From Burkholderia sp. 8Y (GTDB taxonomy: Bacteria; Pseudomonadota; Gammaproteobacteria; Burkholderiales; Burkholderiaceae): a DNA stretch of 64,000 nucleotides. Under the pieces are notes generated by a model, which worked only from the letters and a program-made list of their open reading frames with translations, searched no databases and was not told the origin of the DNA. Of this stretch, positions 1-64,000 are shown one piece after another. Each line of letters begins with the position of its first letter. Positions within the stretch are counted from its first letter, which is position 1. The stretch lies in assembly GCF_902506145.1 (NCBI RefSeq), contig NZ_LR733519.1, forward strand, positions 62,001-126,000, given 5' to 3'. A program made the position numbers and the translations under genes.

Positions 1-898
1 CGCGCGTCATGCCGAGCACGCGCAGCATCGCAAATTGGGCGCGGCGGCGCACGACGCCTGCCGCCTGCGTCGAAAAGACGAGAAACGCGCCCGTGAACAG
101 CGCGACCAGCGCCAGCACGTTCATGTTGATGCGATACGCCCGCGAGAGCCGGTCCGTGCGGCTTTCGACATCGCGCGGCTCGCCGACGACGATGCGCGCG
201 CCGAGCTCGTCCTGCAACGCGCGCCTGAACGCCTCGCGGTTCACGCCGCGCGCGAGCTGCAGGTCGATGCGCGTGAGCCTGCCTTGCAGGCCGAAGCGCG
301 ATTGCACGGCGGCAATGTCCATCACGCCGATGCGCTGCCCGGGCAACGCGCGCACGATGCCGCCCGCCACGCGCAGCGGCACCGGCGACGTGCCGTTCTG
401 GAGATCGACCCGCGCGCCGACGCGCGCGTGCAGCCATTGCTGCGCGGCGGGCGAGAGGAAGATGGCGTCGCCGGACAAGACGTCGAGCGGCGCCTGTGGC
501 GACGGCACGCCGGTCAGATCGGGCGCGATGCGCCGCGCGCGGAACACGTCGATGCCGAGCACCTTGAGCGGCGCGGTCTCTTTCGGCACGGCGACGTCGA
601 CTTCAAGCACGGGACTCGCTACGACGACGCCCGCGCGCATCGCGAGCATCGGGTACACACGTTCGTCGATGAACGGCTGCACGCCGCGCACGGTTACGTC
701 GGCCTGGCCGGACAGACTGCGCGCGGCGGCGGAGAACTCATTGAACGCGGCGCTGTTGATGAGCTGCACCGCGTACCCCAGACCGACGCCGAGCGCGATG
801 GTCAGAATGGCGACGAGCCCGCGCCCGCGATGACTGCGCCATTGCGCGCCGAGCAGCCAGCGCGAGAGCGTGCGATGAGCGGCGGCGCGGGCCGTCAT
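1..898 (-). CDS. ABC transporter permease, FtsX/MacB-like (partial, C-terminus beyond left edge)
   Basis: The first 299 codons of an FtsX-type permease read leftward off the window. The start ATG at 898 overlaps the TGA of the ATPase gene (ATGA), so the two are translationally coupled. Visible order: a short cytoplasmic head, a first membrane helix at about residues 24-44 (ILTIALGVGLGYAV), a long periplasmic domain of about 200 residues, then a second helix near residue 260 (NVLALVALFTGAFLVF) followed by an Arg-rich FAMLRVLGMTR stretch. That is the usual FtsX-family layout of one helix, a large extracytoplasmic domain and further helices. With its LolD/YbbA-like ATPase it probably forms an envelope exporter or lipoprotein/lipid transporter; the substrate cannot be told from sequence. 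Confidence 0.85.
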   Translation of the reverse strand, partial: MTARAAAHRTLSRWLLGAQWRSHRGRGLVAILTIALGVGLGYAVQLINSAAFNEFSAAARSLSGQADVTVRGVQPFIDERVYPMLAMRAGVVVASPVLEVDVAVPKETAPLKVLGIDVFRARRIAPDLTGVPSPQAPLDVLSGDAIFLSPAAQQWLHARVGARVDLQNGTSPVPLRVAGGIVRALPGQRIGVMDIAAVQSRFGLQGRLTRIDLQLARGVNREAFRRALQDELGARIVVGEPRDVESRTDRLSRAYRINMNVLALVALFTGAFLVFSTQAAGVVRRRAQFAMLRVLGMTR

Positions 899-1587
899 CG
901 TCCGCGCGCTTCGTTGAACGCGGCAAGCGATGCCGCTTCGTGCAGCGTGCCGTCGGCGAGGATCAGCACGCGGTCGGCGAAAGCGGCGGCGGCTTCCGAG
1001 TGCGTGACCATGATCGCGGCGGAGCCCGTGCCCTTCATCTCCGCGCGAAAGAGGTCGAGAATTTCATGCGCGGTTTCGGGATCGAGATTGCCGGTGGGTT
1101 CATCGGCGAGAATGAGACGCGGGCGATGCACCAGCGCACGCGCGATCGCGACGCGCTGAAGTTCGCCGCCCGACAGCTGGCGCGGAAGCTCGTCCTGACG
1201 ATTGAAGAGGCCGACCGCCGCGAGCATGGCGTGCGCGGGCGCGATGGGCAGACCGTTGAGCAGGAGCGGCACGGCGACGTTCTGCGCGAGCGTCAGATGC
1301 GGCAGCACATGAAACGCCTGAAAGACGAAGCCGAGTTTCTCGCGGCGGGTCCGGCTGGCCGCTTCGTCGCTGAAGGTGGAGATGGGCGCGCCATCGATGA
1401 GAATCTCGCCGCTGTCCGCGGCGTCGAGGCCCGCTATGAGGTTGAGCAGCGTGGACTTGCCGACGCCCGAGTCGCCCATGATCGCGACGAATTCGCTGGA
1501 ACCGAGCGTGAAGTCGAGGCCCGCGAGAATGGTTCTGCCAGGACCGAAAGTCTTAAGAAGGCGGCGGCATTCCAGGGCTGGGCTCAT
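895..1587 (-). CDS. ABC transporter ATP-binding protein, LolD/YbbA-like
   Basis: A 230-residue nucleotide-binding subunit. Walker A GDSGVGKST at about 38-46, Q-loop FVFQ at 87-90, signature LSGGELQRV at 138-146, Walker B LILADEP at 158-164 and switch His in VTHSE all read through intact. Sequence and pairing with an FtsX-type permease place it in the MacB/LolD/YbbA group, which powers mechanotransmission rather than simple import. The reading frame stays open far upstream to 1887, but homology begins at MSPALEC, so the ATG at 1587 was chosen; no strong Shine-Dalgarno lies right in front of it (an AAGGA is 19 nt away), so the start is moderately certain. Confidence 0.9.
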   Translation of the reverse strand: MSPALECRRLLKTFGPGRTILAGLDFTLGSSEFVAIMGDSGVGKSTLLNLIAGLDAADSGEILIDGAPISTFSDEAASRTRREKLGFVFQAFHVLPHLTLAQNVAVPLLLNGLPIAPAHAMLAAVGLFNRQDELPRQLSGGELQRVAIARALVHRPRLILADEPTGNLDPETAHEILDLFRAEMKGTGSAAIMVTHSEAAAAFADRVLILADGTLHEAASLAAFNEARGR

Positions 1588-1754
1588 AGGCAGACATGTT
1601 CCGGTGTCCTTGCGGTGATGCCTATTATGCCTAGTTGTTTCGTCTGACGTGAAGCGGCCGGGCGGCGTCTGCATCGTTAGCCGTTGCACGCGCGCAGGGT
1701 TGCGCGTCAATTCATTCGGGTTCCTAACGATGACATGATTGATCCGCGCGCCGG

Positions 1755-2417
1755 CTAACGCGATGCGCCGCGCCCGTCGCCCTCGCCCGACCGATCCCAG
1801 CCGAACGCCTGCACGCTCGCGACCGGCCGGTCCACCGCGACGACGCCCCGCAATTCTCCGGGCATCGGCAGCACGAGGCCATGCCATGATGCTGCGCCGT
1901 CCTCGCCGCGCTCGGCTCGCGCGCGCGCAAGACGCGCCGCTTCCGCAATCGCCTCATGACCGCCCGGCGCCTCGACGCTCAGCCCGATCTCCACGTTCGC
2001 CGGCGCGACCGCGATCACGATCCAGATGCCGGAATACGACACATCGACGCTCACGCCGCGCTCGCCGCTCGCATCCCTCACGACGATGCGCTCGTTCGGC
2101 GCATCTTCCACGCGCACGTCCTGCGGGCGGCAAGCGAACATCTGCGAGGTAATGAGCCGCAGCGTCGCGCGTGCGACGCTAAAGCGCCGGCCGATCGACG
2201 AGTTCGGATAAAGCCGCGCCCGCTTGCGCTCCGCGACGCTCAGCCAGCTCCCGATGTTCGATGCCGACGCAAAGCGGAATTCGCTCGTGACGAGCCAGAG
2301 GCAGACCTCGCCCTCGGCAGGCGGGCATTCGACCGCGCGCGATCGGGACAGATCGTGAAAGCGCCACGGCACGTTGTCCGCGAACTCGAGCGGAAGCGAA
2401 ACGGAGCCGCTCTGCAT
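1755..2417 (-). CDS. 4'-phosphopantetheinyl transferase-like protein, catalytically degenerate
   Basis: A 220-residue protein resembling the Sfp-type 4'-phosphopantetheinyl transferase fold in its first and last parts: an Arg-rich helix with RARLYPNSSIGRRFSVARATLR, then SYSGIWIVIAVAP and VEIGLSVE in the places where active enzymes have NxSHS and GVDIE, and a short terminal strand resembling the family end. The invariant Asp is replaced (GLSVE) and no WxxKE motif follows; the central catalytic segment seems lost. It therefore probably cannot transfer phosphopantetheine, and may be a decaying gene or a pseudoenzyme. ATG 2417 is preceded by GGAG at 10 nt; a GTG at 2435 is the alternative. Divergent from the flippase gene, at the edge of the polysaccharide locus. 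Confidence 0.55.
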   Translation of the reverse strand: MQSGSVSLPLEFADNVPWRFHDLSRSRAVECPPAEGEVCLWLVTSEFRFASASNIGSWLSVAERKRARLYPNSSIGRRFSVARATLRLITSQMFACRPQDVRVEDAPNERIVVRDASGERGVSVDVSYSGIWIVIAVAPANVEIGLSVEAPGGHEAIAEAARLARARAERGEDGAASWHGLVLPMPGELRGVVAVDRPVASVQAFGWDRSGEGDGRGASR

Positions 2418-2911
2418 CACGCATGCGCTCCACACGAAACGGCCATTCCACGCGGCACGGCTTCTCCCATTAGTCGATCTCTTTCGATTTGCCCGGCGGG
2501 CAAAGGTCGATTTTCCGCAAAGAATTGTTAACAGATGCTTAGGAGATCCGAGACGTCCAGAATTCGTTCACGAACACCATGGCGATGGACGGTCGTTCGC
2601 TTCTCGCATCGGCGATGCGGTTGCGCATCGGTGTCAATCGGTCGTTTTCCGTCTGCATGGTTGTCACGCTCGCGCATTACGCTTTGCGCTTTTGCCATGT
2701 GCTTCGCGCGCGAACGCATTGCGCCGCTCATCTAATGTCTGACGGATAGGCGCACGAAGCGTGCATCTCATTACTTAAGACACCGCATTGACTCACACGC
2801 CCGCGACGCACGCCGGTATAGTCTCTATCGTCCGCGACGCCTCTTTAGCGCGTGGCTTTAAAAGACAACGCGTTAATCGTAAGAACGATGCTTGAAGCCA
2901 AGGGGATCTAG
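2418..2911. other. Divergent intergenic region, left border of the polysaccharide locus
   Basis: About 490 bases between the PPTase-like gene (leftward) and the flippase gene (rightward). It must carry promoters for both. A TATAGT hexamer lies at about 2817-2822 with TTGACT 23 bases upstream, which is too far for a good sigma-70 pair. A seven-codon open frame (ATG 2888 to TAG 2909-2911) ends directly against the GTG start at 2912. No larger gene is convincing. Confidence 0.5.
2901..2905 (+). promoter_or_regulatory. Ribosome binding site deciding the GTG start of the flippase gene
   Basis: AGGGG at 2901-2905 sits 6 bases before GTG 2912. An in-frame TAG at 2909-2911 excludes any upstream start, so the GTG is effectively forced. 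Confidence 0.7.
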
Positions 2912-4294
2912 GTGCTGACATTCGCGCTCGGGGTACTGAAAAGACGCATACGAAGCGTCCACACGGATCATCGGCGCATCGCGAAGGGCGCCGTCATCGT
3001 TTCGGTGTTCGTCTTTCTCGGCAAGGGCGCGGGCGCTTTCAAGGAAATGGCGGTGGCCTACCGCTATGGAATCGGCGGAACCGTGGACGCGTATCAGCTC
3101 GCGCTCACGCTCGTTTCGTGGCTTCCGCTCACGGTCATCGGCGAGTTGAGCATTCTTCTCGTGCCGCTTTTCGTCGCGATGCGGGACAAGAAAGAGGAAA
3201 TGGCGCAGTTTCTCGCGGAAATCGAAGGTGTCTGCATGCTGCTCGGCGTCGTGCTCACGTCGCTGCTCTTGCTGAGCTGGCCGCTTCTCGCGCATTTCAC
3301 CGCGTCGAATCTCTCCGAGAGCACGCGCACCATGTGCCTCTATCTGCTGATGGGCCTCGCGCCGGTCGGCGTCTTGAGCTTCACCGTCTGCATCACCGCT
3401 GCGCGGCTTCAGGCACGCGAGAAGCACATCAACACGCTGCTGGAATCCGTTCCGGCGCTCGTGCTGCTGTGCCTCGTCCTCGTCGTGCCGCGTCGCGATT
3501 CGCTCCTTCCGTTGATGCTCGGCACGTCGCTCGGCGTCGCCGTGCAGGCGCTGCTGCTGCGCCTCTGCGCGCGCAACGTCGATGGTCAGACGGCGCGCCC
3601 TCGCCTCTCGTTTCGCTCGCCGCACTGGCGCAAGACCTTGCATTCGGTGAGCGTGCTGATGGTGGGCGGCGTCATCGTCAGCATGATCACGCCCGTCGAT
3701 CAGTACTTCCTCGCTCAGGTCGGCGATGGCGCCATCGCCACCTACGGCTACGCGTATCGCGTGCTCACGCTATTGATCGGCATCGGCGCGCTTGCGATCA
3801 GCCGCGCCATTCTGCCGATCCTCTCCGAAATGCTGGCGGCGAAGGACGCCACGCGCGCCCGCAACACCGCGCTCAAGTGGTCGCTCGTGATGCTGGCGAT
3901 CGGCGCGCTCGGCGCGCCGATCGCGTATGCGCTCGCGCCGTGGATGGTCGAGCTGCTGTTTCAGCGCGGCGCCTTCACGGCGGACGACGCGCGCGCCGTG
4001 ACGCTCGTCTTCCGCACGGGCCTGATTCAGATACCGTTCGCATTCGCCGGTTTCGTCGTCATTCAGTTGTTCGTGAGCGAGGCGCGCTATCGGGCGCTCA
4101 CGTTCATCGCGGTCGTCAGTTTCGTAGTGAAGGCAGGCGGCAACGTGCTGCTGGCTCCGCTTTACGGCGCGCAAGGCGTGATGCTCGCGACCGGCCTCAT
4201 GACCGCCGCGTGCTTCGTCTGCTATCTCGTCTTCCTGAAGCAGCCGTCTGGGCAGCCGCGCGCCATTGCGCCGCACGGAGCGAGCGAAGAATGA
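2912..4294 (+). CDS. Polysaccharide flippase, MurJ/Wzx-like (MVF family)
   Basis: A 460-residue polytopic membrane protein with about 12-14 hydrophobic segments. The N-terminal region (AVIVSVFVFLGKGAGAFKE, then YRYGIGGTVDAYQLA) matches the start of MurJ/MviN-type lipid-linked oligosaccharide flippases, in which a glycine-rich first helix is followed by a D-A-F/Y-x-x-A motif. At the head of a polysaccharide locus the likely job is to flip the undecaprenyl-diphosphate repeat unit across the inner membrane (Wzx role). The length is a little short of MurJ (about 510). It starts with GTG and overlaps the next gene by 4 bases (ATGA at 4291-4294), so the two products are probably made in step. Confidence 0.85.
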   Translation: MLTFALGVLKRRIRSVHTDHRRIAKGAVIVSVFVFLGKGAGAFKEMAVAYRYGIGGTVDAYQLALTLVSWLPLTVIGELSILLVPLFVAMRDKKEEMAQFLAEIEGVCMLLGVVLTSLLLLSWPLLAHFTASNLSESTRTMCLYLLMGLAPVGVLSFTVCITAARLQAREKHINTLLESVPALVLLCLVLVVPRRDSLLPLMLGTSLGVAVQALLLRLCARNVDGQTARPRLSFRSPHWRKTLHSVSVLMVGGVIVSMITPVDQYFLAQVGDGAIATYGYAYRVLTLLIGIGALAISRAILPILSEMLAAKDATRARNTALKWSLVMLAIGALGAPIAYALAPWMVELLFQRGAFTADDARAVTLVFRTGLIQIPFAFAGFVVIQLFVSEARYRALTFIAVVSFVVKAGGNVLLAPLYGAQGVMLATGLMTAACFVCYLVFLKQPSGQPRAIAPHGASEE

Positions 4295-5697
4295 CCGCAC
4301 GTTCGACGCCCGGCAGCCTCGACGAGCGCCCCGCGCACAATGCGACAGGCGGCGCGCAGCGTTTTCCGATGACGCTCGAACTCTGGATGGCGCTGGAGCG
4401 TGCCGCGTATCGGGCACCGCGCCCGCAGGAACAATCGCCGATGGATCGCCTCGACGACCTGCAATGCGTCGTGGCGTACAACGGCGCGTGGGGCGTCGCG
4501 AATTTGTGGCGCACGCTGCTGCGGCGGCAAACGCCGCATCTTCAGGTGGTATGGCGCGGGCCGGATGGAAAGACGCGTCTGATCGCGGAGTCGCACGTCG
4601 CGCTTCCGAATCGCGAGTTCTTTTGCTCGTCGCTCGCGCTAGCGCTCGACCGGCAGCGGCAACTGTGCGAACGCGCGCGTCAACGCCTTCGTGACAGGCC
4701 GCCTCCGGACGCCTTCCCCGTGATCGATATCGCGGACTCCGAACGCCCGCCCTCGCCCACCGACGTGTTGCGCTTCGCGATCCGGCATCTGCTCGGCAAA
4801 ACGGCCAACAAGTTTCGCCGGGCGTTCGTTCGCAGCGACCATTGGGGCATGGCGTGGCGCAGCGACGAATCGTCCGATGCCAGTTGGTCCTTTTCCGACC
4901 GCGCGCCGTGGCGCCTGCTGATTCCATCGCCGGGCGACCGCTTCTACGCTGACCCGTTTCTCTGGCGCGACGCGGCGGGGCAGGTACATCTGTTCTTCGA
5001 AGACCTGCCCTATGCAACGAACAAGGGCGTGATTTCGCACGTCACGCTCGATCCCGTCTCCGGGTCATGCAACGCGCCGCCGCGCGTCGTGCTGGAGCGG
5101 CCGTACCATCTTTCGTACCCGTTTCTATTCGACTATGCGGGCGACGTCTTCATGATCCCCGAGACATCGGCCAACAGGACGATCGAGGTGTATCGCGCGG
5201 CGCCGTTTCCCGACGCCTGGGTGCATCACGCGACGCTGATGGAAAACCTGGTCGCCGCCGATACGACGCTCTTTCACGAGGCCGGAACGTGGTGGCTATT
5301 TACCACGATCGAGCAGGGCGGCGGGCCTAACTGGGACGAGCTGCATCTCTTTCATGCGCAGTCGCCATTCGGTCCGTGGGAGGCTCATCCGGGCAACCCG
5401 GTGGTGTCGGACTGCCGCGGCGCGCGAATGGCCGGCAACGTCTTCCGGGACGAGCACGGACGCCTCATCCGGCCCGCACAGGATTGCGAGCGCGAATACG
5501 GCGCGGCATTGCGTTTCTGGGAAATTACGGCGTTGAGTGCGTCGCACTATGCCGAAACGCAGGTGGCGGTGATGAACGCCCCGAGCAGCCGATCCGGCGT
5601 GCATACGTGGAACCGGACGGGAGACATCACGGTCGTGGACATCAAGCTGCGCGCATTGAAACGCGCGAAAGCGCAGACGGGATACTGCCGGTTTTGA
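4291..5697 (+). CDS. GINT1 N-terminal-like five-bladed beta-propeller protein
   Basis: A 468-residue protein. The first ~190 residues are Arg-rich and poorly conserved; from about residue 205 it resembles the N-terminal domain of plant glucosamine inositolphosphorylceramide transferase, related to GH43/GH68-type propellers: RFYADPFLW, HLFFEDLPY, YPFLFDYAGDVFMIPET, ADTTLFHEAGTWWLF, and GNVFRDEHGRLIRPAQD, each an acidic/aromatic blade element. Bacterial members occur in polysaccharide clusters, often near or fused to formyltransferase or glycosyltransferase modules; their reaction is unsettled. No signal peptide or membrane segment is visible, so it is probably cytoplasmic. Translationally coupled to the flippase. 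A role in modifying or transferring a sugar on the lipid-linked unit is inference. Confidence 0.7.
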   Translation: MTARSTPGSLDERPAHNATGGAQRFPMTLELWMALERAAYRAPRPQEQSPMDRLDDLQCVVAYNGAWGVANLWRTLLRRQTPHLQVVWRGPDGKTRLIAESHVALPNREFFCSSLALALDRQRQLCERARQRLRDRPPPDAFPVIDIADSERPPSPTDVLRFAIRHLLGKTANKFRRAFVRSDHWGMAWRSDESSDASWSFSDRAPWRLLIPSPGDRFYADPFLWRDAAGQVHLFFEDLPYATNKGVISHVTLDPVSGSCNAPPRVVLERPYHLSYPFLFDYAGDVFMIPETSANRTIEVYRAAPFPDAWVHHATLMENLVAADTTLFHEAGTWWLFTTIEQGGGPNWDELHLFHAQSPFGPWEAHPGNPVVSDCRGARMAGNVFRDEHGRLIRPAQDCEREYGAALRFWEITALSASHYAETQVAVMNAPSSRSGVHTWNRTGDITVVDIKLRALKRAKAQTGYCRF

Positions 5698-5720
5698 CGT
5701 TCCGAACGATGCCCGCTTGC

Positions 5721-5924
5721 CTAGCGGTCCGTGCCGTCGGAGCGTTCGAATTTCTGCCGCCGTGGGGCTTCCCGGCCTGCTGTCGCAGGGCGAGAGGTCT
5801 CAGGACGATCGTGTCGCCCGGCCCGTTTCGCGCCCGGCGAACGGACGATGTCGGAAACGGCGACCCCCGCTAAAACCACGACGGCCCCGATCGCAACGGT
5901 CCCAATCACGTTGAGCCAATCCAT
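5721..5924 (-). CDS. Small single-span membrane protein of unknown function
   Basis: A 67-residue open frame starting MDWLNVIGTVAIGAVVVLAG, a clear membrane segment at residues 4-23, followed by a basic, disordered tail. GGAG lies 6 bases before the ATG at 5924, which supports translation. It is convergent with the propeller gene, ending 23 bases from it. No family is recognised. High GC makes chance frames common here, so moderate confidence only. Confidence 0.5.
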   Translation of the reverse strand: MDWLNVIGTVAIGAVVVLAGVAVSDIVRSPGAKRAGRHDRPETSRPATAGREAPRRQKFERSDGTDR

Positions 5925-6292
5925 GTTTTCTCCGCGAGTTGCGCAGTCAGGATCCGGTTAAGGTCCGAACGCATGACGCACCGTCTTTGAAAGCACTACA
6001 GACGGTCGCACCAATATCTGCCATGGTATCACGCAGCCCTTCCTATGTGCGGAAGCACACGTTTCCGAAGAATCCATCGCGGCTACGCATAAGAACCGAC
6101 ACGATACCGTGCGATCCTGCACAGACGCGCGAGTTGATCGGGCGTGAATAATTGCCGCATTCAAGGCTGCTCTCGTCGCGCGACGAAGCGCAAGCACGAG
6201 TAATGCCGGCGGTTGGCATAGACCCCGCCGAGCATCTGAAATAACGGCTTCGGAGCGGAAAACTTTAGATGGCGCACGTGCGCCGGGCATGA
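5925..6292. other. Non-coding spacer
   Basis: Between the small membrane protein (leftward) and the terminator of the asnB unit. Short frames on both strands lack good ribosome binding sites and recognisable composition. It should hold the promoter of the 5721-5924 gene; nothing else is seen. Confidence 0.4.
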
Positions 6293-6324
6293 AAAAACGC
6301 GGCGCGCCCGAGCGAGCGCGCCGC
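6293..6324 (-). terminator. Rho-independent terminator of the GT4-asnB unit
   Basis: Perfect 9-bp inverted repeat, GCGGCGCGC at 6299-6307 and its complement at 6316-6324 with an 8-base loop. Read on the minus strand it is followed by a run of six T (6298-6293). It lies just after the asnB stop codon. Confidence 0.85.
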
Positions 6325-6347
6325 TTGTTTGCCAGCCCGCGAAATGT

Positions 6348-8336
6348 TCAGCTCGCGGCGTCGGTCAGGTCGAGTTCTTCAGCATCGACGGACTTGTTGG
6401 CATCGAGCCATGCCTCGAACATCAGCACGGTCCAAAGACGCGTGTGCCAGCTATGCGTCCCCGCCAGATGCTGGTCCCACATGGTCTTGACCATCTGCGC
6501 GTTGAGATAGCCCTCGCGTTTCAGACGATCGGCGCTCAGAAGATCGGACGCCCAGTCGCGCAGTTCGTTGCGCAGCCATGAGGCGATCGGCACGCTGAAT
6601 CCGTGCTTGGGACGCTCGAACATGGCGCGCGGGACGTAGCGATCGAGCAGGCTGCGAAGCACCACTTTCCCGACGCCCTTGTTGATTTTCATCGACAGCG
6701 GCAGACGCCAGGCGAACTCGACGATGCGCCGGTCCAGGAACGGCACGCGCGTCTCCAGGCTCACGTGCATCGCGGCACGGTCGACCTTCGCGAGGATATC
6801 GGTCGGCAGATAGCGGACGGCATCCAGATACATCATGCGCTCGGCATCGGTCAGGGAAGCCGGCAAGCCGCTTAAACCGGACGCCGTCACCGGCGCGCGG
6901 TAGCCGAGCACGATCCGGTCGGGTGCATCGAACGCGGATGCAAGCCGTTCATACGATGCCTCCAGTCCTTCGGCGCTCATGGCGTCCGCGAGTTTCAGCA
7001 GCTTGTCGCCGACCTGCGTGTGACGCATGCTCGGCGGCATCATGCCGACGATTGGCGCCGCCATGCGGTCGAGACGCTCCGCGCCGAGGCCGCGCACGCA
7101 ACGCGCGGTGAACGCGCGCGCGGGCAAAGGCACGCGGCTCAATTTGTCCCATAGCCCCTGCGCCGCGACATGGCGGTTATAGCCGCCGAAGAGTTCATCG
7201 CCGCCGTCGCCCGACAGGCTCACGGTCACATGACGCCGCGCCATCTGCGAAACGAGGAACGTGGGAATCTGCGAGGAGTCCGCGAACGGCTCGTCGTAGA
7301 TCTGCGGCAACTGCGGGACCACGGCGAGCGCATGGGCGGGCGTCACATACAGTTCGTGATGCTCCGTTCCCAGATGCTCCGCGATGCGCCGCGCATGCGT
7401 CGCTTCGTCGAAACCCGCCTGATCGAAGCCGATCGAGAAAGTCTGCACCGCGCGCGCGCTTTCGGCCTGCATGAGCGAGACGACCAGCGACGAATCGATG
7501 CCGCCCGATAGAAACGCGCCGAGCGGGACGTCCGCGACCATCTGGTCCCGCAGCACCTTGCGGAACACGCTATCCAGTTCGCCGACCGCATCGGCTTCGG
7601 TGAACGGTTCGGCCTTCGCTCGCGCGACGACGTCTTCCAGACGCCAGTACGGGCGCACGACGACATCGCCGTACGCGGGCCGGACTGTCGCGAGCGCGCC
7701 GGGAACCAGCTTGCTGATGCCTTCGTAGATCGTGTGCGGCGCCGGAACGCTGGAATAGCGCATGTACATGCCGAGCGCATCGCGGTCGATGCCGACATCG
7801 CGGAACGCCGGATGACGCCGCAGCGCCTTCAGCTCGGACCCGAAGACGAACGTGTCGCCGAGCCACGCGTAATAGAGCGGCTTCTCGCCGAGCGGATCGC
7901 GTCCGAGCGTGAGGACGCGCTCGTGCCGGTCCCACAACGCAAAGGCGAACATGCCGTACGCCTTGCCGAGCGTCTTCTCGATGCCCCACTGCGCGAAAGC
8001 CGCGAGCAGCACTTCGGTATCTGAATGCCCGCGCCAGTCGGGCGTTCCCGGCAGCGCATTCAGTTCCTTGCGCAGGTCTTCGGCGTTATAGACCTCGCCG
8101 TTGTAGACGATCATGTAGCGGCCACACGCCGATGCCATCGGCTGATGACCGAACTCGGATAGATCGACGATCGCAAGACGCCGATGTCCGAGCGCGACGC
8201 CCGCTTCGGCATCGATCCAGTATCCGGCGTCGTCGGGGCCGCGGCGCGCGAGGCTGTCGCACATGGCGCGCAGCCGTGGCATGGCGCTCGATCCGTCAAG
8301 CCGACCGCGAGTCAGGAAGCCCGTAATTCCGCACAT
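6348..8336 (-). CDS. asnB: Asparagine synthase-type amidotransferase (glutamine-hydrolysing)
   Basis: A 662-residue class-II glutamine amidotransferase plus synthetase protein. N-terminal Ntn domain starting Met-Cys-Gly-Ile: Cys2 becomes the nucleophile after Met removal, so ATG 8336 is the only functional start; AAGGAG seven bases upstream agrees, and the GTG at 8342 is too close to that site. The synthetase domain carries the PP-loop FLSGGIDSSLV near residue 270 and SLSGDGGDELFGGYNRH. In surface-polysaccharide loci such AsnB-like enzymes (WbpS, WbtH) amidate uronic acids. With tviB/tviC next door the likely substrate is a GalNAcA residue or its nucleotide form; this is inference, and an exact substrate cannot be read from sequence. 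The start overlaps the end of the upstream GT4 gene by 25 bases. Confidence 0.92.
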   Translation of the reverse strand: MCGITGFLTRGRLDGSSAMPRLRAMCDSLARRGPDDAGYWIDAEAGVALGHRRLAIVDLSEFGHQPMASACGRYMIVYNGEVYNAEDLRKELNALPGTPDWRGHSDTEVLLAAFAQWGIEKTLGKAYGMFAFALWDRHERVLTLGRDPLGEKPLYYAWLGDTFVFGSELKALRRHPAFRDVGIDRDALGMYMRYSSVPAPHTIYEGISKLVPGALATVRPAYGDVVVRPYWRLEDVVARAKAEPFTEADAVGELDSVFRKVLRDQMVADVPLGAFLSGGIDSSLVVSLMQAESARAVQTFSIGFDQAGFDEATHARRIAEHLGTEHHELYVTPAHALAVVPQLPQIYDEPFADSSQIPTFLVSQMARRHVTVSLSGDGGDELFGGYNRHVAAQGLWDKLSRVPLPARAFTARCVRGLGAERLDRMAAPIVGMMPPSMRHTQVGDKLLKLADAMSAEGLEASYERLASAFDAPDRIVLGYRAPVTASGLSGLPASLTDAERMMYLDAVRYLPTDILAKVDRAAMHVSLETRVPFLDRRIVEFAWRLPLSMKINKGVGKVVLRSLLDRYVPRAMFERPKHGFSVPIASWLRNELRDWASDLLSADRLKREGYLNAQMVKTMWDQHLAGTHSWHTRLWTVLMFEAWLDANKSVDAEELDLTDAAS

Positions 8337-9505
8337 TCCCACGCTCCTTCTTTGACCGCTGCATAAACGCGTTCATATTTCTGCCACGTCGATTCGATGG
8401 AGAACACCGACACGATGCGCTCGCGCGCAAGCTCGCCCATGTTTCTTCGCTCGTCGAGCGGCAAGGACAGCACCGAAAGAAGCCCGGCGGCGAGCGCCTG
8501 CGGATTTCGCGCGGGCACGAGGCGGCCCGCATCGCCGATCAGCACCGCCGTATCGCCGACATCGGTGGCCACGCACGGCACGCCGCAGGCCATCGCTTCG
8601 CCGATCACGGTCGGAAAGCCCTCGCTTCTCGATGACAAACAGAAGACGTCGAAGCCCGGCACCAGCGCATCGACATCGTCGCGCGGGCCGAGCAGATGAC
8701 ACGCGTCGGCTACGCCCGCATCGTGCAGCGTCTGCTGCAAAGCGCGATTCTCGCTCACCAGTTCGTGACCGATCATGACAAAGCGGCACGCCGGCATCTC
8801 CCGATGCACGCGTGCGATTGCCGCGATGAAATTGTCGTAGTCCTTCACCGCGTGATAGCGGCCCACGATTCCGACGACCGGCGCGTCTTCACTTACGCCG
8901 AGCAACCCTCTGAGATTGCTTCGCGCGTCGGGCCGCGGCCTGAACGCTTCGACATCGAAACCATTGTGAATGACGTGCATGCGCGACGCGTCATAGCCGC
9001 CTTTCGCGTGATTGGCCCGCGCGGCTTCCGCGCAGCAGATGATGAGATCGGGAATGCGCGACGAACTCGCCGCGCAACACCGCGCGACCACGCTCAGCTT
9101 CGGCTCCGACGCGAAGACGGGATACTCGCTTTGATGGATGGCCCAGAACACGCCGAAGCCCGCGCTCCCGGCGCTTCTCGCGGCCAGCGTGCGTTTCGCG
9201 AGACGCGCCGCGAAGCCGCCGATGAGATCCGCGTGATACATCCATGTCTGCACGACATCCGGGGCGTAATCGACGATCCAGCTCGCGAGGCGGCGCACGA
9301 GCAGCGGTTGCGGCACGCCGTTGCTCATGCCGAGCGCGCGCACTTCGATGCCGAGCGCCTGCAGCCGGGCGCCCATGATGCCGACCGAAGACAGCGACAC
9401 GACGAGATGCTGCGCACGCGTTGCGTGAGACATCTGCGTCAGCCGGTACAACAGAGTTTCCGCCCCTCCGACGCCAAGACCTGAAATGATGTGCAGTATC
9501 CGCAT
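8312..9505 (-). CDS. Glycosyltransferase, family 4
   Basis: 397 residues with the GT-B layout: N-terminal MRILHIISGLGVGGAETLLYRL, the acceptor-side glycine loop, and a C-terminal nucleotide-sugar half with VVGIVGRYHAVKDYDNFIAA and the retaining-GT E-x7-E motif in SEGFPTVIGEAMACGVP. ATG 9505 was chosen because homology starts there; the frame stays open further upstream. First gene of a leftward unit with asnB, whose start lies inside this gene's 3' end. Likely adds one sugar to the lipid-linked repeat unit on the cytoplasmic face; donor unknown. Confidence 0.9.
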   Translation of the reverse strand: MRILHIISGLGVGGAETLLYRLTQMSHATRAQHLVVSLSSVGIMGARLQALGIEVRALGMSNGVPQPLLVRRLASWIVDYAPDVVQTWMYHADLIGGFAARLAKRTLAARSAGSAGFGVFWAIHQSEYPVFASEPKLSVVARCCAASSSRIPDLIICCAEAARANHAKGGYDASRMHVIHNGFDVEAFRPRPDARSNLRGLLGVSEDAPVVGIVGRYHAVKDYDNFIAAIARVHREMPACRFVMIGHELVSENRALQQTLHDAGVADACHLLGPRDDVDALVPGFDVFCLSSRSEGFPTVIGEAMACGVPCVATDVGDTAVLIGDAGRLVPARNPQALAAGLLSVLSLPLDERRNMGELARERIVSVFSIESTWQKYERVYAAVKEGAWECAELRAS

Positions 9506-10042
9506 CCGATAGCCCTGTGCCGGTGAAACTTCTCGAAGACAGTCTGGCCGGTGCAATGTCCGATGCGCGATTTCGCGCCTGTTCAGACGAGTGCGCTTGC
9601 GCACATTGCTCACCAATCTTCGAGAGCTTAATCGATAACACGCGGGCAAAGTCGGTGACTTGTGTGCGCTAAAACACTTAACGCGTATTGATTTTGCGCA
9701 GCTAAGGAAAGCCCTACTCTCGCGCGCCGCATTCGTGTATAAGATCGTCGTGTCGCATTGCAGTACGAGCGATACGCGCGCTGCTTTTTTCGGTGGCTTC
9801 AGAGACGTCCGTTAGTTTTACTAACGGTTGTGCGGCGCGCCCGCGAAGGGCTTGTGAGGCGGCGTCCGAACGCTGTTCGTGAATCGTCGTTCTTTTACGC
9901 AGCCGGTTCGTAACATTATTAGGAATGCCTCGCGCCGACGCTCTCGTCGCTCGGGCTATCGCCAGATCATCGGCGTGCCATCGGATCGCTCAGCCGTGCC
10001 CGGTCCTCATACCAATGAACATCGTCTATTCAGGGGCAGCTC
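9506..10042. other. Divergent promoter region between GT4-asnB and tviB-tviC units
   Basis: 537 bases with no convincing gene. It must drive the leftward GT4-asnB and the rightward tviB unit. It holds a perfect inverted repeat at 9809-9827 (separate entry) and several TA-rich stretches, e.g. around 9665-9690 and 9735-9745. AGGGG at 10031-10035 is the tviB ribosome binding site. No operator of a named regulator is recognised. Confidence 0.5.
9809..9827. repeat. Perfect 8-bp inverted repeat with 3-base centre
   Basis: CCGTTAGT TTT ACTAACGG. It lies in the middle of the divergent spacer, about 215 bases before tviB. It has no adjacent T-run on the plus strand, so an operator or mRNA leader hairpin fits better than a terminator. 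Confidence 0.6.
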
Positions 10043-11320
10043 ATGTATGACTATCGCGATCTCAATGTCGCAGTAATCGGTTTGGGTTATGTAGGACTGC
10101 CCCTTGCCGTCGAATTCAGCAAAAAGCGATCGGTCGTTGGATTCGACACCAATCGCCGCCGCATCTCCGCGCTCATCGAAGGCCACGACTTCACGCTCGA
10201 AGTGAGCGACGAAGAACTCGCCGGCGCGGGACGGCTCAGCTTCAGTCATGACATCGAGGATCTCAGCGGCTGCAACGTGTATATCGCGACCGTGCCGACG
10301 CCGATCGATCAATACAAGCGGCCCAATCTGGACCCGCTCATCAGCGCGAGCCAGATTATCGGCCAGGTGCTGAAGCAAAACGACATCGTCATCTACGAAT
10401 CGACCGTGTATCCCGGCGCGACGGAAGAAGTGTGCGTGCCCGAACTGGAACGCGTGTCGGGCCTGAAATTCAATGTCGATTTCTTCGTCGGCTACAGCCC
10501 GGAACGGATCAATCCCGGCGACAAGGAACACCGCGTCACGAACATTCGCAAGGTCACGTCGGGATCGACGCCCGAAGTAGCCGAAGTCGTCGACCAGCTG
10601 TATCGCGAGATCATCGAAGCCGGCACCTTCAAGGCGGAGAGCATTCGCGTCGCGGAAGCCGCGAAAGTCATCGAAAACACGCAGCGCGATGTCAACATCG
10701 CGCTCATCAACGAGCTGGCCATCATCTTCAACAAGATGGGCATCGACACGAAGGCGGTGCTGGATGCCGCGGGAACCAAGTGGAACTTCCTGCCGTTCAG
10801 GCCCGGGCTCGTCGGCGGCCACTGCATTGGCGTGGACCCGTACTACCTGACGCACAAGGCGCAGGCAATCGGCTATCACCCGGAGATCATTCTCGCGGGA
10901 CGGCGCCTCAACGACAGCATGGGCAAGTACATCGGATCTCAGCTCGTAAAGGCGCTGACCAAGCGCAATATCGCGATCGCGGGGGCCAACGTGCTCGTCA
11001 TGGGGCTGACGTTCAAGGAGAACTGCCCCGACCTGCGCAACACGCGCGTGATCGATATCGTGAGCGAACTGAAGGAGTACGGCATGAGCGTGGACGTCTT
11101 CGACCCGTGGGTGTCGAAGGACGAGGCGCATCGCGAATACGGTCTCGATCCGGTCGACGCACCGCGCGCCGGCCACTACGACGCGATCATCCTGGCCGTC
11201 GCACATCGCGAATTCCGCAGCATGGACGAAGCGGCCGTGCGCGCCTACGGCAAGACGGATCACGTCCTGTACGACCTCAAATACGTCCTGGAAAGCCATG
11301 AGAGCGACTTGCGCCTTTGA
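10043..11320 (+). CDS. tviB: UDP-N-acetylhexosamine 6-dehydrogenase (TviB/WbpO type)
   Basis: 425 residues, the usual length of the UDP-sugar 6-dehydrogenase family. Rossmann motif [10 protein letters not shown] at 11-20, the family segments TPID and YESTVYPG, the conserved Lys in the [10 protein letters not shown] segment and the catalytic Cys261 in GGHCIGVDP. The sequence is closer to TviB/WbpO, which oxidise UDP-GalNAc (or GlcNAc) to the uronic acid, than to UDP-glucose dehydrogenases; the tviC homologue directly downstream supports that. NAD-dependent, cytoplasmic. Start ATG 10043 has AGGGG at 7 bases. First gene of a three-gene rightward operon (tviB, tviC, GT4). Confidence 0.9.
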
Positions 11321-11356
11321 GCGGCACGCCCTGCCCGTCACACTGGAGCCGACGAT

Positions 11357-12457
11357 ATGCTGAACCGCTTCGATGCAGTTTGTGAAGCCCTCGCGCGAGA
11401 ACCGAAGCACTGGCTCATCACCGGCGTGGCCGGATTCGTGGGCTCGAATCTTCTGGAAGCGTTGCTTAAGCTCGATCAGCGCGTGACCGGCCTCGACAAC
11501 TTCATGACGGGATATCGGCACAACCTCGACGAGGTGCGCGGTCTCGTCACGAAGCAACAGTGGTCGCGCTTCCGGTTCATCGAAGGCGATATCCGCCATG
11601 CGGACGACTGCGCGGCCGCAGTGAGCGGCGTCGATCACGTGCTGCACGAAGCCGCGCTCGGCTCGGTGCCGCGTTCCGTGCGCGACCCGATCACCACGCA
11701 CGAGGTCAACAACAGCGGCTTCCTGCAGATGCTCGTCGCGGCGCGCGACGCCAAGGTGTCGAGCTTCACCTACGCGGCGTCGAGCTCGACGTACGGCGAT
11801 CACCCGGACTTGCCGAAGGTCGAGGAAAAGATCGGGCGTCCGCTTTCGCCGTACGCAGTCACGAAGCTCTGCAACGAGCTGTACGCGGAAGTCTTCTCGC
11901 GTACCTATGGTTTCGATTCGATCGGCTTGCGGTATTTCAACGTGTTCGGTCCGCGGCAAGACCCGAACGGCGCGTATGCGGCGGTCATTCCGCTGTGGAC
12001 GGCCGCGTTGATCCGCGATGAAGACGTGCATATCAACGGCGACGGCGAGACGAGCCGCGACTTCTGTTTCGTCGATAACGTCGTGAAGGCGAACATCCTC
12101 GCCGCGACCGCCGATGCTTCCGCGAAGAATCAGGTCTACAACGTCGCCGTCGGCGACCGGACCACGCTGAACGATCTCTACCGGGCGTTGCAGGAGGCGC
12201 TCGCCACGCAGGGCGTGTTCAACGACCGTGCGCCGAAGTACCGCGATTTCCGCATCGGCGACGTGCGGCATTCGCAAGCGAGCGTCGCAAAGGCGGAACG
12301 CCTGCTCGGCTACACGGACCGGGTCCGCATTCTCGACGGCTTGCAGCGGACCATGCCCTGGTACCTTCGCGCCCTTCGGCATGAAGAACCGCCTTGCGCC
12401 GCGCTGGAAACGAGCGTGACCGCCGATGCCCGCGCGACCGTGGATCGATCCGCATAA
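11357..12457 (+). CDS. tviC: UDP-N-acetylglucosamine 4-epimerase (TviC/WbpP type)
   Basis: A 366-residue extended SDR. GxxGxxG at 23-29 (GVAGFVG) binds NAD, the catalytic YxxxK is Y165/K169 in SPYAVTK, with SSSTYGD supplying the Ser/Thr. The N-terminal extension before the Rossmann motif and the LDNFMTGY segment are typical of WbpP/TviC, which interconvert the N-acetylated UDP-GlcNAc and UDP-GalNAc. 36 bases after tviB, so co-transcribed; together they give UDP-GalNAcA. The C-terminal ~20 residues are low complexity and probably not functional. Confidence 0.9.
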
Positions 12458-12484
12458 GAACCCGCTGTGCCCGAAGGAGCCCGC

Positions 12485-13690
12485 ATGGATGCACCGAAAG
12501 TCGTCCTGTTCGCAAATACGGACTGGTATCTCTACAACTTCCGTCTCTCGCTCGCGCGCAAGCTGCGCGACGAAGGCTTCGAAGTCGTGCTGATCTCGCC
12601 CGACGGGGAATACGGGCCAAAGCTGGAGGCGCTCGGCTTCCGATGGCACGCCGTCCCGATGGCGCGGCGCAGCCTCAATCCCCTGCGCGAAGTCGCGCTG
12701 CTCGGATGGCTCGCGCGCTTTCTGTTTCGGGAGCGGCCCGCGCTCGTGCACGGATTCACGATCAAGAGCGCCGTCTATGGCGCGCTCGCGAGCCGCATCG
12801 CGGGCGTTCCGGCTCGCGTGAACGCGGTGGCGGGCATGGGGTATGTGTTCACGAGCCGCGATCTGAAAGCCCGCACGCTCAAGCCGCTCGTCACGCTCGC
12901 GATGCGGCTCGCTTTCGGCGGACGCAGCAGCGCATTGATCCTGCAAAACTCCGACGACCTCGAGTTCTTCCGTTCCACGAAGCTCGTCGATGCCTCCGTG
13001 CTGCGGCTCATCCGAAGCTCGGGCGTCTCGCTGACCCGCTTTCAGATACGGGCGCAGGCGCCTGCGGAAGCCGACAAGAAGCCCTTGCGCGTGCTGCTCG
13101 CGGCGCGGCTGCTGTGGGACAAAGGCATCGCCGAGTATGTGGATGCCGCCCGCGCGCTCAAGCACGAAGGCCGCACGGTGCAGTTCCTTCTCGCTGGCTT
13201 GCCGGATGACGGCAATCCCGCTTCGGTCGAACGCGCTGTCGTCGAGGGATGGGCCAAAGAAGGGCTCGTCACCTGGCTCGGCCATGTCGACGACATGCCG
13301 AAGCTGCTGTCCGAGATCGACGTGATGGCGCTGCCGAGCTATCGCGAAGGACTGCCGAAATCGTTGATCGAGGCGGCTGCCTGCGCGCTGCCGCTCGTCA
13401 CGACTTACGCGCCGGGTTGCCGCGAAGTCGTCACCGAGAACGGCGTGGATGGTCTCGTCGTGCCGGTTCGCGACAGCGTCGCGCTGGCGGACGCGATCCG
13501 TTTGCTCGACGACGACAGAGCCTTGGCGACGAAGCTCGGCGTGGCCGCCCGCGATCGCGTGCTTCAGGAATTCGACGAGCGCATCGTCATCGACAAGACG
13601 CTCTCTGTCTATCTCGAGTTGCTGCCGAGCCGCAGCCCCGCTTTCGAGCGCGCGCCGGCGGAAGTGCTCAACGCCGGCGAGCAGCCCTGA
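12485..13690 (+). CDS. Glycosyltransferase, family 4 (PglA/WbpU-like)
   Basis: 401 residues. N-terminal KVVLFANTDWYLYNFRLSLA and HGFTIKSAVYGALA, and C-terminal EGLPKSLIEAAACALP (E-x7-E) with TTYAPGCREVV. This resembles GT4 enzymes that add an N-acetylhexosamine or its uronic acid to an undecaprenyl-diphosphate-linked sugar (PglA, WbpU). Because it sits in the operon that makes UDP-GalNAcA, it is the best candidate for the GalNAcA transferase. ATG 12485 has GAAGGAG at 5 bases; the in-frame GTG at 12467 has no such site. Confidence 0.88.
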   Translation: MDAPKVVLFANTDWYLYNFRLSLARKLRDEGFEVVLISPDGEYGPKLEALGFRWHAVPMARRSLNPLREVALLGWLARFLFRERPALVHGFTIKSAVYGALASRIAGVPARVNAVAGMGYVFTSRDLKARTLKPLVTLAMRLAFGGRSSALILQNSDDLEFFRSTKLVDASVLRLIRSSGVSLTRFQIRAQAPAEADKKPLRVLLAARLLWDKGIAEYVDAARALKHEGRTVQFLLAGLPDDGNPASVERAVVEGWAKEGLVTWLGHVDDMPKLLSEIDVMALPSYREGLPKSLIEAAACALPLVTTYAPGCREVVTENGVDGLVVPVRDSVALADAIRLLDDDRALATKLGVAARDRVLQEFDERIVIDKTLSVYLELLPSRSPAFERAPAEVLNAGEQP

Positions 13691-13703
13691 TAGCGCCTTA
13701 ATG

Positions 13704-13743
13704 TGCGCGGCGTGCGCGGCACGCCTGCCGCGCACGCCGCGCA
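13704..13743. terminator. Bidirectional hairpin between convergent genes
   Basis: A perfect 18-bp inverted repeat (13704-13721 with 13726-13743) around the 4-base loop CGCC. It sits in the 57-base gap between two convergent genes. There is no T-run, but the stem is extremely stable; it probably ends transcription from both sides or protects 3' ends. Confidence 0.75.
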
Positions 13744-13747
13744 ATCA

Positions 13748-14893
13748 TCACGGTTCGAGGTCGGTGCGCAACGGAGCCCCCGCGACGGGCGCGCTCGTGA
13801 GCGCACGCGCCGATTTGTTCGCACGATACCAGCGTCGAACGTCCGCGAGCATGAACGCCACGTTCCCCCACGGACTCGTCGCAATGCGAAAGTCCGTGCT
13901 GGCATAGCTCGAGTCCCCCGCCCACACGCTCTTGTACTTGCCGCCGCCCGCGCCGAAGTCGAAGTCGCGGTGCGAGTCGAACGCCCACTTCACCACATGC
14001 TCCAGCAGTATCGCGCCGGGCGTGAATTTGCCGTAGTTGTCGTCGAACGCGGCCTGCATGCCGCGCACGCACGTCTTCTCCACCGCGACGAGGTTGACCG
14101 CAACGGGCACGTCGTCGAGGGAAAGCGCGAACAACAGGAATTGGCCCGACGTGCGCGGGTCTCGCAGCAGGCTCACGGCGAAGTCGCGAATGCGTGGCGC
14201 GAAGAAGATGCCTTGCCGGCCCGTCTTCTCGGCCCACTTCTTCTTCCAGTCGAAGAGATAGTCGATCAACGAATCGCCCGACGATTCGGCGGGATTGACG
14301 ATCGACACGCTCACGCGGCCCAGCTTCGCGAGGCGCCGGTTGCAAGTGTCGAGTTCCTTGCGTGATTTCGACGGCAGCGACTGCCGCAACGCATCCCAGT
14401 CGGCCCAGCGCGCGCGGCGCACGACAGCAATGCTGACCTGCTCCGAGCGTCCTTTCGCGCGAACTTTGGATGCGTGCGCGTACAGTTCGGTCCCCGCGCA
14501 CACGTAGGGCAAGTTCAGCAAGTCGGCGCCCGTCCTGGACTGAAGCAGCTGCCACGCGCGAGCAACGCGTTCGGCATGGTCCGGACCCGGTTCGGCCAGG
14601 ACATCCGAAGGCACCGAACTATCGGGCGCGAGCGGACGAACGGAACGCCAGAGCATTTCACGCTCGCGCAACAACGGCCACGCGACGACGAGCCGCTCGC
14701 CTTCGAAGCCGACGATACAGAAGAGGCTCGCACCGGCCGGCAACGCGACTTCCTTCAGCGAGTGCAGGCAATACTCGAAACTCAGGTTGTGGATTCCATT
14801 AGCACGGACCCATAAGTCAGTCCACTCGTCCCGCAGCGACTGAAAGCGGTCGAATGTCGTGATCGTCTCAAAGCGGATCGAATTGGTGTTCAA
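13748..14893 (-). CDS. GNAT/FemAB-like acyltransferase (BioF2-like acetyltransferase domain)
   Basis: 381 residues. The C-terminal half matches the GNAT-like domain seen in CelD/BioF2/FemAB proteins of polysaccharide loci: LPSKSRKELDTCNRRLAKLG, FDWKKKWAEKTGR, then FDFGAGGGKYKSVWAG, which is the usual D-x-G-x-G...YK signature. These enzymes transfer acetyl or aminoacyl groups to sugars or lipid-linked saccharides. No signal peptide or membrane span, so a cytoplasmic step, such as N- or O-acylation of the repeat unit, is likely. Probably co-transcribed with the beta-helix gene 54 bases upstream. Confidence 0.75.
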   Translation of the reverse strand: MNTNSIRFETITTFDRFQSLRDEWTDLWVRANGIHNLSFEYCLHSLKEVALPAGASLFCIVGFEGERLVVAWPLLREREMLWRSVRPLAPDSSVPSDVLAEPGPDHAERVARAWQLLQSRTGADLLNLPYVCAGTELYAHASKVRAKGRSEQVSIAVVRRARWADWDALRQSLPSKSRKELDTCNRRLAKLGRVSVSIVNPAESSGDSLIDYLFDWKKKWAEKTGRQGIFFAPRIRDFAVSLLRDPRTSGQFLLFALSLDDVPVAVNLVAVEKTCVRGMQAAFDDNYGKFTPGAILLEHVVKWAFDSHRDFDFGAGGGKYKSVWAGDSSYASTDFRIATSPWGNVAFMLADVRRWYRANKSARALTSAPVAGAPLRTDLEP

Positions 14894-14947
14894 GGTGCCC
14901 CTCTCTTCTGGCAGTTGTGCGAGATGCTGACCGGATGCGCATTTGCT

Positions 14948-15928
14948 TTAGTCCACGCGACATCCCTTCGTGCACGAGTTTCCGTAGTATTGAGCGGAGC
15001 GGCCGCCCTCCCGAGGTCTCACCGTGATGGTCGTGTTCTCGCCCACGACGACGTTGTACCGCACGATATTCCCGCTGTAGTTCGACGTTCCGCCGTGAAC
15101 GCCGCCCGTGATCGAGCCCACCGCTTCACTCGCGCTCACGCGATTGCATTCGAAGATATTGCCGCCGGTATTGTCCGTTGGATGGTCGTTCTCCACGCCC
15201 GCCGTGCAATCGACAAGCTTGTTGTACGCGACATAGCCGTGCATGTGCCCGACGAAAACCGGCCCATAGAACGGGCAGCTTTTGAACGTATTGAAGACGA
15301 TTCTGTCGCCACTGCCGCCGTTCGCGCCGGTTGTCTGGAACATTGCCTGCCCGTAGAACTGCCTGAACGTATTGCCCGCGAGCAGAAAATTGCTGACGTT
15401 ATCTCTCGTCAATACCGGAATATCCCAGTGCCCTGGGGCGTCGAAGTCGATGTGCGGCTTCACCGCGTTCGCGCCCACGAAGTTGCAGTTCACGATGCTA
15501 TCGCCGACGAGCAGGCCCGCGCTCGCTTCGTACACGAACATGCTCTCGGCATCCGATACGGTGCGCTTCAGTATCGTATCCGGCGCGCATTGAATGTGTC
15601 GATGGCTCGCTCTGACGAAAACCGTCTTGTTAATGATGCAGACGCCCGCCGCGATCGATACGTCGCCCGCATTCACGGCCTTCTGGAAAGCCTTGCTGTC
15701 GTCGGTGAGCCCATCGCATTTCGCGCCGAACTGTCGCGGGTCTTTCGGGCGATTCAGCGCGGGAGCGTCGAACGACGTCAACGGACAGTTCGCCGAATGC
15801 GGCACTGGCGACTCGACTGCAAGCGCCGCGCTGCATAAGCCAACCGCCAGCACTGCCAGCGTGTTGAACATCATACGCACCGCGCCCGCATCACGTCTGA
15901 AGTCGTCAACGCTCATACGATTGCACAT
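14948..15928 (-). CDS. Secreted right-handed beta-helix protein (pectate lyase superfamily fold)
   Basis: 326 residues. A signal peptide MMFNTLAVLAVGLCSAALA ends about residue 37 from this start. Then comes the Pectate_lyase_3-type opening FGAKCDGLTDDSKAFQKAV, followed by repeated short beta rungs with Asn ladders (NCNFVGAN, NTFRQFYG, NTFKSCPFYG, NIVRYNVV). Cysteines at the N- and C-ends suggest disulfides and thus a periplasmic or extracellular site. Polysaccharide loci often carry such a helix as lyase, epimerase or depolymerase for the cognate polymer; no catalytic residue can be assigned by eye. TTG 15931, ATG 15928, 15916 and 15874 are possible starts; none has a strong ribosome site. 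Confidence 0.75.
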   Translation of the reverse strand: MCNRMSVDDFRRDAGAVRMMFNTLAVLAVGLCSAALAVESPVPHSANCPLTSFDAPALNRPKDPRQFGAKCDGLTDDSKAFQKAVNAGDVSIAAGVCIINKTVFVRASHRHIQCAPDTILKRTVSDAESMFVYEASAGLLVGDSIVNCNFVGANAVKPHIDFDAPGHWDIPVLTRDNVSNFLLAGNTFRQFYGQAMFQTTGANGGSGDRIVFNTFKSCPFYGPVFVGHMHGYVAYNKLVDCTAGVENDHPTDNTGGNIFECNRVSASEAVGSITGGVHGGTSNYSGNIVRYNVVVGENTTITVRPREGGRSAQYYGNSCTKGCRVD

Positions 15929-16278
15929 CAAGATAGTTCGAAGTCCCGTCGATGGTCGTCACCTCTGCTTCAGTGTTATTCAACCACTCTAACGATTAAA
16001 CCTGCGTGACGATGCCGATCGCGTAATGTGCCTCCGCGCGCCGTTTGATGCAATTGGCAGTGCCATCGATGTGCGGACATTGTGTGGGCCAACGCACACT
16101 CGATGACCATGCGCGAAGGCGAATTTCATGTCGGCCCGCATTATAGTTTTGCGTGCGGTATCGGCGGGGCCGACACTGTTTCCGGTCGAGACCAGATGAC
16201 CCACTGCGTATCAAGCGCGTTTCCGCTCGATCGTTCGATGGAATCGATATGACGCGGCCTTCTTTCTCCGGAGCGTGC
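15929..16278. other. Divergent spacer between beta-helix gene and GT2 gene
   Basis: 350 bases. Short frames occur on both strands but no gene is convincing. GGAG at 16270-16273 serves the GT2 start. It should hold promoters in both directions. Confidence 0.4.
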
Positions 16279-17457
16279 ATGAGCAAGGTGTACAGATACG
16301 TCGCGAAGGCAACGCGTTCGCAAGCCGTGGCGAGAAGCGTCGATGCCGTCGCGCGCATTCCCATTTCGTGCCTGGCCGCTGCGTTGAAGCTCGCGCATGA
16401 TGGCCGCGCCAACGCCATCGACGAGAAGGCGCTCGAAGCCCGCATACAGCAATTGAGGCCGTACCGTCCGTCCAGTCTCAAGCCTTTGACAGACGCGGAT
16501 GAAAACGCGCCTCTCGCGCTTTCCGTCATCGTTCCCGTGTTCAATGCCGAGGCGTATGTGAGCAACTGCATCGACTCGGTACTCGAGCAGGACACGGCAT
16601 TTCAGTACGAACTCATTGTCGTGGACGATGGATCGACCGACGGTTCTCCTCGCATCCTTCAGCAGTACGGAGACCATCCGCGCGTGTCGATAGTGCGCAT
16701 TCCGAACGGCGGCGTTGCGCTCGCCCGGAACGAGGGTCTTCGGCGCGCGCGCGGCCGATACGTGATGTTCGTCGATTCGGACGATTATGTGCCGCGCGAT
16801 TGCGTCGAGACCTTGCTTGCGCCAGCCATGAAAAGCGGTGCCGATATCGTGCAAGGAAGTTACTGGATTGTCGATACGGCCGGCGCGCTGCAAAGAACCC
16901 AGCAATTCGGCGACGTGGCCGCGGCTCGCGCGGACCCGGACGTGTCGGCGCTCTCGGGTTATCCGTGGGGCAAGGTCATCAAGCGCGAACTCTTTGGCCG
17001 CGTGCAGTTTCCCGAAGGCATGGCGTACGAGGACACTATCGTCGCGCTGATCCTGCTGCCTTCCGCGAAGGGCTACATCAGCCTTAGCCAGCCGGTCTAC
17101 TACTACAGGGAGAATCCGCGCGGATTGTCGGCTCGCCTGACTAAGGATCATAAAACGCTGGATGCGTACTGGGTCGTGTCGAAGCTGCTGTCGGACCGCA
17201 GGACGTTGGGGCTTCCGTTCGACAGTCGCGTGTTTCGACAGGTGAAGACGCAATTCGGACCGCTGCTCTACATGCGGCTCGCGAACTATGCCGACGAAGT
17301 GAAACGCGCCGTGTTCTACCTGTGCTGCCGTCAGATGGACGCGCTGAGAAGCGAGATCGGCGCTCACCCTGCGAGCCGGGCCGACGACGCGCTAGACCAC
17401 GCGTTCCGCACGCGCAATTACGCACTCTGGAAGCTGCTGTGTTTCTTCGAGCTTTGA
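16279..17457 (+). CDS. Glycosyltransferase, family 2
   Basis: 392 residues. A 75-residue N-terminal extension precedes the GT-A domain: SVIVPVFNAEAYVSNCIDSVLEQ, VVDDGSTDGSP (nucleotide-binding Asp pair), ALARNEGLRRARGRYVMFVDSDDY with the metal-binding DxD, and a later acidic AYEDT that fits the catalytic base. The C-terminal region is helical, without membrane spans. It probably adds a sugar to the repeat unit. ATG 16279 has GGAG 5 bases upstream and is preferred to ATG 16249 or 16153. Confidence 0.88.
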   Translation: MSKVYRYVAKATRSQAVARSVDAVARIPISCLAAALKLAHDGRANAIDEKALEARIQQLRPYRPSSLKPLTDADENAPLALSVIVPVFNAEAYVSNCIDSVLEQDTAFQYELIVVDDGSTDGSPRILQQYGDHPRVSIVRIPNGGVALARNEGLRRARGRYVMFVDSDDYVPRDCVETLLAPAMKSGADIVQGSYWIVDTAGALQRTQQFGDVAAARADPDVSALSGYPWGKVIKRELFGRVQFPEGMAYEDTIVALILLPSAKGYISLSQPVYYYRENPRGLSARLTKDHKTLDAYWVVSKLLSDRRTLGLPFDSRVFRQVKTQFGPLLYMRLANYADEVKRAVFYLCCRQMDALRSEIGAHPASRADDALDHAFRTRNYALWKLLCFFEL

Positions 17458-18261
17458 CGGGCGCCTGGTATGCGCAGTGACGCAGATTCCATAACGCCGT
17501 GATGGATTAAATCTGATACGTCACTCAATAAAAATAGGCGCATCGCTGCGGTCGAATTAATTGCCTTATCCAACGCTCTTTGAATGAGTGGGCAACCGGA
17601 GTCCGTCTTCGACGCACAGGTTGATTAGACGAATAAAGAGCCCGCCAAATGCGTACGTTCGTCTCCCTAACATCGGCCATAATCGAGTAAACCCGCACCT
17701 TCTTCTTTACCGACGCCTGGTGCTTCGTCGCCTGTCGCGCCAGGTGTTTTCTACCTTCATATTAACAACCTAGCGGCAATTTCCACCGGATTTACTTCGG
17801 AATCCGAACGTACGTTTTACATTCAGTTACGATTCGGCGGGTATCCCTTACTTGGGTCATACGATAAGATTCGTTCCGCGCTTAAATCTCAGGCAACAGA
17901 ACGTTTCATCTGACGTTTTATGTGGTCTTGGCAGGAGTCAATGCTGAGTCTTGACGTCGGATTTACCGATCGACCGATACCCGCCGCGATCGATGTGTGA
18001 AGGCTCTCGTTAGTCGGCAATAGCAAACGCATCACGCTCTGACCGGGTCGCTTAAGGCTCATCCGGTGAAGCCGTTCGCCTGTGAACAAAGTCTGGAGTC
18101 CTAATGGATACCTTCGTTTGCCAGCGTACTGGCCAACGATCTGGTTTCCGTACGTCGACAGCGACGCAGCGAAACCGCCGCCCTTTCCGGCGGCTCCATT
18201 TCTCCAGGCATCCATCAGCCCGGCCCACTGCGCCGGCGCCTATCGCCATTCAGAGGACATC
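17458..18261. other. Long AT-richer non-coding spacer before the beta-helix lipoprotein gene
   Basis: About 800 bases, the longest gap in the locus and visibly richer in A/T than the genes. Frames here are short or antisense and lack coding character. An imperfect hairpin with CCTGG/CCAGG arms around 17711-17748 is followed by TTTTC and could end the GT2 transcript. The distance to the next start implies a long leader or upstream regulatory sites for the lipoprotein gene. Confidence 0.5.
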
Positions 18262-19446
18262 ATGGCTTCGACGAAAACTGAGATTCAGGAAGTATTGGAC
18301 ATGCCCAGCACCATGCGTCGCAAAGTGGTTTCCGCATTCGTGCTCGGCGCCGGCTCGCTCGCGCTGGCCGCGTGCGGCGGGGGCAGTGACAGCAGCGTCG
18401 CGGATGCCGTGGCCAACCGCCAACGCAGACGTTGGGGCGCATCCGCTGCGACCAGCGCCAGTTCGGCGACGACCGCGAGCGCCCCGACGACGGCCAGCTC
18501 CACGACCGCGGCAAGCACCGGCTCGCAAGGCGCCAGCACGACCAGCACGAGCGGCGTGCTCCAGGACACGTCCTTCGGCGTGAAGGGCGACGGCACGACC
18601 AACGACCGCGCGGCGCTTCAGGCTGCCATCGACGGCTCCGTCGGACAGATTCTGCTCATCACGGGCAAGAGCCGCATCGACGCGACCGGCCTCACGCTGC
18701 ACTCGAACACGCATATCCGTTTCGCGCAGGGCGCGTCGATCAAGATGCTGCCGCACAGCGCCGCCACGTATCAGATGATGCGCGTGTGGGACGTGAGCAA
18801 CGTGAACATCGAAGCACCGTATCTCGACGGCAGCAAGGAACTGAACTCCGCCGGCTCGGGCGAATTCGGCATGGGCATCTCGATCACGGGCGCGACGGGC
18901 GTCACGATCACGAACCCGACGACGATCAACTGCTGGGGGGACGGCATCTACATCGGCAATAGCATGAGCGGCTCGGGCAAGACCAGCTCGAACGTGTCGA
19001 TCAGCGGCCATCACGCGAACGGCTGCCGCCGTCAAGGCGCGACGATCACCTCGGGCAGCGGCATCACGTTCACGAGCCCGCTATGGGAGAACATTGCAGG
19101 CACCTCGCCGGCGTGTGGTCTCGACATCGAGCCGGATGACAACACCGCCGTGCTCGAGGCGATCAAGATCGTAAGCCCGACGACTCAGGGTTGCGCCGGC
19201 CCCGGCATCCAGATCTATCTGGGCGCGTTCCCCGGACCGACCGCGAAGAACGTGGACATCCAGATCACGAACCATACCGACAACTGCCCGATCGGCCCGT
19301 TCGGCGTCGGCGGTCTTCAGCTGAATGGCCGCGTCGTGACCGGCGCAATCACCAGCACGAACCCGGTGTGGAAGCAGAACTGGTACCTCGGCGGCTGGGA
19401 CAGCAACGGCCCGAAGGTGTCGGTCGTGAATCCGAAGATCGGCTAA
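18262..19446 (+). CDS. Beta-helix lipoprotein (pectate lyase superfamily fold)
   Basis: 394 residues. The signal segment MRRKVVSAFVLGAGSLALAAC ends in lipobox LAAC, so it should be a lipid-anchored envelope protein. A linker of some 45 residues made of Ala, Ser and Thr follows, then the Pectate_lyase_3-like opening SFGVKGDGTTNDRAALQAAI and beta rungs (NTHIRF, NVNIEAPYLDG, GVTITNPTTINCWGDGIYIG, NVSISGHHANGC). GAGG 5 bases before ATG 18262 supports this start; ATG 18301 would give a more normal-length signal peptide. Likely cuts or modifies the locus's own polysaccharide at the cell surface; activity unproven. Confidence 0.78.
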   Translation: MASTKTEIQEVLDMPSTMRRKVVSAFVLGAGSLALAACGGGSDSSVADAVANRQRRRWGASAATSASSATTASAPTTASSTTAASTGSQGASTTSTSGVLQDTSFGVKGDGTTNDRAALQAAIDGSVGQILLITGKSRIDATGLTLHSNTHIRFAQGASIKMLPHSAATYQMMRVWDVSNVNIEAPYLDGSKELNSAGSGEFGMGISITGATGVTITNPTTINCWGDGIYIGNSMSGSGKTSSNVSISGHHANGCRRQGATITSGSGITFTSPLWENIAGTSPACGLDIEPDDNTAVLEAIKIVSPTTQGCAGPGIQIYLGAFPGPTAKNVDIQITNHTDNCPIGPFGVGGLQLNGRVVTGAITSTNPVWKQNWYLGGWDSNGPKVSVVNPKIG

Positions 19447-19496
19447 GCTGGGAGAGATGCGCTAGAGGGGTATTTCGGCGCGATAATTGGCTTGAG

Positions 19497-19532
19497 AAAA
19501 GGGCGGACATCCATTCGGAGTCCTCCCTTTTT
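19497..19532 (+). terminator. Rho-independent terminator after the beta-helix lipoprotein gene
   Basis: AAAAGGGCGGAC (19497-19508) pairs with GTCCTCCCTTTT (19520-19531) with one mismatch; loop 11 bases; run of five T at 19528-19532. Confidence 0.8.
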
Positions 19533-19642
19533 GGCGTTGCTTGGCGCGTGGGCGAGCAGCGCGCTGCTGCATCAAAACGCACCAGCCCGCGACGTGCGGA
19601 ACTGCTTCTGCGACACGGACGGAAATTCACTCGCGGCGGTCT

Positions 19643-20308
19643 CTAACGGGGGCCCGTCAAGTCGTAAAGGCGTAATTGCCCGACTCCGGCGAGCTCGTGC
19701 AATGCCCGCCACGCGAGGCGAAAGTTCTGCTGGCGCGGAACAACAGAGAACTCGGCCCTGTCCGCAGGCGCCGCGTCCGGCTCGACGTCGAATCCCAGGC
19801 GATTGAAGGCCAGCTTCGCGCGACGCATGTGATACGTCGACGTCACCAGCACGACGACATCATAGTGGCCGCTTTGCAACAGAGGCGCCACCAACTTCGC
19901 GTTCTCGTACGTCGTATTGCTGCTGCGTTCGAGGATGACATCTGCTTCCGGAACGCCGAGCGCCGCGATCTCTCCCGCGTAAAGTTCGGCATCGGTGATG
20001 CCGTGACCTTCAGGATCACCGCCGCTGATCACCACCTTGCACGCGCGAGCCTGCCGATGACATGCCGCATAACCGGCGGCGGCCTGCTGGATGCGCGACA
20101 TGCCGTCGGTCGTTGGTCCGAAAGGGGCGTCCGGCTTCCAGCGGTCCAGGCCCGCGCTCAATAGCACGATGGCATTGCGCGCGCCGAAAGTCAGCGGGCT
20201 GCGCGACGAACTGCCCGCAAGCGGCAGGTCCCACACGCCGGACCCGGCGACCCACCATGCGCCGACCGCTGCGGCGGCAAGCAGCGCCGACCATGTAAAG
20301 AGCGACAT
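19643..20308 (-). CDS. YdcF/ElyC-type DUF218 protein
   Basis: 221 residues. One N-terminal membrane segment (FTWSALLAAAAVGAWWVAG), then the DUF218 core: AIVLLSAGLD, KVVISGGDPEGHG, the acidic/asparagine motif SSNTTYENAKL, and LVTSTYHMRRAKLAF. Family members (ElyC, SanA, YdcF) act in envelope biogenesis, and ElyC affects undecaprenyl-phosphate use; the chemistry is unknown. As last gene of the leftward Wzc-GT-GT unit it may influence lipid-carrier recycling for this polymer. ATG 20308 is chosen because the membrane segment begins there. Confidence 0.82.
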   Translation of the reverse strand: MSLFTWSALLAAAAVGAWWVAGSGVWDLPLAGSSSRSPLTFGARNAIVLLSAGLDRWKPDAPFGPTTDGMSRIQQAAAGYAACHRQARACKVVISGGDPEGHGITDAELYAGEIAALGVPEADVILERSSNTTYENAKLVAPLLQSGHYDVVVLVTSTYHMRRAKLAFNRLGFDVEPDAAPADRAEFSVVPRQQNFRLAWRALHELAGVGQLRLYDLTGPR

Positions 20309-20388
20309 CGAGCGACGCCTGAGCGCAACAGTCGGTGCGACGCCAATCTGTCCGCCCGGTCGAGGTCCGTGCTGCGGACCGCGCGCGC

Positions 20389-21528
20389 TCACGCGCTCAC
20401 GCCTTGCCTGCTGCTTACGCCAGCCGCCGCGAAAGCCGCGCGCCATAGCGATAGCGCCGTTTCGAGCGAAAACGCGTCCTTGACGGCCGCCGCGCGCGAT
20501 GCGAGAAGCTGCCGCCTGGCGTCGCTCTCCATGAGCGTCTTCAACGACTCCGCGAGCTTGCGCGTGTCGCCCACTTCGCTCACCAGCAAGCCATTTTCCC
20601 CGTGACGGATGATGTCGCGCGGGCCGCAATCGCAGTCGTAGCTCACAGCGGCCGTGCCGCTCGCCATCGCTTCGACGAGCGTCATCGAAAAGCCCTCGAA
20701 GCGCGAACTCAGCACGTACAGGTCGGCTCGTTCGTACCAGTCCGCGACGTTGCCGGCGCGCCCCGGCAACAGCACGCGGTCCTTGAGCCCGACCGTCTCG
20801 ATCTGCCGTTCGAGCGGCGGCCGTTCGTCGCCTTCACCGACGATCACGAGATCCCAGTCCGGCACTGCGCTCGCGATATGCGAGAAAGCCTCGATCAGAT
20901 AGTCGAAGCCCTTCGCATCGTGCAGACGGCCAACCGCGAGCAACATGCGGCGTTCCGGTGCGATCACTGCATCGGGCATGAGGATCGGCTCTAGCCGCGG
21001 AATCGGCAGAGTGAAAGGTGGCGGGATGACACGCACGGCGGTGCAGTCGCAGTTCTCTTCGAGCCAGTGCTTGCTGTCGCCGGTGAGCGCGACGACGAGA
21101 TCGGCCATGCGAAACGACCAACGCCGCAACTGCTGCCAGACCGGAGTCAGCGGCAGCATCGGCGGATGCGTGTGTTCGGTCGCGATGACCTTGCAGGGCA
21201 ATCCTTGTGTCGCGAGTATCGCCACGACTGAGGCGACCGTCATGATGCCGACCACCACGTCCGGCTTCAGTTCGCGCAATACCTTGCGCAGCGCACGCAC
21301 GCGCACGACGTTGGCCGTGAGCGCGGCAAGCGCGCCTTGCGGCTCGCTCGCGAGATTCAGCGCGATGCGCCGCACAGCCGGATGCAACGGATAGAAGTCG
21401 ACGCGCGTGGATTCCAGCGACACCACGCTGACATCGGCGCCCCGCGCGGCCCATTCATTGGCGAGGTTGGCCGTGGTCCGTTCGGCGCCGCCGCAATGCA
21501 TGCAATAGATGAACAGGACGATCTTCAT
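20389..21528 (-). CDS. Glycosyltransferase, family 4
   Basis: 379 residues. N-terminal MKIVLFIYCMHCGGAERTTANLANEWA; C-terminal LLAVGRLHDAKGFDYLIEAF, VIVGEGDERPPLE and the E-x7-E motif in RFEGFSMTLVEAMASGTA. Close in plan to the GT4 gene just upstream (same opening, GGAER), so the pair may have arisen by duplication and diverged in donor or acceptor. No strong ribosome site is visible before ATG 21528 (only GAGA). Confidence 0.9.
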   Translation of the reverse strand: MKIVLFIYCMHCGGAERTTANLANEWAARGADVSVVSLESTRVDFYPLHPAVRRIALNLASEPQGALAALTANVVRVRALRKVLRELKPDVVVGIMTVASVVAILATQGLPCKVIATEHTHPPMLPLTPVWQQLRRWSFRMADLVVALTGDSKHWLEENCDCTAVRVIPPPFTLPIPRLEPILMPDAVIAPERRMLLAVGRLHDAKGFDYLIEAFSHIASAVPDWDLVIVGEGDERPPLERQIETVGLKDRVLLPGRAGNVADWYERADLYVLSSRFEGFSMTLVEAMASGTAAVSYDCDCGPRDIIRHGENGLLVSEVGDTRKLAESLKTLMESDARRQLLASRAAAVKDAFSLETALSLWRAAFAAAGVSSRQGVSA

Positions 21529-21605
21529 CGCACTTTCTCGTTGATTTATAGTGCGGCGCGCGCAGGCGCCGCATTTTCGGTGATCCGTGATGCGTCGCGC
21601 GCCGC

Positions 21606-22790
21606 TCAGTCGCTTGCGCCAGCACCCGCGTTTCTGTTCGCGCTCAACGGCGGGCTCGCCGTGCTTCTCGCCGAGTCGTGCGTCGACGTTGCGCCCACGC
21701 GCGCAAAGAGGCGGTCCCACATCGGCAGAATGGCTTGCAATCCGTACCGCTCGCGCATCGATTCCGATGCCTGCTGCCCCATCTCACGGCACAGGCGGTC
21801 GTCGTCGATCACGCGGCGCAACGCGTGCGTCAGCGCTTCGCGATCGCCGACGGGCACGAGCAGGCCGTAGCGCCCATCGCAGGTCAGCTCTCGCGGTCCG
21901 CTCGGACAGTCGGACGCGACGCACGGCACGCCTAGCGCGAGGCTTTCCATCAGCGCCATCGGCAGGCCTTCGAAGCGCGACGACATGGCGAACGCGCGCG
22001 CCGTCGCGAGTTCGTCCCACAGCGCCTCGGTCGTTCCGGGGAGCGCGATGCGCCCGTTCATGCCGAGCCGCTCGATCTGCGCTTGCAGGCTTGCGCGGTC
22101 TGCGCCTTCGCCGAAGATGCAGAGAGCGACATCGTCGCGCTCGCTGGCCACGGCGGCGAATGCATCGATCAGTACATCGAACTGTTTCTGAGCGGTGAGG
22201 CGCCCCACCGATACGATCTTCTTGCGCCCGGCAGACGGCTGTCGCGCGAGCGCCCGCTCGAAAACTTCATCCGGCAAAGGGTTCGGCATGACGACGATGT
22301 TTTTCGCACGCGGCACCATCTTGCGAAACGGCTCGACGACGCCCTCGGTCAGCACCGTGATGACGCGCGCACTCGGGTAGAACACGCGGCACAGCAAGGT
22401 CCATAGCCGCGAACGTCCATCCACCGACGGATTGTTGTGCTCGCACGCGATGACCGGCACGCGCGAGCCGCGCGAAGCGAGCAACGTCATCACGCTGACG
22501 TTCGGCAGAAACGAGACGAGCACGTCGGGCCGCGACTCGCGAATCAGCCGGCGCAGGGCCATCACGCGGGCAAGGTAACGCGCCGGCCCGCGCGCAGCGG
22601 GCGCGACCCGATCCGCCAGATGAACGACACGCACGCGCTCGTCCAGCCGATAGAACACGTCGCGCGCGCCGAGAAACGTCGGCACGAGCGTCACGTCGTC
22701 GCCGCGCGCAGCCCACGCATTCAGCAGTGTCGCCGCGACGCGCTCCGCGCCGCCCGTTCCCATCGAACTCACCAGCAGCACGATCTTCAT
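21606..22790 (-). CDS. Glycosyltransferase, family 4
   Basis: 394 residues. MKIVLLVSSMGTGGAERVAATLLNAWA at the start, IVSVGRLTAQKQFDVLIDAF and FGEGADRASLQ in the donor half, E-x7-E motif in RFEGLPMALMESLALGVP. Typical GspA/AmsD/PimA-like GT-B fold. It lies 46 bases after the Wzc-like gene and 77 bases before the next GT4, in one leftward unit. The last ~25 residues are low complexity. Confidence 0.9.
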   Translation of the reverse strand: MKIVLLVSSMGTGGAERVAATLLNAWAARGDDVTLVPTFLGARDVFYRLDERVRVVHLADRVAPAARGPARYLARVMALRRLIRESRPDVLVSFLPNVSVMTLLASRGSRVPVIACEHNNPSVDGRSRLWTLLCRVFYPSARVITVLTEGVVEPFRKMVPRAKNIVVMPNPLPDEVFERALARQPSAGRKKIVSVGRLTAQKQFDVLIDAFAAVASERDDVALCIFGEGADRASLQAQIERLGMNGRIALPGTTEALWDELATARAFAMSSRFEGLPMALMESLALGVPCVASDCPSGPRELTCDGRYGLLVPVGDREALTHALRRVIDDDRLCREMGQQASESMRERYGLQAILPMWDRLFARVGATSTHDSARSTASPPLSANRNAGAGASD

Positions 22791-22836
22791 GGACGCGTCG
22801 CAGGCAGTCGAAGCCCCAGGGGTTCACGGGCGCCCG

Positions 22837-25077
22837 TCATGTATTCATTTCCTGGTAGTACGCCTTGTAGGCGCCGCCGCCGTATCGCCGCGAATAGGCA
22901 TAGCCGCCCGCGCCGTCCGGCACCGCGTTGAGCACGAGACCGTTCACCTTGCAGCCCGCCTGATTCAGCCGCTGAATGGCCGTTGTCACTTCCGTCGCGC
23001 GCGTCACACCGTAGCGTGCAAGCAGAAGGATGGTCGCGGCCGCCGGCGCAATGATGCCGACATCCGATACCGCCAGCACGGCGGCGGCATCCACGACGAC
23101 GATGTCGTAGTCATCGACCACTTCTTCGAGCGCGCGCTGGAAATTGCCGCGCAGCAGAAGCTCGGATGCGTTGTCCGGATACCGTCCGACGCCCAGGAAA
23201 TCCAGATTCGGCGTGACTTCGCGGCGAATGGCATCGCGAATAGGCAAGCTGCCCTGCATCACTTCGGTCAGGCCGGGCCCCCACGGCACACCGAGAATGC
23301 GATGGATATGGCCGCGCCGAAGGTCCGCGTCGACGAGCAGCACGCGCTTGCCTCCCGCCGCGAGCACCGCCGCGAAGTTCGTCGATGTGAACGACTTGCC
23401 GCTGCGTGGCATTGGACCGCTCAGCATGACCACGTTATTGCGCGCGCCGATCATCGCGACCTGAACCGCGGTGCGCAGCACGCGCAGGCTTTCGACAGCC
23501 GGATCCTGCGGACATTTCACGGCGAGCAGGCGCTCGGGCACCGTGGCATGGCGGTTCTTGGCGAGACGCCCTTCGTCGTCGCTCATCGGTATGGCGGCGT
23601 ACAGCTGCAAGCCGGTGCCGCTGAGCTCGCCCGGGTCGACGACGCCCTTCTTCACGAAGTCCCAGCCGAACGCGAGACCCAGTCCCGCGAAAATCGCGGC
23701 GACCGCCGATACCCCGACGATCAGCATCCGGTTCGGCTTGCTCGGCATCTCGGGAACGTCGGCGGTATCCACGATCCGCACCGAACTGATCTTGCCAGCG
23801 CGCACGAGCTGCAACTGCTCCATGTTCGAGCGCATGGTCGAATAGACATCGGTCGCCACGCGCACCTCGCGCATCAGGCGAACCGTGCTCTGCTCATCGG
23901 TCGGGAGCGCCCGCACGCGCTCGGTGAGCGAGTCGCGGTAACGGCTCGTCGCTGCAATCTGCTTGTCGAGCTGCACGAGATCGGGATGCCCCGGCGCGAA
24001 ACGCTGCGCGATTTCCTGGCGGCGCTGCATCAACTGATAGTAAGACGTCTCCGCCGCCGACGACTGCTGCAGAAGCACGCGCGCCTGTTCGCTGATATCG
24101 ACCGATGCGTGCCGGTTGCGGAATTCGTTGTAGCGTTGCTCGGCCTGATCGACCTGCTGCTTCAACGCGGGAAGCTGCGAGTTCAGGAAGTCGATGGATG
24201 ACTGAGCGCGCACCGCCTTGCGCTCCGCGTTCTGCCGTTCGTACGACTGCCCGATGGCGTTGATCGTCGCGGCGACCGCGACCGGGTCCGCGCCCGAGAG
24301 CGTCGCGGCGATCACATCGGACTTGTTGCCCTGCTCGTCCACCTGCAGCGCGCGCCTGAGCGCGTCGATGGCGGCCGGACGCGACGAGCGCCGCACGTTG
24401 AATTCGATGCCCGGCTGCGCGTTCATGGACGCGACGCGCAGCTTGATGACGCCCTTGCCCGTGTCGAACGCCGCGAGTTCGCCGACCTTGCCCGTCACGG
24501 GCGTTTCCAGACCGGGGCCGGAGAGTTCGTACATGCCGCCGGCGAGCGCCTTGACGCGGTACGCATGGCCGATGTCGGCCTTGGGCACGTCGAAGGAGCG
24601 CACATAGATGGACTCGTTGCCCCACGCGAACCCGCCGAGGCCGAAGATGCCGGGCGTCGACAGACCCTGCGCATAGCGAGCGACCACCTTACCGATGATC
24701 GGGAAGTAAACAGGCTCCGCGCTCACCGCGAGGTTCAGCGAATCGACAGCTTCGCCGACCACAAGCTTCGAGCTGAGAATCTGGATCTCGCCGTCCGCGT
24801 TCGACCGTGCGCCGACGATAGACGACACGTCGCCGACATATTCGTTGGACGACGGGCGCGCGCTGCCCTCGCCGGCGTCTTCCAGCTGGACGACGATTTT
24901 TGCCTGATAGACCGGCGGAGCGATGACTGCATAAAGGAAGCCCGTGCCGAAAATCACGGCGAAAGCGGCGATGATCAGCCAGCGGTGCGAATAGATGCTG
25001 TCGATGACGCTCGCGAAATCGAAACGTAGAGGGCTCCCGTTCGCCTCGGCATTACGTTGGTCGATGTACTCGGCCAT
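22837..25077 (-). CDS. Polysaccharide co-polymerase / tyrosine autokinase (Wzc/BceF-like)
   Basis: 746 residues, normal for Wzc. N-terminal Wzz domain with a membrane helix at about 30-50 (WLIIAAFAVIFGTGFLYAVIAP), a long periplasmic coiled coil (about 260-420), a Pro-rich element then a second helix (MLIVGVSAVAAIFAGLGLAFG). The cytoplasmic kinase has Walker A SGPMPRSGKSF, Walker A' VLLVDADLRRG and Walker B-like YDIVVVDAAAVLAVSD, where most family members have DTPP; the tail is Tyr-rich (YAYSRRYGGGAYKAYY), the autophosphorylation cluster. It sets chain length and export of group-1-type polymers. No Wza or Wzb partner lies in the window. Leads a unit with two GT4 genes and the YdcF-like gene. 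Confidence 0.93.
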   Translation of the reverse strand: MAEYIDQRNAEANGSPLRFDFASVIDSIYSHRWLIIAAFAVIFGTGFLYAVIAPPVYQAKIVVQLEDAGEGSARPSSNEYVGDVSSIVGARSNADGEIQILSSKLVVGEAVDSLNLAVSAEPVYFPIIGKVVARYAQGLSTPGIFGLGGFAWGNESIYVRSFDVPKADIGHAYRVKALAGGMYELSGPGLETPVTGKVGELAAFDTGKGVIKLRVASMNAQPGIEFNVRRSSRPAAIDALRRALQVDEQGNKSDVIAATLSGADPVAVAATINAIGQSYERQNAERKAVRAQSSIDFLNSQLPALKQQVDQAEQRYNEFRNRHASVDISEQARVLLQQSSAAETSYYQLMQRRQEIAQRFAPGHPDLVQLDKQIAATSRYRDSLTERVRALPTDEQSTVRLMREVRVATDVYSTMRSNMEQLQLVRAGKISSVRIVDTADVPEMPSKPNRMLIVGVSAVAAIFAGLGLAFGWDFVKKGVVDPGELSGTGLQLYAAIPMSDDEGRLAKNRHATVPERLLAVKCPQDPAVESLRVLRTAVQVAMIGARNNVVMLSGPMPRSGKSFTSTNFAAVLAAGGKRVLLVDADLRRGHIHRILGVPWGPGLTEVMQGSLPIRDAIRREVTPNLDFLGVGRYPDNASELLLRGNFQRALEEVVDDYDIVVVDAAAVLAVSDVGIIAPAAATILLLARYGVTRATEVTTAIQRLNQAGCKVNGLVLNAVPDGAGGYAYSRRYGGGAYKAYYQEMNT

Positions 25078-25605
25078 GTCTTTCCCTCAGAGCTGACGCT
25101 TCTTTGTGGACAGAAAGTCGCGATGATTTCCGGTTCGCGCACGTGGACCACAGCCCCTTGCGCTTTGTTATGACGAGTCTGCTAGGCGACCTAATTATCT
25201 GATTAATCCGGTTTGCCTGCGGACACGACCCGGTCATATTGCGGATATTTCATTTACCGCATAACGCGCTATTGCTTGCTCGGTTCCGTATCGTATACCG
25301 CAGCAGTTGTGAACGGCAACACGGTTTATCTATTTAGTTGGTTCATCTGAACATACAAGAGCGTGTTCAGTAGGGATTTCCTGTATGAATTCCCGAAAAA
25401 AACTCTGGAATGCCTATGCGATGTTGTTTACGATACGTCTCGGATGCATGACTCCACTTTGATGCAATTCGCCAATTTCTGAACGACTATTTGTTTATCG
25501 GTTATTCGTGCGTACCGCAGCATCGACCCCCTGTTCGGATAAGAAGGACACCGAGTAATCTTTCGCAGTGCACCATGCCGCCTTGCTGCGCACCCGGAGA
25601 AGCAA
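25078..25605. other. Divergent promoter region between the autokinase unit and the initiating transferase
   Basis: 528 bases, relatively A/T-rich, without a convincing gene. It must carry promoters for the two key genes of the locus (chain-length kinase and initiation). GGAG at 25596-25599 is the ribosome site of the rightward gene. No operator is recognised. Confidence 0.45.
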
Positions 25606-26754
25606 ATGGTTAACTTGACAGTTGGCTTCGCAAGCGCGTTTTTGATGACCTGGCTGGTTGTCAAGTATGCGGGAACCTGCGCACGCTTCTCGCTCGACTT
25701 CGACCTGCGCGCAGTTCAGCGGAACCATTACAACGCCGTGCCCAGGGTCGGCGGCCTCGCCATCTTCTGCGGCACCGCCATCACGTTCGCGACGTCCACC
25801 GTGTCCCATACCTCGCCGACGTATGAAGCGTTCCTGTTATTGAGCTGCGCCACGCCTGCCTTCATCGGCGGCCTTGCCGAAGATCTGACGAAGCGCGTGA
25901 GCCCGCGCGTGCGTCTCGTGTGCGCGCTCGTGGCGGCGCTTGCTTGCTGCTTCGTCCTGCACGCCGTGGTGGAGCGCGTCGACGTGCCCGCAGTCGATCT
26001 CGTGCTGGGCATCGCGCCTGTCGGCATCGTGTTCACGATGATCGCCGTGGCGGGCGTCACGAACGCGATGAACATCGTGGACGGCCTGAACGGCCTCGCG
26101 TCGGTCGTCGGCATTCTCATCTTCGCGTCCATCGGCTACGTGGCCGTCTCCGTCAACGACTGGCTGGTCGCGAGCGTCGCGTTCGCGATGATCGGCGCCA
26201 TCGGCGGCTTCGTCGTCTGGAACTACCCGTCGGCGCTCGTTTTCATGGGTGATGGCGGCGCTTACTTCATTGGCTTCATGATGGCGGAACTCGTCGTGCT
26301 GCTGATCGCGCGTCACCCCAACGTCAGCGCCTTCTACGCGATCGTCGCCATGTATCCGGCGTTCGAGACGATCTTCTCGATCTACCGCCGCCGCTACGTG
26401 CGCGGCCGCGCCGTCGATGCGCCCGACGCGCTGCATCTGCATACGCTCATCTACAAGCGCATCGCGCGCAAGGGCATCGCGTTCAGCGACCGGCAACAGT
26501 GCACGCGCCGCAACTCGGTCACTTCGGTTTATCTGTGGGTGCTGAGCCTCATCCCGATCGTTCCCGCGACGTTCTTCTGGAACTCGCCGTATGTGCTCGG
26601 CATCGCGGCGCTGGCCTTCGCGAGCGTGTATCTGTGGATCTACTCCGCCGTGGTGAGATTCAAGACGCCGTCCTGGATGATGCTTCCGGTATGGATGCTC
26701 CGTCACGCTTCGCGCGCCGAACGCCGGACGGCAGCGCCTGATCGCCTGCGCTGA
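25606..26754 (+). CDS. Undecaprenyl-phosphate sugar-1-phosphate transferase (MraY/WecA/TagO family)
   Basis: 382 residues with about 10-11 membrane helices. Family motifs in order: RVGGLA at 47-52, acidic pair ED at 92-93 (usually DD), NIVDGLNGL at 156-164, FMGDGGAYFIG from 213, and the cytoplasmic His motif HLH at 277-279. Such enzymes move HexNAc-1-phosphate (GlcNAc, GalNAc or a diamino derivative) from UDP to undecaprenyl phosphate, the first step of a repeat unit. It is the only such enzyme in the locus, so it is the likely initiator. The ED for DD change is conservative and occurs in homologues. Confidence 0.88.
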   Translation: MVNLTVGFASAFLMTWLVVKYAGTCARFSLDFDLRAVQRNHYNAVPRVGGLAIFCGTAITFATSTVSHTSPTYEAFLLLSCATPAFIGGLAEDLTKRVSPRVRLVCALVAALACCFVLHAVVERVDVPAVDLVLGIAPVGIVFTMIAVAGVTNAMNIVDGLNGLASVVGILIFASIGYVAVSVNDWLVASVAFAMIGAIGGFVVWNYPSALVFMGDGGAYFIGFMMAELVVLLIARHPNVSAFYAIVAMYPAFETIFSIYRRRYVRGRAVDAPDALHLHTLIYKRIARKGIAFSDRQQCTRRNSVTSVYLWVLSLIPIVPATFFWNSPYVLGIAALAFASVYLWIYSAVVRFKTPSWMMLPVWMLRHASRAERRTAAPDRLR

Positions 26755-27152
26755 TACTGCCGATACGCCCGTTCGCAGGCGCCCGACGGGCTTCTACACG
26801 GTCACTTGATCAGCGTTTTTGTTGCACTGAAGCAAGGCCGCCAAGTTAGCGGACAAGATGTCGTGATGCCTCTACTGACTTTCAGTTTCCCGCCGAATCG
26901 TTTTACGCCGAAGCCGGCGGTTGCGCATAAGCCGACCGCCGCTTTGGCATTTAGTGCATTGATTAAACGTCGCGCTTAGTCTAACTCGCGGAATTTATAT
27001 GTGCGTCACCGCACGGATTTAATCACTTTTTCTAAATATATTGCGCGGGGAATTCGCGCGGAATAAAAACTGATTATGTTTTCCCTGCTTCTTTATTTTG
27101 ACGCGATCATCCGGAGCGGGTTCCTGATAACGGATAACGATGCAAGAGACGC
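26755..27152. other. Spacer between initiating transferase and polymerase genes
   Basis: About 400 bases with a hairpin at 26908-26947 (separate entry) and a strongly A/T-rich stretch at about 26985-27100 that is a plausible promoter zone for the EpsG-like gene. No gene seen. Confidence 0.45.
26908..26947 (+). terminator. Possible hairpin terminator after the initiating transferase
   Basis: CCGAAGCCGGCGGT pairs with ACCGCCGCTTTGG (13 pairs, one bulged C, one G-U) around a 13-base loop. No T-run follows, so it may be an mRNA hairpin rather than an intrinsic terminator. Confidence 0.4.
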
Positions 27153-28238
27153 ATGAAGAATCCAGCCGTGTATAGAAACTCCGGCCTGTTGGATGTCAAT
27201 CAGGTGCGGCACGAAGCCCGTCCCTATTTCGCGACGCCTGCCGGATGGGCCTTTCTGCTGCTCGCGTTTTACATCATCTGGTTTCTTTCGACGTCCGAAC
27301 GGTCGATCTATAGCATCGCGGATCAAGACGCGTACCTTGCATATTTCAGATACACCGACTGGGAGTGGCTCAAGGCCTACTTCGCCCACACAGGTTTCGG
27401 GCTCAGCGTCGTCCCGCACCTCATCACGGACGAAATCGGCTGGCGGCTCTGGATCATCCTCGTGAATTCGCTGGGCTTCACGCCGGAGTCGGGCATCCGG
27501 CTCACCGTCGCGCTGTCCAACGTGCTGGTCTTCTGTGCGCTCGCGCGGCTGCGCCGTCCGCTGCTCGGGCTCGTGATCTGGACGGTGGTCCCGGCTGCCC
27601 TTTTCACCATCGGCCTGTTTCAGTTGCGGCAAGGCTTCGGCTTCGGCGTGGCGATGCTGCTCGCCATCGGACTGCGCCGGCCGGTGCTCGGCATGTGGAT
27701 CGCAAGCACCATCCACACGACATTCGTCATTCCCGCCATGCTGATTACCGTCGCATCGAGAAGCGGCAAGGACAACCGGATCGCCATTCCCGTCGTCGTC
27801 GTGTTCGGCTCGGTGCTGGCCGCGAGCGCGCAGACGCTGTTCGATACCTTCGGCGGCCGTCGTCTGGACGACTACGCGAACTACACGGCGGAGTTCTCGG
27901 TCAACCTGCTCGTGCTGCTCATGTCGTACGGGCTTGCATCGGTGCTGGTGCTCGCGGCGCTTCCGACCCTGCGCGCCGTGCGCCTGCGCACGCCCTTGCG
28001 TCATCTCGCGCTGATGCATCTCGGCCTGCTCGCCTACCTCGTGTGCGCGTTCGTCTTCTTTCCGTTCGGCAAGGACCGCGTGTTCTACTACATCTCGCTG
28101 CTGCTGCCGTTTCTGATGCAAGAGATTCGTGTCAAGGACGGCATCACGCTATGGATGACGACAGTGCTCTACTTCATGATGGCGGCGGATGTCTATCTCG
28201 CGTCACAGAAGGGCGTGTACACGTATTTCTTCAGATAG
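27153..28238 (+). CDS. EpsG-like polysaccharide polymerase (Wzy role)
   Basis: 361 residues, polytopic, about 9-10 hydrophobic segments. Features of EpsG/Wzy-type proteins: a polar loop with DQDAYLAYFRYTDWEWLKAY after the first helix, LRQGFGFGVAMLLAIGL (Arg-Gln then small-residue helix), a central IHTTFVIPAML and a late FGKDRVFYYISLLLP. This pattern (aspartate/tyrosine loop, R-Q, H-x-T) is typical of EpsG family proteins, which polymerise lipid-linked units at the periplasmic face. No other Wzy candidate is as good in the locus, though the large membrane protein at 30878-32494 could compete. Confidence 0.75.
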   Translation: MKNPAVYRNSGLLDVNQVRHEARPYFATPAGWAFLLLAFYIIWFLSTSERSIYSIADQDAYLAYFRYTDWEWLKAYFAHTGFGLSVVPHLITDEIGWRLWIILVNSLGFTPESGIRLTVALSNVLVFCALARLRRPLLGLVIWTVVPAALFTIGLFQLRQGFGFGVAMLLAIGLRRPVLGMWIASTIHTTFVIPAMLITVASRSGKDNRIAIPVVVVFGSVLAASAQTLFDTFGGRRLDDYANYTAEFSVNLLVLLMSYGLASVLVLAALPTLRAVRLRTPLRHLALMHLGLLAYLVCAFVFFPFGKDRVFYYISLLLPFLMQEIRVKDGITLWMTTVLYFMMAADVYLASQKGVYTYFFR

Positions 28239-28341
28239 CGCGGGATGATGGTCGGCGCTTGCGACACGACACGACACGATGTCTTCGACAATCGCCACTT
28301 GTCGCGCAGTCGTTCGTCGCACCGACAGTTCTTCTCGATAG

Positions 28342-28755
28342 TCACAACGGCTGTTGATCGGAACGTGATGGCTCGCCGCGCAGCGCCCAATACTTGTTGC
28401 CGATGAAGCCCACGACCAGATACACCGGGATGCCGCTCACTTGCGCGAGGTAAGGCGCGTGCGTGAGGCGCAGCGTGAAGAGAACGGTCCCGAGATTGCA
28501 CAGGTAAGACACGAGCACAACGACGAGAAAGCGCAAAGCCGACTCGCGCGTGGCTGCCGTCTTGAACGTGAACTTGCTGTTGAGCGCGAAGCTGACGAGG
28601 ATGCCGATCGCATATCCGATCATGTTCGCGACGACGGGACTGCTGCCCGCCGCTTGCACGCCGAAGATGATGGCGGTCGACAGCACCGTGTTGAGGCCAC
28701 CGACCAGCAAGTATTTGAGGAACTGGAGACGGACGTCGGCCACCGATGCGGACAT
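28342..28755 (-). CDS. gtrA: GtrA family membrane protein
   Basis: 137 residues with four membrane helices: LQFLKYLLVGGLNTVLSTAIIFG, NMIGYAIGILVSFALNSKFTF, a third and a fourth ending FIGNKYWALRG. FxxVGxxxT and the N-K/R-x-(F/W)-T/A-F motif between helices 2 and 3 are classic GtrA. GtrA-type proteins help move polyprenyl-phosphate-linked sugar across the inner membrane for a dedicated GT-C enzyme. It follows the methyltransferase gene by 47 bases on the same strand and faces the gtrB-like gene across a divergent promoter. ATG 28755 lacks a clear ribosome site, so coupling to the upstream gene is possible. Confidence 0.82.
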   Translation of the reverse strand: MSASVADVRLQFLKYLLVGGLNTVLSTAIIFGVQAAGSSPVVANMIGYAIGILVSFALNSKFTFKTAATRESALRFLVVVLVSYLCNLGTVLFTLRLTHAPYLAQVSGIPVYLVVGFIGNKYWALRGEPSRSDQQPL

Positions 28756-28802
28756 GAGCAATTGAGCATGAAGGGTGATAATGCGGCGCAAAACGCGCTC
28801 TG

Positions 28803-29498
28803 TCACGCGCCTTTCGCATACACGGCGTACTGAGCGCCGAGCGGAATGCGTGTCATGGCCTTCTCGAACGGGCGCAGTGCAGCGAGCGCGTGAGGAAAGA
28901 AGATGCGGTAGCGCACTTCGACATCGGCGAATCCGGCCTCGCGGCAGCGCCGCTTCATGTCGGGCGCGGGGATGAGTTTGGCGTTGACATCGAACTCGCA
29001 TGTATTCACCGCCTTCACGGTCAGCGGGTTATACGGGTTGTGTTCGAAGATCACGAGCGTGCCACTGCGCCCCACGACGCGCCGCAACTCGCGCAGCAAG
29101 TCGACATGTTCCGCATGGTCTATGTGGTGGAACACACACATTGCGTACGCCAGGTCGAACTCGCCAGGCTCGAAGGGCAGCGTGCGGCCATCGAAGTGAA
29201 CGAAGCGCGCCAGATTAGCGAAGCGGCTTTGCGCGACTTCGAGCGACCGCTCGGACACGTCGGCGCACGTGAGGCTTGCATCGGGAAGATAGTGGCGAGC
29301 CCACGGAATCGACGCGCCCACGCCCGACCCGAAGTCCAGCATGCGCCGGGGCGCCACATGCCGGCGTGCCATTTCCTGCGCGATATCGCGGATCTTGTAC
29401 TCGGCGAAGAACGCCGGACCTTCACCCGACGCGGCAATGTTCTTCGCGTGCAGCGAAAGATACTCGTCGGCGAATTGATCGAACTCGGCTTTGTCCAT
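28803..29498 (-). CDS. Class I SAM-dependent methyltransferase
   Basis: 231 residues. Motif I MLDFGSGVGASIPW binds SAM; motif II has CADVSERSLEVA with the acidic ribose contact; then FDLAYAMCVFHHIDH and LLRELRRVVGRSGTLVIFEHNPYNP. It belongs to the UbiE/Methyltransf_11/25 type acting on small molecules or sugars. Its place between gtrA and gtrB suggests methylation of a sugar or polyprenyl-linked intermediate; the substrate is unknown. GAGGAG lies 11 bases before ATG 29498. Confidence 0.82.
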   Translation of the reverse strand: MDKAEFDQFADEYLSLHAKNIAASGEGPAFFAEYKIRDIAQEMARRHVAPRRMLDFGSGVGASIPWARHYLPDASLTCADVSERSLEVAQSRFANLARFVHFDGRTLPFEPGEFDLAYAMCVFHHIDHAEHVDLLRELRRVVGRSGTLVIFEHNPYNPLTVKAVNTCEFDVNAKLIPAPDMKRRCREAGFADVEVRYRIFFPHALAALRPFEKAMTRIPLGAQYAVYAKGA

Positions 29499-29945
29499 AC
29501 GTGAGTCATCTCCTCGGCGTTTGCAGCCTGATTGCACATGCACGCGGCTCAGACGAGCGGCTCGTCGCGCGCCGTCATGTCATCTTAGAACATCGCCAAC
29601 GTATTGTTGTTGCGGTCATCAGACGCTCGAATTATCCGACGGAAGATGACCCGCTTCGACGTGAAGGTGCGTGCTCGCTCGCGCTGCATCGCTGAATGCA
29701 CGCACATCGCACACGCCATGTCAAACGTCCGCTCGACACAGGATTTAGGCGTTCGAAATGGTTGAAATTTTTTTTGCTCTGCGCGTAGTATGTACTGCGT
29801 CCTCGCACCCCCGTGTGCTGTCCTCGGCAACTGACGAATCGTCGATTCATCGCTTTGTACTTCGAAGGGAATAAGCAACTTGCCTCAAAGTTTCGATCTT
29901 GCCAAGACGCGGATCGAGGCACCTTGTCAATCAGGGGGCTCGCCC
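29499..29945. other. Divergent promoter region in the gtr block
   Basis: 447 bases without a convincing gene. A predicted rightward promoter lies at 29762-29791 (separate entry), and AGGGGG at 29933-29938 is the gtrB ribosome site. Confidence 0.5.
29762..29791 (+). promoter_or_regulatory. Predicted sigma-70 promoter for the gtrB unit
   Basis: TTGAAA at 29762-29767, an 18-base spacer that begins with a T-run, then TAGTAT at 29786-29791. Three to four matches per hexamer; leader of about 150 bases to the gtrB start. Confidence 0.4.
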
Positions 29946-30881
29946 ATGACGATGTTGAATATCATCGTGCCGTGCTACAACGAAGAGGAAGTTTTGACGG
30001 AAACGAGCACGCGTCTGCTCGCGCTGCTGAATCGACTGATCGGCGAAGGCGTGGTCACGGACGAAAGCAGGATCACGTTCGTCGACGACGGCTCGCGCGA
30101 TCGTACATGGTCCATCATCGAGAGTCTGCACCTCGCCAATGCGCGATGCCGCGGCATCAAGCTCTCGCGCAATCGCGGGCATCAGAACGCGTTGCTCGCG
30201 GGCTTGCTGCTTGCGCAAGGCGACGTGCTCGTGAGCCTGGACGCCGACCTTCAAGACGACATCGAAGCCATTCCGCGCATGCTCGCCGAGCACCGCAATG
30301 GCGCAGAGATCGTCTTCGGCGTGCGGCACAAGCGCGCGTGCGACACGTTCTTCAAACGCTTCACCGCGCAAAACTACTACAAGGTGCTGAAAGGGTTGGG
30401 CGTGGACGTCCTGCCCGGTCACGCGGACTTCCGGTTGATGAGCCGCAAGACGCTCGAGGCGCTCAAAGAGTTTCAGGAAGTCAATCTGTTTCTTCGGGGC
30501 ATCATTCCGCTGCTCGGCTTTCGCACGGCCGTCGTCGAATACGAGCGCGCCGCGCGATTCGCAGGTGTGAGCAAATATCCGCTCGGCAAGATGCTCGCGT
30601 TCGCCTTCGACGGCATCACGTCCTTCTCGGCAGTGCCCTTGCAATGGAGCACGCGCATCGGCGCGCTGCTCGCCGCCGGTTCGCTGTGCTTCGGCGCGTG
30701 GGCTGTGTATGCGCGCCTTTTCACCGATCTCGCCGTGCCCGGCTGGGCGTCCACGGTCGTGCCCATGTACTTTCTCGGCGGCATCCAGCTGCTTTTCCTC
30801 GGCGTGATCGGCGGCTATATCGCCAAGACGTATGCCGAGACAAAGCGTCGTCCACGCTTCATCATCGAGCGAACGCTATGA
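29946..30881 (+). CDS. gtrB: Polyprenyl-phosphate glycosyltransferase, GtrB/DPM-like (GT2)
   Basis: 311 residues. GT-A domain with IIVPCYNEEE, VDDGSRDRTW and LDADLQDD, then RNRGHQNALLAG and DFRLMSRK, all hallmarks of GtrB/dolichol-phosphate-mannose synthase-like enzymes. Two C-terminal membrane helices (GALLAAGSLCFGAWAVYARL and MYFLGGIQLLFLGVIGGYIA). It charges undecaprenyl phosphate with a single sugar that is flipped and used on the periplasmic side. ATG 29946 has AGGGGG at 7 bases. It overlaps the next gene by ATGA (30878-30881). Confidence 0.88.
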   Translation: MTMLNIIVPCYNEEEVLTETSTRLLALLNRLIGEGVVTDESRITFVDDGSRDRTWSIIESLHLANARCRGIKLSRNRGHQNALLAGLLLAQGDVLVSLDADLQDDIEAIPRMLAEHRNGAEIVFGVRHKRACDTFFKRFTAQNYYKVLKGLGVDVLPGHADFRLMSRKTLEALKEFQEVNLFLRGIIPLLGFRTAVVEYERAARFAGVSKYPLGKMLAFAFDGITSFSAVPLQWSTRIGALLAAGSLCFGAWAVYARLFTDLAVPGWASTVVPMYFLGGIQLLFLGVIGGYIAKTYAETKRRPRFIIERTL

Positions 30882-32494
30882 ACATGCCGATCGAAGGTGC
30901 AGATGCCGCCGCATCGTCCGCCGGGCCGTCGCTCTCGCGCAGCGGCTCGTTCATCGACCGTTTGCCGCGCGCGCTTTTCATCGTGGCAGTGCTTTATGGG
31001 GCCGTGCTCTTCTGGATCGCGCCTCGGCCGCCGCTTGCCGATCTGCCGCAACATGCCGGGCAAGTCATGCTCCTGCACGATCTTCTTGAGCATGCGTCGC
31101 CGTGGACGGACCAGCTGCGGATCAATCTGTTCACGCCCTATCTGATCGGCTACGGTCTTGCGCTGCCGCTCACGTACGTGATGGCCGTTTCAGCGGCGAT
31201 CAAGCTCATTCTCACGCTCGCCTACTTCGGATTCGTGGCGTCGTGCATCGCATTCCGGAAGGATCTGAACGGCGATCCGAGGCTCGACATCCTGTTTGTG
31301 CCGGGTTTCTTCGGCTTCGCCTTCGGCTGGGGCTTCTACACGTTTCTTGTCGCGGCGCCCGTGGGCATGCTGTTTTTGCGGCTCGTTCATCGCTATGCGG
31401 CGGCTCCTTCGTTGAGCAAGGGCGTCGTCGTGTCCGTGGCGGGAACGGCGCTTTTCTTCTGCCACGGCCTCGTCTTTCTGTTCGCCTGTGCGACCGGTGT
31501 CTGCTTCGTGCTCGTGAAACAGCGGCGTGTCGGGTCGATGCTGTGCGCGCTCGCGCCGTTCGTGCCGCTCGGCCTGCTATGCATCGCCCATGCGATGTGG
31601 AGCCATGCGAGCGATCCGGTTCTCAACCATGGCATCCAGAACGTGACCGCCTTCGAATGGGGCTGGACCGACAGGGTGTCGAAGCGTCTCATCTCGCTGC
31701 CCGTCTTCGTGTGGAGCCTGTCGAAGGACGGCGCGCGCTATCTGCCGGTCGTCGCGCTGATGGCCGCCGCGCCGTGGCTCTGGCGCGACAGGATCAATCG
31801 CGACCGCGCCGCCATCGTGCCGATGATCGTCGTCGTGTTCATCTGGATGCTCGTGCCCAGCACGGCGGCGGGGACGGCGTTCTTGTATCAACGGTTCGGC
31901 GTGTTCCTGCTGCCCGCGTATGCGCTGATGTTCGTCGCCGCAGAGCCAGCCCATTGGGATGCGCGGCGGGCCATGTCTGCCTCCGCCCTCACGCGCGTGC
32001 GTGACGTGGGCCTTCAACTGGCGATGATCGCGGGCTGCCTCGTCTTCTTCACCGACCAGTCCATCCGTCTGCATCGTTTCGCGGCGGAGAACGCCGGGCT
32101 GGAACAATTGCTGTCGCAGACCGAACCGGGCCAGCGCGCGCTCAACCTCGTCTTCGATCCTGAGAGCGCCGCCTACGGGAGTCCGGCTGCGTACATGCAT
32201 CAGGCGTTGTGGTATCAGGCGGAAGAGCGCGGATTCGTGAATCCGAACTTCGCGATCTTCCTCCCTCAGATCGTGCGCTTTAGACCCGAGCACGTTCCCC
32301 CCGACACTGAGCACGTCGTTCAAGAGCCTGACACGTTCCAATGGAAGACGGACGGCGGCCGCGCATATCGGTACTTCTTCGTCCACAAGGCCGAGCCGTT
32401 GCGGGCGGACTTTTTCACCAACGACGAGTGCGATGTCGCATTGGTGACGCACTCCGGCGCATGGTGGCTCTACGAGCGGCGCAACTGTCGATGA
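30878..32494 (+). CDS. Large polytopic membrane protein, probable GT-C glycosyltransferase
   Basis: 538 residues: about 10 membrane segments to residue ~400, then a soluble C-terminal domain of ~140 residues. After the first helix comes a loop with PPLADLPQHAGQVMLLHDL; an acidic residue in the first periplasmic loop is where GT-C enzymes keep a catalytic Asp/Glu. It is translationally coupled to gtrB, which makes the lipid-phosphate sugar such an enzyme would use, so it is the likely third partner of a Gtr-type system. No family name is certain from sequence; a polymerase or ligase role cannot be excluded. Confidence 0.65.
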   Translation: MNMPIEGADAAASSAGPSLSRSGSFIDRLPRALFIVAVLYGAVLFWIAPRPPLADLPQHAGQVMLLHDLLEHASPWTDQLRINLFTPYLIGYGLALPLTYVMAVSAAIKLILTLAYFGFVASCIAFRKDLNGDPRLDILFVPGFFGFAFGWGFYTFLVAAPVGMLFLRLVHRYAAAPSLSKGVVVSVAGTALFFCHGLVFLFACATGVCFVLVKQRRVGSMLCALAPFVPLGLLCIAHAMWSHASDPVLNHGIQNVTAFEWGWTDRVSKRLISLPVFVWSLSKDGARYLPVVALMAAAPWLWRDRINRDRAAIVPMIVVVFIWMLVPSTAAGTAFLYQRFGVFLLPAYALMFVAAEPAHWDARRAMSASALTRVRDVGLQLAMIAGCLVFFTDQSIRLHRFAAENAGLEQLLSQTEPGQRALNLVFDPESAAYGSPAAYMHQALWYQAEERGFVNPNFAIFLPQIVRFRPEHVPPDTEHVVQEPDTFQWKTDGGRAYRYFFVHKAEPLRADFFTNDECDVALVTHSGAWWLYERRNCR

Positions 32495-32755
32495 AGGGTC
32501 GCTTACGACGATTCCATACGCATACCTAACTAACCTTACACCGAGCGTCGGGACGACATCGACGCTATACGCGCCGCATGCGGTGATTCTTGCGATCCCG
32601 CCCCGGCATGCCGCGCAAACGCTCCCTCGCGTGCCTGAGTTCGGCCACAACGCCAACCGTCCGACGCGACCTCCTCTCGCCGCCGGAATACGCATTGCTG
32701 CGCAACGGGCGACGGCGTCGGCTTTCGACGACGCTGAAACAATGAGGAGAATCGC

Positions 32756-33862
32756 ATGGCACAAGCCGCACTTTTTACCCCCGCTCGCCTCCGCAATCTG
32801 GAGCTGGAGAACCGCATCGTCATCGCACCGATGTGCCAGTACTCGGCCGAAGACGGCTGCATGAACGAATGGCATCTGATCCATCTCGGGCAGCTTGCCC
32901 TGTCGGGCGCGGCGCTGCTCACCATCGAGGCGACCGCCGTGCTGCCGGAAGGCCGCATCACCTGGGCCGATGTCGGCTTATGGAATGACGAGACCGAAGC
33001 CGCCATCGAGCGCACGCTCAAGGGCATTCGCCGCTGGTCCGCCATGCCGATCGCCATTCAGCTGAGCCACGCGGGCCGCAAGGCATCGACGGAAGTGCCG
33101 TGGGAAGGCGGCGCGCAGATTCCGCCCGACCACGCGCACGGCTGGCAGACCGAAGCGCCGTCGTCCGTGCCGGCCGATGAAAGCGAAACCCCGCCGGTGG
33201 CGCTGGACCGCGCGGGACTCGAACGCATCCGCGACGCGTTCGTCGCGTCCGCGAAGCGCGCCGCGCGGCTCGGCATCGACCTGATCCAGATTCACGCGGC
33301 GCATGGTTATCTGCTGCATCAGTTCTTGTCGCCGCTTTCGAACAAGCGCGACGACGAATACGGCGGCTCGCTCGAAAATCGCATGCGTTTTCCGCTTGAA
33401 ATCTTCGATGCCGTGCGCGCCGCGTTCCCGGAAGATCGCCCGGTGACGGTGCGCGTGTCCGGCACGGACTGGATCGATGGCGGATGGGATATCGAGCAGA
33501 CCATTGCCTTCGCGCGGGCGCTGGAGGCGCGCGGCTGCGATGCGATCCACGTGTCGAGCGGCGGCTTGCATCCCGCGCAGCAGATTCCCGTCGGGCCGAG
33601 CTATCAGGTGCCGCTCGCGCGCGCAGTCAAGGGCGCGGTGAAAATGCCGGTCGTCGCGGTGGGGCTGATCACGGGCATCGAGCAGGCGGAAGGCATCGTC
33701 GGGACGGGCGACGCGGACATGATCGCGCTCGCCCGCACCGCGCTCTACGACCCGCGCTGGCCGTGGCACGCAGCAGCGGAACTGGGCGCGCACGTGCGCG
33801 CGCCGAAGCAGTATCTGCGTTCGCAGCCGCGCCAATATCGGGATTTGTTCGAAGAGGACTGA
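32756..33862 (+). CDS. NADH:flavin oxidoreductase, YqjM-type old yellow enzyme
   Basis: 368 residues, FMN TIM barrel. The YqjM-subgroup marker Cys is in APMCQYSAEDG (about residue 26), with Tyr two positions on; then QLSHAGRK, the substrate His pair in HAAHGYLLHQF, SPLSNKRDDEYGGSLENR, and the FMN-phosphate loop near VAVGLI and GDADMIALART. These enzymes reduce activated C=C bonds of enals, quinones and nitro compounds with NAD(P)H. GAGGAG precedes ATG 32756. It begins a region unrelated to the polysaccharide locus. Confidence 0.93.
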   Translation: MAQAALFTPARLRNLELENRIVIAPMCQYSAEDGCMNEWHLIHLGQLALSGAALLTIEATAVLPEGRITWADVGLWNDETEAAIERTLKGIRRWSAMPIAIQLSHAGRKASTEVPWEGGAQIPPDHAHGWQTEAPSSVPADESETPPVALDRAGLERIRDAFVASAKRAARLGIDLIQIHAAHGYLLHQFLSPLSNKRDDEYGGSLENRMRFPLEIFDAVRAAFPEDRPVTVRVSGTDWIDGGWDIEQTIAFARALEARGCDAIHVSSGGLHPAQQIPVGPSYQVPLARAVKGAVKMPVVAVGLITGIEQAEGIVGTGDADMIALARTALYDPRWPWHAAAELGAHVRAPKQYLRSQPRQYRDLFEED

Positions 33863-33930
33863 GGCTCGCGCCGACGCCGCGGCGTGCTATCTTCAAGCCG
33901 TCGCGCGTCGCCGTTTCATGTGGTGCCATC

Positions 33931-34299
33931 ATGAGTCAAGTCCGCTATCCGCTCGGACCCGACGACCGGGTGCATCTTCTCTGCTGGCTGACATGCGGCT
34001 TTCTCGGCGCGTTCTATCTCGAAGGCGCGTGGCCCGAACCGTCGTTTCAGGTGCGCGCGGCGCATCGCTGGCTGGACAACCACAACCGCGCCGCCGACTG
34101 GATCGAAACCGCGAGGCTCTCCGTCATGGCGCAGTCGCTCGCTTCGCGCTTCTGTCCGCTGCTGGATACCGAAGCGGGACGCGCCGCAATCGAGCGGATC
34201 ATCGAAGGCGACGACCTCGACTACGAAAGCGAGCTCGTGCAGCGCATCTTCCACGCGTGCGTCGTCCAGCTCACGGATCGGCGGCGGCCGTCGCGCTAG
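33931..34299 (+). CDS. Conserved hypothetical protein
   Basis: 122 residues, soluble, rich in Arg, Leu and Trp: VHLLCWLTCGFLGAFYLEG, HRWLDNHNRAADWIETARLSVMAQS, then an acidic C-terminal helix. No domain recognised. It lies 68 bases after the flavin enzyme on the same strand and may be co-transcribed. The frame is open far upstream in the antisense shadow of the previous gene; ATG 33931 was taken because composition changes there. Confidence 0.6.
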   Translation: MSQVRYPLGPDDRVHLLCWLTCGFLGAFYLEGAWPEPSFQVRAAHRWLDNHNRAADWIETARLSVMAQSLASRFCPLLDTEAGRAAIERIIEGDDLDYESELVQRIFHACVVQLTDRRRPSR

Positions 34300-34590
34300 C
34301 CTTCGCTGCCCTCGCGGCGGTTGCATTTGTCCTACAAACATCCTTGGGCACGACACTTATTTTCCTTGACAACGCATGGCGCGCGCCTTGCAGCAAGCCT
34401 TCGGCCGTGCGGTCTTTTTTCTGACGAGGCAATGTGCGGTAGCCCACACTCCGGCGTTTGGGCGCATTGCTACATTCGTGCCGCCTGCTCGCACGTCGAT
34501 GTCCGCGCCCTCTTGCTAGTCGATGATGGCCCGGCTACACCGTCAGCGGCCCAATGACGACAAAACAAATCGACACCGTCCGGAGGGTGT

Positions 34591-36924
34591 ATGCAGCGCA
34601 GTATCGGTTCCTTCAGTCGCGCCTTGCGGCTTCGGCCGCTCTCGGCCATCGTGCCGCTCATCGCCGGTCTTTCCTGCGCGCACGCCGCGCCGCCGCTTCC
34701 GAGCGGCGGGCAGTTCGCCACGGGCAGCGGTTCCATCACCGGCGGCGGCCGGTCGCTCGTGATCGACCAGACGTCGACGCGCGGCGTCATCGACTGGAAG
34801 AGCTTTTCGATTGGCAGCGGTCGTCAGGTGACGTTCAACAACGGCAGCGGCGCGACGCTCAATCGCGTGACGGGCGGCGATCCCTCGACGATTCTCGGCA
34901 AGCTGACGGCCACGGGCAGCGTGTACCTGATCAATCCGCAGGGCGTGCTCGTCGGCCCCGGCGGCGTGGTCGCGACGGGCGGGCGCTTCGTGGCGTCGTC
35001 GCTGAACGTAAGCGATGCGGCCTTCATGAAAGGCGGCGACCTGACCCTGTCCGGCGATGGCCGCGGCGTCGTGGTCAATCTCGGCAAGATCGGATCGAGC
35101 GGCGGCGACGTGTTCCTCGTCTCACGCACGGCCGTGGTCAATGCCGGCTCCATCGACGCCCCGAAGGGCAGCGCCGAACTGGCGGCGGGCGCGCAAGTGC
35201 TGCTGCATGATGCATCGAGCGGCCAGCAGGTTTTCGTGCAGTCGGGCAGCCAGGGCATCGTGACGAACGCCGGCGCGATCCGCGCGGCGCAAGTCAGCCT
35301 GCAAGCCGCCGACGGCAACGTGTATGCGCTCGCCGGCAACAACGCGGCGATCCGCGCGACCGGCACCGCGACGCGCGACGGTCACGTGTGGCTCGTCGCC
35401 GATCACGGCGAAGTCCATGCGGCGGGCGCGATTGTCGCGGCGAGCGCGAACGGCAGCGGCGGCACGGTCGAAACCCGCGCGACCACGCTTAACGTCGCGG
35501 GCGCAAACGTTGTCGCGGGCGAGTGGACGCTTTTCTCGCCAGCGTTCACCATCGACAGCGCCACCGCTGACGCGATTTCGCGCAGCCTCGGCAACGGCAC
35601 CTCCGTGAACGCGCAGTCCGGCGGCGACCTGACGCTGAACGGCAACGTGCGATGGAACGGCAACGCGGCATTGACGCTCGGCGCGGCGCAGGGCGTGACG
35701 GTGGCGCAGGCATCGACGATCGCGAACACGGGCGGCGGCAACCTCACGCTGCGCGCCGATGCGAACGGCGCCGACAACGGCGGCAGCGTGACGAATCGCG
35801 GCAAGATCGACTGGTCGGGCAGTACGGGCATCGTCAGCGCGCTCTACGACATGAACGGCAGCTACGCGCCCGGCACGCTGCTCACGCACGCCGGCCGGAC
35901 AGCCGCGCCGTACAGCGGGCTCGTCACGCAGATCACCGCGTACAAGCTCGTCAACACGCTCGCCGATCTCGGCCGGGTCTCGCAGAATCTCGCGGGCAAC
36001 TACGCGCTCGGCAAGGACATCGACGCAAGCGCGACCGCGTATCCCAATTCCTTCACGCCGATCGGCGCGACGCCTGCCACGCCCTTCACCGGCCAGTTCG
36101 ACGGCTTCGGCCACACCATCGACCGTCTTGCGGTCGGCGATTCCTCGGCATCGGGCTATGTCGGCATGTTCGGCGTGATCGGCGCGAGCGGCGTGGTGCG
36201 CGACATCGCCCTGACGAACGCGAGCGTCGGCGGCGGCGCGCCCTCGACCTACGGCCTGCTCGCGGCGCAGAACAACGGCTTGATCGCGTATGCGTCGACC
36301 TCGGGCGATCTGTCCTATGGCGGCTTCGGCGGCGGGGGCAACGGCGGTCTCGTCGGCGCGAACAACGGCCGGATCTGGCGTTCGTCGAGCAGCGCGACGG
36401 TCGGTTTCCAGGGCGCGTCGGGCGGCCTCGTGGGCGTGAATGCGGGGACCATCGCGCAGTCGTATGCGACCGGCAACGTGAGCGGCGGCTCGCACGGATC
36501 GGTCGGCGGATTGGTGGCGTTCAACACCGGCACCATCTCGCAGTCCTACGCGACCGGCAGCACCGGCGGCCAGACCGGCGACGGCGGCCTCGTCTACGAC
36601 AACGGCACCACGGGCGTCATCAACGAATCGTTCGCGGCGGGGCAAGTCGGCGGCGGCGGGCCTCCGTTCGCGGTGTACGGCGGCATCGCGGCGACGAACG
36701 AGGGCGTGATTCACAACGTCTACTGGAACCGTGACACGACGACGCGCACGAACGCCGCAGGCGCCGATAACGGCACCGCGCCCGGCAACGCGAACGGGCT
36801 TTCGAGCACGCAAATGCGCGTGCCCGGGAGCTTCGCGTCGTGGAACTTCGGCACGGGCGGCGCATGGGCGATGCCCGCCAACGCGACGCATCCGGTGCTG
36901 AGCTGGGAGCAGGCGCGGCCCTAA
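34591..36924 (+). CDS. TpsA-type exoprotein: filamentous haemagglutinin N-terminal domain with GLUG repeats
   Basis: 777 residues. Signal peptide to about residue 32 (LSAIVPLIAGLSCAHA), then the TPS/haemagglutination-activity domain (about 33-160): DQTSTRGVIDWKSFSIG, VTGGDPSTILGKL, VYLINPQGVLVGPGG, with NPQG in place of the NPNG/NPNL landmark. A beta-helix stalk with many G-N-D turns follows, and the last third has GLUG-type repeats (GGLVGANNG, GGLVGVNAGT, GGLVAFNTGT). It should be exported by a TpsB pore, almost surely the convergent gene at 36977-38740. It is short for an adhesin and has no visible toxin domain. GGAGG lies 5 bases before the ATG. Confidence 0.9.
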   Translation: MQRSIGSFSRALRLRPLSAIVPLIAGLSCAHAAPPLPSGGQFATGSGSITGGGRSLVIDQTSTRGVIDWKSFSIGSGRQVTFNNGSGATLNRVTGGDPSTILGKLTATGSVYLINPQGVLVGPGGVVATGGRFVASSLNVSDAAFMKGGDLTLSGDGRGVVVNLGKIGSSGGDVFLVSRTAVVNAGSIDAPKGSAELAAGAQVLLHDASSGQQVFVQSGSQGIVTNAGAIRAAQVSLQAADGNVYALAGNNAAIRATGTATRDGHVWLVADHGEVHAAGAIVAASANGSGGTVETRATTLNVAGANVVAGEWTLFSPAFTIDSATADAISRSLGNGTSVNAQSGGDLTLNGNVRWNGNAALTLGAAQGVTVAQASTIANTGGGNLTLRADANGADNGGSVTNRGKIDWSGSTGIVSALYDMNGSYAPGTLLTHAGRTAAPYSGLVTQITAYKLVNTLADLGRVSQNLAGNYALGKDIDASATAYPNSFTPIGATPATPFTGQFDGFGHTIDRLAVGDSSASGYVGMFGVIGASGVVRDIALTNASVGGGAPSTYGLLAAQNNGLIAYASTSGDLSYGGFGGGGNGGLVGANNGRIWRSSSSATVGFQGASGGLVGVNAGTIAQSYATGNVSGGSHGSVGGLVAFNTGTISQSYATGSTGGQTGDGGLVYDNGTTGVINESFAAGQVGGGGPPFAVYGGIAATNEGVIHNVYWNRDTTTRTNAAGADNGTAPGNANGLSSTQMRVPGSFASWNFGTGGAWAMPANATHPVLSWEQARP

Positions 36925-36952
36925 CGCCCTGACGCGTTTTTGCGAGAAGCAC

Positions 36953-36978
36953 GAAGGGCGGGCGGCCGTCCGCCCTTC
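36953..36978. terminator. Hairpin between the convergent tpsA and tpsB genes
   Basis: GAAGGGCGG (36953-36961) and CCGCCCTTC (36970-36978), perfect 9-bp arms, 8-base loop. It overlaps the first base of the tpsB stop codon. No T-run. Confidence 0.6.
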
Positions 36979-38740
36979 AACTCCCGATCACGACGAACAC
37001 CTCGCCCAGCGGCGCCTTCGATCCGTTCGGCGCGACGGCTTTCAGCGGGAATCCGAACGTTCCCCGCACGCTGACGAAGCGCCCCATCTGGAAGCGAATC
37101 CCCGCGCCGATGCTCGCGAGCGATGCGTTGTTGACCTCGCCCGCTTCGGGAATGCGGTTCCAGACGTGCCCGGCATCGAAGAAGACGAAGGGCTGCATGG
37201 CCGCGACGCCGAGTGTCAGCGCGGGCGCGCGCATCTCGGTCTGCACGTTCCAACCGCGATCGCCTTGCGCCGCATACGGCTCGTAGCCGCGCACGGTCGC
37301 ATCGCCGCCTAGTCCGAGTTCCTCGCTCGGCAAGAGCGTGTTGCCGGTCCACTGGAAGAGCCCCCGCGCGGACACCGAAAATCCCGACGCGCCCAGCGGC
37401 GACTCGTGCTGCCCCGACACTTGGAAATACTGATAACGCGGCGTCGCGCCGAGCCGGGCGGCATCGAAAGCGGCTTCGTTGTTGCTGCTGTCGAGACGGC
37501 CGGGGCTCGCCACGAGCGACGCGTTCAGATGCGTGCCGCCGGACGGATCGGCGTTCGTGAGGTCATAGGCAATCACGAACTGGTGAATATGCGTGTTCGC
37601 GTTGAACACCTGAAAGCCGCCGAATTCGAGGTCGTTGTTCGACCGCTTGAAGTCGTAGCCGAACTGGAGCTGCTGCTGCCACGCGCCCGCGTGGTCGAGC
37701 GGCGGAAGCAGGCGGTCGTATCGAAAGCTGAACTGCGAACTGATGCCGGACTGTCCATAACTGTCGGGCAGGCGCGGCGTGCTTTGCGCGAACACCCCGA
37801 ACAGTTCGATGCGATCCATCCACGGCAGCGGCGCGAAGAAGTTGAACGCATGCGCGATAAAGCGCGCACGGTCCGGCCGTCCTTCGATATCGGGATTGCC
37901 GGAGAAGAGATCGTTGCTCGCCGTCGCCTGATAGCCGATGCGCGCGTCGATGCCGAACAGGTTGCCGTAATCAAACCCCGCCAGAAAGCGGTCGCGCCCC
38001 AGGTCGCGCACGCCGTCGTTGTTGTAGCCGCCATACACGCGCAGCGGCAGGCGGTCGTCCGTTTGCAGCAGCACATCGGTCGTGTTTTGCGCCTCGCCGG
38101 GCGCATAGATGACGTCGACGCGGCGATACGGATTCGCGTTGAGCAGCGCGAGCCCCGCTGCGACATCGGCTTCGTGGATCGGTTCGCCGCTCGCAAGCGG
38201 CATCTCGCGCGTGAGCAGCGCATCGGAGAAATAGCGGTTGCCCTTCGCGATCACGCGGCCCGCGCGGAACTCCGCGACCGCGATCGTCACGACGCCGTTG
38301 CTCACGTCCTGCTCGGGCACGTAGACATCGACGAGCGGCTGGCCCGCGCCGCGATACCGCTGCACGACCGCGCGGCGGATCTGCGCGAGGCGCGCGAAGG
38401 TGAGCGGCTTGCCGAGATCGGCGGCGAAGGTGTCGAGAAAAGCCGGGTCGAGGAGCGGCAGGCCCGTGGACGTGATCGCATCGTGCGCGGCGGACTGATG
38501 ATCACTCGATGCAGCCTCGCCTGCGCGTGCGAACGCGATGCCACGCAGGTTGTCGATGGCGACGGCTTGCGATTCGTCGCCCGGCTGCTGCGGCGGTTGC
38601 GGGGCGCGCGGGCGGGCGGCGGCGGGCGGCGCAATCGGCGCGACATCGCGATACGCCTGCGCGGCGGCATCGCCGATATGCGCACACATGGCCACCATCG
38701 CGACGGCGAACGCGCGCATCGGCGCCGAAAGACGCGTCAT
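36977..38740 (-). CDS. TpsB outer-membrane transporter (ShlB/FhaC/HecB family)
   Basis: 587 residues. N-terminal signal (AFAVAMVAMCAHIGDAAAQA), Pro-rich linker, POTRA region near 85-240 (FADLGKPLTFARLAQIRRAVVQRYRGAGQPLVDVYVPEQD, given here in pieces), then a beta-barrel with the family landmark VRGYEPY near residue 490 and a C-terminus ending ...VFVVIGS. It forms the pore that recognises the TPS domain of its exoprotein. Unlike most systems it does not precede tpsA in one operon but faces it tail to tail. Confidence 0.9.
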   Translation of the reverse strand: MTRLSAPMRAFAVAMVAMCAHIGDAAAQAYRDVAPIAPPAAARPRAPQPPQQPGDESQAVAIDNLRGIAFARAGEAASSDHQSAAHDAITSTGLPLLDPAFLDTFAADLGKPLTFARLAQIRRAVVQRYRGAGQPLVDVYVPEQDVSNGVVTIAVAEFRAGRVIAKGNRYFSDALLTREMPLASGEPIHEADVAAGLALLNANPYRRVDVIYAPGEAQNTTDVLLQTDDRLPLRVYGGYNNDGVRDLGRDRFLAGFDYGNLFGIDARIGYQATASNDLFSGNPDIEGRPDRARFIAHAFNFFAPLPWMDRIELFGVFAQSTPRLPDSYGQSGISSQFSFRYDRLLPPLDHAGAWQQQLQFGYDFKRSNNDLEFGGFQVFNANTHIHQFVIAYDLTNADPSGGTHLNASLVASPGRLDSSNNEAAFDAARLGATPRYQYFQVSGQHESPLGASGFSVSARGLFQWTGNTLLPSEELGLGGDATVRGYEPYAAQGDRGWNVQTEMRAPALTLGVAAMQPFVFFDAGHVWNRIPEAGEVNNASLASIGAGIRFQMGRFVSVRGTFGFPLKAVAPNGSKAPLGEVFVVIGS

Positions 38741-38957
38741 GCGACGCGGGTGCGGTTGCCCGGACTGTCGATGCGACGGGCGGGCCGGCCGCGCCGGGCT
38801 TGGTCAGCGTGTGTCACCTCGCCTCCGATGCTGTCTTTTGCTGGGCCGCCGACTATATATCGGCGGCCATCCGGCTCGCCAGCATGCGTCCGGCGTGAAT
38901 GTGCGCCAGCGCACGCTGAATACGACCCGGCGCGCGCCTGCGCATCGCATCACGCGC

Positions 38958-40127
38958 TCACGGCTTGAGCACGACCTTGATGCAGCCGTCTTCCTTGTCG
39001 CGGAACGTTTTGTACATGGCCGGTCCGTCGGCCAGCGACACCGTATGCGTGATGACGAACGACGGATCGATCTGTCCGTCCTGGATGCGCTTGAGCAGGT
39101 CGTCCGTCCAGCGGTTCACGTGCGTCTGACCCATGCGCCAGGTCAGTCCCTTGTTCATCGCGGCGCCGAACGGAATCTTGTCGATCAGCCCGCCATACAC
39201 GCCCGGCACCGACAACGTGCCCGCCGGGCGGCACACATAGATCATCTCGCGCAGCACGTGTGGACGGTCCGTCTCAAGCATCACGGCCTGCTTCGCGCGG
39301 TCGTACATGGCATCGACCGAACGCGTCGCGTGCGATTCCATGCCCACCGCGTCGATGCACTTTTCCGGACCCTTGCCCTGCGTGAGATCGCGCAGACGCT
39401 CCAGCACGCTCTCTTCCTTGAAATTGATGACGGTCGCGCCGCCCGCGCGCGCCATCGCGAGGCGCTCGGGCACGCAGTCGATCGCGATCACCTGCTTCGC
39501 GCCGAGCAGCACGGCGCTGCGAATCGCCATCTGGCCGACCGGGCCCGCGCCCCAGATCGCGACCGTGTCCGTCGGCTCGATATCGCATTGCACGGCCGCC
39601 TGCCAGCCGGTCGGGAAGATGTCGCCGAGAAAGAGCACTTGCTCGTCCGTGAGGCCATCCGGAATCTTGACGTGCGTCTTGTCCGCGAACGGCACGCGCA
39701 CGTATTCGGCCTGTCCGCCGGGATAGCCCCCCGTCAGGTGCGTGTAACCGAAAAGACCCGCGGTCGTGTGGCCGAAGACTTTGTCCGCGACATCCTTGTT
39801 GCGGTTGCTGCGTTCACAGACGGAGAAATTGCCGCGTTTGCACTGATCGCACTCGCCGCAGACGATGGTGAACGGCACGACGATGCGGTCGCCCACCTTG
39901 AGCGCCTTGTTTTCCGCGCCGACTTCCATCACTTCGCCCATGAACTCGTGGCCCATGATGTCGCCGGATTCCATGCCAGGCATGAAGCCGTCGAAGAGAT
40001 GCAGGTCCGAACCGCAGATCGCGCACGTCGACACCTTGATGATGGCATCGCGCGGCTGCTCGATGACCGGGTCTGGAACCGTCTCGTACCGGATGTCCTT
40101 CTTGCCTTGCCAAATCAGCGCCTTCAT
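38958..40127 (-). CDS. Zinc-dependent alcohol dehydrogenase (formaldehyde dehydrogenase-like MDR)
   Basis: 389 residues. Catalytic-zinc ligands in [13 protein letters not shown] and GHEFMGEV, structural-zinc cysteines in [18 protein letters not shown]-binding [14 protein letters not shown], and a long insertion between them typical of the glutathione-independent formaldehyde dehydrogenase group. It oxidises alcohols or aldehyde adducts; substrate unknown. GGAGG lies just before ATG 40127. Divergent from the manganese catalase and paralogous to the enzyme at 41719-42927; the four-gene block looks like a stress set. Confidence 0.9.
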
Positions 40128-40502
40128 TGTTTGCCTCCAGCGGAGTGAATGATCGGATCGCGCGTCAGTTAGGTCAGCAGCGGAGCACCGACCATGACGC
40201 TTGTGCAGCAACGCGTGTACCGCGCCGTTAGCCGGCATCACGTAAGCAATACAAGAACGCAGCCGCTGGCGTTGAACGTTGCTCGCGCGCCGAAAACACG
40301 AGCGCGCCTGCGAACGCCCTCGCAAGCCGCGCCGCGTGTCGCCCCTATCGATGCGATTGGAAAAATGAAACGCCGATGTGCGCGCTGGGAATACCCACTG
40401 CTATCAACTCATGCGCCCATTCGGCTCAAACCATGGACGCTCGATGGCGCTTCCCCGCATCGATTGTTTCGAACTTTCGCACTTTCATCGAAGGAGCCTG
40501 CC
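40128..40502. other. Divergent promoter region, dehydrogenase / manganese catalase
   Basis: 375 bases; AAGGAG at about 40491-40496 serves the catalase start. An open frame runs through it in the catalase frame from 40194 but has no coding character. No clear promoter pair is recognised. Confidence 0.4.
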
Positions 40503-41372
40503 ATGTTCATACACAACAAACGTCTGCAATACACGGTGCGCGTTGCCGCGCCCAATCCGGGCCTCGCCAATCTCCTGCTGGAGCAATTCGGCGGACCGCA
40601 AGGCGAGCTTGCCGCCGCCATGCGTTACTTCACGCAAGCCGTCACCGAAGACGATGCGGGCCGCAAGGACTTGCTGTTCGATATCGCGACCGAAGAGATG
40701 AGCCATCTGGAGATCATCGGCAGCATCGTCGCGATGCTGAACAAGGGCGCGAAGGGCGCGCTGGCCGAAGCCGTGGAGCAGGAAGCGGAGCTGTATCGGT
40801 CGATGACGGGCAACGGCAACGATTCGCACACCACCGCGATCCTGTATGGCGCGGGCACGCCGCTGACCAACTCGGCCGGTGTGCCGTGGACGGCGGCGTA
40901 TATCGACACCATCGGCGAGCCGACGGCCGATCTGCGCTCGAATATCGCAGCCGAAGCGCGGGCGAAGATCGTCTACGAGCGGCTCATCAACGTTACCGAC
41001 GATCCCGGCATCAAAGACGCGCTCGGCTTTTTGATGACGCGTGAAATCGCGCATCAGAAGTCCTTTGAAAAGGCGCTGCACTCGATTCAGCCGAACTTCC
41101 CGCAAGGCAAGCTGCCCGGCGTGCCGGAGTTCACGAGCGTGTACTACAACATGTCGAAGGGCGACGACGCTCGCGGCCCGTGGAACGAAGGCGGCGACTG
41201 GAAGTTCGTCGCGGACCCAGAGCCGGCAGTCGACGGCGGCGACGGCACGGCGAGCGTGAACGTGAGCGAGATGGAGAAGGACGCGCTGACCACGATGGCC
41301 ACGCGCACCGCGTCCGACCCCACCGCCGATCCGGTGACGGGCGCGGATCTGGGCGCGGGCAAGGCGGTCTGA
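40503..41372 (+). CDS. Manganese catalase (ferritin-like di-manganese)
   Basis: 289 residues, normal for the family. Four-helix metal-ligand pattern: Glu35 in GELAAAM, E65-x-x-H68 in TEEMSHLE, a further Glu in EARAKIVYERL, and E-x-x-H in TREIAHQKSF. The N-terminal MFIHNKRLQYTVRVAAPNP is conserved in bacterial manganese catalases. It breaks down hydrogen peroxide without haem. The C-terminal ~60 residues are acidic and probably flexible. ATG 40503 has a good ribosome site. Confidence 0.93.
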   Translation: MFIHNKRLQYTVRVAAPNPGLANLLLEQFGGPQGELAAAMRYFTQAVTEDDAGRKDLLFDIATEEMSHLEIIGSIVAMLNKGAKGALAEAVEQEAELYRSMTGNGNDSHTTAILYGAGTPLTNSAGVPWTAAYIDTIGEPTADLRSNIAAEARAKIVYERLINVTDDPGIKDALGFLMTREIAHQKSFEKALHSIQPNFPQGKLPGVPEFTSVYYNMSKGDDARGPWNEGGDWKFVADPEPAVDGGDGTASVNVSEMEKDALTTMATRTASDPTADPVTGADLGAGKAV

Positions 41373-41718
41373 CGCGTGATTGGCGTACTTGAACAAACGG
41401 CCGCGATCATGGCGATCGCGGCCGTTTGCTTTCGATCAAGCGGGGCGAGCTAATTCTGCGAAGTCGAGGCGACAGCGTGTCGATCATCGCGACGTTCGCG
41501 CCCACGTTGCCGAGTTGGCCGGCCGCATGATGTGCGTGCCACATCGGATTGCCCGTGCGTTTCGAGCCCGTGGGCTATTCGACACGGGCAGCCCGGTATC
41601 GGCGGGACCGAGCAGCAAAGGGGAACCTGACGTGGAGAAGTCCTTCGCATCTCTCGCTAATCTTTGCGGCGTCTGACGTCTTCGACACGACGAGTTGCAG
41701 TCGGAGGACACGGGGCTT
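41373..41718. other. Convergent spacer after manganese catalase
   Basis: 346 bases. It holds a strong hairpin at 41394-41428 (separate entry). The rest shows no convincing gene on either strand. Confidence 0.45.
41394..41428. terminator. Strong hairpin terminator, manganese catalase
   Basis: Perfect 15-bp stem CAAACGGCCGCGATC (41394-41408) / complement at 41414-41428, 5-base loop, followed by CTTTC. It sits 21 bases after the catalase stop and may also stop transcription arriving from the right. Confidence 0.75.
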
Positions 41719-42927
41719 CTAAGCGGCAGGGTCCAGTTTCACCTTGATCCATCCCGGCTGACGCAGATCGAACGCCTTATACGCGTCGATGACATTCATC
41801 ATCGGCTCGCGTGTCGTCAAGACGCGAAGCGGATCGAACGAACCGTTGCTCACGCGCTCGATGAGCGGCGGCGTGATCGCGCGATGATTGCAGTTGCCCA
41901 TCTTGATCGTGAGATTCTTGTTCATCGCGATACCGAGCGGGAAGAAGCGATCGTTCGGCGGATACACACCGATCACGCCGAGCGTCCCCGCCTTCGCGAG
42001 CGCGGCGACGGCCCAGTCGAGCGCCTGCGTCGGCGCATTGCCCGGCGTCCAGTTGTTGCCGTCCTGATTGCGCTCGGGCGTGACCGTCTGGCTTTCCTGC
42101 TCCGCTTGCTTCGTCTTGTCTTGCGACGCCGCCGGTCCGCCTTCGGGATGCACGGCATCGACGCCGACCGCATCGATGGCGCGATCCACGCCGATACCGT
42201 TCGTCAGCTCGAGAATCGCCTGCACCGGGTCTTCCTCATCGAAGTTCACGGTTTCCGCGCCCTGCGCGCGCGCCATGTCGAGACGGTCCTGTAAGCGGTC
42301 CACGGCGATCACGCGCCCTGCGCCGAGCATCCAGGCGCTCGCAATCGCAAACTGGCCGACCGGCCCCGCGCCGAAAACGGCGACCGTATCGCCCGGACGC
42401 ACTTCCGCGAGTTGCGCGCCGAAATAGCCGGTCGGAAAGATGTCGGAGATGAGAATGGCGCGCTCGTCATCGACGTTATCGGGCAGCCGAATGAGGCTCG
42501 CGTTGGCGAGCGGCGTGCGCGCGTATTCGGCTTGCAGGCCGTTGATCGGCCCCGTGCTTTTCGGTCCGCCGAAGAACGCGGTGCCGGCGGACGGGCCGTT
42601 CGGATTCGCGAGGTCGCATTGCGCGGTGTAACCCTGCCGGCAATACCCGCAGCATCCGCACGAAATAGTCGATGGAATCAGCACGCGATCCCCGCGCTTG
42701 AGATTGCGCACGCCCTTGCCGATCTCTTCGATCACGCCGACGCCTTCGTGTCCGAGGATCGTGCCCGGCACCATGCCCGAGAGCGTGCCGCGCACCATGT
42801 GCAGGTCCGTGCCGCAGATCGCGCTCGAAGTCAGCCGGACCACCGCGTCGTGATCGTGCTGGATCGTCGGGTCGGCCACGTTGTCGAGCGATATGTTGCC
42901 TACGCTGTGAAACACGACTGCTTTCAT
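41719..42927 (-). CDS. Zinc-dependent alcohol dehydrogenase (second paralogue)
   Basis: 402 residues. Catalytic-zinc segment CGTDLHMVRG with GHEGVGVIE, structural-zinc cysteines in CGCCGYCRQGYTAQC, NAD motif VFGAGPVGQFAIAS. A hydrophilic insert rich in Gln, Asn and Thr (about residues 265-300) distinguishes it from the enzyme at 38958. AGGAG lies 8 bases before ATG 42927. It faces away from the CsbD gene. Confidence 0.9.
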   Translation of the reverse strand: MKAVVFHSVGNISLDNVADPTIQHDHDAVVRLTSSAICGTDLHMVRGTLSGMVPGTILGHEGVGVIEEIGKGVRNLKRGDRVLIPSTISCGCCGYCRQGYTAQCDLANPNGPSAGTAFFGGPKSTGPINGLQAEYARTPLANASLIRLPDNVDDERAILISDIFPTGYFGAQLAEVRPGDTVAVFGAGPVGQFAIASAWMLGAGRVIAVDRLQDRLDMARAQGAETVNFDEEDPVQAILELTNGIGVDRAIDAVGVDAVHPEGGPAASQDKTKQAEQESQTVTPERNQDGNNWTPGNAPTQALDWAVAALAKAGTLGVIGVYPPNDRFFPLGIAMNKNLTIKMGNCNHRAITPPLIERVSNGSFDPLRVLTTREPMMNVIDAYKAFDLRQPGWIKVKLDPAA

Positions 42928-43048
42928 CGTCTGACTCCTGGAATGGTTAATCGAACGCTAGTTCAGCAACGCACGCGCCCGTGAAGCTCGGGCATAGCCG
43001 TTGCGACCTTCAGTGCGTTGAAACCGCTAATCCCGAAAGGAGAGTCAC

Positions 43049-43252
43049 ATGAACAAGGACGCGACCGAAGGCATCAAGGAACAGGTGAAGGGCTGGGTCG
43101 ATACGGCCATCGGCACCGTGACCGGTGACGAGGACCGCAAGCTCAAGGGCGACGTCGAGATCACCAACGGCGCGAACCGCAAGGACTACGCCGACCAGAA
43201 AGACAATATCGAAAAGGGCATCGAAGATCCGGGCGAACCGACCAACACATAA
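43049..43252 (+). CDS. CsbD family stress protein
   Basis: 67 residues, small, charged and helical. Family pattern: N-x-D-x-x-x-G-x-x-x-Q-x-K-G at the start (EGIKEQVKGW), TGDEDRKLKGD in the middle. CsbD-like proteins are induced by general stress; the molecular role is unknown. AAAGGAG lies 6 bases before the ATG. Confidence 0.88.
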   Translation: MNKDATEGIKEQVKGWVDTAIGTVTGDEDRKLKGDVEITNGANRKDYADQKDNIEKGIEDPGEPTNT

Positions 43253-43267
43253 CGCCGCTTCTCCCGA

Positions 43268-45076
43268 TCACGCCGCGCGCTTCACATAGCGCGCGATGAA
43301 GGTGCGCGTCTCGTCGTCCGGGAAGCGCACCGCCACGCGGTCCGCGCTCACCATCTCCACGACGCCATCGCCATATCGACGCACGCGCACGCGGTCGCCC
43401 TGGCTGAACGTTTGTGCATTTCGCTTCGGCTTCGCTTCTTTCTCGTGCTCTTCCGATAGCGCCTGTTCACGCACTTCGCGCGGGCTTTCCTGCACTTCCG
43501 GCGGATGCAGGCAGTTGTCGCATGAGCCGCACGTTCCGCCGCCGAGTTCATCGTCGGGTGCGCGATAGGTGACTTCCTGCTTGCTTGCGGCCGGCGGCGC
43601 GGCAACGTCGTCCGCATCGTCGGCGAAGTAGTCGAGCAGCATGCGCCACCGGCACCGCGCGCTTTGCGCATAGTTGATCATGCGTTCGAGCACCGCGCGA
43701 TCGCGCCCCGCTCGCGCCGCATAGCCTTGCGCGGCGTCGTCCAGCTGCGCGATGGCCGCGCCGTCGTCGATCAGCTTCATGCCGCCGCGCCGCGTGCGAC
43801 GTGTCACGCCCAGGTCATTTAGCAGCGTCGCCGCGACACGCAGCTTGTTCGCGCCGACATGCGGCAATGCTTCGCGCAGGCGTTCGACCGGCTTTTCGAG
43901 CGTCAGACTCGCGTTCTCGCGCGCGAGGTCGCGCACCGTTTCCGCGACGCGGCGAATCGTCTCCGCGCTCGGATAACGTCCGCCGAGGAAGAACTGCTGG
44001 ACCTGCTTGTCTTTCAGTTCGAAGAGCAGGATGCACCTGGCCGGCTCGCCGTCGCGGCCCGCACGACCGGCTTCCTGATAGTACGCGTCGAGGCTGCCCG
44101 GTACTTGCGCATGCAGCACGAAGCGAATGTCCGGCTTGTCGATGCCCATGCCGAATGCGTTGGTCGCGATCATCACCCGTGCGTCGTCGCCCATGAAGGC
44201 GTCTTGCGCTTCGGATCGTGCGCTCGCGGCCATCTTGCCGTGGTATCGCTGGGCCGCGACGCCGGCTTCCACGAGCGCGGCGTGCAGCGCGTCGCATTCG
44301 GCCACCGTCGCGCAATAGATGATGCCGCTGCCTTCAAGCGTGCTCGCCAGTTCGATCGCGCGCGCCCGCTTGTCTTCGGGATTGGTCAGTTGCTCGACCG
44401 AGAAATGCAGGTTGTCGCGATAGACGCCCGTATGGATCACGGTGGCGTGCCGCATCTGCAATTCGCGCACGATGTCTTCGATGACAGCGGGCGTCGCCGT
44501 CGCGGTGAGCGCGAGCACGGGCGGCCGGCCGAGCGTCTTGACCGCGTGAATCAGCTCGACGTAGGCAGGGCGAAAGTCGTGGCCCCACTGCGAAATGCAA
44601 TGCGCCTCGTCGATGACGACGAGCGGCACCGAGGGCATGTCCTTCGCCGTGAGCGTCGCAGTGAACTCCGCATTGACGAGCCGCTCCGGCGTGACGAAGA
44701 GAATGCGGACCTCGCCCGCCGTCACCGCTTGCATGGCTTCGCGTTCTTCTGTCGTGGACAAGGTGCTGTTGATGACCGCCGCCGCTACACCGGCTTCGGT
44801 GAGCTTCACGGCCTGATCGCGCATGAGCGAGATGAGCGGCGACACCACCACCGTCATGCCGTCTAGCTGCAAGGCCGGCAACTGATAACACAGAGACTTC
44901 CCCGCGCCCGTGGGCATCACGGCGAGCGTGTCGTTGCCGTCGAGGACGCTGCGGATGACTTCATCCTGTCCCGGCCGCAAGTGCGGGAAGCCGAATACTT
45001 TGCGAAGCGCGGTTTCGAGTTCACGGTCGAGCGGTTTGCGCGCGCGAGTGGCGATGCTACGTGTGGTGTCGTTCAT
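43268..45076 (-). CDS. recQ: RecQ family ATP-dependent DNA helicase with SH3/Tudor-like C-terminus
   Basis: 602 residues. Helicase motifs intact: RPGQDEVI (motif 0), Walker A MPTGAGKS at 54-61, DEAHCISQWGHDFRP, TATA, motif V/VI around NAFGMGIDKPDIR and YYQEAGRAGRDG. After it comes a winged-helix-like stretch, then the zinc cysteines (SARCRWRM... CGSCDNCL), and instead of an HRDC domain a ~50-residue end with GDRVRVRRYGDGVVEMV and VAVRFPDDETRTF, which resembles the Tudor-like tail of UvrD/PcrA. DNA repair 3'-5' helicase. ATG 45076 was chosen by homology; the frame is open upstream to 45289. Confidence 0.9.
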   Translation of the reverse strand: MNDTTRSIATRARKPLDRELETALRKVFGFPHLRPGQDEVIRSVLDGNDTLAVMPTGAGKSLCYQLPALQLDGMTVVVSPLISLMRDQAVKLTEAGVAAAVINSTLSTTEEREAMQAVTAGEVRILFVTPERLVNAEFTATLTAKDMPSVPLVVIDEAHCISQWGHDFRPAYVELIHAVKTLGRPPVLALTATATPAVIEDIVRELQMRHATVIHTGVYRDNLHFSVEQLTNPEDKRARAIELASTLEGSGIIYCATVAECDALHAALVEAGVAAQRYHGKMAASARSEAQDAFMGDDARVMIATNAFGMGIDKPDIRFVLHAQVPGSLDAYYQEAGRAGRDGEPARCILLFELKDKQVQQFFLGGRYPSAETIRRVAETVRDLARENASLTLEKPVERLREALPHVGANKLRVAATLLNDLGVTRRTRRGGMKLIDDGAAIAQLDDAAQGYAARAGRDRAVLERMINYAQSARCRWRMLLDYFADDADDVAAPPAASKQEVTYRAPDDELGGGTCGSCDNCLHPPEVQESPREVREQALSEEHEKEAKPKRNAQTFSQGDRVRVRRYGDGVVEMVSADRVAVRFPDDETRTFIARYVKRAA

Positions 45077-45427
45077 GTCGATTGCGTTGGATTGGAGCGT
45101 CGCGCGGTTCGCATCCGGAGGTTCATCGAGCGAGGTTGACGCGCCGCCAATCAAGCAAGCGTCAGTCCCACGCCAAACGTTTGAAGAAAAGCACACCATC
45201 GCGTGAAAACTTTGCGGGCGGGTCCGTGCGGTAGCCGACGTACCGGTGCAATCGGAGTCGGCGATATCGGCCAGGTTTCTAACAGACAAATAAGGGTGAA
45301 CGCTAATGCCCGCGCGGCTCCGCGTACGTCCGTTTCATTTGGAAACACATTATCTGCGGCAAAAACGCGCGGAAGGTACGCACCTTGCTCTATTAGGTGC
45401 TTTCCGAATTCACGCAGGATGATTCCC

Positions 45428-45739
45428 ATGACACGAACCCTTGCAGCCGCCGCTGCCCCCGCATTCCGACAGCGTCGCCCGGCCCAACTCGCGGAGCGCG
45501 AACTCAAGCATCTGGAATTGATTCTGGCGAGTTTCGTGGAAGGCAGCACCGCACCGGGACGTCTGCCGACGAAGTACTGGGACATGCGCGTGGCGCAGCT
45601 CGATAGCGACTACGAGCTTGTTCCGTCACAAAGTCACCGCGTCGCCTCTCTGCAACGCAAGCTGGCGATGCTCGATGCGGCACTCGGTTCCGCCGCCGCC
45701 GACGCACAAGAGAAGCAGAATCGCCGCGTGGCAGCCTGA
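45428..45739 (+). CDS. Small hypothetical protein
   Basis: 103 residues. Ala-rich N-terminus, then a helical acidic/basic region ELKHLELILASFVEG, YWDMRVAQLDSDYELVPSQ and HRVASLQRKLAMLDAAL. No known domain. AGGA lies 8 bases before ATG 45428; ATG 45419 is in frame but too near that site. Composition is protein-like, unlike the open frame upstream. Confidence 0.55.
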   Translation: MTRTLAAAAAPAFRQRRPAQLAERELKHLELILASFVEGSTAPGRLPTKYWDMRVAQLDSDYELVPSQSHRVASLQRKLAMLDAALGSAAADAQEKQNRRVAA

Positions 45740-45835
45740 GCTCAAGCCTCCGCCACCCGAGCCACCGCAGTTTCCCGTCTATCGCGCGCGCCGACATTGC
45801 CGCGTGCGTTGCCCAAATTGAACGACCGCGCGGCG

Positions 45836-46225
45836 CTACTTGGCCCGCCGGATAAGCGCGCGCGCCACGTTGGCGGCCAGATCCGCGCGAAGCTCGGCCC
45901 ATTTGCCGAGCAGTGAAGCATCGTTGGTCAGGAAGTAAGGCGCATCGGCCCAATGCGTGTTCTTGCCGTCCGGACTCGCGAGTTCGAAGACGCGCATGTC
46001 CAGGTCATCGCAGGTGCCCATGCTCACGAGTTCGCCGAACGAATGCACGCCTGCAAGCGCGACGTTCTGAATGCCGACGCCATGCACCACCGCAATGACG
46101 GTCTTGCCCATGCGCCACGCAGCCTCGCGGCTGTCGGCCATGACGAACGCGATGCCCTCGACAGGCGCTATCAGCGTCACGCGAAAAAGCCGCGATTTGC
46201 ATACGTCACTGAGTTGAGTGGTCAT
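45836..46225 (-). CDS. Hypothetical protein
   Basis: 129 residues, soluble, of mixed alpha/beta composition: RLFRVTLIAPVEGIAFVMADSREAAWR, VIAVVHGVGIQNVALAGVHSFGEL, WADAPYFLTNDASLLGKWAELR. No family recognised. The frame extends past 46225 through the tandem repeat at 46275-46322, but composition there is Arg/Ser noise, so MTTQLSD was taken as start. Confidence 0.55.
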   Translation of the reverse strand: MTTQLSDVCKSRLFRVTLIAPVEGIAFVMADSREAAWRMGKTVIAVVHGVGIQNVALAGVHSFGELVSMGTCDDLDMRVFELASPDGKNTHWADAPYFLTNDASLLGKWAELRADLAANVARALIRRAK

Positions 46226-46274
46226 GGTGGCCGCCGGCGCGAGAATGAGATCCGATATGCGAGGAGAGCGACGA

Positions 46275-46322
46275 AGCAGCAAGACACGCTCCCGCCTCAG
46301 CAGCAAGACACGCTCCCGCCTC
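46275..46322. repeat. Perfect 24-bp tandem duplication
   Basis: Two identical adjacent copies (46275-46298 and 46299-46322) beginning AGCAGCAAGACACGC and ending CCGCCTC. It lies in the short gap between two leftward small genes. Likely slipped-strand duplication; copy number may vary between strains. Confidence 0.9.
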
Positions 46323-46377
46323 GCCGCCGCTTTGAGCGGCTTTGGTTCTACGAGTTCCGGCGACGCTCCCCGGTTCG

Positions 46378-46683
46378 TTAAAGCTCGGGACGCGCGAGAT
46401 CGGCTTGCACGACTTCGTCGCCCCGGCGCTGCGCCGCTTCGATCGCATCCGACTTCGACGCGTAAGGCCCGAGCGTGTCCGCGCCTTCGAATGGAAACAG
46501 CAAACGCCCGTCCGTTTTTCTCACGACTTTCAGCGTGCCGTAATAGCCGCTCGCGGCGCTGCCGCGATACGACGCATAAATCTGGAAATCACTCTCGCTC
46601 GCGCCTGGCGTCGGCGCGACGATGCGGGTAGGAAAATAAACAAGCTTGGGGCGTCTGCCACTCGAATACGTCACGAAAATCAC
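46378..46683 (-). CDS. Small hypothetical protein
   Basis: 101 residues: MIFVTYSSGRRPKLVYFPTR, ASYRGSAASGYYGTLKVVRKTDGRLLFPFEG, then a helix SKSDAIEAAQRRGDEVVQADL. The pattern of strands plus a final helix looks like a real small fold. No named domain recognised with certainty. Leftward, in tandem with the preceding hypothetical gene. Confidence 0.6.
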   Translation of the reverse strand: MIFVTYSSGRRPKLVYFPTRIVAPTPGASESDFQIYASYRGSAASGYYGTLKVVRKTDGRLLFPFEGADTLGPYASKSDAIEAAQRRGDEVVQADLARPEL

Positions 46684-46878
46684 CGGTTGAACGCGCGTGA
46701 ACCATGCGTTCGTTTCGTGAGGTCAACGCGAACGCGGCTCGTCGCCATGCGATGCGAACCGGGTGCGCGCCTGCCGTCGGAATTGAACGTAGGAATTGAA
46801 ATGCCGCTGCTTCAATACTGAGCAATCCGCAAGCCGCATCGCGTGTCCAGGACGCGAGCACCGCTTGAAGAATTCACG

Positions 46879-47229
46879 CTACGGCTTCGAAGCGTGGGGT
46901 TCGTCGCAGAACACGCTGGCCGCGTTCTTTCGTTCGACGGTGAGATTCACGGACCGCGCGCCCTTCGGACGGGTGCGATGACGCACGCCCGCCGGAATCG
47001 TGAGCAACTGACCGGCGTGCACGTCCACCGGGCCGTCTTCGAAGTCGATGACGAGCGTGCCTTCGGTCACGATGAACGTCTCGTCCGAGTCCGGATGCAG
47101 ATGCCAGTCATACGGTGCGGTCATCACGCTGATGTGGATGCCGTGATCGTTGACGGTCGCGATAACGCGGTTGAGATAGCCGTCGTTCGGCATGTCGGCG
47201 AGCGTCGTGAGATCGATGGGCGGGATCAT
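46879..47229 (-). CDS. Cupin domain protein
   Basis: 116 residues, a single cupin barrel: metal-ligand motif 1 WHLHPDSDETFIVTEG (two His and a Glu) and motif 2 LLTIPAGVRHRTRPKGA with the last His. Such small cupins are isomerases, dioxygenases or ligand-binding regulators; function unknown. AAGGAG just before ATG 47229 decides the start over the longer frame to 47397. Confidence 0.85.
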   Translation of the reverse strand: MIPPIDLTTLADMPNDGYLNRVIATVNDHGIHISVMTAPYDWHLHPDSDETFIVTEGTLVIDFEDGPVDVHAGQLLTIPAGVRHRTRPKGARSVNLTVERKNAASVFCDEPHASKP

Positions 47230-47586
47230 TGCGGCTCCTTTCGTGCGCGTGGTCATGCCGTCGAGGCTAATGAGCGTGGGCCCGCTGCGCAAACGAATCG
47301 TTTTGCCTTGTCTGCGAAGCGCGCTCACACTGGCAGGCTTACTGCACATCAGGCAACGGATGGCCTCGGTCGGGGCACTCAGTGGACGTCCGGTCACGAT
47401 TCGTCACGCGCTGCTCCTCTTACGCCTGAGTTGCAGTTACGATACTCGCGAGCGCCTTGCGTATCGCGCGTTTGCCGGTGGAAACTGCGCGTCTGAGGGC
47501 GATGGCGCTTCATGACGGCGCCATCATCGCGATTACGGCTGACGTGCGCCCGACTTCCATTCATCAACACTGCGACTCGCCACACC
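47230..47586. other. Divergent spacer, cupin / SET gene
   Basis: 357 bases, no convincing gene; the cupin ribosome site is at its left end. The SET gene may start within it at 47512 if the longer frame is real. Confidence 0.4.
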
Positions 47587-48030
47587 ATGCGTCGAATCAC
47601 TGTCCGAACATCGCCTGTCCACGGCCGGGGCGTCTTCGCGCTCGCCGATCTGCCTGCGGGCGCGCTGCTCTTCGAGTACAAAGGCCAGCGTCTTTCGTCG
47701 AAAGAAGCGCAGCGCATGTACGAACGCTCGAACGCCGAGGACGGCCATACGTTTCTCTTCGGACTCGACGACGGCCGCGTGATCGACGGCGCGCGCGGCG
47801 GCAATTCCTCGCGCTGGCTCAACCACAGTTGCGCGCCGAATTGCGAGGCGGAGCAGGACGGCGAGCGCGTTTTCATCCGCTCGCTCAGCCCGATCGTCAA
47901 GGGGCAGGAACTGTTCATCGACTATCGGCTCACGGTCGAGGGACGGCGCACGGCGGCGCTCAAGCGCCTGTACGCGTGCCGCTGTAGCGCAGCGAACTGC
48001 CGCGGCACGATGCTGTCGGGCGAACGCTGA
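47587..48030 (+). CDS. SET domain protein-lysine methyltransferase
   Basis: 147 residues, a minimal SET protein. RTSPVHGRGVFALADLPAGALLFEY opens the SET core; GNSSRWLNHSCAPNCEA has the NHSC pseudoknot motif that binds SAM; ELFIDYRL supplies the catalytic Tyr; the post-SET zinc cysteines are CRCSAANCRG. Everything needed for catalysis is present. Bacterial SET proteins can methylate host histones when secreted or bacterial proteins when not; no signal peptide is visible. ATG 47587 has no good ribosome site, and ATG 47512 is an alternative. Confidence 0.85.
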   Translation: MRRITVRTSPVHGRGVFALADLPAGALLFEYKGQRLSSKEAQRMYERSNAEDGHTFLFGLDDGRVIDGARGGNSSRWLNHSCAPNCEAEQDGERVFIRSLSPIVKGQELFIDYRLTVEGRRTAALKRLYACRCSAANCRGTMLSGER

Positions 48031-48182
48031 CACGCGGGGAACGCCGCGCTTCTTGAGGATTGCCGCGTTGTCGCACAGGCTCACGTTCACCGCGCGCCGC
48101 GCGTCAACCGAGTGCATTACATTCGACGCTCAGCGCGGCGAGGCGTGATTCCCAGTCGCGTCCCGTTGGCGAGGCGGCCATC

Positions 48183-49388
48183 TCACCAGAGCCGCGCGGC
48201 GCCAGCGCGGTACAACCGCGCTAGCTCCAAGGAACGCTGTCTTAGCGCATCAGCATCGACGCTCAACGCATCGCGCATGGCCGTTTCGAGTTCGTCGATC
48301 GGGACGGCGCCTGGCGTGTCCGCATCCTCCCACGTCAGCGCATAGGCCGCCTGCTTGCCGGTCCGCGCCGCTTCGTCCGGATGAAGAATGTTGACGCGCG
48401 GCAGCCCGCACGCCATCGCGACGATGCGCCCGTGCAAGCTGCTCCCCGCGTAACCGGCGCTCGTCGCGATCAAGGCGCACACGTCCCAGATGTCGAGCGA
48501 CCGGAACATCACCGGGCGATGACGCATGCGCGCGGCGAGACGCTCGTACGCGTCGATGTCGTCGTGCCACGGCGCCGCGCCCGCGCGAAACAGTGCGATC
48601 CCGAGTCCGGTCGATGTGGCAAGCGCATCGAATTGGCGCGCCAGCCGGTCGAGCGTGGCATCGTCGCCGAAGTCAGCGCTGAACTGCACTGCGAGATGGC
48701 CGCGCGGAAAGGCCCGTCGCACGTCGGCCGCCGCACCGTGGCCGGCGCGCGAGCGGATGCGCGAGTTGAAAAGTTCGGCGATCATCGTCACCGGGTCCGT
48801 AACGAGCCGCGCCGCGATGCCGGCGGCGCGCAGCGTCGCTTGCGTGTGCGCGTCGCGCACGCTCAGGTCGTCGGCGCTGCGAAGCCTCGTCAGGACTTCG
48901 TTGCGCAGCGCAGCGTCGCGGGAATCGAGCGATGCGCCGCCCACCGCGTTGAAACATATCGACGACGCCTGCGGGAAGGTCTCGCGGCCAACGACGTAGG
49001 GCGCGAGCGCATCGGAGTGCAGCATCGCGCGCGCATACGCCGAGCGTTCGTCGGCTCGCACGCCGTATCGCGCGATGTGGGCCTGCGCGTCTTCGGGGTC
49101 GCCGAGCATCACGGCGGCTTCCCAGGCGTCGCAGGTCAGCAGTTCTCCGCCTGCATGCACGAGCGTGACCGGCGCATCGCGCAAGCGCCCGGCCAACGCG
49201 CCGAGCGCGGCGACATCGTGGCCGCCATATGCGCGCAGATCGCGGGCGCGCAGTCCCGCGAAAAGCGGCTTCACATCCGGCCGACGCTCGGCAAGCAGAC
49301 GTTCCGCGACGTGCGCGAACAGCATGTCGCCGAAGTTATGGCGGTCGAATGCGCCGAACACGATGACGTTGGCGGCGGCGTCGGGCAA
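48183..49388 (-). CDS. Polysaccharide pyruvyl transferase family protein
   Basis: 401 residues from TTG 49388. PS_pyruv_trans pattern: VIVFGAFDRHNFGDMLFAHV, VHAGGELLTCDAW, RSADDLSVRDAHTQATLRAAGI, a central ...VTDPVTMIAEL, and the C-terminal SLHGRIVAMACGLPRVNI. Family members add pyruvate ketals to sugars from PEP (WcaK, CsaB, GumL-like); this one stands alone, 16 kb from the polysaccharide locus. Start: AAAGGAGG is 4 bases before TTG and no in-frame ATG lies before the conserved core, so TTG is forced unless translation begins inside the repeats upstream. Confidence 0.82.
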   Translation of the reverse strand: MPDAAANVIVFGAFDRHNFGDMLFAHVAERLLAERRPDVKPLFAGLRARDLRAYGGHDVAALGALAGRLRDAPVTLVHAGGELLTCDAWEAAVMLGDPEDAQAHIARYGVRADERSAYARAMLHSDALAPYVVGRETFPQASSICFNAVGGASLDSRDAALRNEVLTRLRSADDLSVRDAHTQATLRAAGIAARLVTDPVTMIAELFNSRIRSRAGHGAAADVRRAFPRGHLAVQFSADFGDDATLDRLARQFDALATSTGLGIALFRAGAAPWHDDIDAYERLAARMRHRPVMFRSLDIWDVCALIATSAGYAGSSLHGRIVAMACGLPRVNILHPDEAARTGKQAAYALTWEDADTPGAVPIDELETAMRDALSVDADALRQRSLELARLYRAGAARLW

Positions 49389-49391
49389 ATG

Positions 49392-49399
49392 GCCTCCTT
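49392..49399 (-). promoter_or_regulatory. Strong ribosome binding site deciding a TTG start
   Basis: On the minus strand AAAGGAGG stands 3-4 bases before TTG 49388. It is near-perfect complement to the 16S 3' end and compensates for the weak start codon. Confidence 0.75.
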
Positions 49400-49432
49400 T
49401 GCACGCGGTCTGATGCTTTTGCGACCTATTGG

Positions 49433-49735
49433 GCGTGACGGTTACAGCGGATTCCGCCAGTTGTCTCGGCTCGGACCGCGTTGTGAGCGAATCGGTCGAC
49501 TTGAGAGCCTTGTGCCTAGAAACGCGCTCGATGCTCTCAGAAACTATCTTAGCGTGACGGTCACAGCGGGTTCCGTCAGTGCTCTCCGCTCCGACCGCGT
49601 TGTCAGCGAATCGGTCGACACGAGGGCATCGTCGCGAAAGGGACGGCGCGACGGGCAAGCGTGCTCCGTCAGCCTTCTCGCCTCAACCGCGTCGTCAGCG
49701 ATCAAAGTCGACACGGGGGCATCGTCTCGAAAACC
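49433..49735. repeat. Three degenerate direct repeats upstream of the pyruvyl transferase gene
   Basis: Copy 1 at 49433-49500 and copy 2 at 49552-49619 align over 68 bases with few mismatches; a more diverged third copy lies at about 49659-49735, sharing the CTCCGTCAG, CCGCGT-GTCAGCGA and GTCGACACG-GGGCATCGTC elements. Copies 1 and 2 start with near-palindromic GTGACGGTTAC / GTGACGGTCAC. The block fills the ~440-base gap between a leftward and a rightward gene. Origin unknown; it could be duplicated operator or leader. Confidence 0.7.
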
Positions 49736-49830
49736 GCCGAGGCTCCCGCTTGACTCGCCGTATGCAAGCGCCTATACCAAACGTTCCGCTTCGCGCAGCG
49801 AGGCGAGCACCACCGCGACCGGAGCCTCCA

Positions 49831-50598
49831 ATGACAAGCACGACACGCGCCGCGCCGTTCCCTGCCCCGCTTGCCCTTCCCTTCGTTGCGCTTTTGGCCG
49901 CATGTTCGACAAGCGTACCGCCCGCCCCGCCAGCGGCAACGGTGACGACCACGCTGCCCTCGGGCGGCGTCTACAAGGGCACGCTCGGCAGCGCCGACGC
50001 CACCTTGCTCATGCTCTTCGACGGCACGGCATATCTCTTCTATGCGACTTCCAGCGAAGGTCTCGCGGGCGTCACCATCGCAACGAACGGCTCGCAAACG
50101 AGCGATGGGCGCTTCACCAGCGCGTCCGCACTGGATTACCGCATCGGCCAGGCGCCGCCGTCGCCGGTAGCGTTCATGGCGAATTTTGCGCACGCGCCCG
50201 CCGTCGACGGCGCGATCACGCGCGACAACGTCGGCGAGAGCCAACGCTTCACCGCGACCGCTGCGCCCATGCTCGACACCGCGCCGACCCTGGCCAATGC
50301 GGGCGGCCTGTACAGCGGACACGGCATGTCGCTCGGCGGCGCGACGACGACGCGCATCACCGTTGCCGCCGATGGCTACGCGGCCGGCACGACCAGCGCC
50401 GGCTGCATCTTCAAGGGAACGGTGCGCCCGCTTTCCGGCGTCAACGCCTACGCCGTGTCCGTCACGTTCGGTCCCGCGCCCTGCCCGCTGCCCGACGCGA
50501 TGGTAAACGGCAACGCCATCGTCGACGGCGCGCGGCTCACGGTCGCGCTGCCGAGCCCGGACCGCTCGAACGTCTTTCTCTTCGACGGCCGGAAATAA
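49831..50598 (+). CDS. Putative lipoprotein of unknown function
   Basis: 255 residues. Signal LALPFVALLAAC with lipobox LAAC, a Pro/Ala/Thr linker, then a beta-rich region with repeated patterns: SGGVYKGTLGSADATLLMLFDGTAYLFY, GLYSGHGMSLGGATTTRITVAADGYAAGTT, ending SNVFLFDGRK. The two halves look like related beta-sandwich modules. No named family. GGAG is 7 bases before ATG 49831. Confidence 0.75.
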   Translation: MTSTTRAAPFPAPLALPFVALLAACSTSVPPAPPAATVTTTLPSGGVYKGTLGSADATLLMLFDGTAYLFYATSSEGLAGVTIATNGSQTSDGRFTSASALDYRIGQAPPSPVAFMANFAHAPAVDGAITRDNVGESQRFTATAAPMLDTAPTLANAGGLYSGHGMSLGGATTTRITVAADGYAAGTTSAGCIFKGTVRPLSGVNAYAVSVTFGPAPCPLPDAMVNGNAIVDGARLTVALPSPDRSNVFLFDGRK

Positions 50599-50788
50599 CG
50601 CCCGCGACGGCATCCCAACGTTCACAAAATTCGCGCGCCGCTTACATAAGGCATCGTTTCCTGTCCTAACATTGCTTTACCGCAGCCAGCGGCGCCGCAC
50701 GCTCACGCGCACGGACGCCGCGGCTCGGCGAGGCAAGTCGTTTGTTGCAGCACCCTCTTCCGATGCCGTAAAAAATGGAGACAACCGG

Positions 50789-52057
50789 ATGAACGCAACG
50801 CTCAAGCTTTTGCCGTTGGCCGTCGGCGCGATGCTCGCCTGCATTCCGCCCGCGGATGCCGCGCAGGATAACGTCGGCGCGCTGTCCAATTTCCGTCAGA
50901 CGGGCACTACGCAGCCGCCGGAAACCATCCCCCAAAGCGGTCAGACCGCCGACGCGCTTCGCGAAAACCTCAAGCAGATCAAGCTGCCGCCCGGCTTCAA
51001 GATCGACCTCTACGCGGTCGTGCCGGAGGCGCGGCACATGGCGGTCGAGCCGTCGACGGGCGTCGTGTTCGTCGGCACCCGCAAGAATCGCGTGTGGCAG
51101 GTGACGGACCGGACCAAGCAGCGCGTCGCGAGCGACGTGGTGCAGTTCGCGTCGTCGGTCACGTTCAAGGTGCCCAACGGCGTGTGCTTTTCGCCGGACG
51201 GCATTCTCTACGTCGTCGAGCAGAACCGCGTGCTCGGCTTTCCGGCCGCGCAGTTCTTCGGCGAAGGCGGCCCGGACGTGGCCGCGGCGGTCGTCGCGCC
51301 GCAGGGCAAGCTGATTCCGACGCAGTTCGAGAGCTTCAATCACGGCGCGCGGGCGTGCCGCATCGGGCCGGACAAGAAGTTGTACATCGCGCTCGGGCAA
51401 CCGTGGAATGTGCCGCCGAAGGACAAGCTCGCGGAGCTCGACCGCAACGGGCTCGCGGGCATCATCCGCATGGATCAGGACGGCAAGAACCGCGAAGTGT
51501 ATGCGCACGGCGTGCGCAACTCGGTCGGCCTCGACTTCAATCCGAAGGACAAGACCTTGTGGTTCACCGACAATCAGGTGGACGGCATGGGCGACGACAT
51601 TCCGCCCGGCGAGCTGAATCACGCGACCAAGGCCGGCGAGAACTTCGGCTTTCCGTGGTACGGCGGCGGCAAGGTGCGCACGGTGGAGTACAAGGACCAG
51701 AACCCGCCGGCGGGCGTCGTCTTCCCGCAGGTCGAGTTTGCCGCGCACGCCGCCGACCTCGGCATGTCGTTCTATACCGGCAAGATGTTTCCGCAGAAAT
51801 ATCAGGGCGGCATCTTCGACGCGGAGCACGGTTCCTGGAACCGCACCAAGCCGATCGGCGCGCGCATCATGTACACGCCGATCAAGGACGACGGCACCGC
51901 CGGCGAAACCGAAGTCTTCGCGGAAGGCTGGCTCACGCAAAGCGGCGAATACATGGGCCGTCCGGTCGACGTCCAGATGCTGCAGGACGGATCGCTGCTC
52001 GTCTCCGACGACTACGCCGGCGCCATCTACCGCATTTCGTACACGGGGTCGAAATGA
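50789..52057 (+). CDS. PQQ-dependent sugar dehydrogenase-like (sorbosone dehydrogenase family)
   Basis: 422 residues. Signal peptide MNATLKLLPLAVGAMLACIPPADAA, then a six-bladed propeller of the GSDH/SNDH type: LPPGFKIDLYAVVPEARHMAV, VPNGVCFSPDGILYVVEQNRVLGF, VYAHGVRNSVGLDFNPKDKTLWFTDN, GENFGFPWYGGGKV and FDAEHGSWNRTKPIGARIMY. The conserved His/Arg positions for PQQ contacts are in the NPxG-like and HGxRN parts. Periplasmic; passes electrons to the overlapping cytochrome c. GGAG 8 bases before ATG 50789. Confidence 0.9.
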   Translation: MNATLKLLPLAVGAMLACIPPADAAQDNVGALSNFRQTGTTQPPETIPQSGQTADALRENLKQIKLPPGFKIDLYAVVPEARHMAVEPSTGVVFVGTRKNRVWQVTDRTKQRVASDVVQFASSVTFKVPNGVCFSPDGILYVVEQNRVLGFPAAQFFGEGGPDVAAAVVAPQGKLIPTQFESFNHGARACRIGPDKKLYIALGQPWNVPPKDKLAELDRNGLAGIIRMDQDGKNREVYAHGVRNSVGLDFNPKDKTLWFTDNQVDGMGDDIPPGELNHATKAGENFGFPWYGGGKVRTVEYKDQNPPAGVVFPQVEFAAHAADLGMSFYTGKMFPQKYQGGIFDAEHGSWNRTKPIGARIMYTPIKDDGTAGETEVFAEGWLTQSGEYMGRPVDVQMLQDGSLLVSDDYAGAIYRISYTGSK

Positions 52058-52380
52058 GGCGCGCGACGCAGACGGCGGCGCTCGCGGCTCTGGTGGCGAT
52101 GCTGACGACGATGTCCGACACGTCCGTTGCCGCGGGCGACGTCAAGGCGGGACGCGCGAAGGCGGCGCAGTGTCAGGCGTGCCACGGGCTCGACGGCCTG
52201 TCGAAGCTGCCCGAGGCGCCGAACCTTGCGGGCCAGACGGAGGAATATCTCGTGAAGGCGCTCAACGACTTCCGTTCCGGCGCGCGGCAGAACGAGATGA
52301 TGTCGGTGGTGGCGAAGGGCTTGTCGGATACGGATGTCGCGAATCTGGCGAGCTATTACCACAGCCTCGGCAAGCAGTGA
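52054..52380 (+). CDS. Class I c-type cytochrome
   Basis: 108 residues. Signal peptide MRRATQTAALAALVAMLTTMSDTSVA in two halves, haem motif CQACH followed by GLDGLSKLPEAPNLAGQ, and the distal Met in RQNEMMSVVAKGLSDTDVANLASYY, all typical. Translationally coupled to the dehydrogenase by ATGA, so it is its likely electron acceptor. Confidence 0.92.
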   Translation: MRRATQTAALAALVAMLTTMSDTSVAAGDVKAGRAKAAQCQACHGLDGLSKLPEAPNLAGQTEEYLVKALNDFRSGARQNEMMSVVAKGLSDTDVANLASYYHSLGKQ

Positions 52381-52408
52381 GACGATCGGCTGTTTTTTGA
52401 TTCAACGC

Positions 52409-52436
52409 TTGACTTGGCGGACTAAGGGTTTATACT
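52409..52436 (+). promoter_or_regulatory. Sigma-70 promoter of a predicted small RNA
   Basis: TTGACT at 52409-52414, 16-base spacer, TATACT at 52431-52436. Five of six matches in each box, start predicted about 52443. Confidence 0.75.
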
Positions 52437-52442
52437 ACCTCT

Positions 52443-52504
52443 TGTCTCCTCCATGTCTCAACCGATGTGGATTCAAGCCCGCTCTTCTGAGCGGGCTTTT
52501 TTTT
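52443..52504 (+). ncRNA. Predicted small RNA with anti-Shine-Dalgarno seed
   Basis: A short (~62 nt) transcript bounded by a strong promoter and an intrinsic terminator. Its 5' end is unpaired and pyrimidine-rich with TCTCCTCC at 52445-52452, complementary to GGAGGAGA ribosome sites, as in trans-acting repressors that use Hfq. From memory, short conserved Burkholderiales sRNAs (e.g. NcS27 of B. cenocepacia) have this plan; identity with them is not proven. Two bases apart from any coding gene support: the 62 nt have no ribosome site. Confidence 0.65.
52476..52504 (+). terminator. Rho-independent terminator of the small RNA
   Basis: AGCCCGCTC (52476-52484) and GAGCGGGCT (52489-52497), perfect 9-bp stem, TTCT loop, run of eight T at 52497-52504. 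Confidence 0.93.
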
Positions 52505-52556
52505 GGTCTTTGCAATCTCGCGGGAGATCAGTTTCACGGGCGGATCGCGCAAGAAC

Positions 52557-52591
52557 CTATCCACAGAATCCGTGGAAAAGCCTGTGGATAT
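52557..52591. promoter_or_regulatory. Two inverted DnaA-box-like motifs
   Basis: CTATCCACA at 52557-52565 and TGTGGATAT at 52583-52591; each is one base from the TTATNCACA consensus, in opposite orientation 17 bases apart. Binding is not shown; a single pair outside a replication origin could titrate DnaA. Confidence 0.35.
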
Positions 52592-52659
52592 CCCGCCGAC
52601 CAACGCCCTAACCCGTTGAACGCGAAGCCCTTACCCCGACCGCTTCGCCACGCACCTCG

Positions 52660-52845
52660 TCACTTCCCCTCGCCGACACACGATGCGACCATCGCGTCGG
52701 CGCGGCTCATGTCGGCGACGAAAATCGCTTGCGGCGCCGTCGCCACGCGCAACTCCTCGGCGGCTGAGCCCGGCAACGCGAAAAGGATGGTGCCCGTCGC
52801 GACGAGCGCCACGACCATCGATAAGAACCACGAAAAGACGTACAT
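52660..52845 (-). CDS. Small secreted or membrane protein, hypothetical
   Basis: 61 residues. N-terminal hydrophobic segment FSWFLSMVVALVATGTILFALPG, then an Ala/Val tail with a single Cys near the end. GAGG is 8 bases before ATG 52845. No family known. A short leftward gene before the predicted small RNA. Confidence 0.5.
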   Translation of the reverse strand: MYVFSWFLSMVVALVATGTILFALPGSAAEELRVATAPQAIFVADMSRADAMVASCVGEGK

Positions 52846-52981
52846 CGCCCGTACCTCGTGAGAGAAGACTCGTCGTCTGGACAGGCGCGTCGAACGTCAG
52901 CGCCTGATGCGCAGAATAGAGCCCGGCGACGCGCCGCACAGCCCCACGGAGGGAGGGACGTGAAGGAGGGAATCGGCGCGG

Positions 52982-53647
52982 TCAGCGCGTGTCCGGCGCG
53001 GGCACCGGCGAAACGTCTTGCGCGCGCGCAGCCGCGTCCTGCGCGTGCATCGCGCGAGCGAAGCCATCGCGTTCGCGCAGTCGCGCCCAGTAGCGCGCAA
53101 CGGGTTCGGCAAAGCGCGCGCTCAGCCCCAGGTGTTCCGCCAGCATCAATGCATAGCCGACCGAAATGTCCGCCGCCGTGAAGCGTCCGGCACACAGGAA
53201 GTCCTGGCGCTCCAGCAGCGGCGCGAGCGCGCGCAAGCGCGCATGAAACCACTTCGCGTAATCTTCCGCAACCTGCGGCTGCCGGCGCTCGGGCGGCTCG
53301 AAATGCGTGTAGCGCAGCACGAGCGTCTGCGGAAACGTAAGCGTCGCCTCGCCGAAATGCAAAAAGTTGAGATACCGCCCGAAATCGGCCTCGTGCGCGG
53401 CGACATCGAGCACGCCGGGCGAGTATCGCGCCGCGAGATACTGGCAGATCGCGGCGGATTCCGTCATGAAGAGCGCGTCATCGGCGAATGCGGGCACCGT
53501 GCCGAGCGGGTTCACGTCCATGAAGGCGCGCGCCATCATGCGCGGCGGGAACGGCAGCATCTTCAGTTCATACGGCAGGCCGATTTCCTCGAGCGCCCAC
53601 AGTGGCCTGAACGAACGCGCGCTGACGCAGTGATGGAGCGTGATCAT
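52982..53647 (-). CDS. Glutathione S-transferase
   Basis: 221 residues. Thioredoxin-like N-terminal domain with SARSFRPLWALEEIGLPYELK, NPLGTVPAF (cis-Pro) and MTESAAICQYLAARY (glutathione gamma-Glu contact), then the all-helical domain with FTAADISVGYALMLAE. Typical cytosolic GST. GGAG is 8 bases before ATG 53647. It is 19 bases after the enoyl-CoA hydratase gene and probably co-transcribed. Confidence 0.92.
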   Translation of the reverse strand: MITLHHCVSARSFRPLWALEEIGLPYELKMLPFPPRMMARAFMDVNPLGTVPAFADDALFMTESAAICQYLAARYSPGVLDVAAHEADFGRYLNFLHFGEATLTFPQTLVLRYTHFEPPERRQPQVAEDYAKWFHARLRALAPLLERQDFLCAGRFTAADISVGYALMLAEHLGLSARFAEPVARYWARLRERDGFARAMHAQDAAARAQDVSPVPAPDTR

Positions 53648-53666
53648 CGTCGTGCTCCGTGCGCGC

Positions 53667-54464
53667 TCAGGGCAGCCACGACGGTTTGCGCTTTTCGAGG
53701 AAACTGCGCACGCCCTCGCGCCCTTCGTCCGATGCGCGAATCCGCGCAATGCGATCCGCCGTGTCCGACATGAGCGTCTCGTCGATCACGCCGCCCGCCA
53801 GATCCACGACCAGCCGCTTGCATTCGCGCACCGCGTTCGGACTGTTCGCGGCGATGCTCGCGGCGATCGAGTCGACGGCGGAATCAAGGGCATCGGCTGC
53901 CGCGACCTGATGCACGAAGCCGATGCGCAGCGCCTCGGCCGCATCGAAAAGTTCGGCCGTCACGAAGTAGCGGTGCGCCGCGCGTGCGCCCATCGCGCGG
54001 ATCACGTACGGCGCGATGGTCGCGGGCATCAGGCCGAGCTTGGCTTCCGACAGGCAGAAGCGCGCCGTATCGACGCTCACCGCGATGTCGCACGCGGCGA
54101 CGAGTCCCACGCCGCCGGCATAAGCGTCGCCCTGCACGCGGGCGATGACCGGCTTCGCGCTCGTGTAGATGGTGTTGAGCATGGTCGCGAGGCCGAGCGC
54201 GTCGGCGCGGTTCTCCGCGTCGGTGAAGCCCGCCATGCGCTTCATGTAATTCAGGTCCGCGCCGGCGCAGAAGGCCGGACCCTTCGCGGCGAGGATGATC
54301 GCGCGCACGTTGGCGTCGTCGTTGAGCGCGCGAAATGCGGCGGTCAGTTCGACGATGGCCGCGTCGTCGAACGCATTGCGCACGTCCGGCCGATCGAGCG
54401 TCACACGGGCGACCGGGCCATCGACCGCGAGTGTCAGGCGTTGCAGGTTCATTGCATCGCTCAT
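53667..54464 (-). CDS. Enoyl-CoA hydratase/isomerase family protein
   Basis: 265 residues, crotonase fold. RPDVRNAFDDAAI, oxyanion-hole segment AAKGPAFCAGADLNYMKRM, then YAGGVGLVAACDIAVS and FCLSEAKLGLMPATIAPYVI, with Glu in the LSEAKLG position. Resembles methylglutaconyl-CoA hydratase or isohexenylglutaconyl-CoA hydratase-like enzymes of leucine or terpenoid degradation; no neighbouring pathway genes to tell. GGGGAG precedes ATG 54464. Confidence 0.9.
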   Translation of the reverse strand: MSDAMNLQRLTLAVDGPVARVTLDRPDVRNAFDDAAIVELTAAFRALNDDANVRAIILAAKGPAFCAGADLNYMKRMAGFTDAENRADALGLATMLNTIYTSAKPVIARVQGDAYAGGVGLVAACDIAVSVDTARFCLSEAKLGLMPATIAPYVIRAMGARAAHRYFVTAELFDAAEALRIGFVHQVAAADALDSAVDSIAASIAANSPNAVRECKRLVVDLAGGVIDETLMSDTADRIARIRASDEGREGVRSFLEKRKPSWLP

Positions 54465-54636
54465 GTGTTGTCTCCCCTTCTGCCACGGATATGTGAGCGC
54501 CGCTCAGTGATCTGCGGCGCGGCGCTTCGGCTTGCTCAACAGTGTCGACGAGAACACGAGGCGCAGTCAACAACGACGCATGAGCCGCACTCACATGTGA
54601 CGGACGCCGTGCCTATCCGCATCATGTCACGAACGC

Positions 54637-54662
54637 GCGTAATATATTCGGCTATATTACGC
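54637..54662. promoter_or_regulatory. ModE-type operator upstream of modA
   Basis: Perfect 10-bp inverted repeat GCGTAATATA / TATATTACGC separated by 6 bases (TTCGGC). It matches the ModE consensus plan CGnTATATA-N6-TATATnnCG, where molybdate-loaded ModE represses the transporter. It ends 61 bases before the modA start. No modE gene is in the window. Confidence 0.88.
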
Positions 54663-54723
54663 AGGCTCGTTTGGCGGCAGACGCCGCGACACATCATTCA
54701 TGGGAAAGAACAGGAGCCTCTAA

Positions 54724-55491
<768 letters not shown>

Positions 55492-55498
55492 GCCGGAC

Positions 55499-56179
55499 AT
55501 GCCGATCGATTCCGCCGATCTTCAGGCGATCGCGCTGACGCTGGAACTCGCGTCGATTGCGACGGCGCTGCTGCTCGTCATCGGCACGCCGGTCGCGTGG
55601 TGGCTCGCGCGCACCGCATCGCGGATGAAAGGCCCGATCGGCGCCGTCGTCGCGCTGCCGCTCGTGCTGCCGCCGACGGTCATCGGCTTCTATTTGCTCG
55701 TGCTCATGGGGCCGAACGGCACCGTCGGCAAGCTCACGCAGGCGGCGGGCATCGGCCTGTTGCCGTTCACGTTCGCGGGGCTCGTCGTCGGTTCGGTGAT
55801 CTATTCGATGCCGTTCGTCGTGCAGCCGTTGCAAAACGCGTTCGAAGCCATCGGCCGCCGTCCGCTCGAAGCCGCCGCGACGCTGCGCGCCGGTCCGTGG
55901 GACACGTTCTTCACGGTGGCGCTGCCGCTCGCGCGGCCCGGCATCGTGACCGCCACGATTCTCGGTTTCGCGCACACGGTCGGTGAATTCGGCGTCGTGC
56001 TGATGATCGGCGGCAATATTCCGGGGCGCACGCGCGTGGTGTCGGTGCAAATTTTCGATCACGTCGAAGCCCTCGAGTACGCGCAGGCGCACTGGCTCGC
56101 GGGCGGCATGGTGCTGTTCTCGTTCATCGTGCTGCTTCTGCTCTATTCGACTCGCCGGACGGCAGCGGCGCATGTCTGA
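55499..56179 (+). CDS. modB: Molybdate ABC transporter permease
   Basis: 226 residues with five to six membrane helices. Binding-protein-dependent permease motif [26 protein letters not shown] (EAA loop) and [38 protein letters not shown], all typical ModB. It starts 8 bases after modA and its end overlaps modC by 8 bases. Confidence 0.95.
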
Positions 56180-57320
56180 ACTCACGTCATCCCCGCTCAC
56201 GCTCGACGGCGCAAAGAGCGGCGCGACGCGCGCGGCCATCGAAGCGCGCTTCGTCGTCGAACAGGGCAGCTTCTCGCTCGATGTCGATCTGAACTTGCCG
56301 GGGCGCGGCGTCACCGCGATCTTCGGCCAGTCCGGTTCCGGCAAGACCACGCTGCTGCGCTGCCTTGCCGGACTGGCGCGGCCGACACGCGGGCGGCTCG
56401 TCGTCAATGGCGACGTGTGGCTCGACACCGGGCGCCGCGTTTTCCTGCCGACGCATCGGCGTCCGCTCGGCTACGTGTTTCAGGAAGCGAGTCTTTTTCC
56501 TCACTTGAGCGTCGAAGCAAACCTGCGCTACGGCCTGAAGCGCGTGCCGGCCGCGACGCGCCGTGTCGATTTCGCGCAAGCCGTCGAACTGCTCGGCATC
56601 GCGCATCTGCTTGCACGCATGCCAGCGGGCTTGTCCGGCGGCGAGCGGCAGCGCGTGGGGATCGCGCGGGCGCTCTTGACGAGCCCGCGTTTGTTGCTGC
56701 TCGACGAACCGCTCGCCTCGCTCGACCATAAGCGCAAGCTGGAAATCCTGCCGTATCTCGAACGGCTGCACGACGAGCTCGATATTCCGATGCTCTACGT
56801 GAGCCACGCGCCCGAAGAAGTCGCGCGGCTCGCGGATCATCTCGTGCTGCTGGAGGCGGGACGCGCGCTGGCGAGCGGGCCGATCACCGAGACGCTCGTG
56901 CGGCTCGATCTGCCGATCGCGCTCGCCGACGACGCGTCGGTGGTGCTGGAGGGCATCGTCGCGGGCTACGACGCGCATTATCGGCTGCTGACGCTCGCGC
57001 TGCCGGGCGGACGCGCGACGCTGCGCGTGCTGCACGATCCCGTCGCGCACGGCAAACGGATGCGCGTCGCGGTGAAGGCGCGCGACGTGAGTCTGATCAC
57101 CGGCGAGCACGACCACACGCAGAGCAGCGTGCTGAACGTGCTGCCCGCCACGGTGAAGGCGATTGCCGACGACGGCCATCCGTCTCAGGCCGTCGTGCGG
57201 CTCGACGTGGACGGCTCGCCGCTGCTCGCCCGCGTCACTCGCTACTCGCTGGATCGTCTGAAGATCGCGCCGGGCATGACGGTGTGGGCGCAGGTCAAGG
57301 CTGTGTCGCTGCTCGCCTGA
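56172..57320 (+). CDS. modC: Molybdate ABC transporter ATP-binding protein
   Basis: 382 residues. Walker [10 protein letters not shown], signature [10 protein letters not shown], Walker [13 protein letters not shown], and a C-terminal TOBE-type domain from about residue 295 ([30 protein letters not shown], in parts) that in ModC binds oxyanion and senses supply. Completes modABC. The 3' end overlaps the convergent nudix gene by 26 bases. Confidence 0.95.
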
Positions 57321-57897
57321 GTGCGAGGTGCTGCAACAGCATGATCGTCTTGCCGTCCATGATTTCGCCGCGTTCGATCATCGCGATCGCCTCGTCCAGC
57401 GGCGTTTCGATCACCTCAATTTCCTCGCCCTCGTCGATCACGCCGCCGCCGTCGCCCACGCGCATCGACCCGTCGTACTCGCCGACATAGAAATAGAGCT
57501 TCTCCGTCACCGATCCGGGGCTCATGAACGCCTCGAAAAGCTTCTCGATATGGCCGACGCGGTAGCCCGTCTCCTCCTCCACTTCGGCGCGGATGCGCGC
57601 GTCGGGCGTCGCGTCGTCGAGCAATCCGCCCGGCGCCTCGATCAGCATCCCGTGATGCCCGTTGACAAACGCCGGCATGCGGAACTGGCGCGTCAGCAGA
57701 ACCGTGCCCGTGCGCGGATTGTGCAGCAAGATGGTCGCGCCATTGCCGCGGTCGTAGGTTTCGCGGCTCTGCCGCTGCCATGTGCCGTCGCCGCGCCGGA
57801 AGTCGAAGATGACTTTTCTGAGCACGTACCAGTCGTCGGACAGCGTGACTGTATCGACTACGCGAACGCGTTCCTGGGTGATGCGTGCATCGGTCAT
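57295..57897 (-). CDS. nudK: NUDIX hydrolase, NudK-like (GDP-sugar/ADP-ribose pyrophosphatase family)
   Basis: 200 residues. Matches E. coli NudK along its length: [44 protein letters not shown], nudix box from [12 protein letters not shown] to [27 protein letters not shown] and [17 protein letters not shown]. NudK hydrolyses GDP-mannose; related enzymes prefer ADP-ribose. GAGG at 6 bases before ATG 57897. 3' overlap of 26 bases with modC. Confidence 0.85.
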
Positions 57898-58089
57898 GAT
57901 CGCCTCGGTCCTGAGTGTTTTCGTCACGCATTATTACCGGGTAACACGCCGAAAGAATGATTCGGCGCGCTGTGATTGAAATTCTTCGGCAACTGGAATA
58001 GCGTAGAAAGATGCGCGGTATGCGGCCATGCGGGAGTCATTTATTTCCTGCCGCTTGGCAACCGGGCGAAAATTTTTCTGGAGAAAGTC

Positions 58090-58434
58090 GTGAATCGCGT
58101 GAAGGCTTTTATCGCGGTATCGGTGCTTGCCACGGCGGGCGTGGCGACGACCGCGAGCGCGCATGGCGGCCATGTCGGCATATGGTTCGGCGCGCCGCTC
58201 TACTACCCCGTCGCGCCCGTGCCGTACTACTACTATCCGCCCGCGCCCGTGGTCGCGGTGCCCGCCGCGCCAACCACCTATGTCGAACAGGGACAGCCCG
58301 CCGCCGCGCCTGCGCAGCCGAGCGGCTCCTGGTACTACTGCGACGGCTCGCGCACGTATTACCCGTATGTGAAGGAATGCCCGGGCGGCTGGCGCGAGGT
58401 TCCGGCACAGCCGCCTGCGCCGTCGAACCAATGA
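58090..58434 (+). CDS. Small secreted Pro/Tyr-rich protein
   Basis: 114 residues. Signal peptide VKAFIAVSVLATAGVATTASA, then a short His/Gly start, a YYPVAPVPYYYYPPAPVVAVP low-complexity stretch, and a C-terminal motif WYYCDGSRTYYPYVKECPGGWREVP with two Cys. Proteins of this plan are common in Burkholderiales envelopes; function unknown. GGAG is 7 bases before the GTG at 58090. It probably pairs with the next gene. Confidence 0.75.
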   Translation: MNRVKAFIAVSVLATAGVATTASAHGGHVGIWFGAPLYYPVAPVPYYYYPPAPVVAVPAAPTTYVEQGQPAAAPAQPSGSWYYCDGSRTYYPYVKECPGGWREVPAQPPAPSNQ

Positions 58435-58458
58435 TGAAGTCCTAACGAAGTCACGTTC

Positions 58459-58974
58459 ATGAACTACCGAAGGCTCGTATTTCTTCTCGCGCTCACCGGT
58501 CTCTCGGCATGTACCGTCATGCCGAGCGGACCGAGCGTCATGGCGCTTCCCGGCTCCACCAAGACGTTCGACCAGTTCCGCGCTGACGACGCCTCCTGCC
58601 GTCAGTTCGCGTTCCAGCAGGTCGGCGGCGTCAGCGCCGATCAGGCCGCGACCAACAGCGCGGTCGGAAGCGCGGTCGTCGGCACCGCAATCGGCGCGGC
58701 GGCGGGCGCGGCGTTCGGCGGCGGCTCGGGCGCGGCTATCGGCGCGGGCGCGGGGTTGCTGACAGGCAGCGCGTTCGGCGTCGGCGCGGCGCAGTCGTCG
58801 GGCTATGGCGTGCAGCGCCGCTACGACTACGCGTATCTCCAGTGCATGTACGCGGCTGGCGACAAGGTGCCCGTGAGCGGCGCCATGCGAACCGTCCCGC
58901 CCGAAGGCGCTTCTTACGCGCCACCGCCACCACCGCCGCCCGGCATTCAGCCGCCTCCGCCGCCGTCCAGTTGA
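58459..58974 (+). CDS. Glycine-zipper lipoprotein
   Basis: 171 residues. Signal LVFLLALTGLSAC with lipobox LSAC; then a region with Cys, and a glycine zipper (GSAVVGTAIGAAAGAAFGG, GAAIGAGAGLLTGSAFG), followed by YDYAYLQCMYAAGD and a long poly-Pro tail. Glycine-zipper proteins (17-kDa antigen/OmpA-like) insert in or span outer membranes. 24 bases after the previous gene. Confidence 0.85.
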   Translation: MNYRRLVFLLALTGLSACTVMPSGPSVMALPGSTKTFDQFRADDASCRQFAFQQVGGVSADQAATNSAVGSAVVGTAIGAAAGAAFGGGSGAAIGAGAGLLTGSAFGVGAAQSSGYGVQRRYDYAYLQCMYAAGDKVPVSGAMRTVPPEGASYAPPPPPPPGIQPPPPPSS

Positions 58975-58980
58975 GCCGGG

Positions 58981-59823
58981 TTAGCGGCGTCTGCGCCAGC
59001 TATCGTCGGCGGGGCGCGCGTGCCGATTGATCGGAGCGACGAGCCCCGGCGCGACCACCAGCCCCGTCACCCAGCCGATATAAAACCGCAGGTCGCTCCA
59101 GAAATCGGCGCTCGTGTAGACGCGAAAGCTCTCTATATGCGCGAGCCACAGCGCAAGCTGCAGGGCGCCAGTCAAAACGAGCCAGCTCAGCGCGACGACA
59201 GCCGTCGCGCGGGCGCAGCGGCGAAACGTGGACGGGTCCCATTGCTCGCGCACGATCACGCAGCCCGCAATCAGAATGAGCACTGAAGGGATAAGCGTCG
59301 TCGCGATCACGCGCCCTCCCCATTCGAAGACGAGACCGCACAGATAGCCGATCACGACCGCGAGTGCCGCCGCCGGCCACGCCGTCCAGCGCGGCCCGCG
59401 CGCCGCGAGCCACGCAACCGTGATGACGAACGGCATCGCCGCCCATTGAAGCGCCTGCGAAACCGCTGTCGCCAGATTCTCGCTGGCCTGAGCGTTCGAA
59501 TGGCTTGCGGCGACGTACACGGTGATCGCCTCGTGCACGCATACGGCCACGACCGCGAAGCTCAACGCTTCGCACGCGGCGAAAGCGGGCGACTTCTCGG
59601 GCCGTCGATGCGCCGCATCCTCGCCGAGTGCGCGCACGCGTTCGAGCACCGGATCGACGAAGAACGCGAGAATCGCGCCGATCAGAAGCGCTGCGGCGGC
59701 ATCCGTGAACGAGAAATGTCCGACGAGCGAAACGAGTCCTTGCCACAGGAACTCGGGCGCGGCCGCGCAGATGGCGACCCACAGCGCGAAAAAGAAGCCG
59801 TTCGATGCACGTCTGAGCGGCAT
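58981..59823 (-). CDS. Integral membrane protein, unknown
   Basis: 280 residues with about 6-7 membrane helices: FFFALWVAICAAAPEFLWQG, AALLIGAILAFFVDPVL, ALSFAVVAVCVHEAITVYVAA, VITVAWLAARGPRWTAWPAA, LIPSVLILIAGCVIV and ALSWLVLTGALQLALWLAHI. No family recognised. GAGG is 5 bases before ATG 59823. Convergent with the glycine-zipper gene. Confidence 0.75.
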   Translation of the reverse strand: MPLRRASNGFFFALWVAICAAAPEFLWQGLVSLVGHFSFTDAAAALLIGAILAFFVDPVLERVRALGEDAAHRRPEKSPAFAACEALSFAVVAVCVHEAITVYVAASHSNAQASENLATAVSQALQWAAMPFVITVAWLAARGPRWTAWPAAALAVVIGYLCGLVFEWGGRVIATTLIPSVLILIAGCVIVREQWDPSTFRRCARATAVVALSWLVLTGALQLALWLAHIESFRVYTSADFWSDLRFYIGWVTGLVVAPGLVAPINRHARPADDSWRRRR

Positions 59824-59866
59824 GGCCACCTCGATGCGGTTGAAACGGACAGCAGCCGGCGCGCGC

Positions 59867-60730
59867 TCAGCCTACCTCGGGCAGCGCAGCCTGCGCGAGA
59901 CGCGCGGCGAGCGCATCGCACACGCGCGCTTGCAGGTCGGCGGGAATGTCGAAGCATTCGTAGGCAAGCGCCTGCGCGACGGTGACGACTTTCATCTCCT
60001 GATACGACCGGCCGCTGCTGATAAGCGCCTCGAATGCGTTGGCGCGCTCGTTGATTTCGACCGGGTCGGCGTTCACCAGCAACACCGCGTGGGCGAGCAC
60101 GGCGTAAAGCGGCGTATCGCGATCATCGGATGACTGCGGCACACGCCGCCAGTACTGCGCGGTGCCCGCGATCTTGCGCGCGTCGTTGCCGGGGCCCCAG
60201 GCGAGGTTGAAGCGTCCATCGCAGAACGAGCCTTCGACCGCCTGATGATGCGTGAGGACGCCGAGCGTGTACAGCGCGTCGCCGAGAATGCGGCACAGGT
60301 GCAGATAAACCGCGTCGGAAAGCGTGCCCATCGGCGCGCGCACCGGATAGGCAAGGCTTAGATTCACGATGCCGGGGCCTTGCGGAACCAGGCCGCCGCC
60401 CGACAGACGCAGCCACACCGGACAGCCGCGCCGGGCGAAGCTCGCGCGGGCGTCGGCGAGCGCCGGGTAACGCTGGTAGCTGCGCGGCAGGGACAGCGAG
60501 ACCGGCGCGGTCCAGATGTGCGCGACGGCCTCGCCGGATGCGGCGCGCGCGAGAAGTGCTTCTTCGGCGTCGAGCGGATCGCCGGCGAGCGAAGCGGGAT
60601 CAAGCAAGGCGAAGGGCATGGGAAGGAAGGAAAGCCGCGCCGGCATCGACGCCATCGGGAGATGGTAGCGAAGAACGGCGGCGGCGGCCAATTGCGTGCT
60701 TCGGGTGGTGCGTGAAGCGGCGTTGGGCAT
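59867..60730 (-). CDS. Lipoate-protein ligase A-like protein (BPL/LplA family)
   Basis: 287 residues at most. LplA/LipB-fold signature: WLRLSGGGLVPQGPGIVNLSL (the GG-V-x-x-G-P-G loop), GSFCDGRFNLAWGP and the lysine motif RKIAGTAQ that contacts the lipoyl-AMP. It should attach lipoyl or an octanoyl-like group to E2 or GcvH, or be an octanoyl transferase variant. Start unsure: ATG 60730, 60655 and 60619 are all weak; the Arg-rich first 25 residues are probably not needed. Confidence 0.78.
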   Translation of the reverse strand: MPNAASRTTRSTQLAAAAVLRYHLPMASMPARLSFLPMPFALLDPASLAGDPLDAEEALLARAASGEAVAHIWTAPVSLSLPRSYQRYPALADARASFARRGCPVWLRLSGGGLVPQGPGIVNLSLAYPVRAPMGTLSDAVYLHLCRILGDALYTLGVLTHHQAVEGSFCDGRFNLAWGPGNDARKIAGTAQYWRRVPQSSDDRDTPLYAVLAHAVLLVNADPVEINERANAFEALISSGRSYQEMKVVTVAQALAYECFDIPADLQARVCDALAARLAQAALPEVG

Positions 60731-61068
60731 GGGGCCATTGCCGTCTCACCCGTGTCACTCGCGTCGCGGATCGCGCACTCGGTCGCGCGTTCTTCGTCGC
60801 GTTTCGGCCTGCGCGAAGAGATCGACGCGGCGCGCTGCAGCGATTCCTTCGCGCACGCGAACCGTCACTTTCGAATTCGCAGACAACGCTTCGTCCCACC
60901 CTCCGAACGCGCCCGAACCACGGGTAAACCGCCCCGCGCGCGGCATCGATCACGCCATATGATGCTCGAATCGGCAATGCGACGCGCGGGCGCGCTCGCT
61001 GCGCTGCGGCATCCACGGCGCCGATCTCATCAAACGCGCCGATCCATAACGCAAAAAGGAGACGACCG
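60731..61068. other. Spacer, nothing recognised
   Basis: 338 bases between divergent genes. Several Arg-rich frames on both strands but no coding character. AAAAGGAG just before ATG 61069 is the ribosome site of the next gene. Confidence 0.4.
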
Positions 61069-61299
61069 ATGACGAAGATCGCCTATGAAGACTTCGAGCG
61101 ACAGGTGGTGCAGCATCACCTCATCAAGGGCAACGTGTACGAGAACGGCGCGGCGCTCGTCGAACGCGCGAACCGTTGGATCGCGGAGAACGCCATCGAC
61201 GTCTTGAACGTGGAAAGCCTCTCGACCTTCGGCGCCGGTGACGATACCAGCGTGAGCCATTGGTACTCGGGCATCCGCGTCTGGTATCGCACCCAATAA
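61069..61299 (+). CDS. Small conserved hypothetical protein
   Basis: 76 residues: ENGAALVERANRWIAENAIDVLNVESL then SHWYSGIRVWYRTQ. The composition looks like a real soluble alpha/beta protein. AAAAGGAG ahead of ATG 61069 is strong. No named domain recognised. Convergent with the SDR gene, 7 bases apart. Confidence 0.75.
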   Translation: MTKIAYEDFERQVVQHHLIKGNVYENGAALVERANRWIAENAIDVLNVESLSTFGAGDDTSVSHWYSGIRVWYRTQ

Positions 61300-61306
61300 C
61301 GCGCGT

Positions 61307-62074
61307 TTATCCGCGCCCGACGAACGGCATCTTGGTCGCCATCACGGTGTGGAACAGGACATTCGCTTCGAGCGGCAAGTTCGCCATGTAGAGCACCGAC
61401 TGGCCGACGATTTTCACGTCCATCATCGGTTCGACGGCAATCTCGCCGTTCGCCTGCGGCACGCCGCGCGACATGCGTTCGGAAAGCTCCGTGAGCGCAT
61501 TGCCGATATCGATCTGACCGACCGCGATGTCGTGCTTGCGGCCGTCGAGCGACGCCGACTTCGTGAGGCCCGCGACCGCGTGCTTCGTCGCGGTGTACGC
61601 CGCCGAATTGGGACGCGGCGCGCTCGCGGAAATCGAACCGTTATTGATGATGCGCCCGCCTTTCGGCGACTGGGCGCGCATCGTCCGGAACGCCTGCTGC
61701 AAACAATAGAACATGCCGTTCAGATTGACGTTGACGACGCCCTGCCACTGTTCGGGCGTCCAGTCTTCGAACGGACCGGGCGGATTGCTCACGCCCGCGT
61801 TATTGAACAGCAGATCCACGCGGCCAAAACGCTCGACCGCGGCCTGAAAGAGCCGTTCGACGGATTGAGGATCGGCCACGTCGGTCGGCACCGCGAGTCC
61901 GCGTTCGCCTGCGCCGGCCTCGGCGATGACGGCCTCGAGCGGCGCGGCGCGGCGGCCCGCGAGCACCACCAACCAACCATCGCCGAAGAGCGCGAGCGCC
62001 GCCGCACGTCCGATGCCGCTGCCCGCTCCGGTCACGATCGCAATACGGGAATTCGTCTTGGCTGCTTCAGGCAT
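61307..62074 (-). CDS. Short-chain dehydrogenase/reductase (SDR)
   Basis: 255 residues. Cofactor motif [16 protein letters not shown] in [13 protein letters not shown], catalytic Ser in [21 protein letters not shown] with Tyr and Lys in YTATK. Classical SDR, NAD(P)-dependent; substrate unknown. AGGAG lies upstream of ATG 62074. Confidence 0.92.
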
Positions 62075-62172
62075 GTCTCCGTTCTCCTGTCGACCAGAGT
62101 GGGCGCGCGAGCGTCTGTCTCCGGTTCCGTGTGATGAGGTGTTGGGTGGCGCGCGACAGTGCGCGTCGTCGA

Positions 62173-62709
62173 TCAGGAGAACATTATCAGCGAAACGCCT
62201 TGCAACGCCGCTTCAATGACTGCTGGACGTGCCGGCCGCGGCTGTCCCGGCGGTGTTGCGCATCGCCTGCCGTTGCAGAAGATGGCGGTCATCAGCATCG
62301 GGACGACTTCGTGGACCACGGCCGTGCTGCCCGACTCGCGCACGCGCGCCTCGACCGACTCCTTCGATCCGACCACGACGACGCCGTACGCCGAATCGTT
62401 GATCGGCTCGCCTTTGCCCTGCTTGAAGAGCGCGTCGCCCTGTTCGAAGCCCAGCACGGCGTAGACGCGAAAGCCGTACGCGGTGAGCTCGCTGCCGTGC
62501 GCCGGCCGGAAAGCGTTGACGGAGTTGGCTTCGACGCGCATCGGGCTGGCGTCGATATAACGCTCGTCGCGCAGCGGCGCGATGAAGCGATGCGCGCTCG
62601 ACTTGCAGTCGAGTTGCTGTTCGAGCGGATAAGCCTGCGACGCGCTGGGCGGCAATCCCCCAACCACAGCGGCGAGCGCGGTAAGCGTTGCGAGAGGAAC
62701 GGTTTTCAT
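62173..62709 (-). CDS. Secreted hypothetical protein
   Basis: 178 residues. Signal peptide [21 protein letters not shown], then [48 protein letters not shown] and [23 protein letters not shown], with Cys near both ends. No family recognised. Weak ribosome site. Confidence 0.65.
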
Positions 62710-63031
62710 GGCAGCGGCAAGGCAACGGTTGGGATTTGGTCGTTGAAGTCGGGCTGTCGACCTTGGTTTTGTTGCGGACGCGTGAGAAATGGAGCAAGTC
62801 TTGAGCCAGGAGTGGTGCGCGCGGGCGGGGGCGTTGCACAGCGGAGCCTATGTTCGCATACGGCAACGCGGCGACGGTCTGACGAAACGTCTGAAGCCGC
62901 GCTCGCAACCGTCCCGTCCAGTCACCGGTCGCTGCAACGCGCGCCTTTGATTCGGCCCCGCCCTGCGGCGCGTGCGCGAACTCGCTATATTGAGCGATCC
63001 CAATCGCAACCAAACCAAAACAGGACCCGCC
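62710..63031. other. Divergent spacer before the GST gene
   Basis: 322 bases with no gene seen. AGGA about 7 bases before ATG 63032 serves the GST. No clear promoter pair. Confidence 0.4.
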
Positions 63032-63736
63032 ATGCCCGCGCTCTCAGACTATCCGATCACCCGCAAGTGGCCCGCGCAGCATCCCGACCGCATCCAGCTT
63101 TACTCGCTGCCGACGCCGAACGGCGTCAAAGCGTCGATCATGCTCGAGGAAACCGCCCTGCCCTACGAGCCGCATCTCGTGCGCTTCGATACGAACGATC
63201 AGACGTCGCCCGAATTTATGTCGCTGAACCCGAACAACAAAATTCCGGCGATCATCGACCCGAACGGGCCGGACGGTGAACCGCTCGCGCTCTTTGAATC
63301 CGGCGCGATTCTGATCTATCTCGCCGACAAGTCCGGCAAGATGCTGCCGAAAGACCCGGCACGCCGCTACGAAGCAATTCAATGGCTGATGTTCCAGATG
63401 GGCGGCATCGGTCCGATGTTCGGACAAGTCGGCTTCTTCCATAAGTTCGCGGGCAAGGACTACGAGGACAAGCGTCCGCGCGACCGCTACGTCGCGGAGT
63501 CGAAGCGTCTGCTCGGCGTACTCGACGGACGGCTCGCAGAGCGCGAATGGATCATGGGCGACGAGTACAGCGTCGCCGATATCGCGGTGTTTCCGTGGGT
63601 GCGCAATCTGGTCGGCTTCTACGAGGCGCGCGATCTGGTCGGATTCGACGCCTTCGCGCACGTCCAGCGCGCGCTCGATGCGTTCGTCGCGCGGCCAGCA
63701 GTGCAGCGCGGACTCGACAGTCCGAAGCGCGTTTGA
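63032..63736 (+). CDS. Glutathione S-transferase, YghU/Ure2-like
   Basis: 234 residues. LYSLPTPNGVKASIMLEET (the Asn-Gly of the YghU/YfcG group), SLNPNNKIPAIIDPNG, ALFESGAILIYLADKSG, then the helical domain ending in MGDEYSVADIAVFPWV. Ure2-like GSTs have disulfide-reductase activity with glutathione. It begins with ATG 63032. Confidence 0.92.
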   Translation: MPALSDYPITRKWPAQHPDRIQLYSLPTPNGVKASIMLEETALPYEPHLVRFDTNDQTSPEFMSLNPNNKIPAIIDPNGPDGEPLALFESGAILIYLADKSGKMLPKDPARRYEAIQWLMFQMGGIGPMFGQVGFFHKFAGKDYEDKRPRDRYVAESKRLLGVLDGRLAEREWIMGDEYSVADIAVFPWVRNLVGFYEARDLVGFDAFAHVQRALDAFVARPAVQRGLDSPKRV

Positions 63737-64000
63737 GTCGAAGTCCTGAGAATGCGCGGCGCAATTGTCGCCCGCCGCACGCTTGCGCGACGTCTGAGGA
63801 AATGCGTGCAGTGTCAAGGCGTTAGCCGCGTGATGCTCAGGATATCCACATAGTTGATCACCGAAATTGTGGACAACCCGTTCTGCCGCTGCCAGAGCGT
63901 CCGGCTTTATGATTACGCCCGACGCGCTTTCTGCAACGGGTTCACAATGGGCGATTCCCGCGCGCATTTCGCACGACGGGCGAAACACGTTTCGCATCAA

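Follow-up and report, generated by a model that had tools for sequence, protein, structure and literature searches.

What polymer is made by the polysaccharide genes near the start of the analyzed DNA, where does their locus end, and is it of a kind that has been described before? The DNA (referred to as the window) is a stretch of 64,000 nucleotides from Burkholderia sp. 8Y, a soil- and insect-associated bacterium. Based on gene content, homology, synteny and co-occurrence, the cassette at 2.6–28.2 kb is probably a Wzx/Wzy-dependent capsule or exopolysaccharide locus, and its product is predicted to contain N-acetylgalactosaminuronic acid (GalNAcA) and the corresponding amide. In plain terms, the polymer would probably carry an acidic amino sugar, some of which is converted to an uncharged amide.

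Extent and gene content of the locus

The synteny search proposed in the first-pass annotation yielded a close counterpart on plasmid p1 of Caballeronia sp. Lep1P3. All 17 genes (17/17) are found there in the same order and on the same strands, with protein identities of 80–94%. Positions 2622–28245 of the window align to positions 12490–40570 of the Lep1P3 locus in collinear pieces (83–86% nucleotide identity), and this collinearity bounds the cassette of approximately 17 genes as a whole unit. The first-pass annotation had let the locus run from 1755 to 32494. Its central part is thus retained, whereas the gene at 1755–2435 and the Gtr block at 28342–32494 were rejected as parts of the locus, because both lie outside the collinear block. 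In Lep1P3 the gene downstream of EpsG is the type VI secretion gene tssC instead of the Gtr block. A loose link between this block and the cassette may exist, as the last gene of the block has a 67% identical relative approximately 6.6 kb from epsG in another genome (G017). The methyltransferase of the window belongs to the outside Gtr/methyltransferase block and not to the shared cassette; the methyl groups once predicted for the polymer are therefore unsupported.

Families were assigned by Pfam and NCBIfam profile scans, for which three genes were scanned on longer frames (gt4a, 8312–9649; DUF218, 19643–20629; gt4c, 20389–21720). The cassette comprises a MurJ-like flippase, a GINT1-like propeller protein, AsnB, five glycosyltransferases, TviB, TviC, a FemAB-like acyltransferase, two β-helix proteins, Wzc, a WecA-type initiator and EpsG (Table 1). 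The scans bore out the earlier assignments of the GT4 enzymes, the PF00953 initiator, EpsG, Wzc and the GINT1_N and Acetyltransf_6 domains.

Table 1. Genes of the cassette with their predicted products.
Product	Position	Strand	Evidence and remarks
MurJ-family flippase (Wzx role)	2912..4294	+	Pfam MurJ 121.5 bits; 88% to Lep1P3
GINT1_N-domain protein, helical N-terminal part and propeller	4291..5697	+	no export signal by eye
AsnB-type glutamine amidotransferase, WbpS/WbqG-like	6348..8342 (frame)	-	MCG start is third codon; SGGIDSS visible
gt4a, GT4 glycosyltransferase, likely GalNAcA(N) transferase	8312..9508	-	36.6% to GT4 adjoining wbqG in O121
TviB, UDP-GlcNAc 6-dehydrogenase	10043..11320	+	NF011729 above cut-off; 65.6% to O121 TviB
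TviC/WbpP, UDP-GlcNAc(A) 4-epimerase	11357..12457	+	WbpP 1sb8 522 bits; 65.7% to O121 epimerase
gt4b, GT4 glycosyltransferase	12467..13690	+	Pfam scan
FemAB/GNAT-like acyltransferase (Acetyltransf_6)	13748..14893	-	PF13480 86 bits
β-helix protein, probably exported	14948..15931	-	PF12708 16.9 bits (below cut-off 27); signal peptide by eye
GT2 glycosyltransferase	16153..17457	+	PF00535 125.6 bits
β-helix protein, by eye a lipoprotein; may act as polymer epimerase, lyase or hydrolase	18340..19446	+	
DUF218/YdcF-type protein	19643..20308	-	PF02698 88 bits
gt4c, GT4 glycosyltransferase	20389..21528	-	PF00534 133 bits
gt4d, GT4 glycosyltransferase	21606..22790	-	PF00534 120.6 bits
Wzc polysaccharide copolymerase/tyrosine autokinase	22837..25077	-	TIGR01005 433 bits (cut-off 411.7)
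WecA/MraY-family initiating phosphoglycosyltransferase	25606..26754	+	PF00953 114 bits
EpsG-family polymerase (Wzy role)	27153..28238	+	PF14897 39.9 bits (cut-off 30.1)

Assembly and export machinery

The cassette encodes a PF00953 initiator, a MurJ-family flippase, an EpsG polymerase and a Wzc of the PCP-2 type, as expected for a Wzx/Wzy pathway. The predicted flippase, which was missing from the earlier gene list, completes this pathway. It stands in for a classic Wzx and scores 118 bits with TIGR01695, below the cut-off of 235.55. Profile scans of the 17 genes detected no outer-membrane exporter (Wza), a component that is usual but not strictly defining. Two Poly_export genes are located elsewhere in the genome, each amid other polysaccharide genes.

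The missing Wza, the WecA-type initiation and the close chemical similarity to the O-antigen clusters of E. coli O121 and E. coli E166 would also suit a lipid A-linked O-antigen. A Wzc with a kinase domain (PCP-2), however, is typical of capsule and exopolysaccharide systems, and no kinase-less Wzz is found among the 17 genes. We consider an O-antigen rather unlikely and prefer the assignment as a capsule or exopolysaccharide. Membership in the XrtA/PEP-CTERM class of exopolysaccharide loci was rejected: the genome gave no match to the exosortase family PF09721 at E ≤ 0.001, in a search whose control was positive in 1 of 14, and AsnB scores 543 bits with TIGR03108, below the cut-off of 817.

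Precursor and amide module

In Pseudomonas aeruginosa O6, wbpO-wbpP-wbpS form a GalNAcA-amide module. The enzymes of such a module, a UDP-GlcNAc dehydrogenase, a 4-epimerase and a WbpS/WbqG-like amidotransferase, are all present in the cassette. TviB reaches 666 bits with NF011729 (cut-off 592). TviC stays below the cut-off of the NCBIfam TviC model (482 vs. 760 bits) and matches WbpP (PDB-entry 1sb8) with 522 bits. The tviC/tviB pair of the first-pass annotation holds. The AsnB-type amidotransferase was likewise recovered by the profile scans. It is 47.9% identical to AsnB (WbqG) of E. coli O121 over 656 columns and 30.5% identical to K-12 AsnB over 410 columns. The predicted amide is well supported at the sequence level by this difference of approximately 48% vs. 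30%, and the enzyme set agrees with the earlier proposal of a surface-polysaccharide locus for GalNAcA and its 6-amide. The amidation of GalNAcA is reported to depend on WbqG (King et al. 2010, cited in PMC7468200 and PMC3684757). The 3' end of gt4a overlaps the start of asnB; a gt4b-like gene on the same strand (≥100 bits) follows AsnB in 11 out of 80 loci of relatives.

AsnB could instead be an ordinary asparagine synthetase or amidate something other than a sugar, which would leave a polymer with plain GalNAcA. It does exceed the cut-off of TIGR01536, a model for asparagine synthases in general (464.8 vs. 267.1 bits), no second AsnB was found in the strain's own genome, and Burkholderia relatives with 55–56% identity occur away from TviB and TviC. 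Against this stand the greater similarity to WbqG than to K-12 AsnB and the distribution within the genus. AsnB was detected (E ≤ 0.001) in 22 out of 58 Caballeronia genomes, and the remaining 36 gave no match; together with the lack of another copy in the own genome, this argues against a housekeeping role of AsnB in the genus, where it is not generally retained. In 18 of the 22 genomes AsnB and TviC lie 3.0–9.4 kb apart on one contig. The function as asparagine synthetase or non-sugar amidotransferase is thus unlikely, and we retain the amidation of GalNAcA as the probable role.

Distribution and phylogeny of AsnB

TviC (E ≤ 1e-80) is present in 34 out of 58 Caballeronia genomes: in 21 of the 22 with AsnB and in 13 of the 36 lacking it (Fisher's exact test 5e-6, uncorrected for kinship). 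Three of the 22 AsnB genes are weak or broken (38% identical and split in two in G011, fragmented in G046, interrupted by an inner TAG in G015). AsnB relatives are not restricted to loci of this kind. Near 80 AsnB relatives, many of them on short contigs, a TviC-class gene was found in 4 cases and a TviB-class gene in 13 (≥250 bits). A DNA search detected AsnB at 69–72% nucleotide identity in four Burkholderia records. Three of these were fetched; they encode the 55–56% identical AsnB within approximately 34 kb that contain neither TviB nor TviC. In the one record scanned with Pfam, AsnB is surrounded by genes for type III secretion. The idea of a comparable Burkholderia locus was rejected, since the three fetched records hold no other cassette gene. 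No DNA match of AsnB was found in E. coli, and the O121 cluster was therefore reached via tviB.

The AsnB tree was built by a quick method from 80 loci of relatives and 8 other sequences, minus 8 rows dropped for length (L083, L105, L138, L144, L145, L150, L159 and L068), plus the window, yielding 81 rows, of which that of G044 is a partial protein. K-12 AsnB, the outgroup, sits on a very long branch. Of the 78 inner branches 28 are open, and the tree does not fix the exact neighbors of the window's group. WbqG and the window AsnB share only a 46-row group (support 83), in which the forks are largely open. WbqG falls into a 17-row subgroup (support 95) together with the AsnBs of the NK8 type. 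The nearest row from outside Caballeronia to the window AsnB is Pannonibacter, where no TviB or TviC was seen in the 10-kb flanks. Caballeronia contributes six AsnBs to the tree. They form two groups kept apart by starred branches, consistent with an entry of AsnB into such loci more than once.

Related loci in Caballeronia

The loci of Caballeronia sp. NK8, C. grimmiae and Sq4a share TviB, TviC, Wzc, WecA, EpsG, MurJ, GT4 enzymes and a β-helix protein with the window (tblastn), but differ from it in gene order. NK8 has an AsnB from another group than that of the window, and the C. grimmiae and Sq4a stretches have none. In three genomes the retrieved locus carries most cassette genes but neither TviB/TviC nor AsnB; two of these genomes have TviC on another contig.

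Unlike the cassette, the Lep1P3 locus contains a second MurJ and an internal methyltransferase. A tblastn search of the window gave no match for the latter, and the second MurJ found no counterpart there other than the one MurJ of the cassette (51%). That the cassette is a degraded, non-working copy which lost both genes is very unlikely, given that none of the 17 frames is interrupted, one MurJ is kept and gene content varies in other Caballeronia loci as well.

Lep1P3, the nearest carrier of the locus, is described as a symbiont whose effect on its hosts is significantly worse than that of eight other strains (PMC11893276). A link between this effect and the locus would rest on a single strain and is no proof so far. 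The locus does allow the structure of a surface polymer to be predicted, with GalNAcA and its amide, for Caballeronia, to which symbionts of bug guts belong.

The GINT1-like and β-helix proteins

The GINT1-like protein has a propeller fold of the GH130/GT108 kind. Residues Asp221, Glu237, Glu291 and Asp324 are invariant in 64 sequences. It occurs in all 22 AsnB-bearing Caballeronia genomes (22/22) and in 6 genomes without AsnB, and AsnB is found in none of the 30 genomes that lack it. At least 872 relatives exist, and a limited literature search turned up no work on the function of a bacterial GINT1-type protein. The absence of an export signal by eye, the GH130-type fold, the invariant acidic residues and the co-occurrence with AsnB lead us to the tentative and rather doubtful idea of a cytoplasmic enzyme of a new class, a glycosyltransferase or phosphorylase with a propeller fold that might build part of the repeat unit. 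If true, this enzyme and a Wzc kept without Wza would constitute a distinct assembly variant.

Both proteins annotated at first as β-helix proteins gave Pfam matches below cut-off. For the second (18340–19446) the fold was confirmed by a model, and the counterpart of the first is annotated as GH55 in Lep1P3.

Proposed pathway

Based on the predicted enzyme functions we propose the following pathway. The WecA-like enzyme would transfer the first sugar phosphate onto undecaprenyl phosphate. TviB would oxidize UDP-GlcNAc to UDP-GlcNAcA, which TviC would epimerize to UDP-GalNAcA. GalNAcA would be added by gt4a, perhaps also by gt4b. AsnB would convert its carboxylate to the amide at the expense of ATP and glutamine, the reaction reported for WbpS/WbqG. 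The repeat unit could then be finished by gt4c, gt4d and the GT2 enzyme and acylated by the FemAB-like protein. Flipping would involve the MurJ-like protein and polymerization EpsG, with Wzc setting the chain length. Export would proceed through a Wza borrowed from elsewhere in the genome, and the β-helix proteins may trim or epimerize the polymer outside the cytoplasm.

Comparison with known systems

The combination of genes had been called possibly undescribed. In a body of literature that includes few subscription journals, no study of this locus was found among the matches listed; the near-identical Lep1P3 locus, however, is public, and diverged versions exist in other Caballeronia. The Wzc resembles the BceF kinase of the cepacian (bce) loci. 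The 17 genes differ from these loci in lacking nucleotide-sugar genes for mannose, rhamnose and glucuronic acid.

The O-antigen cluster of E. coli O121 shares with the window TviB, the epimerase, the WbqG-like amidotransferase and an overlapping or adjoining GT4, all of them homologous. Unlike the window, it has its own annotated flippase and polymerase, and its annotated part from tviB on, a stretch that ends before the end of the cluster, contains no Wzc, EpsG, GINT1 propeller or β-helix protein. The chemically close O-antigen cluster of E. coli E166 has annotated EpsG, TviB, SDR and MurJ genes. Within the Burkholderiales, the psc1 locus of Rubrivivax gelatinosus resembles the window in a FemAB-related protein, a wbpS gene between two group 1 glycosyltransferase genes and a wzy gene; it differs in its PEP-CTERM association, several wbpS copies and heptose genes (PMC3684757). 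Both the amidation chemistry of WbqG and, for a locus from the Burkholderiales, the GT-wbpS-GT order have already been published. The locus thus looks like a known type, with the same or similar gene sets in close relatives and a chemistry known from other bacteria.

Gene content and export

Pfam and NCBIfam searches bore out nearly all the genes that the first-pass annotation had called between 2.9 and 28.2 kb and added a MurJ-family flippase that was missing from its list. Together with the PF00953 initiator, the EpsG polymerase and Wzc, this flippase makes up a predicted set that is complete for a Wzx/Wzy-type system, Wza excepted. No Poly_export gene is found in the cassette, and none is listed for the corresponding stretches of the Caballeronia loci Lep1P3 and NK8, whose gene tables are incomplete. 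The strain's own genome contains two such genes, neither in the cassette. The gene on contig C2 adjoins Wzc and Bac_transf genes; the second, on C5 (the contig that includes the window) and approximately 155 kb from the cassette, adjoins a weak match to ABC2_membrane and a TviC of 61% identity.

Features of the locus, its surroundings and related stretches (window positions unless another record is named)
Position	Feature	Remarks
1755-2435	226-aa frame	resembles Sfp-type phosphopantetheinyl transferases by eye; Pfam gives no hit at E<=1
2622-28245	polysaccharide cassette	17 genes
2912-4294	MurJ-family flippase
4291-5697	GINT1-like propeller protein
28342-32494	Gtr-type block	GtrA and GT2 by Pfam (the GT2 GtrB-like), methyltransferase; last gene without Pfam match, looks multi-membrane, has a 67% relative ~6.6 kb from epsG in Caballeronia genome G017
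34591-38719	two-partner secretion pair	TPS-domain protein and ShlB-type transporter, opposite strands
41723-52508	alcohol dehydrogenase, RecQ, PQQ dehydrogenase	right of the cassette here, immediately left of it in Lep1P3 (rearrangement)
G000:C2:10181-11140	paralogue of the beta-helix lipoprotein	own genome, different contig; 88% identical, residues 48-368
L200:15985-31359; also L199, L201	55-56% AsnB	in records of Burkholderia stagnalis, B. multivorans and B. cenocepacia that lack TviB/TviC

Predicted GalNAcA and amide chemistry

TviB exceeds its NCBIfam model cut-off, its closest named matches being from Caballeronia, the genus to which the window is assigned, and the best solved relative of TviC is WbpP. 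Enzymes of these two classes together yield UDP-GalNAcA. AsnB has the MCG start and the SGGIDSS loop. Over 656 columns it shares 47.9% identity with the AsnB from the O-antigen cluster of E. coli O121, an AsnB that we take to be WbqG; with the K-12 AsnB it shares 30.5% over 410 columns. The glycosyltransferase gt4a, whose gene overlaps asnB, shares 36.6% identity with the GT4 overlapping wbqG in O121. The top-scoring NCBIfam model for AsnB is TIGR03108 (eps_aminotran_1), yet the score is below the cut-off. According to PMC7468200, WbpS and WbqG belong to this family and GalNAcA amidation requires WbqG.

The aminouronic acid chemistry proposed in the first-pass annotation is thus well supported by sequence, and the cassette probably builds a polymer containing GalNAcA and its amide. 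In a tree, six Caballeronia AsnBs form two groups of three separated by starred branches. WbqG lies closer to the NK8-type group than to that of the window, which slightly lowers our confidence in this reading.

Borders of the cassette

Lep1P3 carries 17/17 cassette genes in identical order and on identical strands (80-94% protein identity), and collinear pieces of 83-86% nucleotide identity join the two loci. The cassette of Lep1P3 is flanked by cytochrome c and PQQ dehydrogenase genes on the left and by tssC on the right; the window differs on both sides. Since collinearity stops at 2622 and 28245 and the neighbors differ, the Sfp-like frame and the Gtr-type block, both included in the locus at first, are not counted in the cassette. 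The left-flank genes of Lep1P3 sit at 41.7-52.5 kb in the window, right of the locus, so the cassette or its surroundings moved. The Lep1P3 locus also contains an additional MurJ and a methyltransferase that are missing from the window; the window's own methyltransferase lies in the outside block, which weakens the earlier suggestion of a methylated polymer.

Co-occurrence within Caballeronia

Among 58 Caballeronia genomes, AsnB occurs in 22, TviC (counted at E<=1e-80) in 34 and the GINT1-like protein in 28 (one a fragment). TviC was present in 21 of the 22 AsnB genomes versus 13 of the 36 others (Fisher 5e-6), the GINT1-like protein in 22/22 versus 6/36 (Fisher 7e-11), both tests ignoring kinship. 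In three of the 22 genomes (G011, G015, G046) the AsnB copy is weak or broken, and G046 is the sole AsnB genome without TviC. AsnB and TviC lie 3.0-9.4 kb apart on the same contig in 18 genomes and on separate contigs in G011, G015 and G023.

The loci of G016, G017 and G053, of which that of G053 comes from an 18-kb contig, retain murJ, gint, wzc, wecA and GT4 genes and contain neither TviB/TviC nor AsnB; their gt4a-like genes reach at most 30% identity to gt4a. In G017 and G053, TviC is on a different contig. The C. grimmiae and Sq4a loci contain TviB/TviC and a 50-51% gt4a and lack AsnB. Within this small locus set, gt4a goes with TviB/TviC and AsnB is an optional extra.

Relatives beyond the genus and known systems

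AsnB relatives in named genomes were found by peptide patterns. Among the best 80 of 86, a TviB-class gene is near 13 and a TviC-class gene near 4 (flanking DNA being short for many). The gene immediately upstream is gt4a-like in 10 of them, and the one immediately downstream is gt4b-like in 11. Burkholderia AsnBs of 55-56% identity, located elsewhere, speak against exclusivity. The B. stagnalis AsnB lies among type III secretion genes and next to an open frame of ~4000 codons.

The locus had been called possibly undescribed. Among the literature matches listed, including PMC4784049, PMC7468200, PMC11340318, PMC7397029, PMC7662799, PMC3684757 and PMC11893276, we recognized no description of it. 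The capsule cluster that PMC7397029 reports as absent from five bug symbionts and as occurring in its B. pseudomallei column is taken to be another locus. The novelty claim is weakened by the complete gene set of Lep1P3 and by a module already known in kind, as judged from two systems. An Alcaligenaceae MAG (L118) has the order wecA-tviB-tviC-murJ-gt4c-asnB-gt4d-gt4a-gt4b; neither EpsG nor Wzc has a match in this stretch. Rubrivivax psc1 has the order GT-wbpS-GT, and in an EmbRS null background a wbpS mutation altered colony morphology (PMC3684757). The O-antigen cluster of E. coli E166, with annotated EpsG, TviB, MurJ and an SDR 60% identical to TviC, parallels the MurJ/EpsG pairing seen here.
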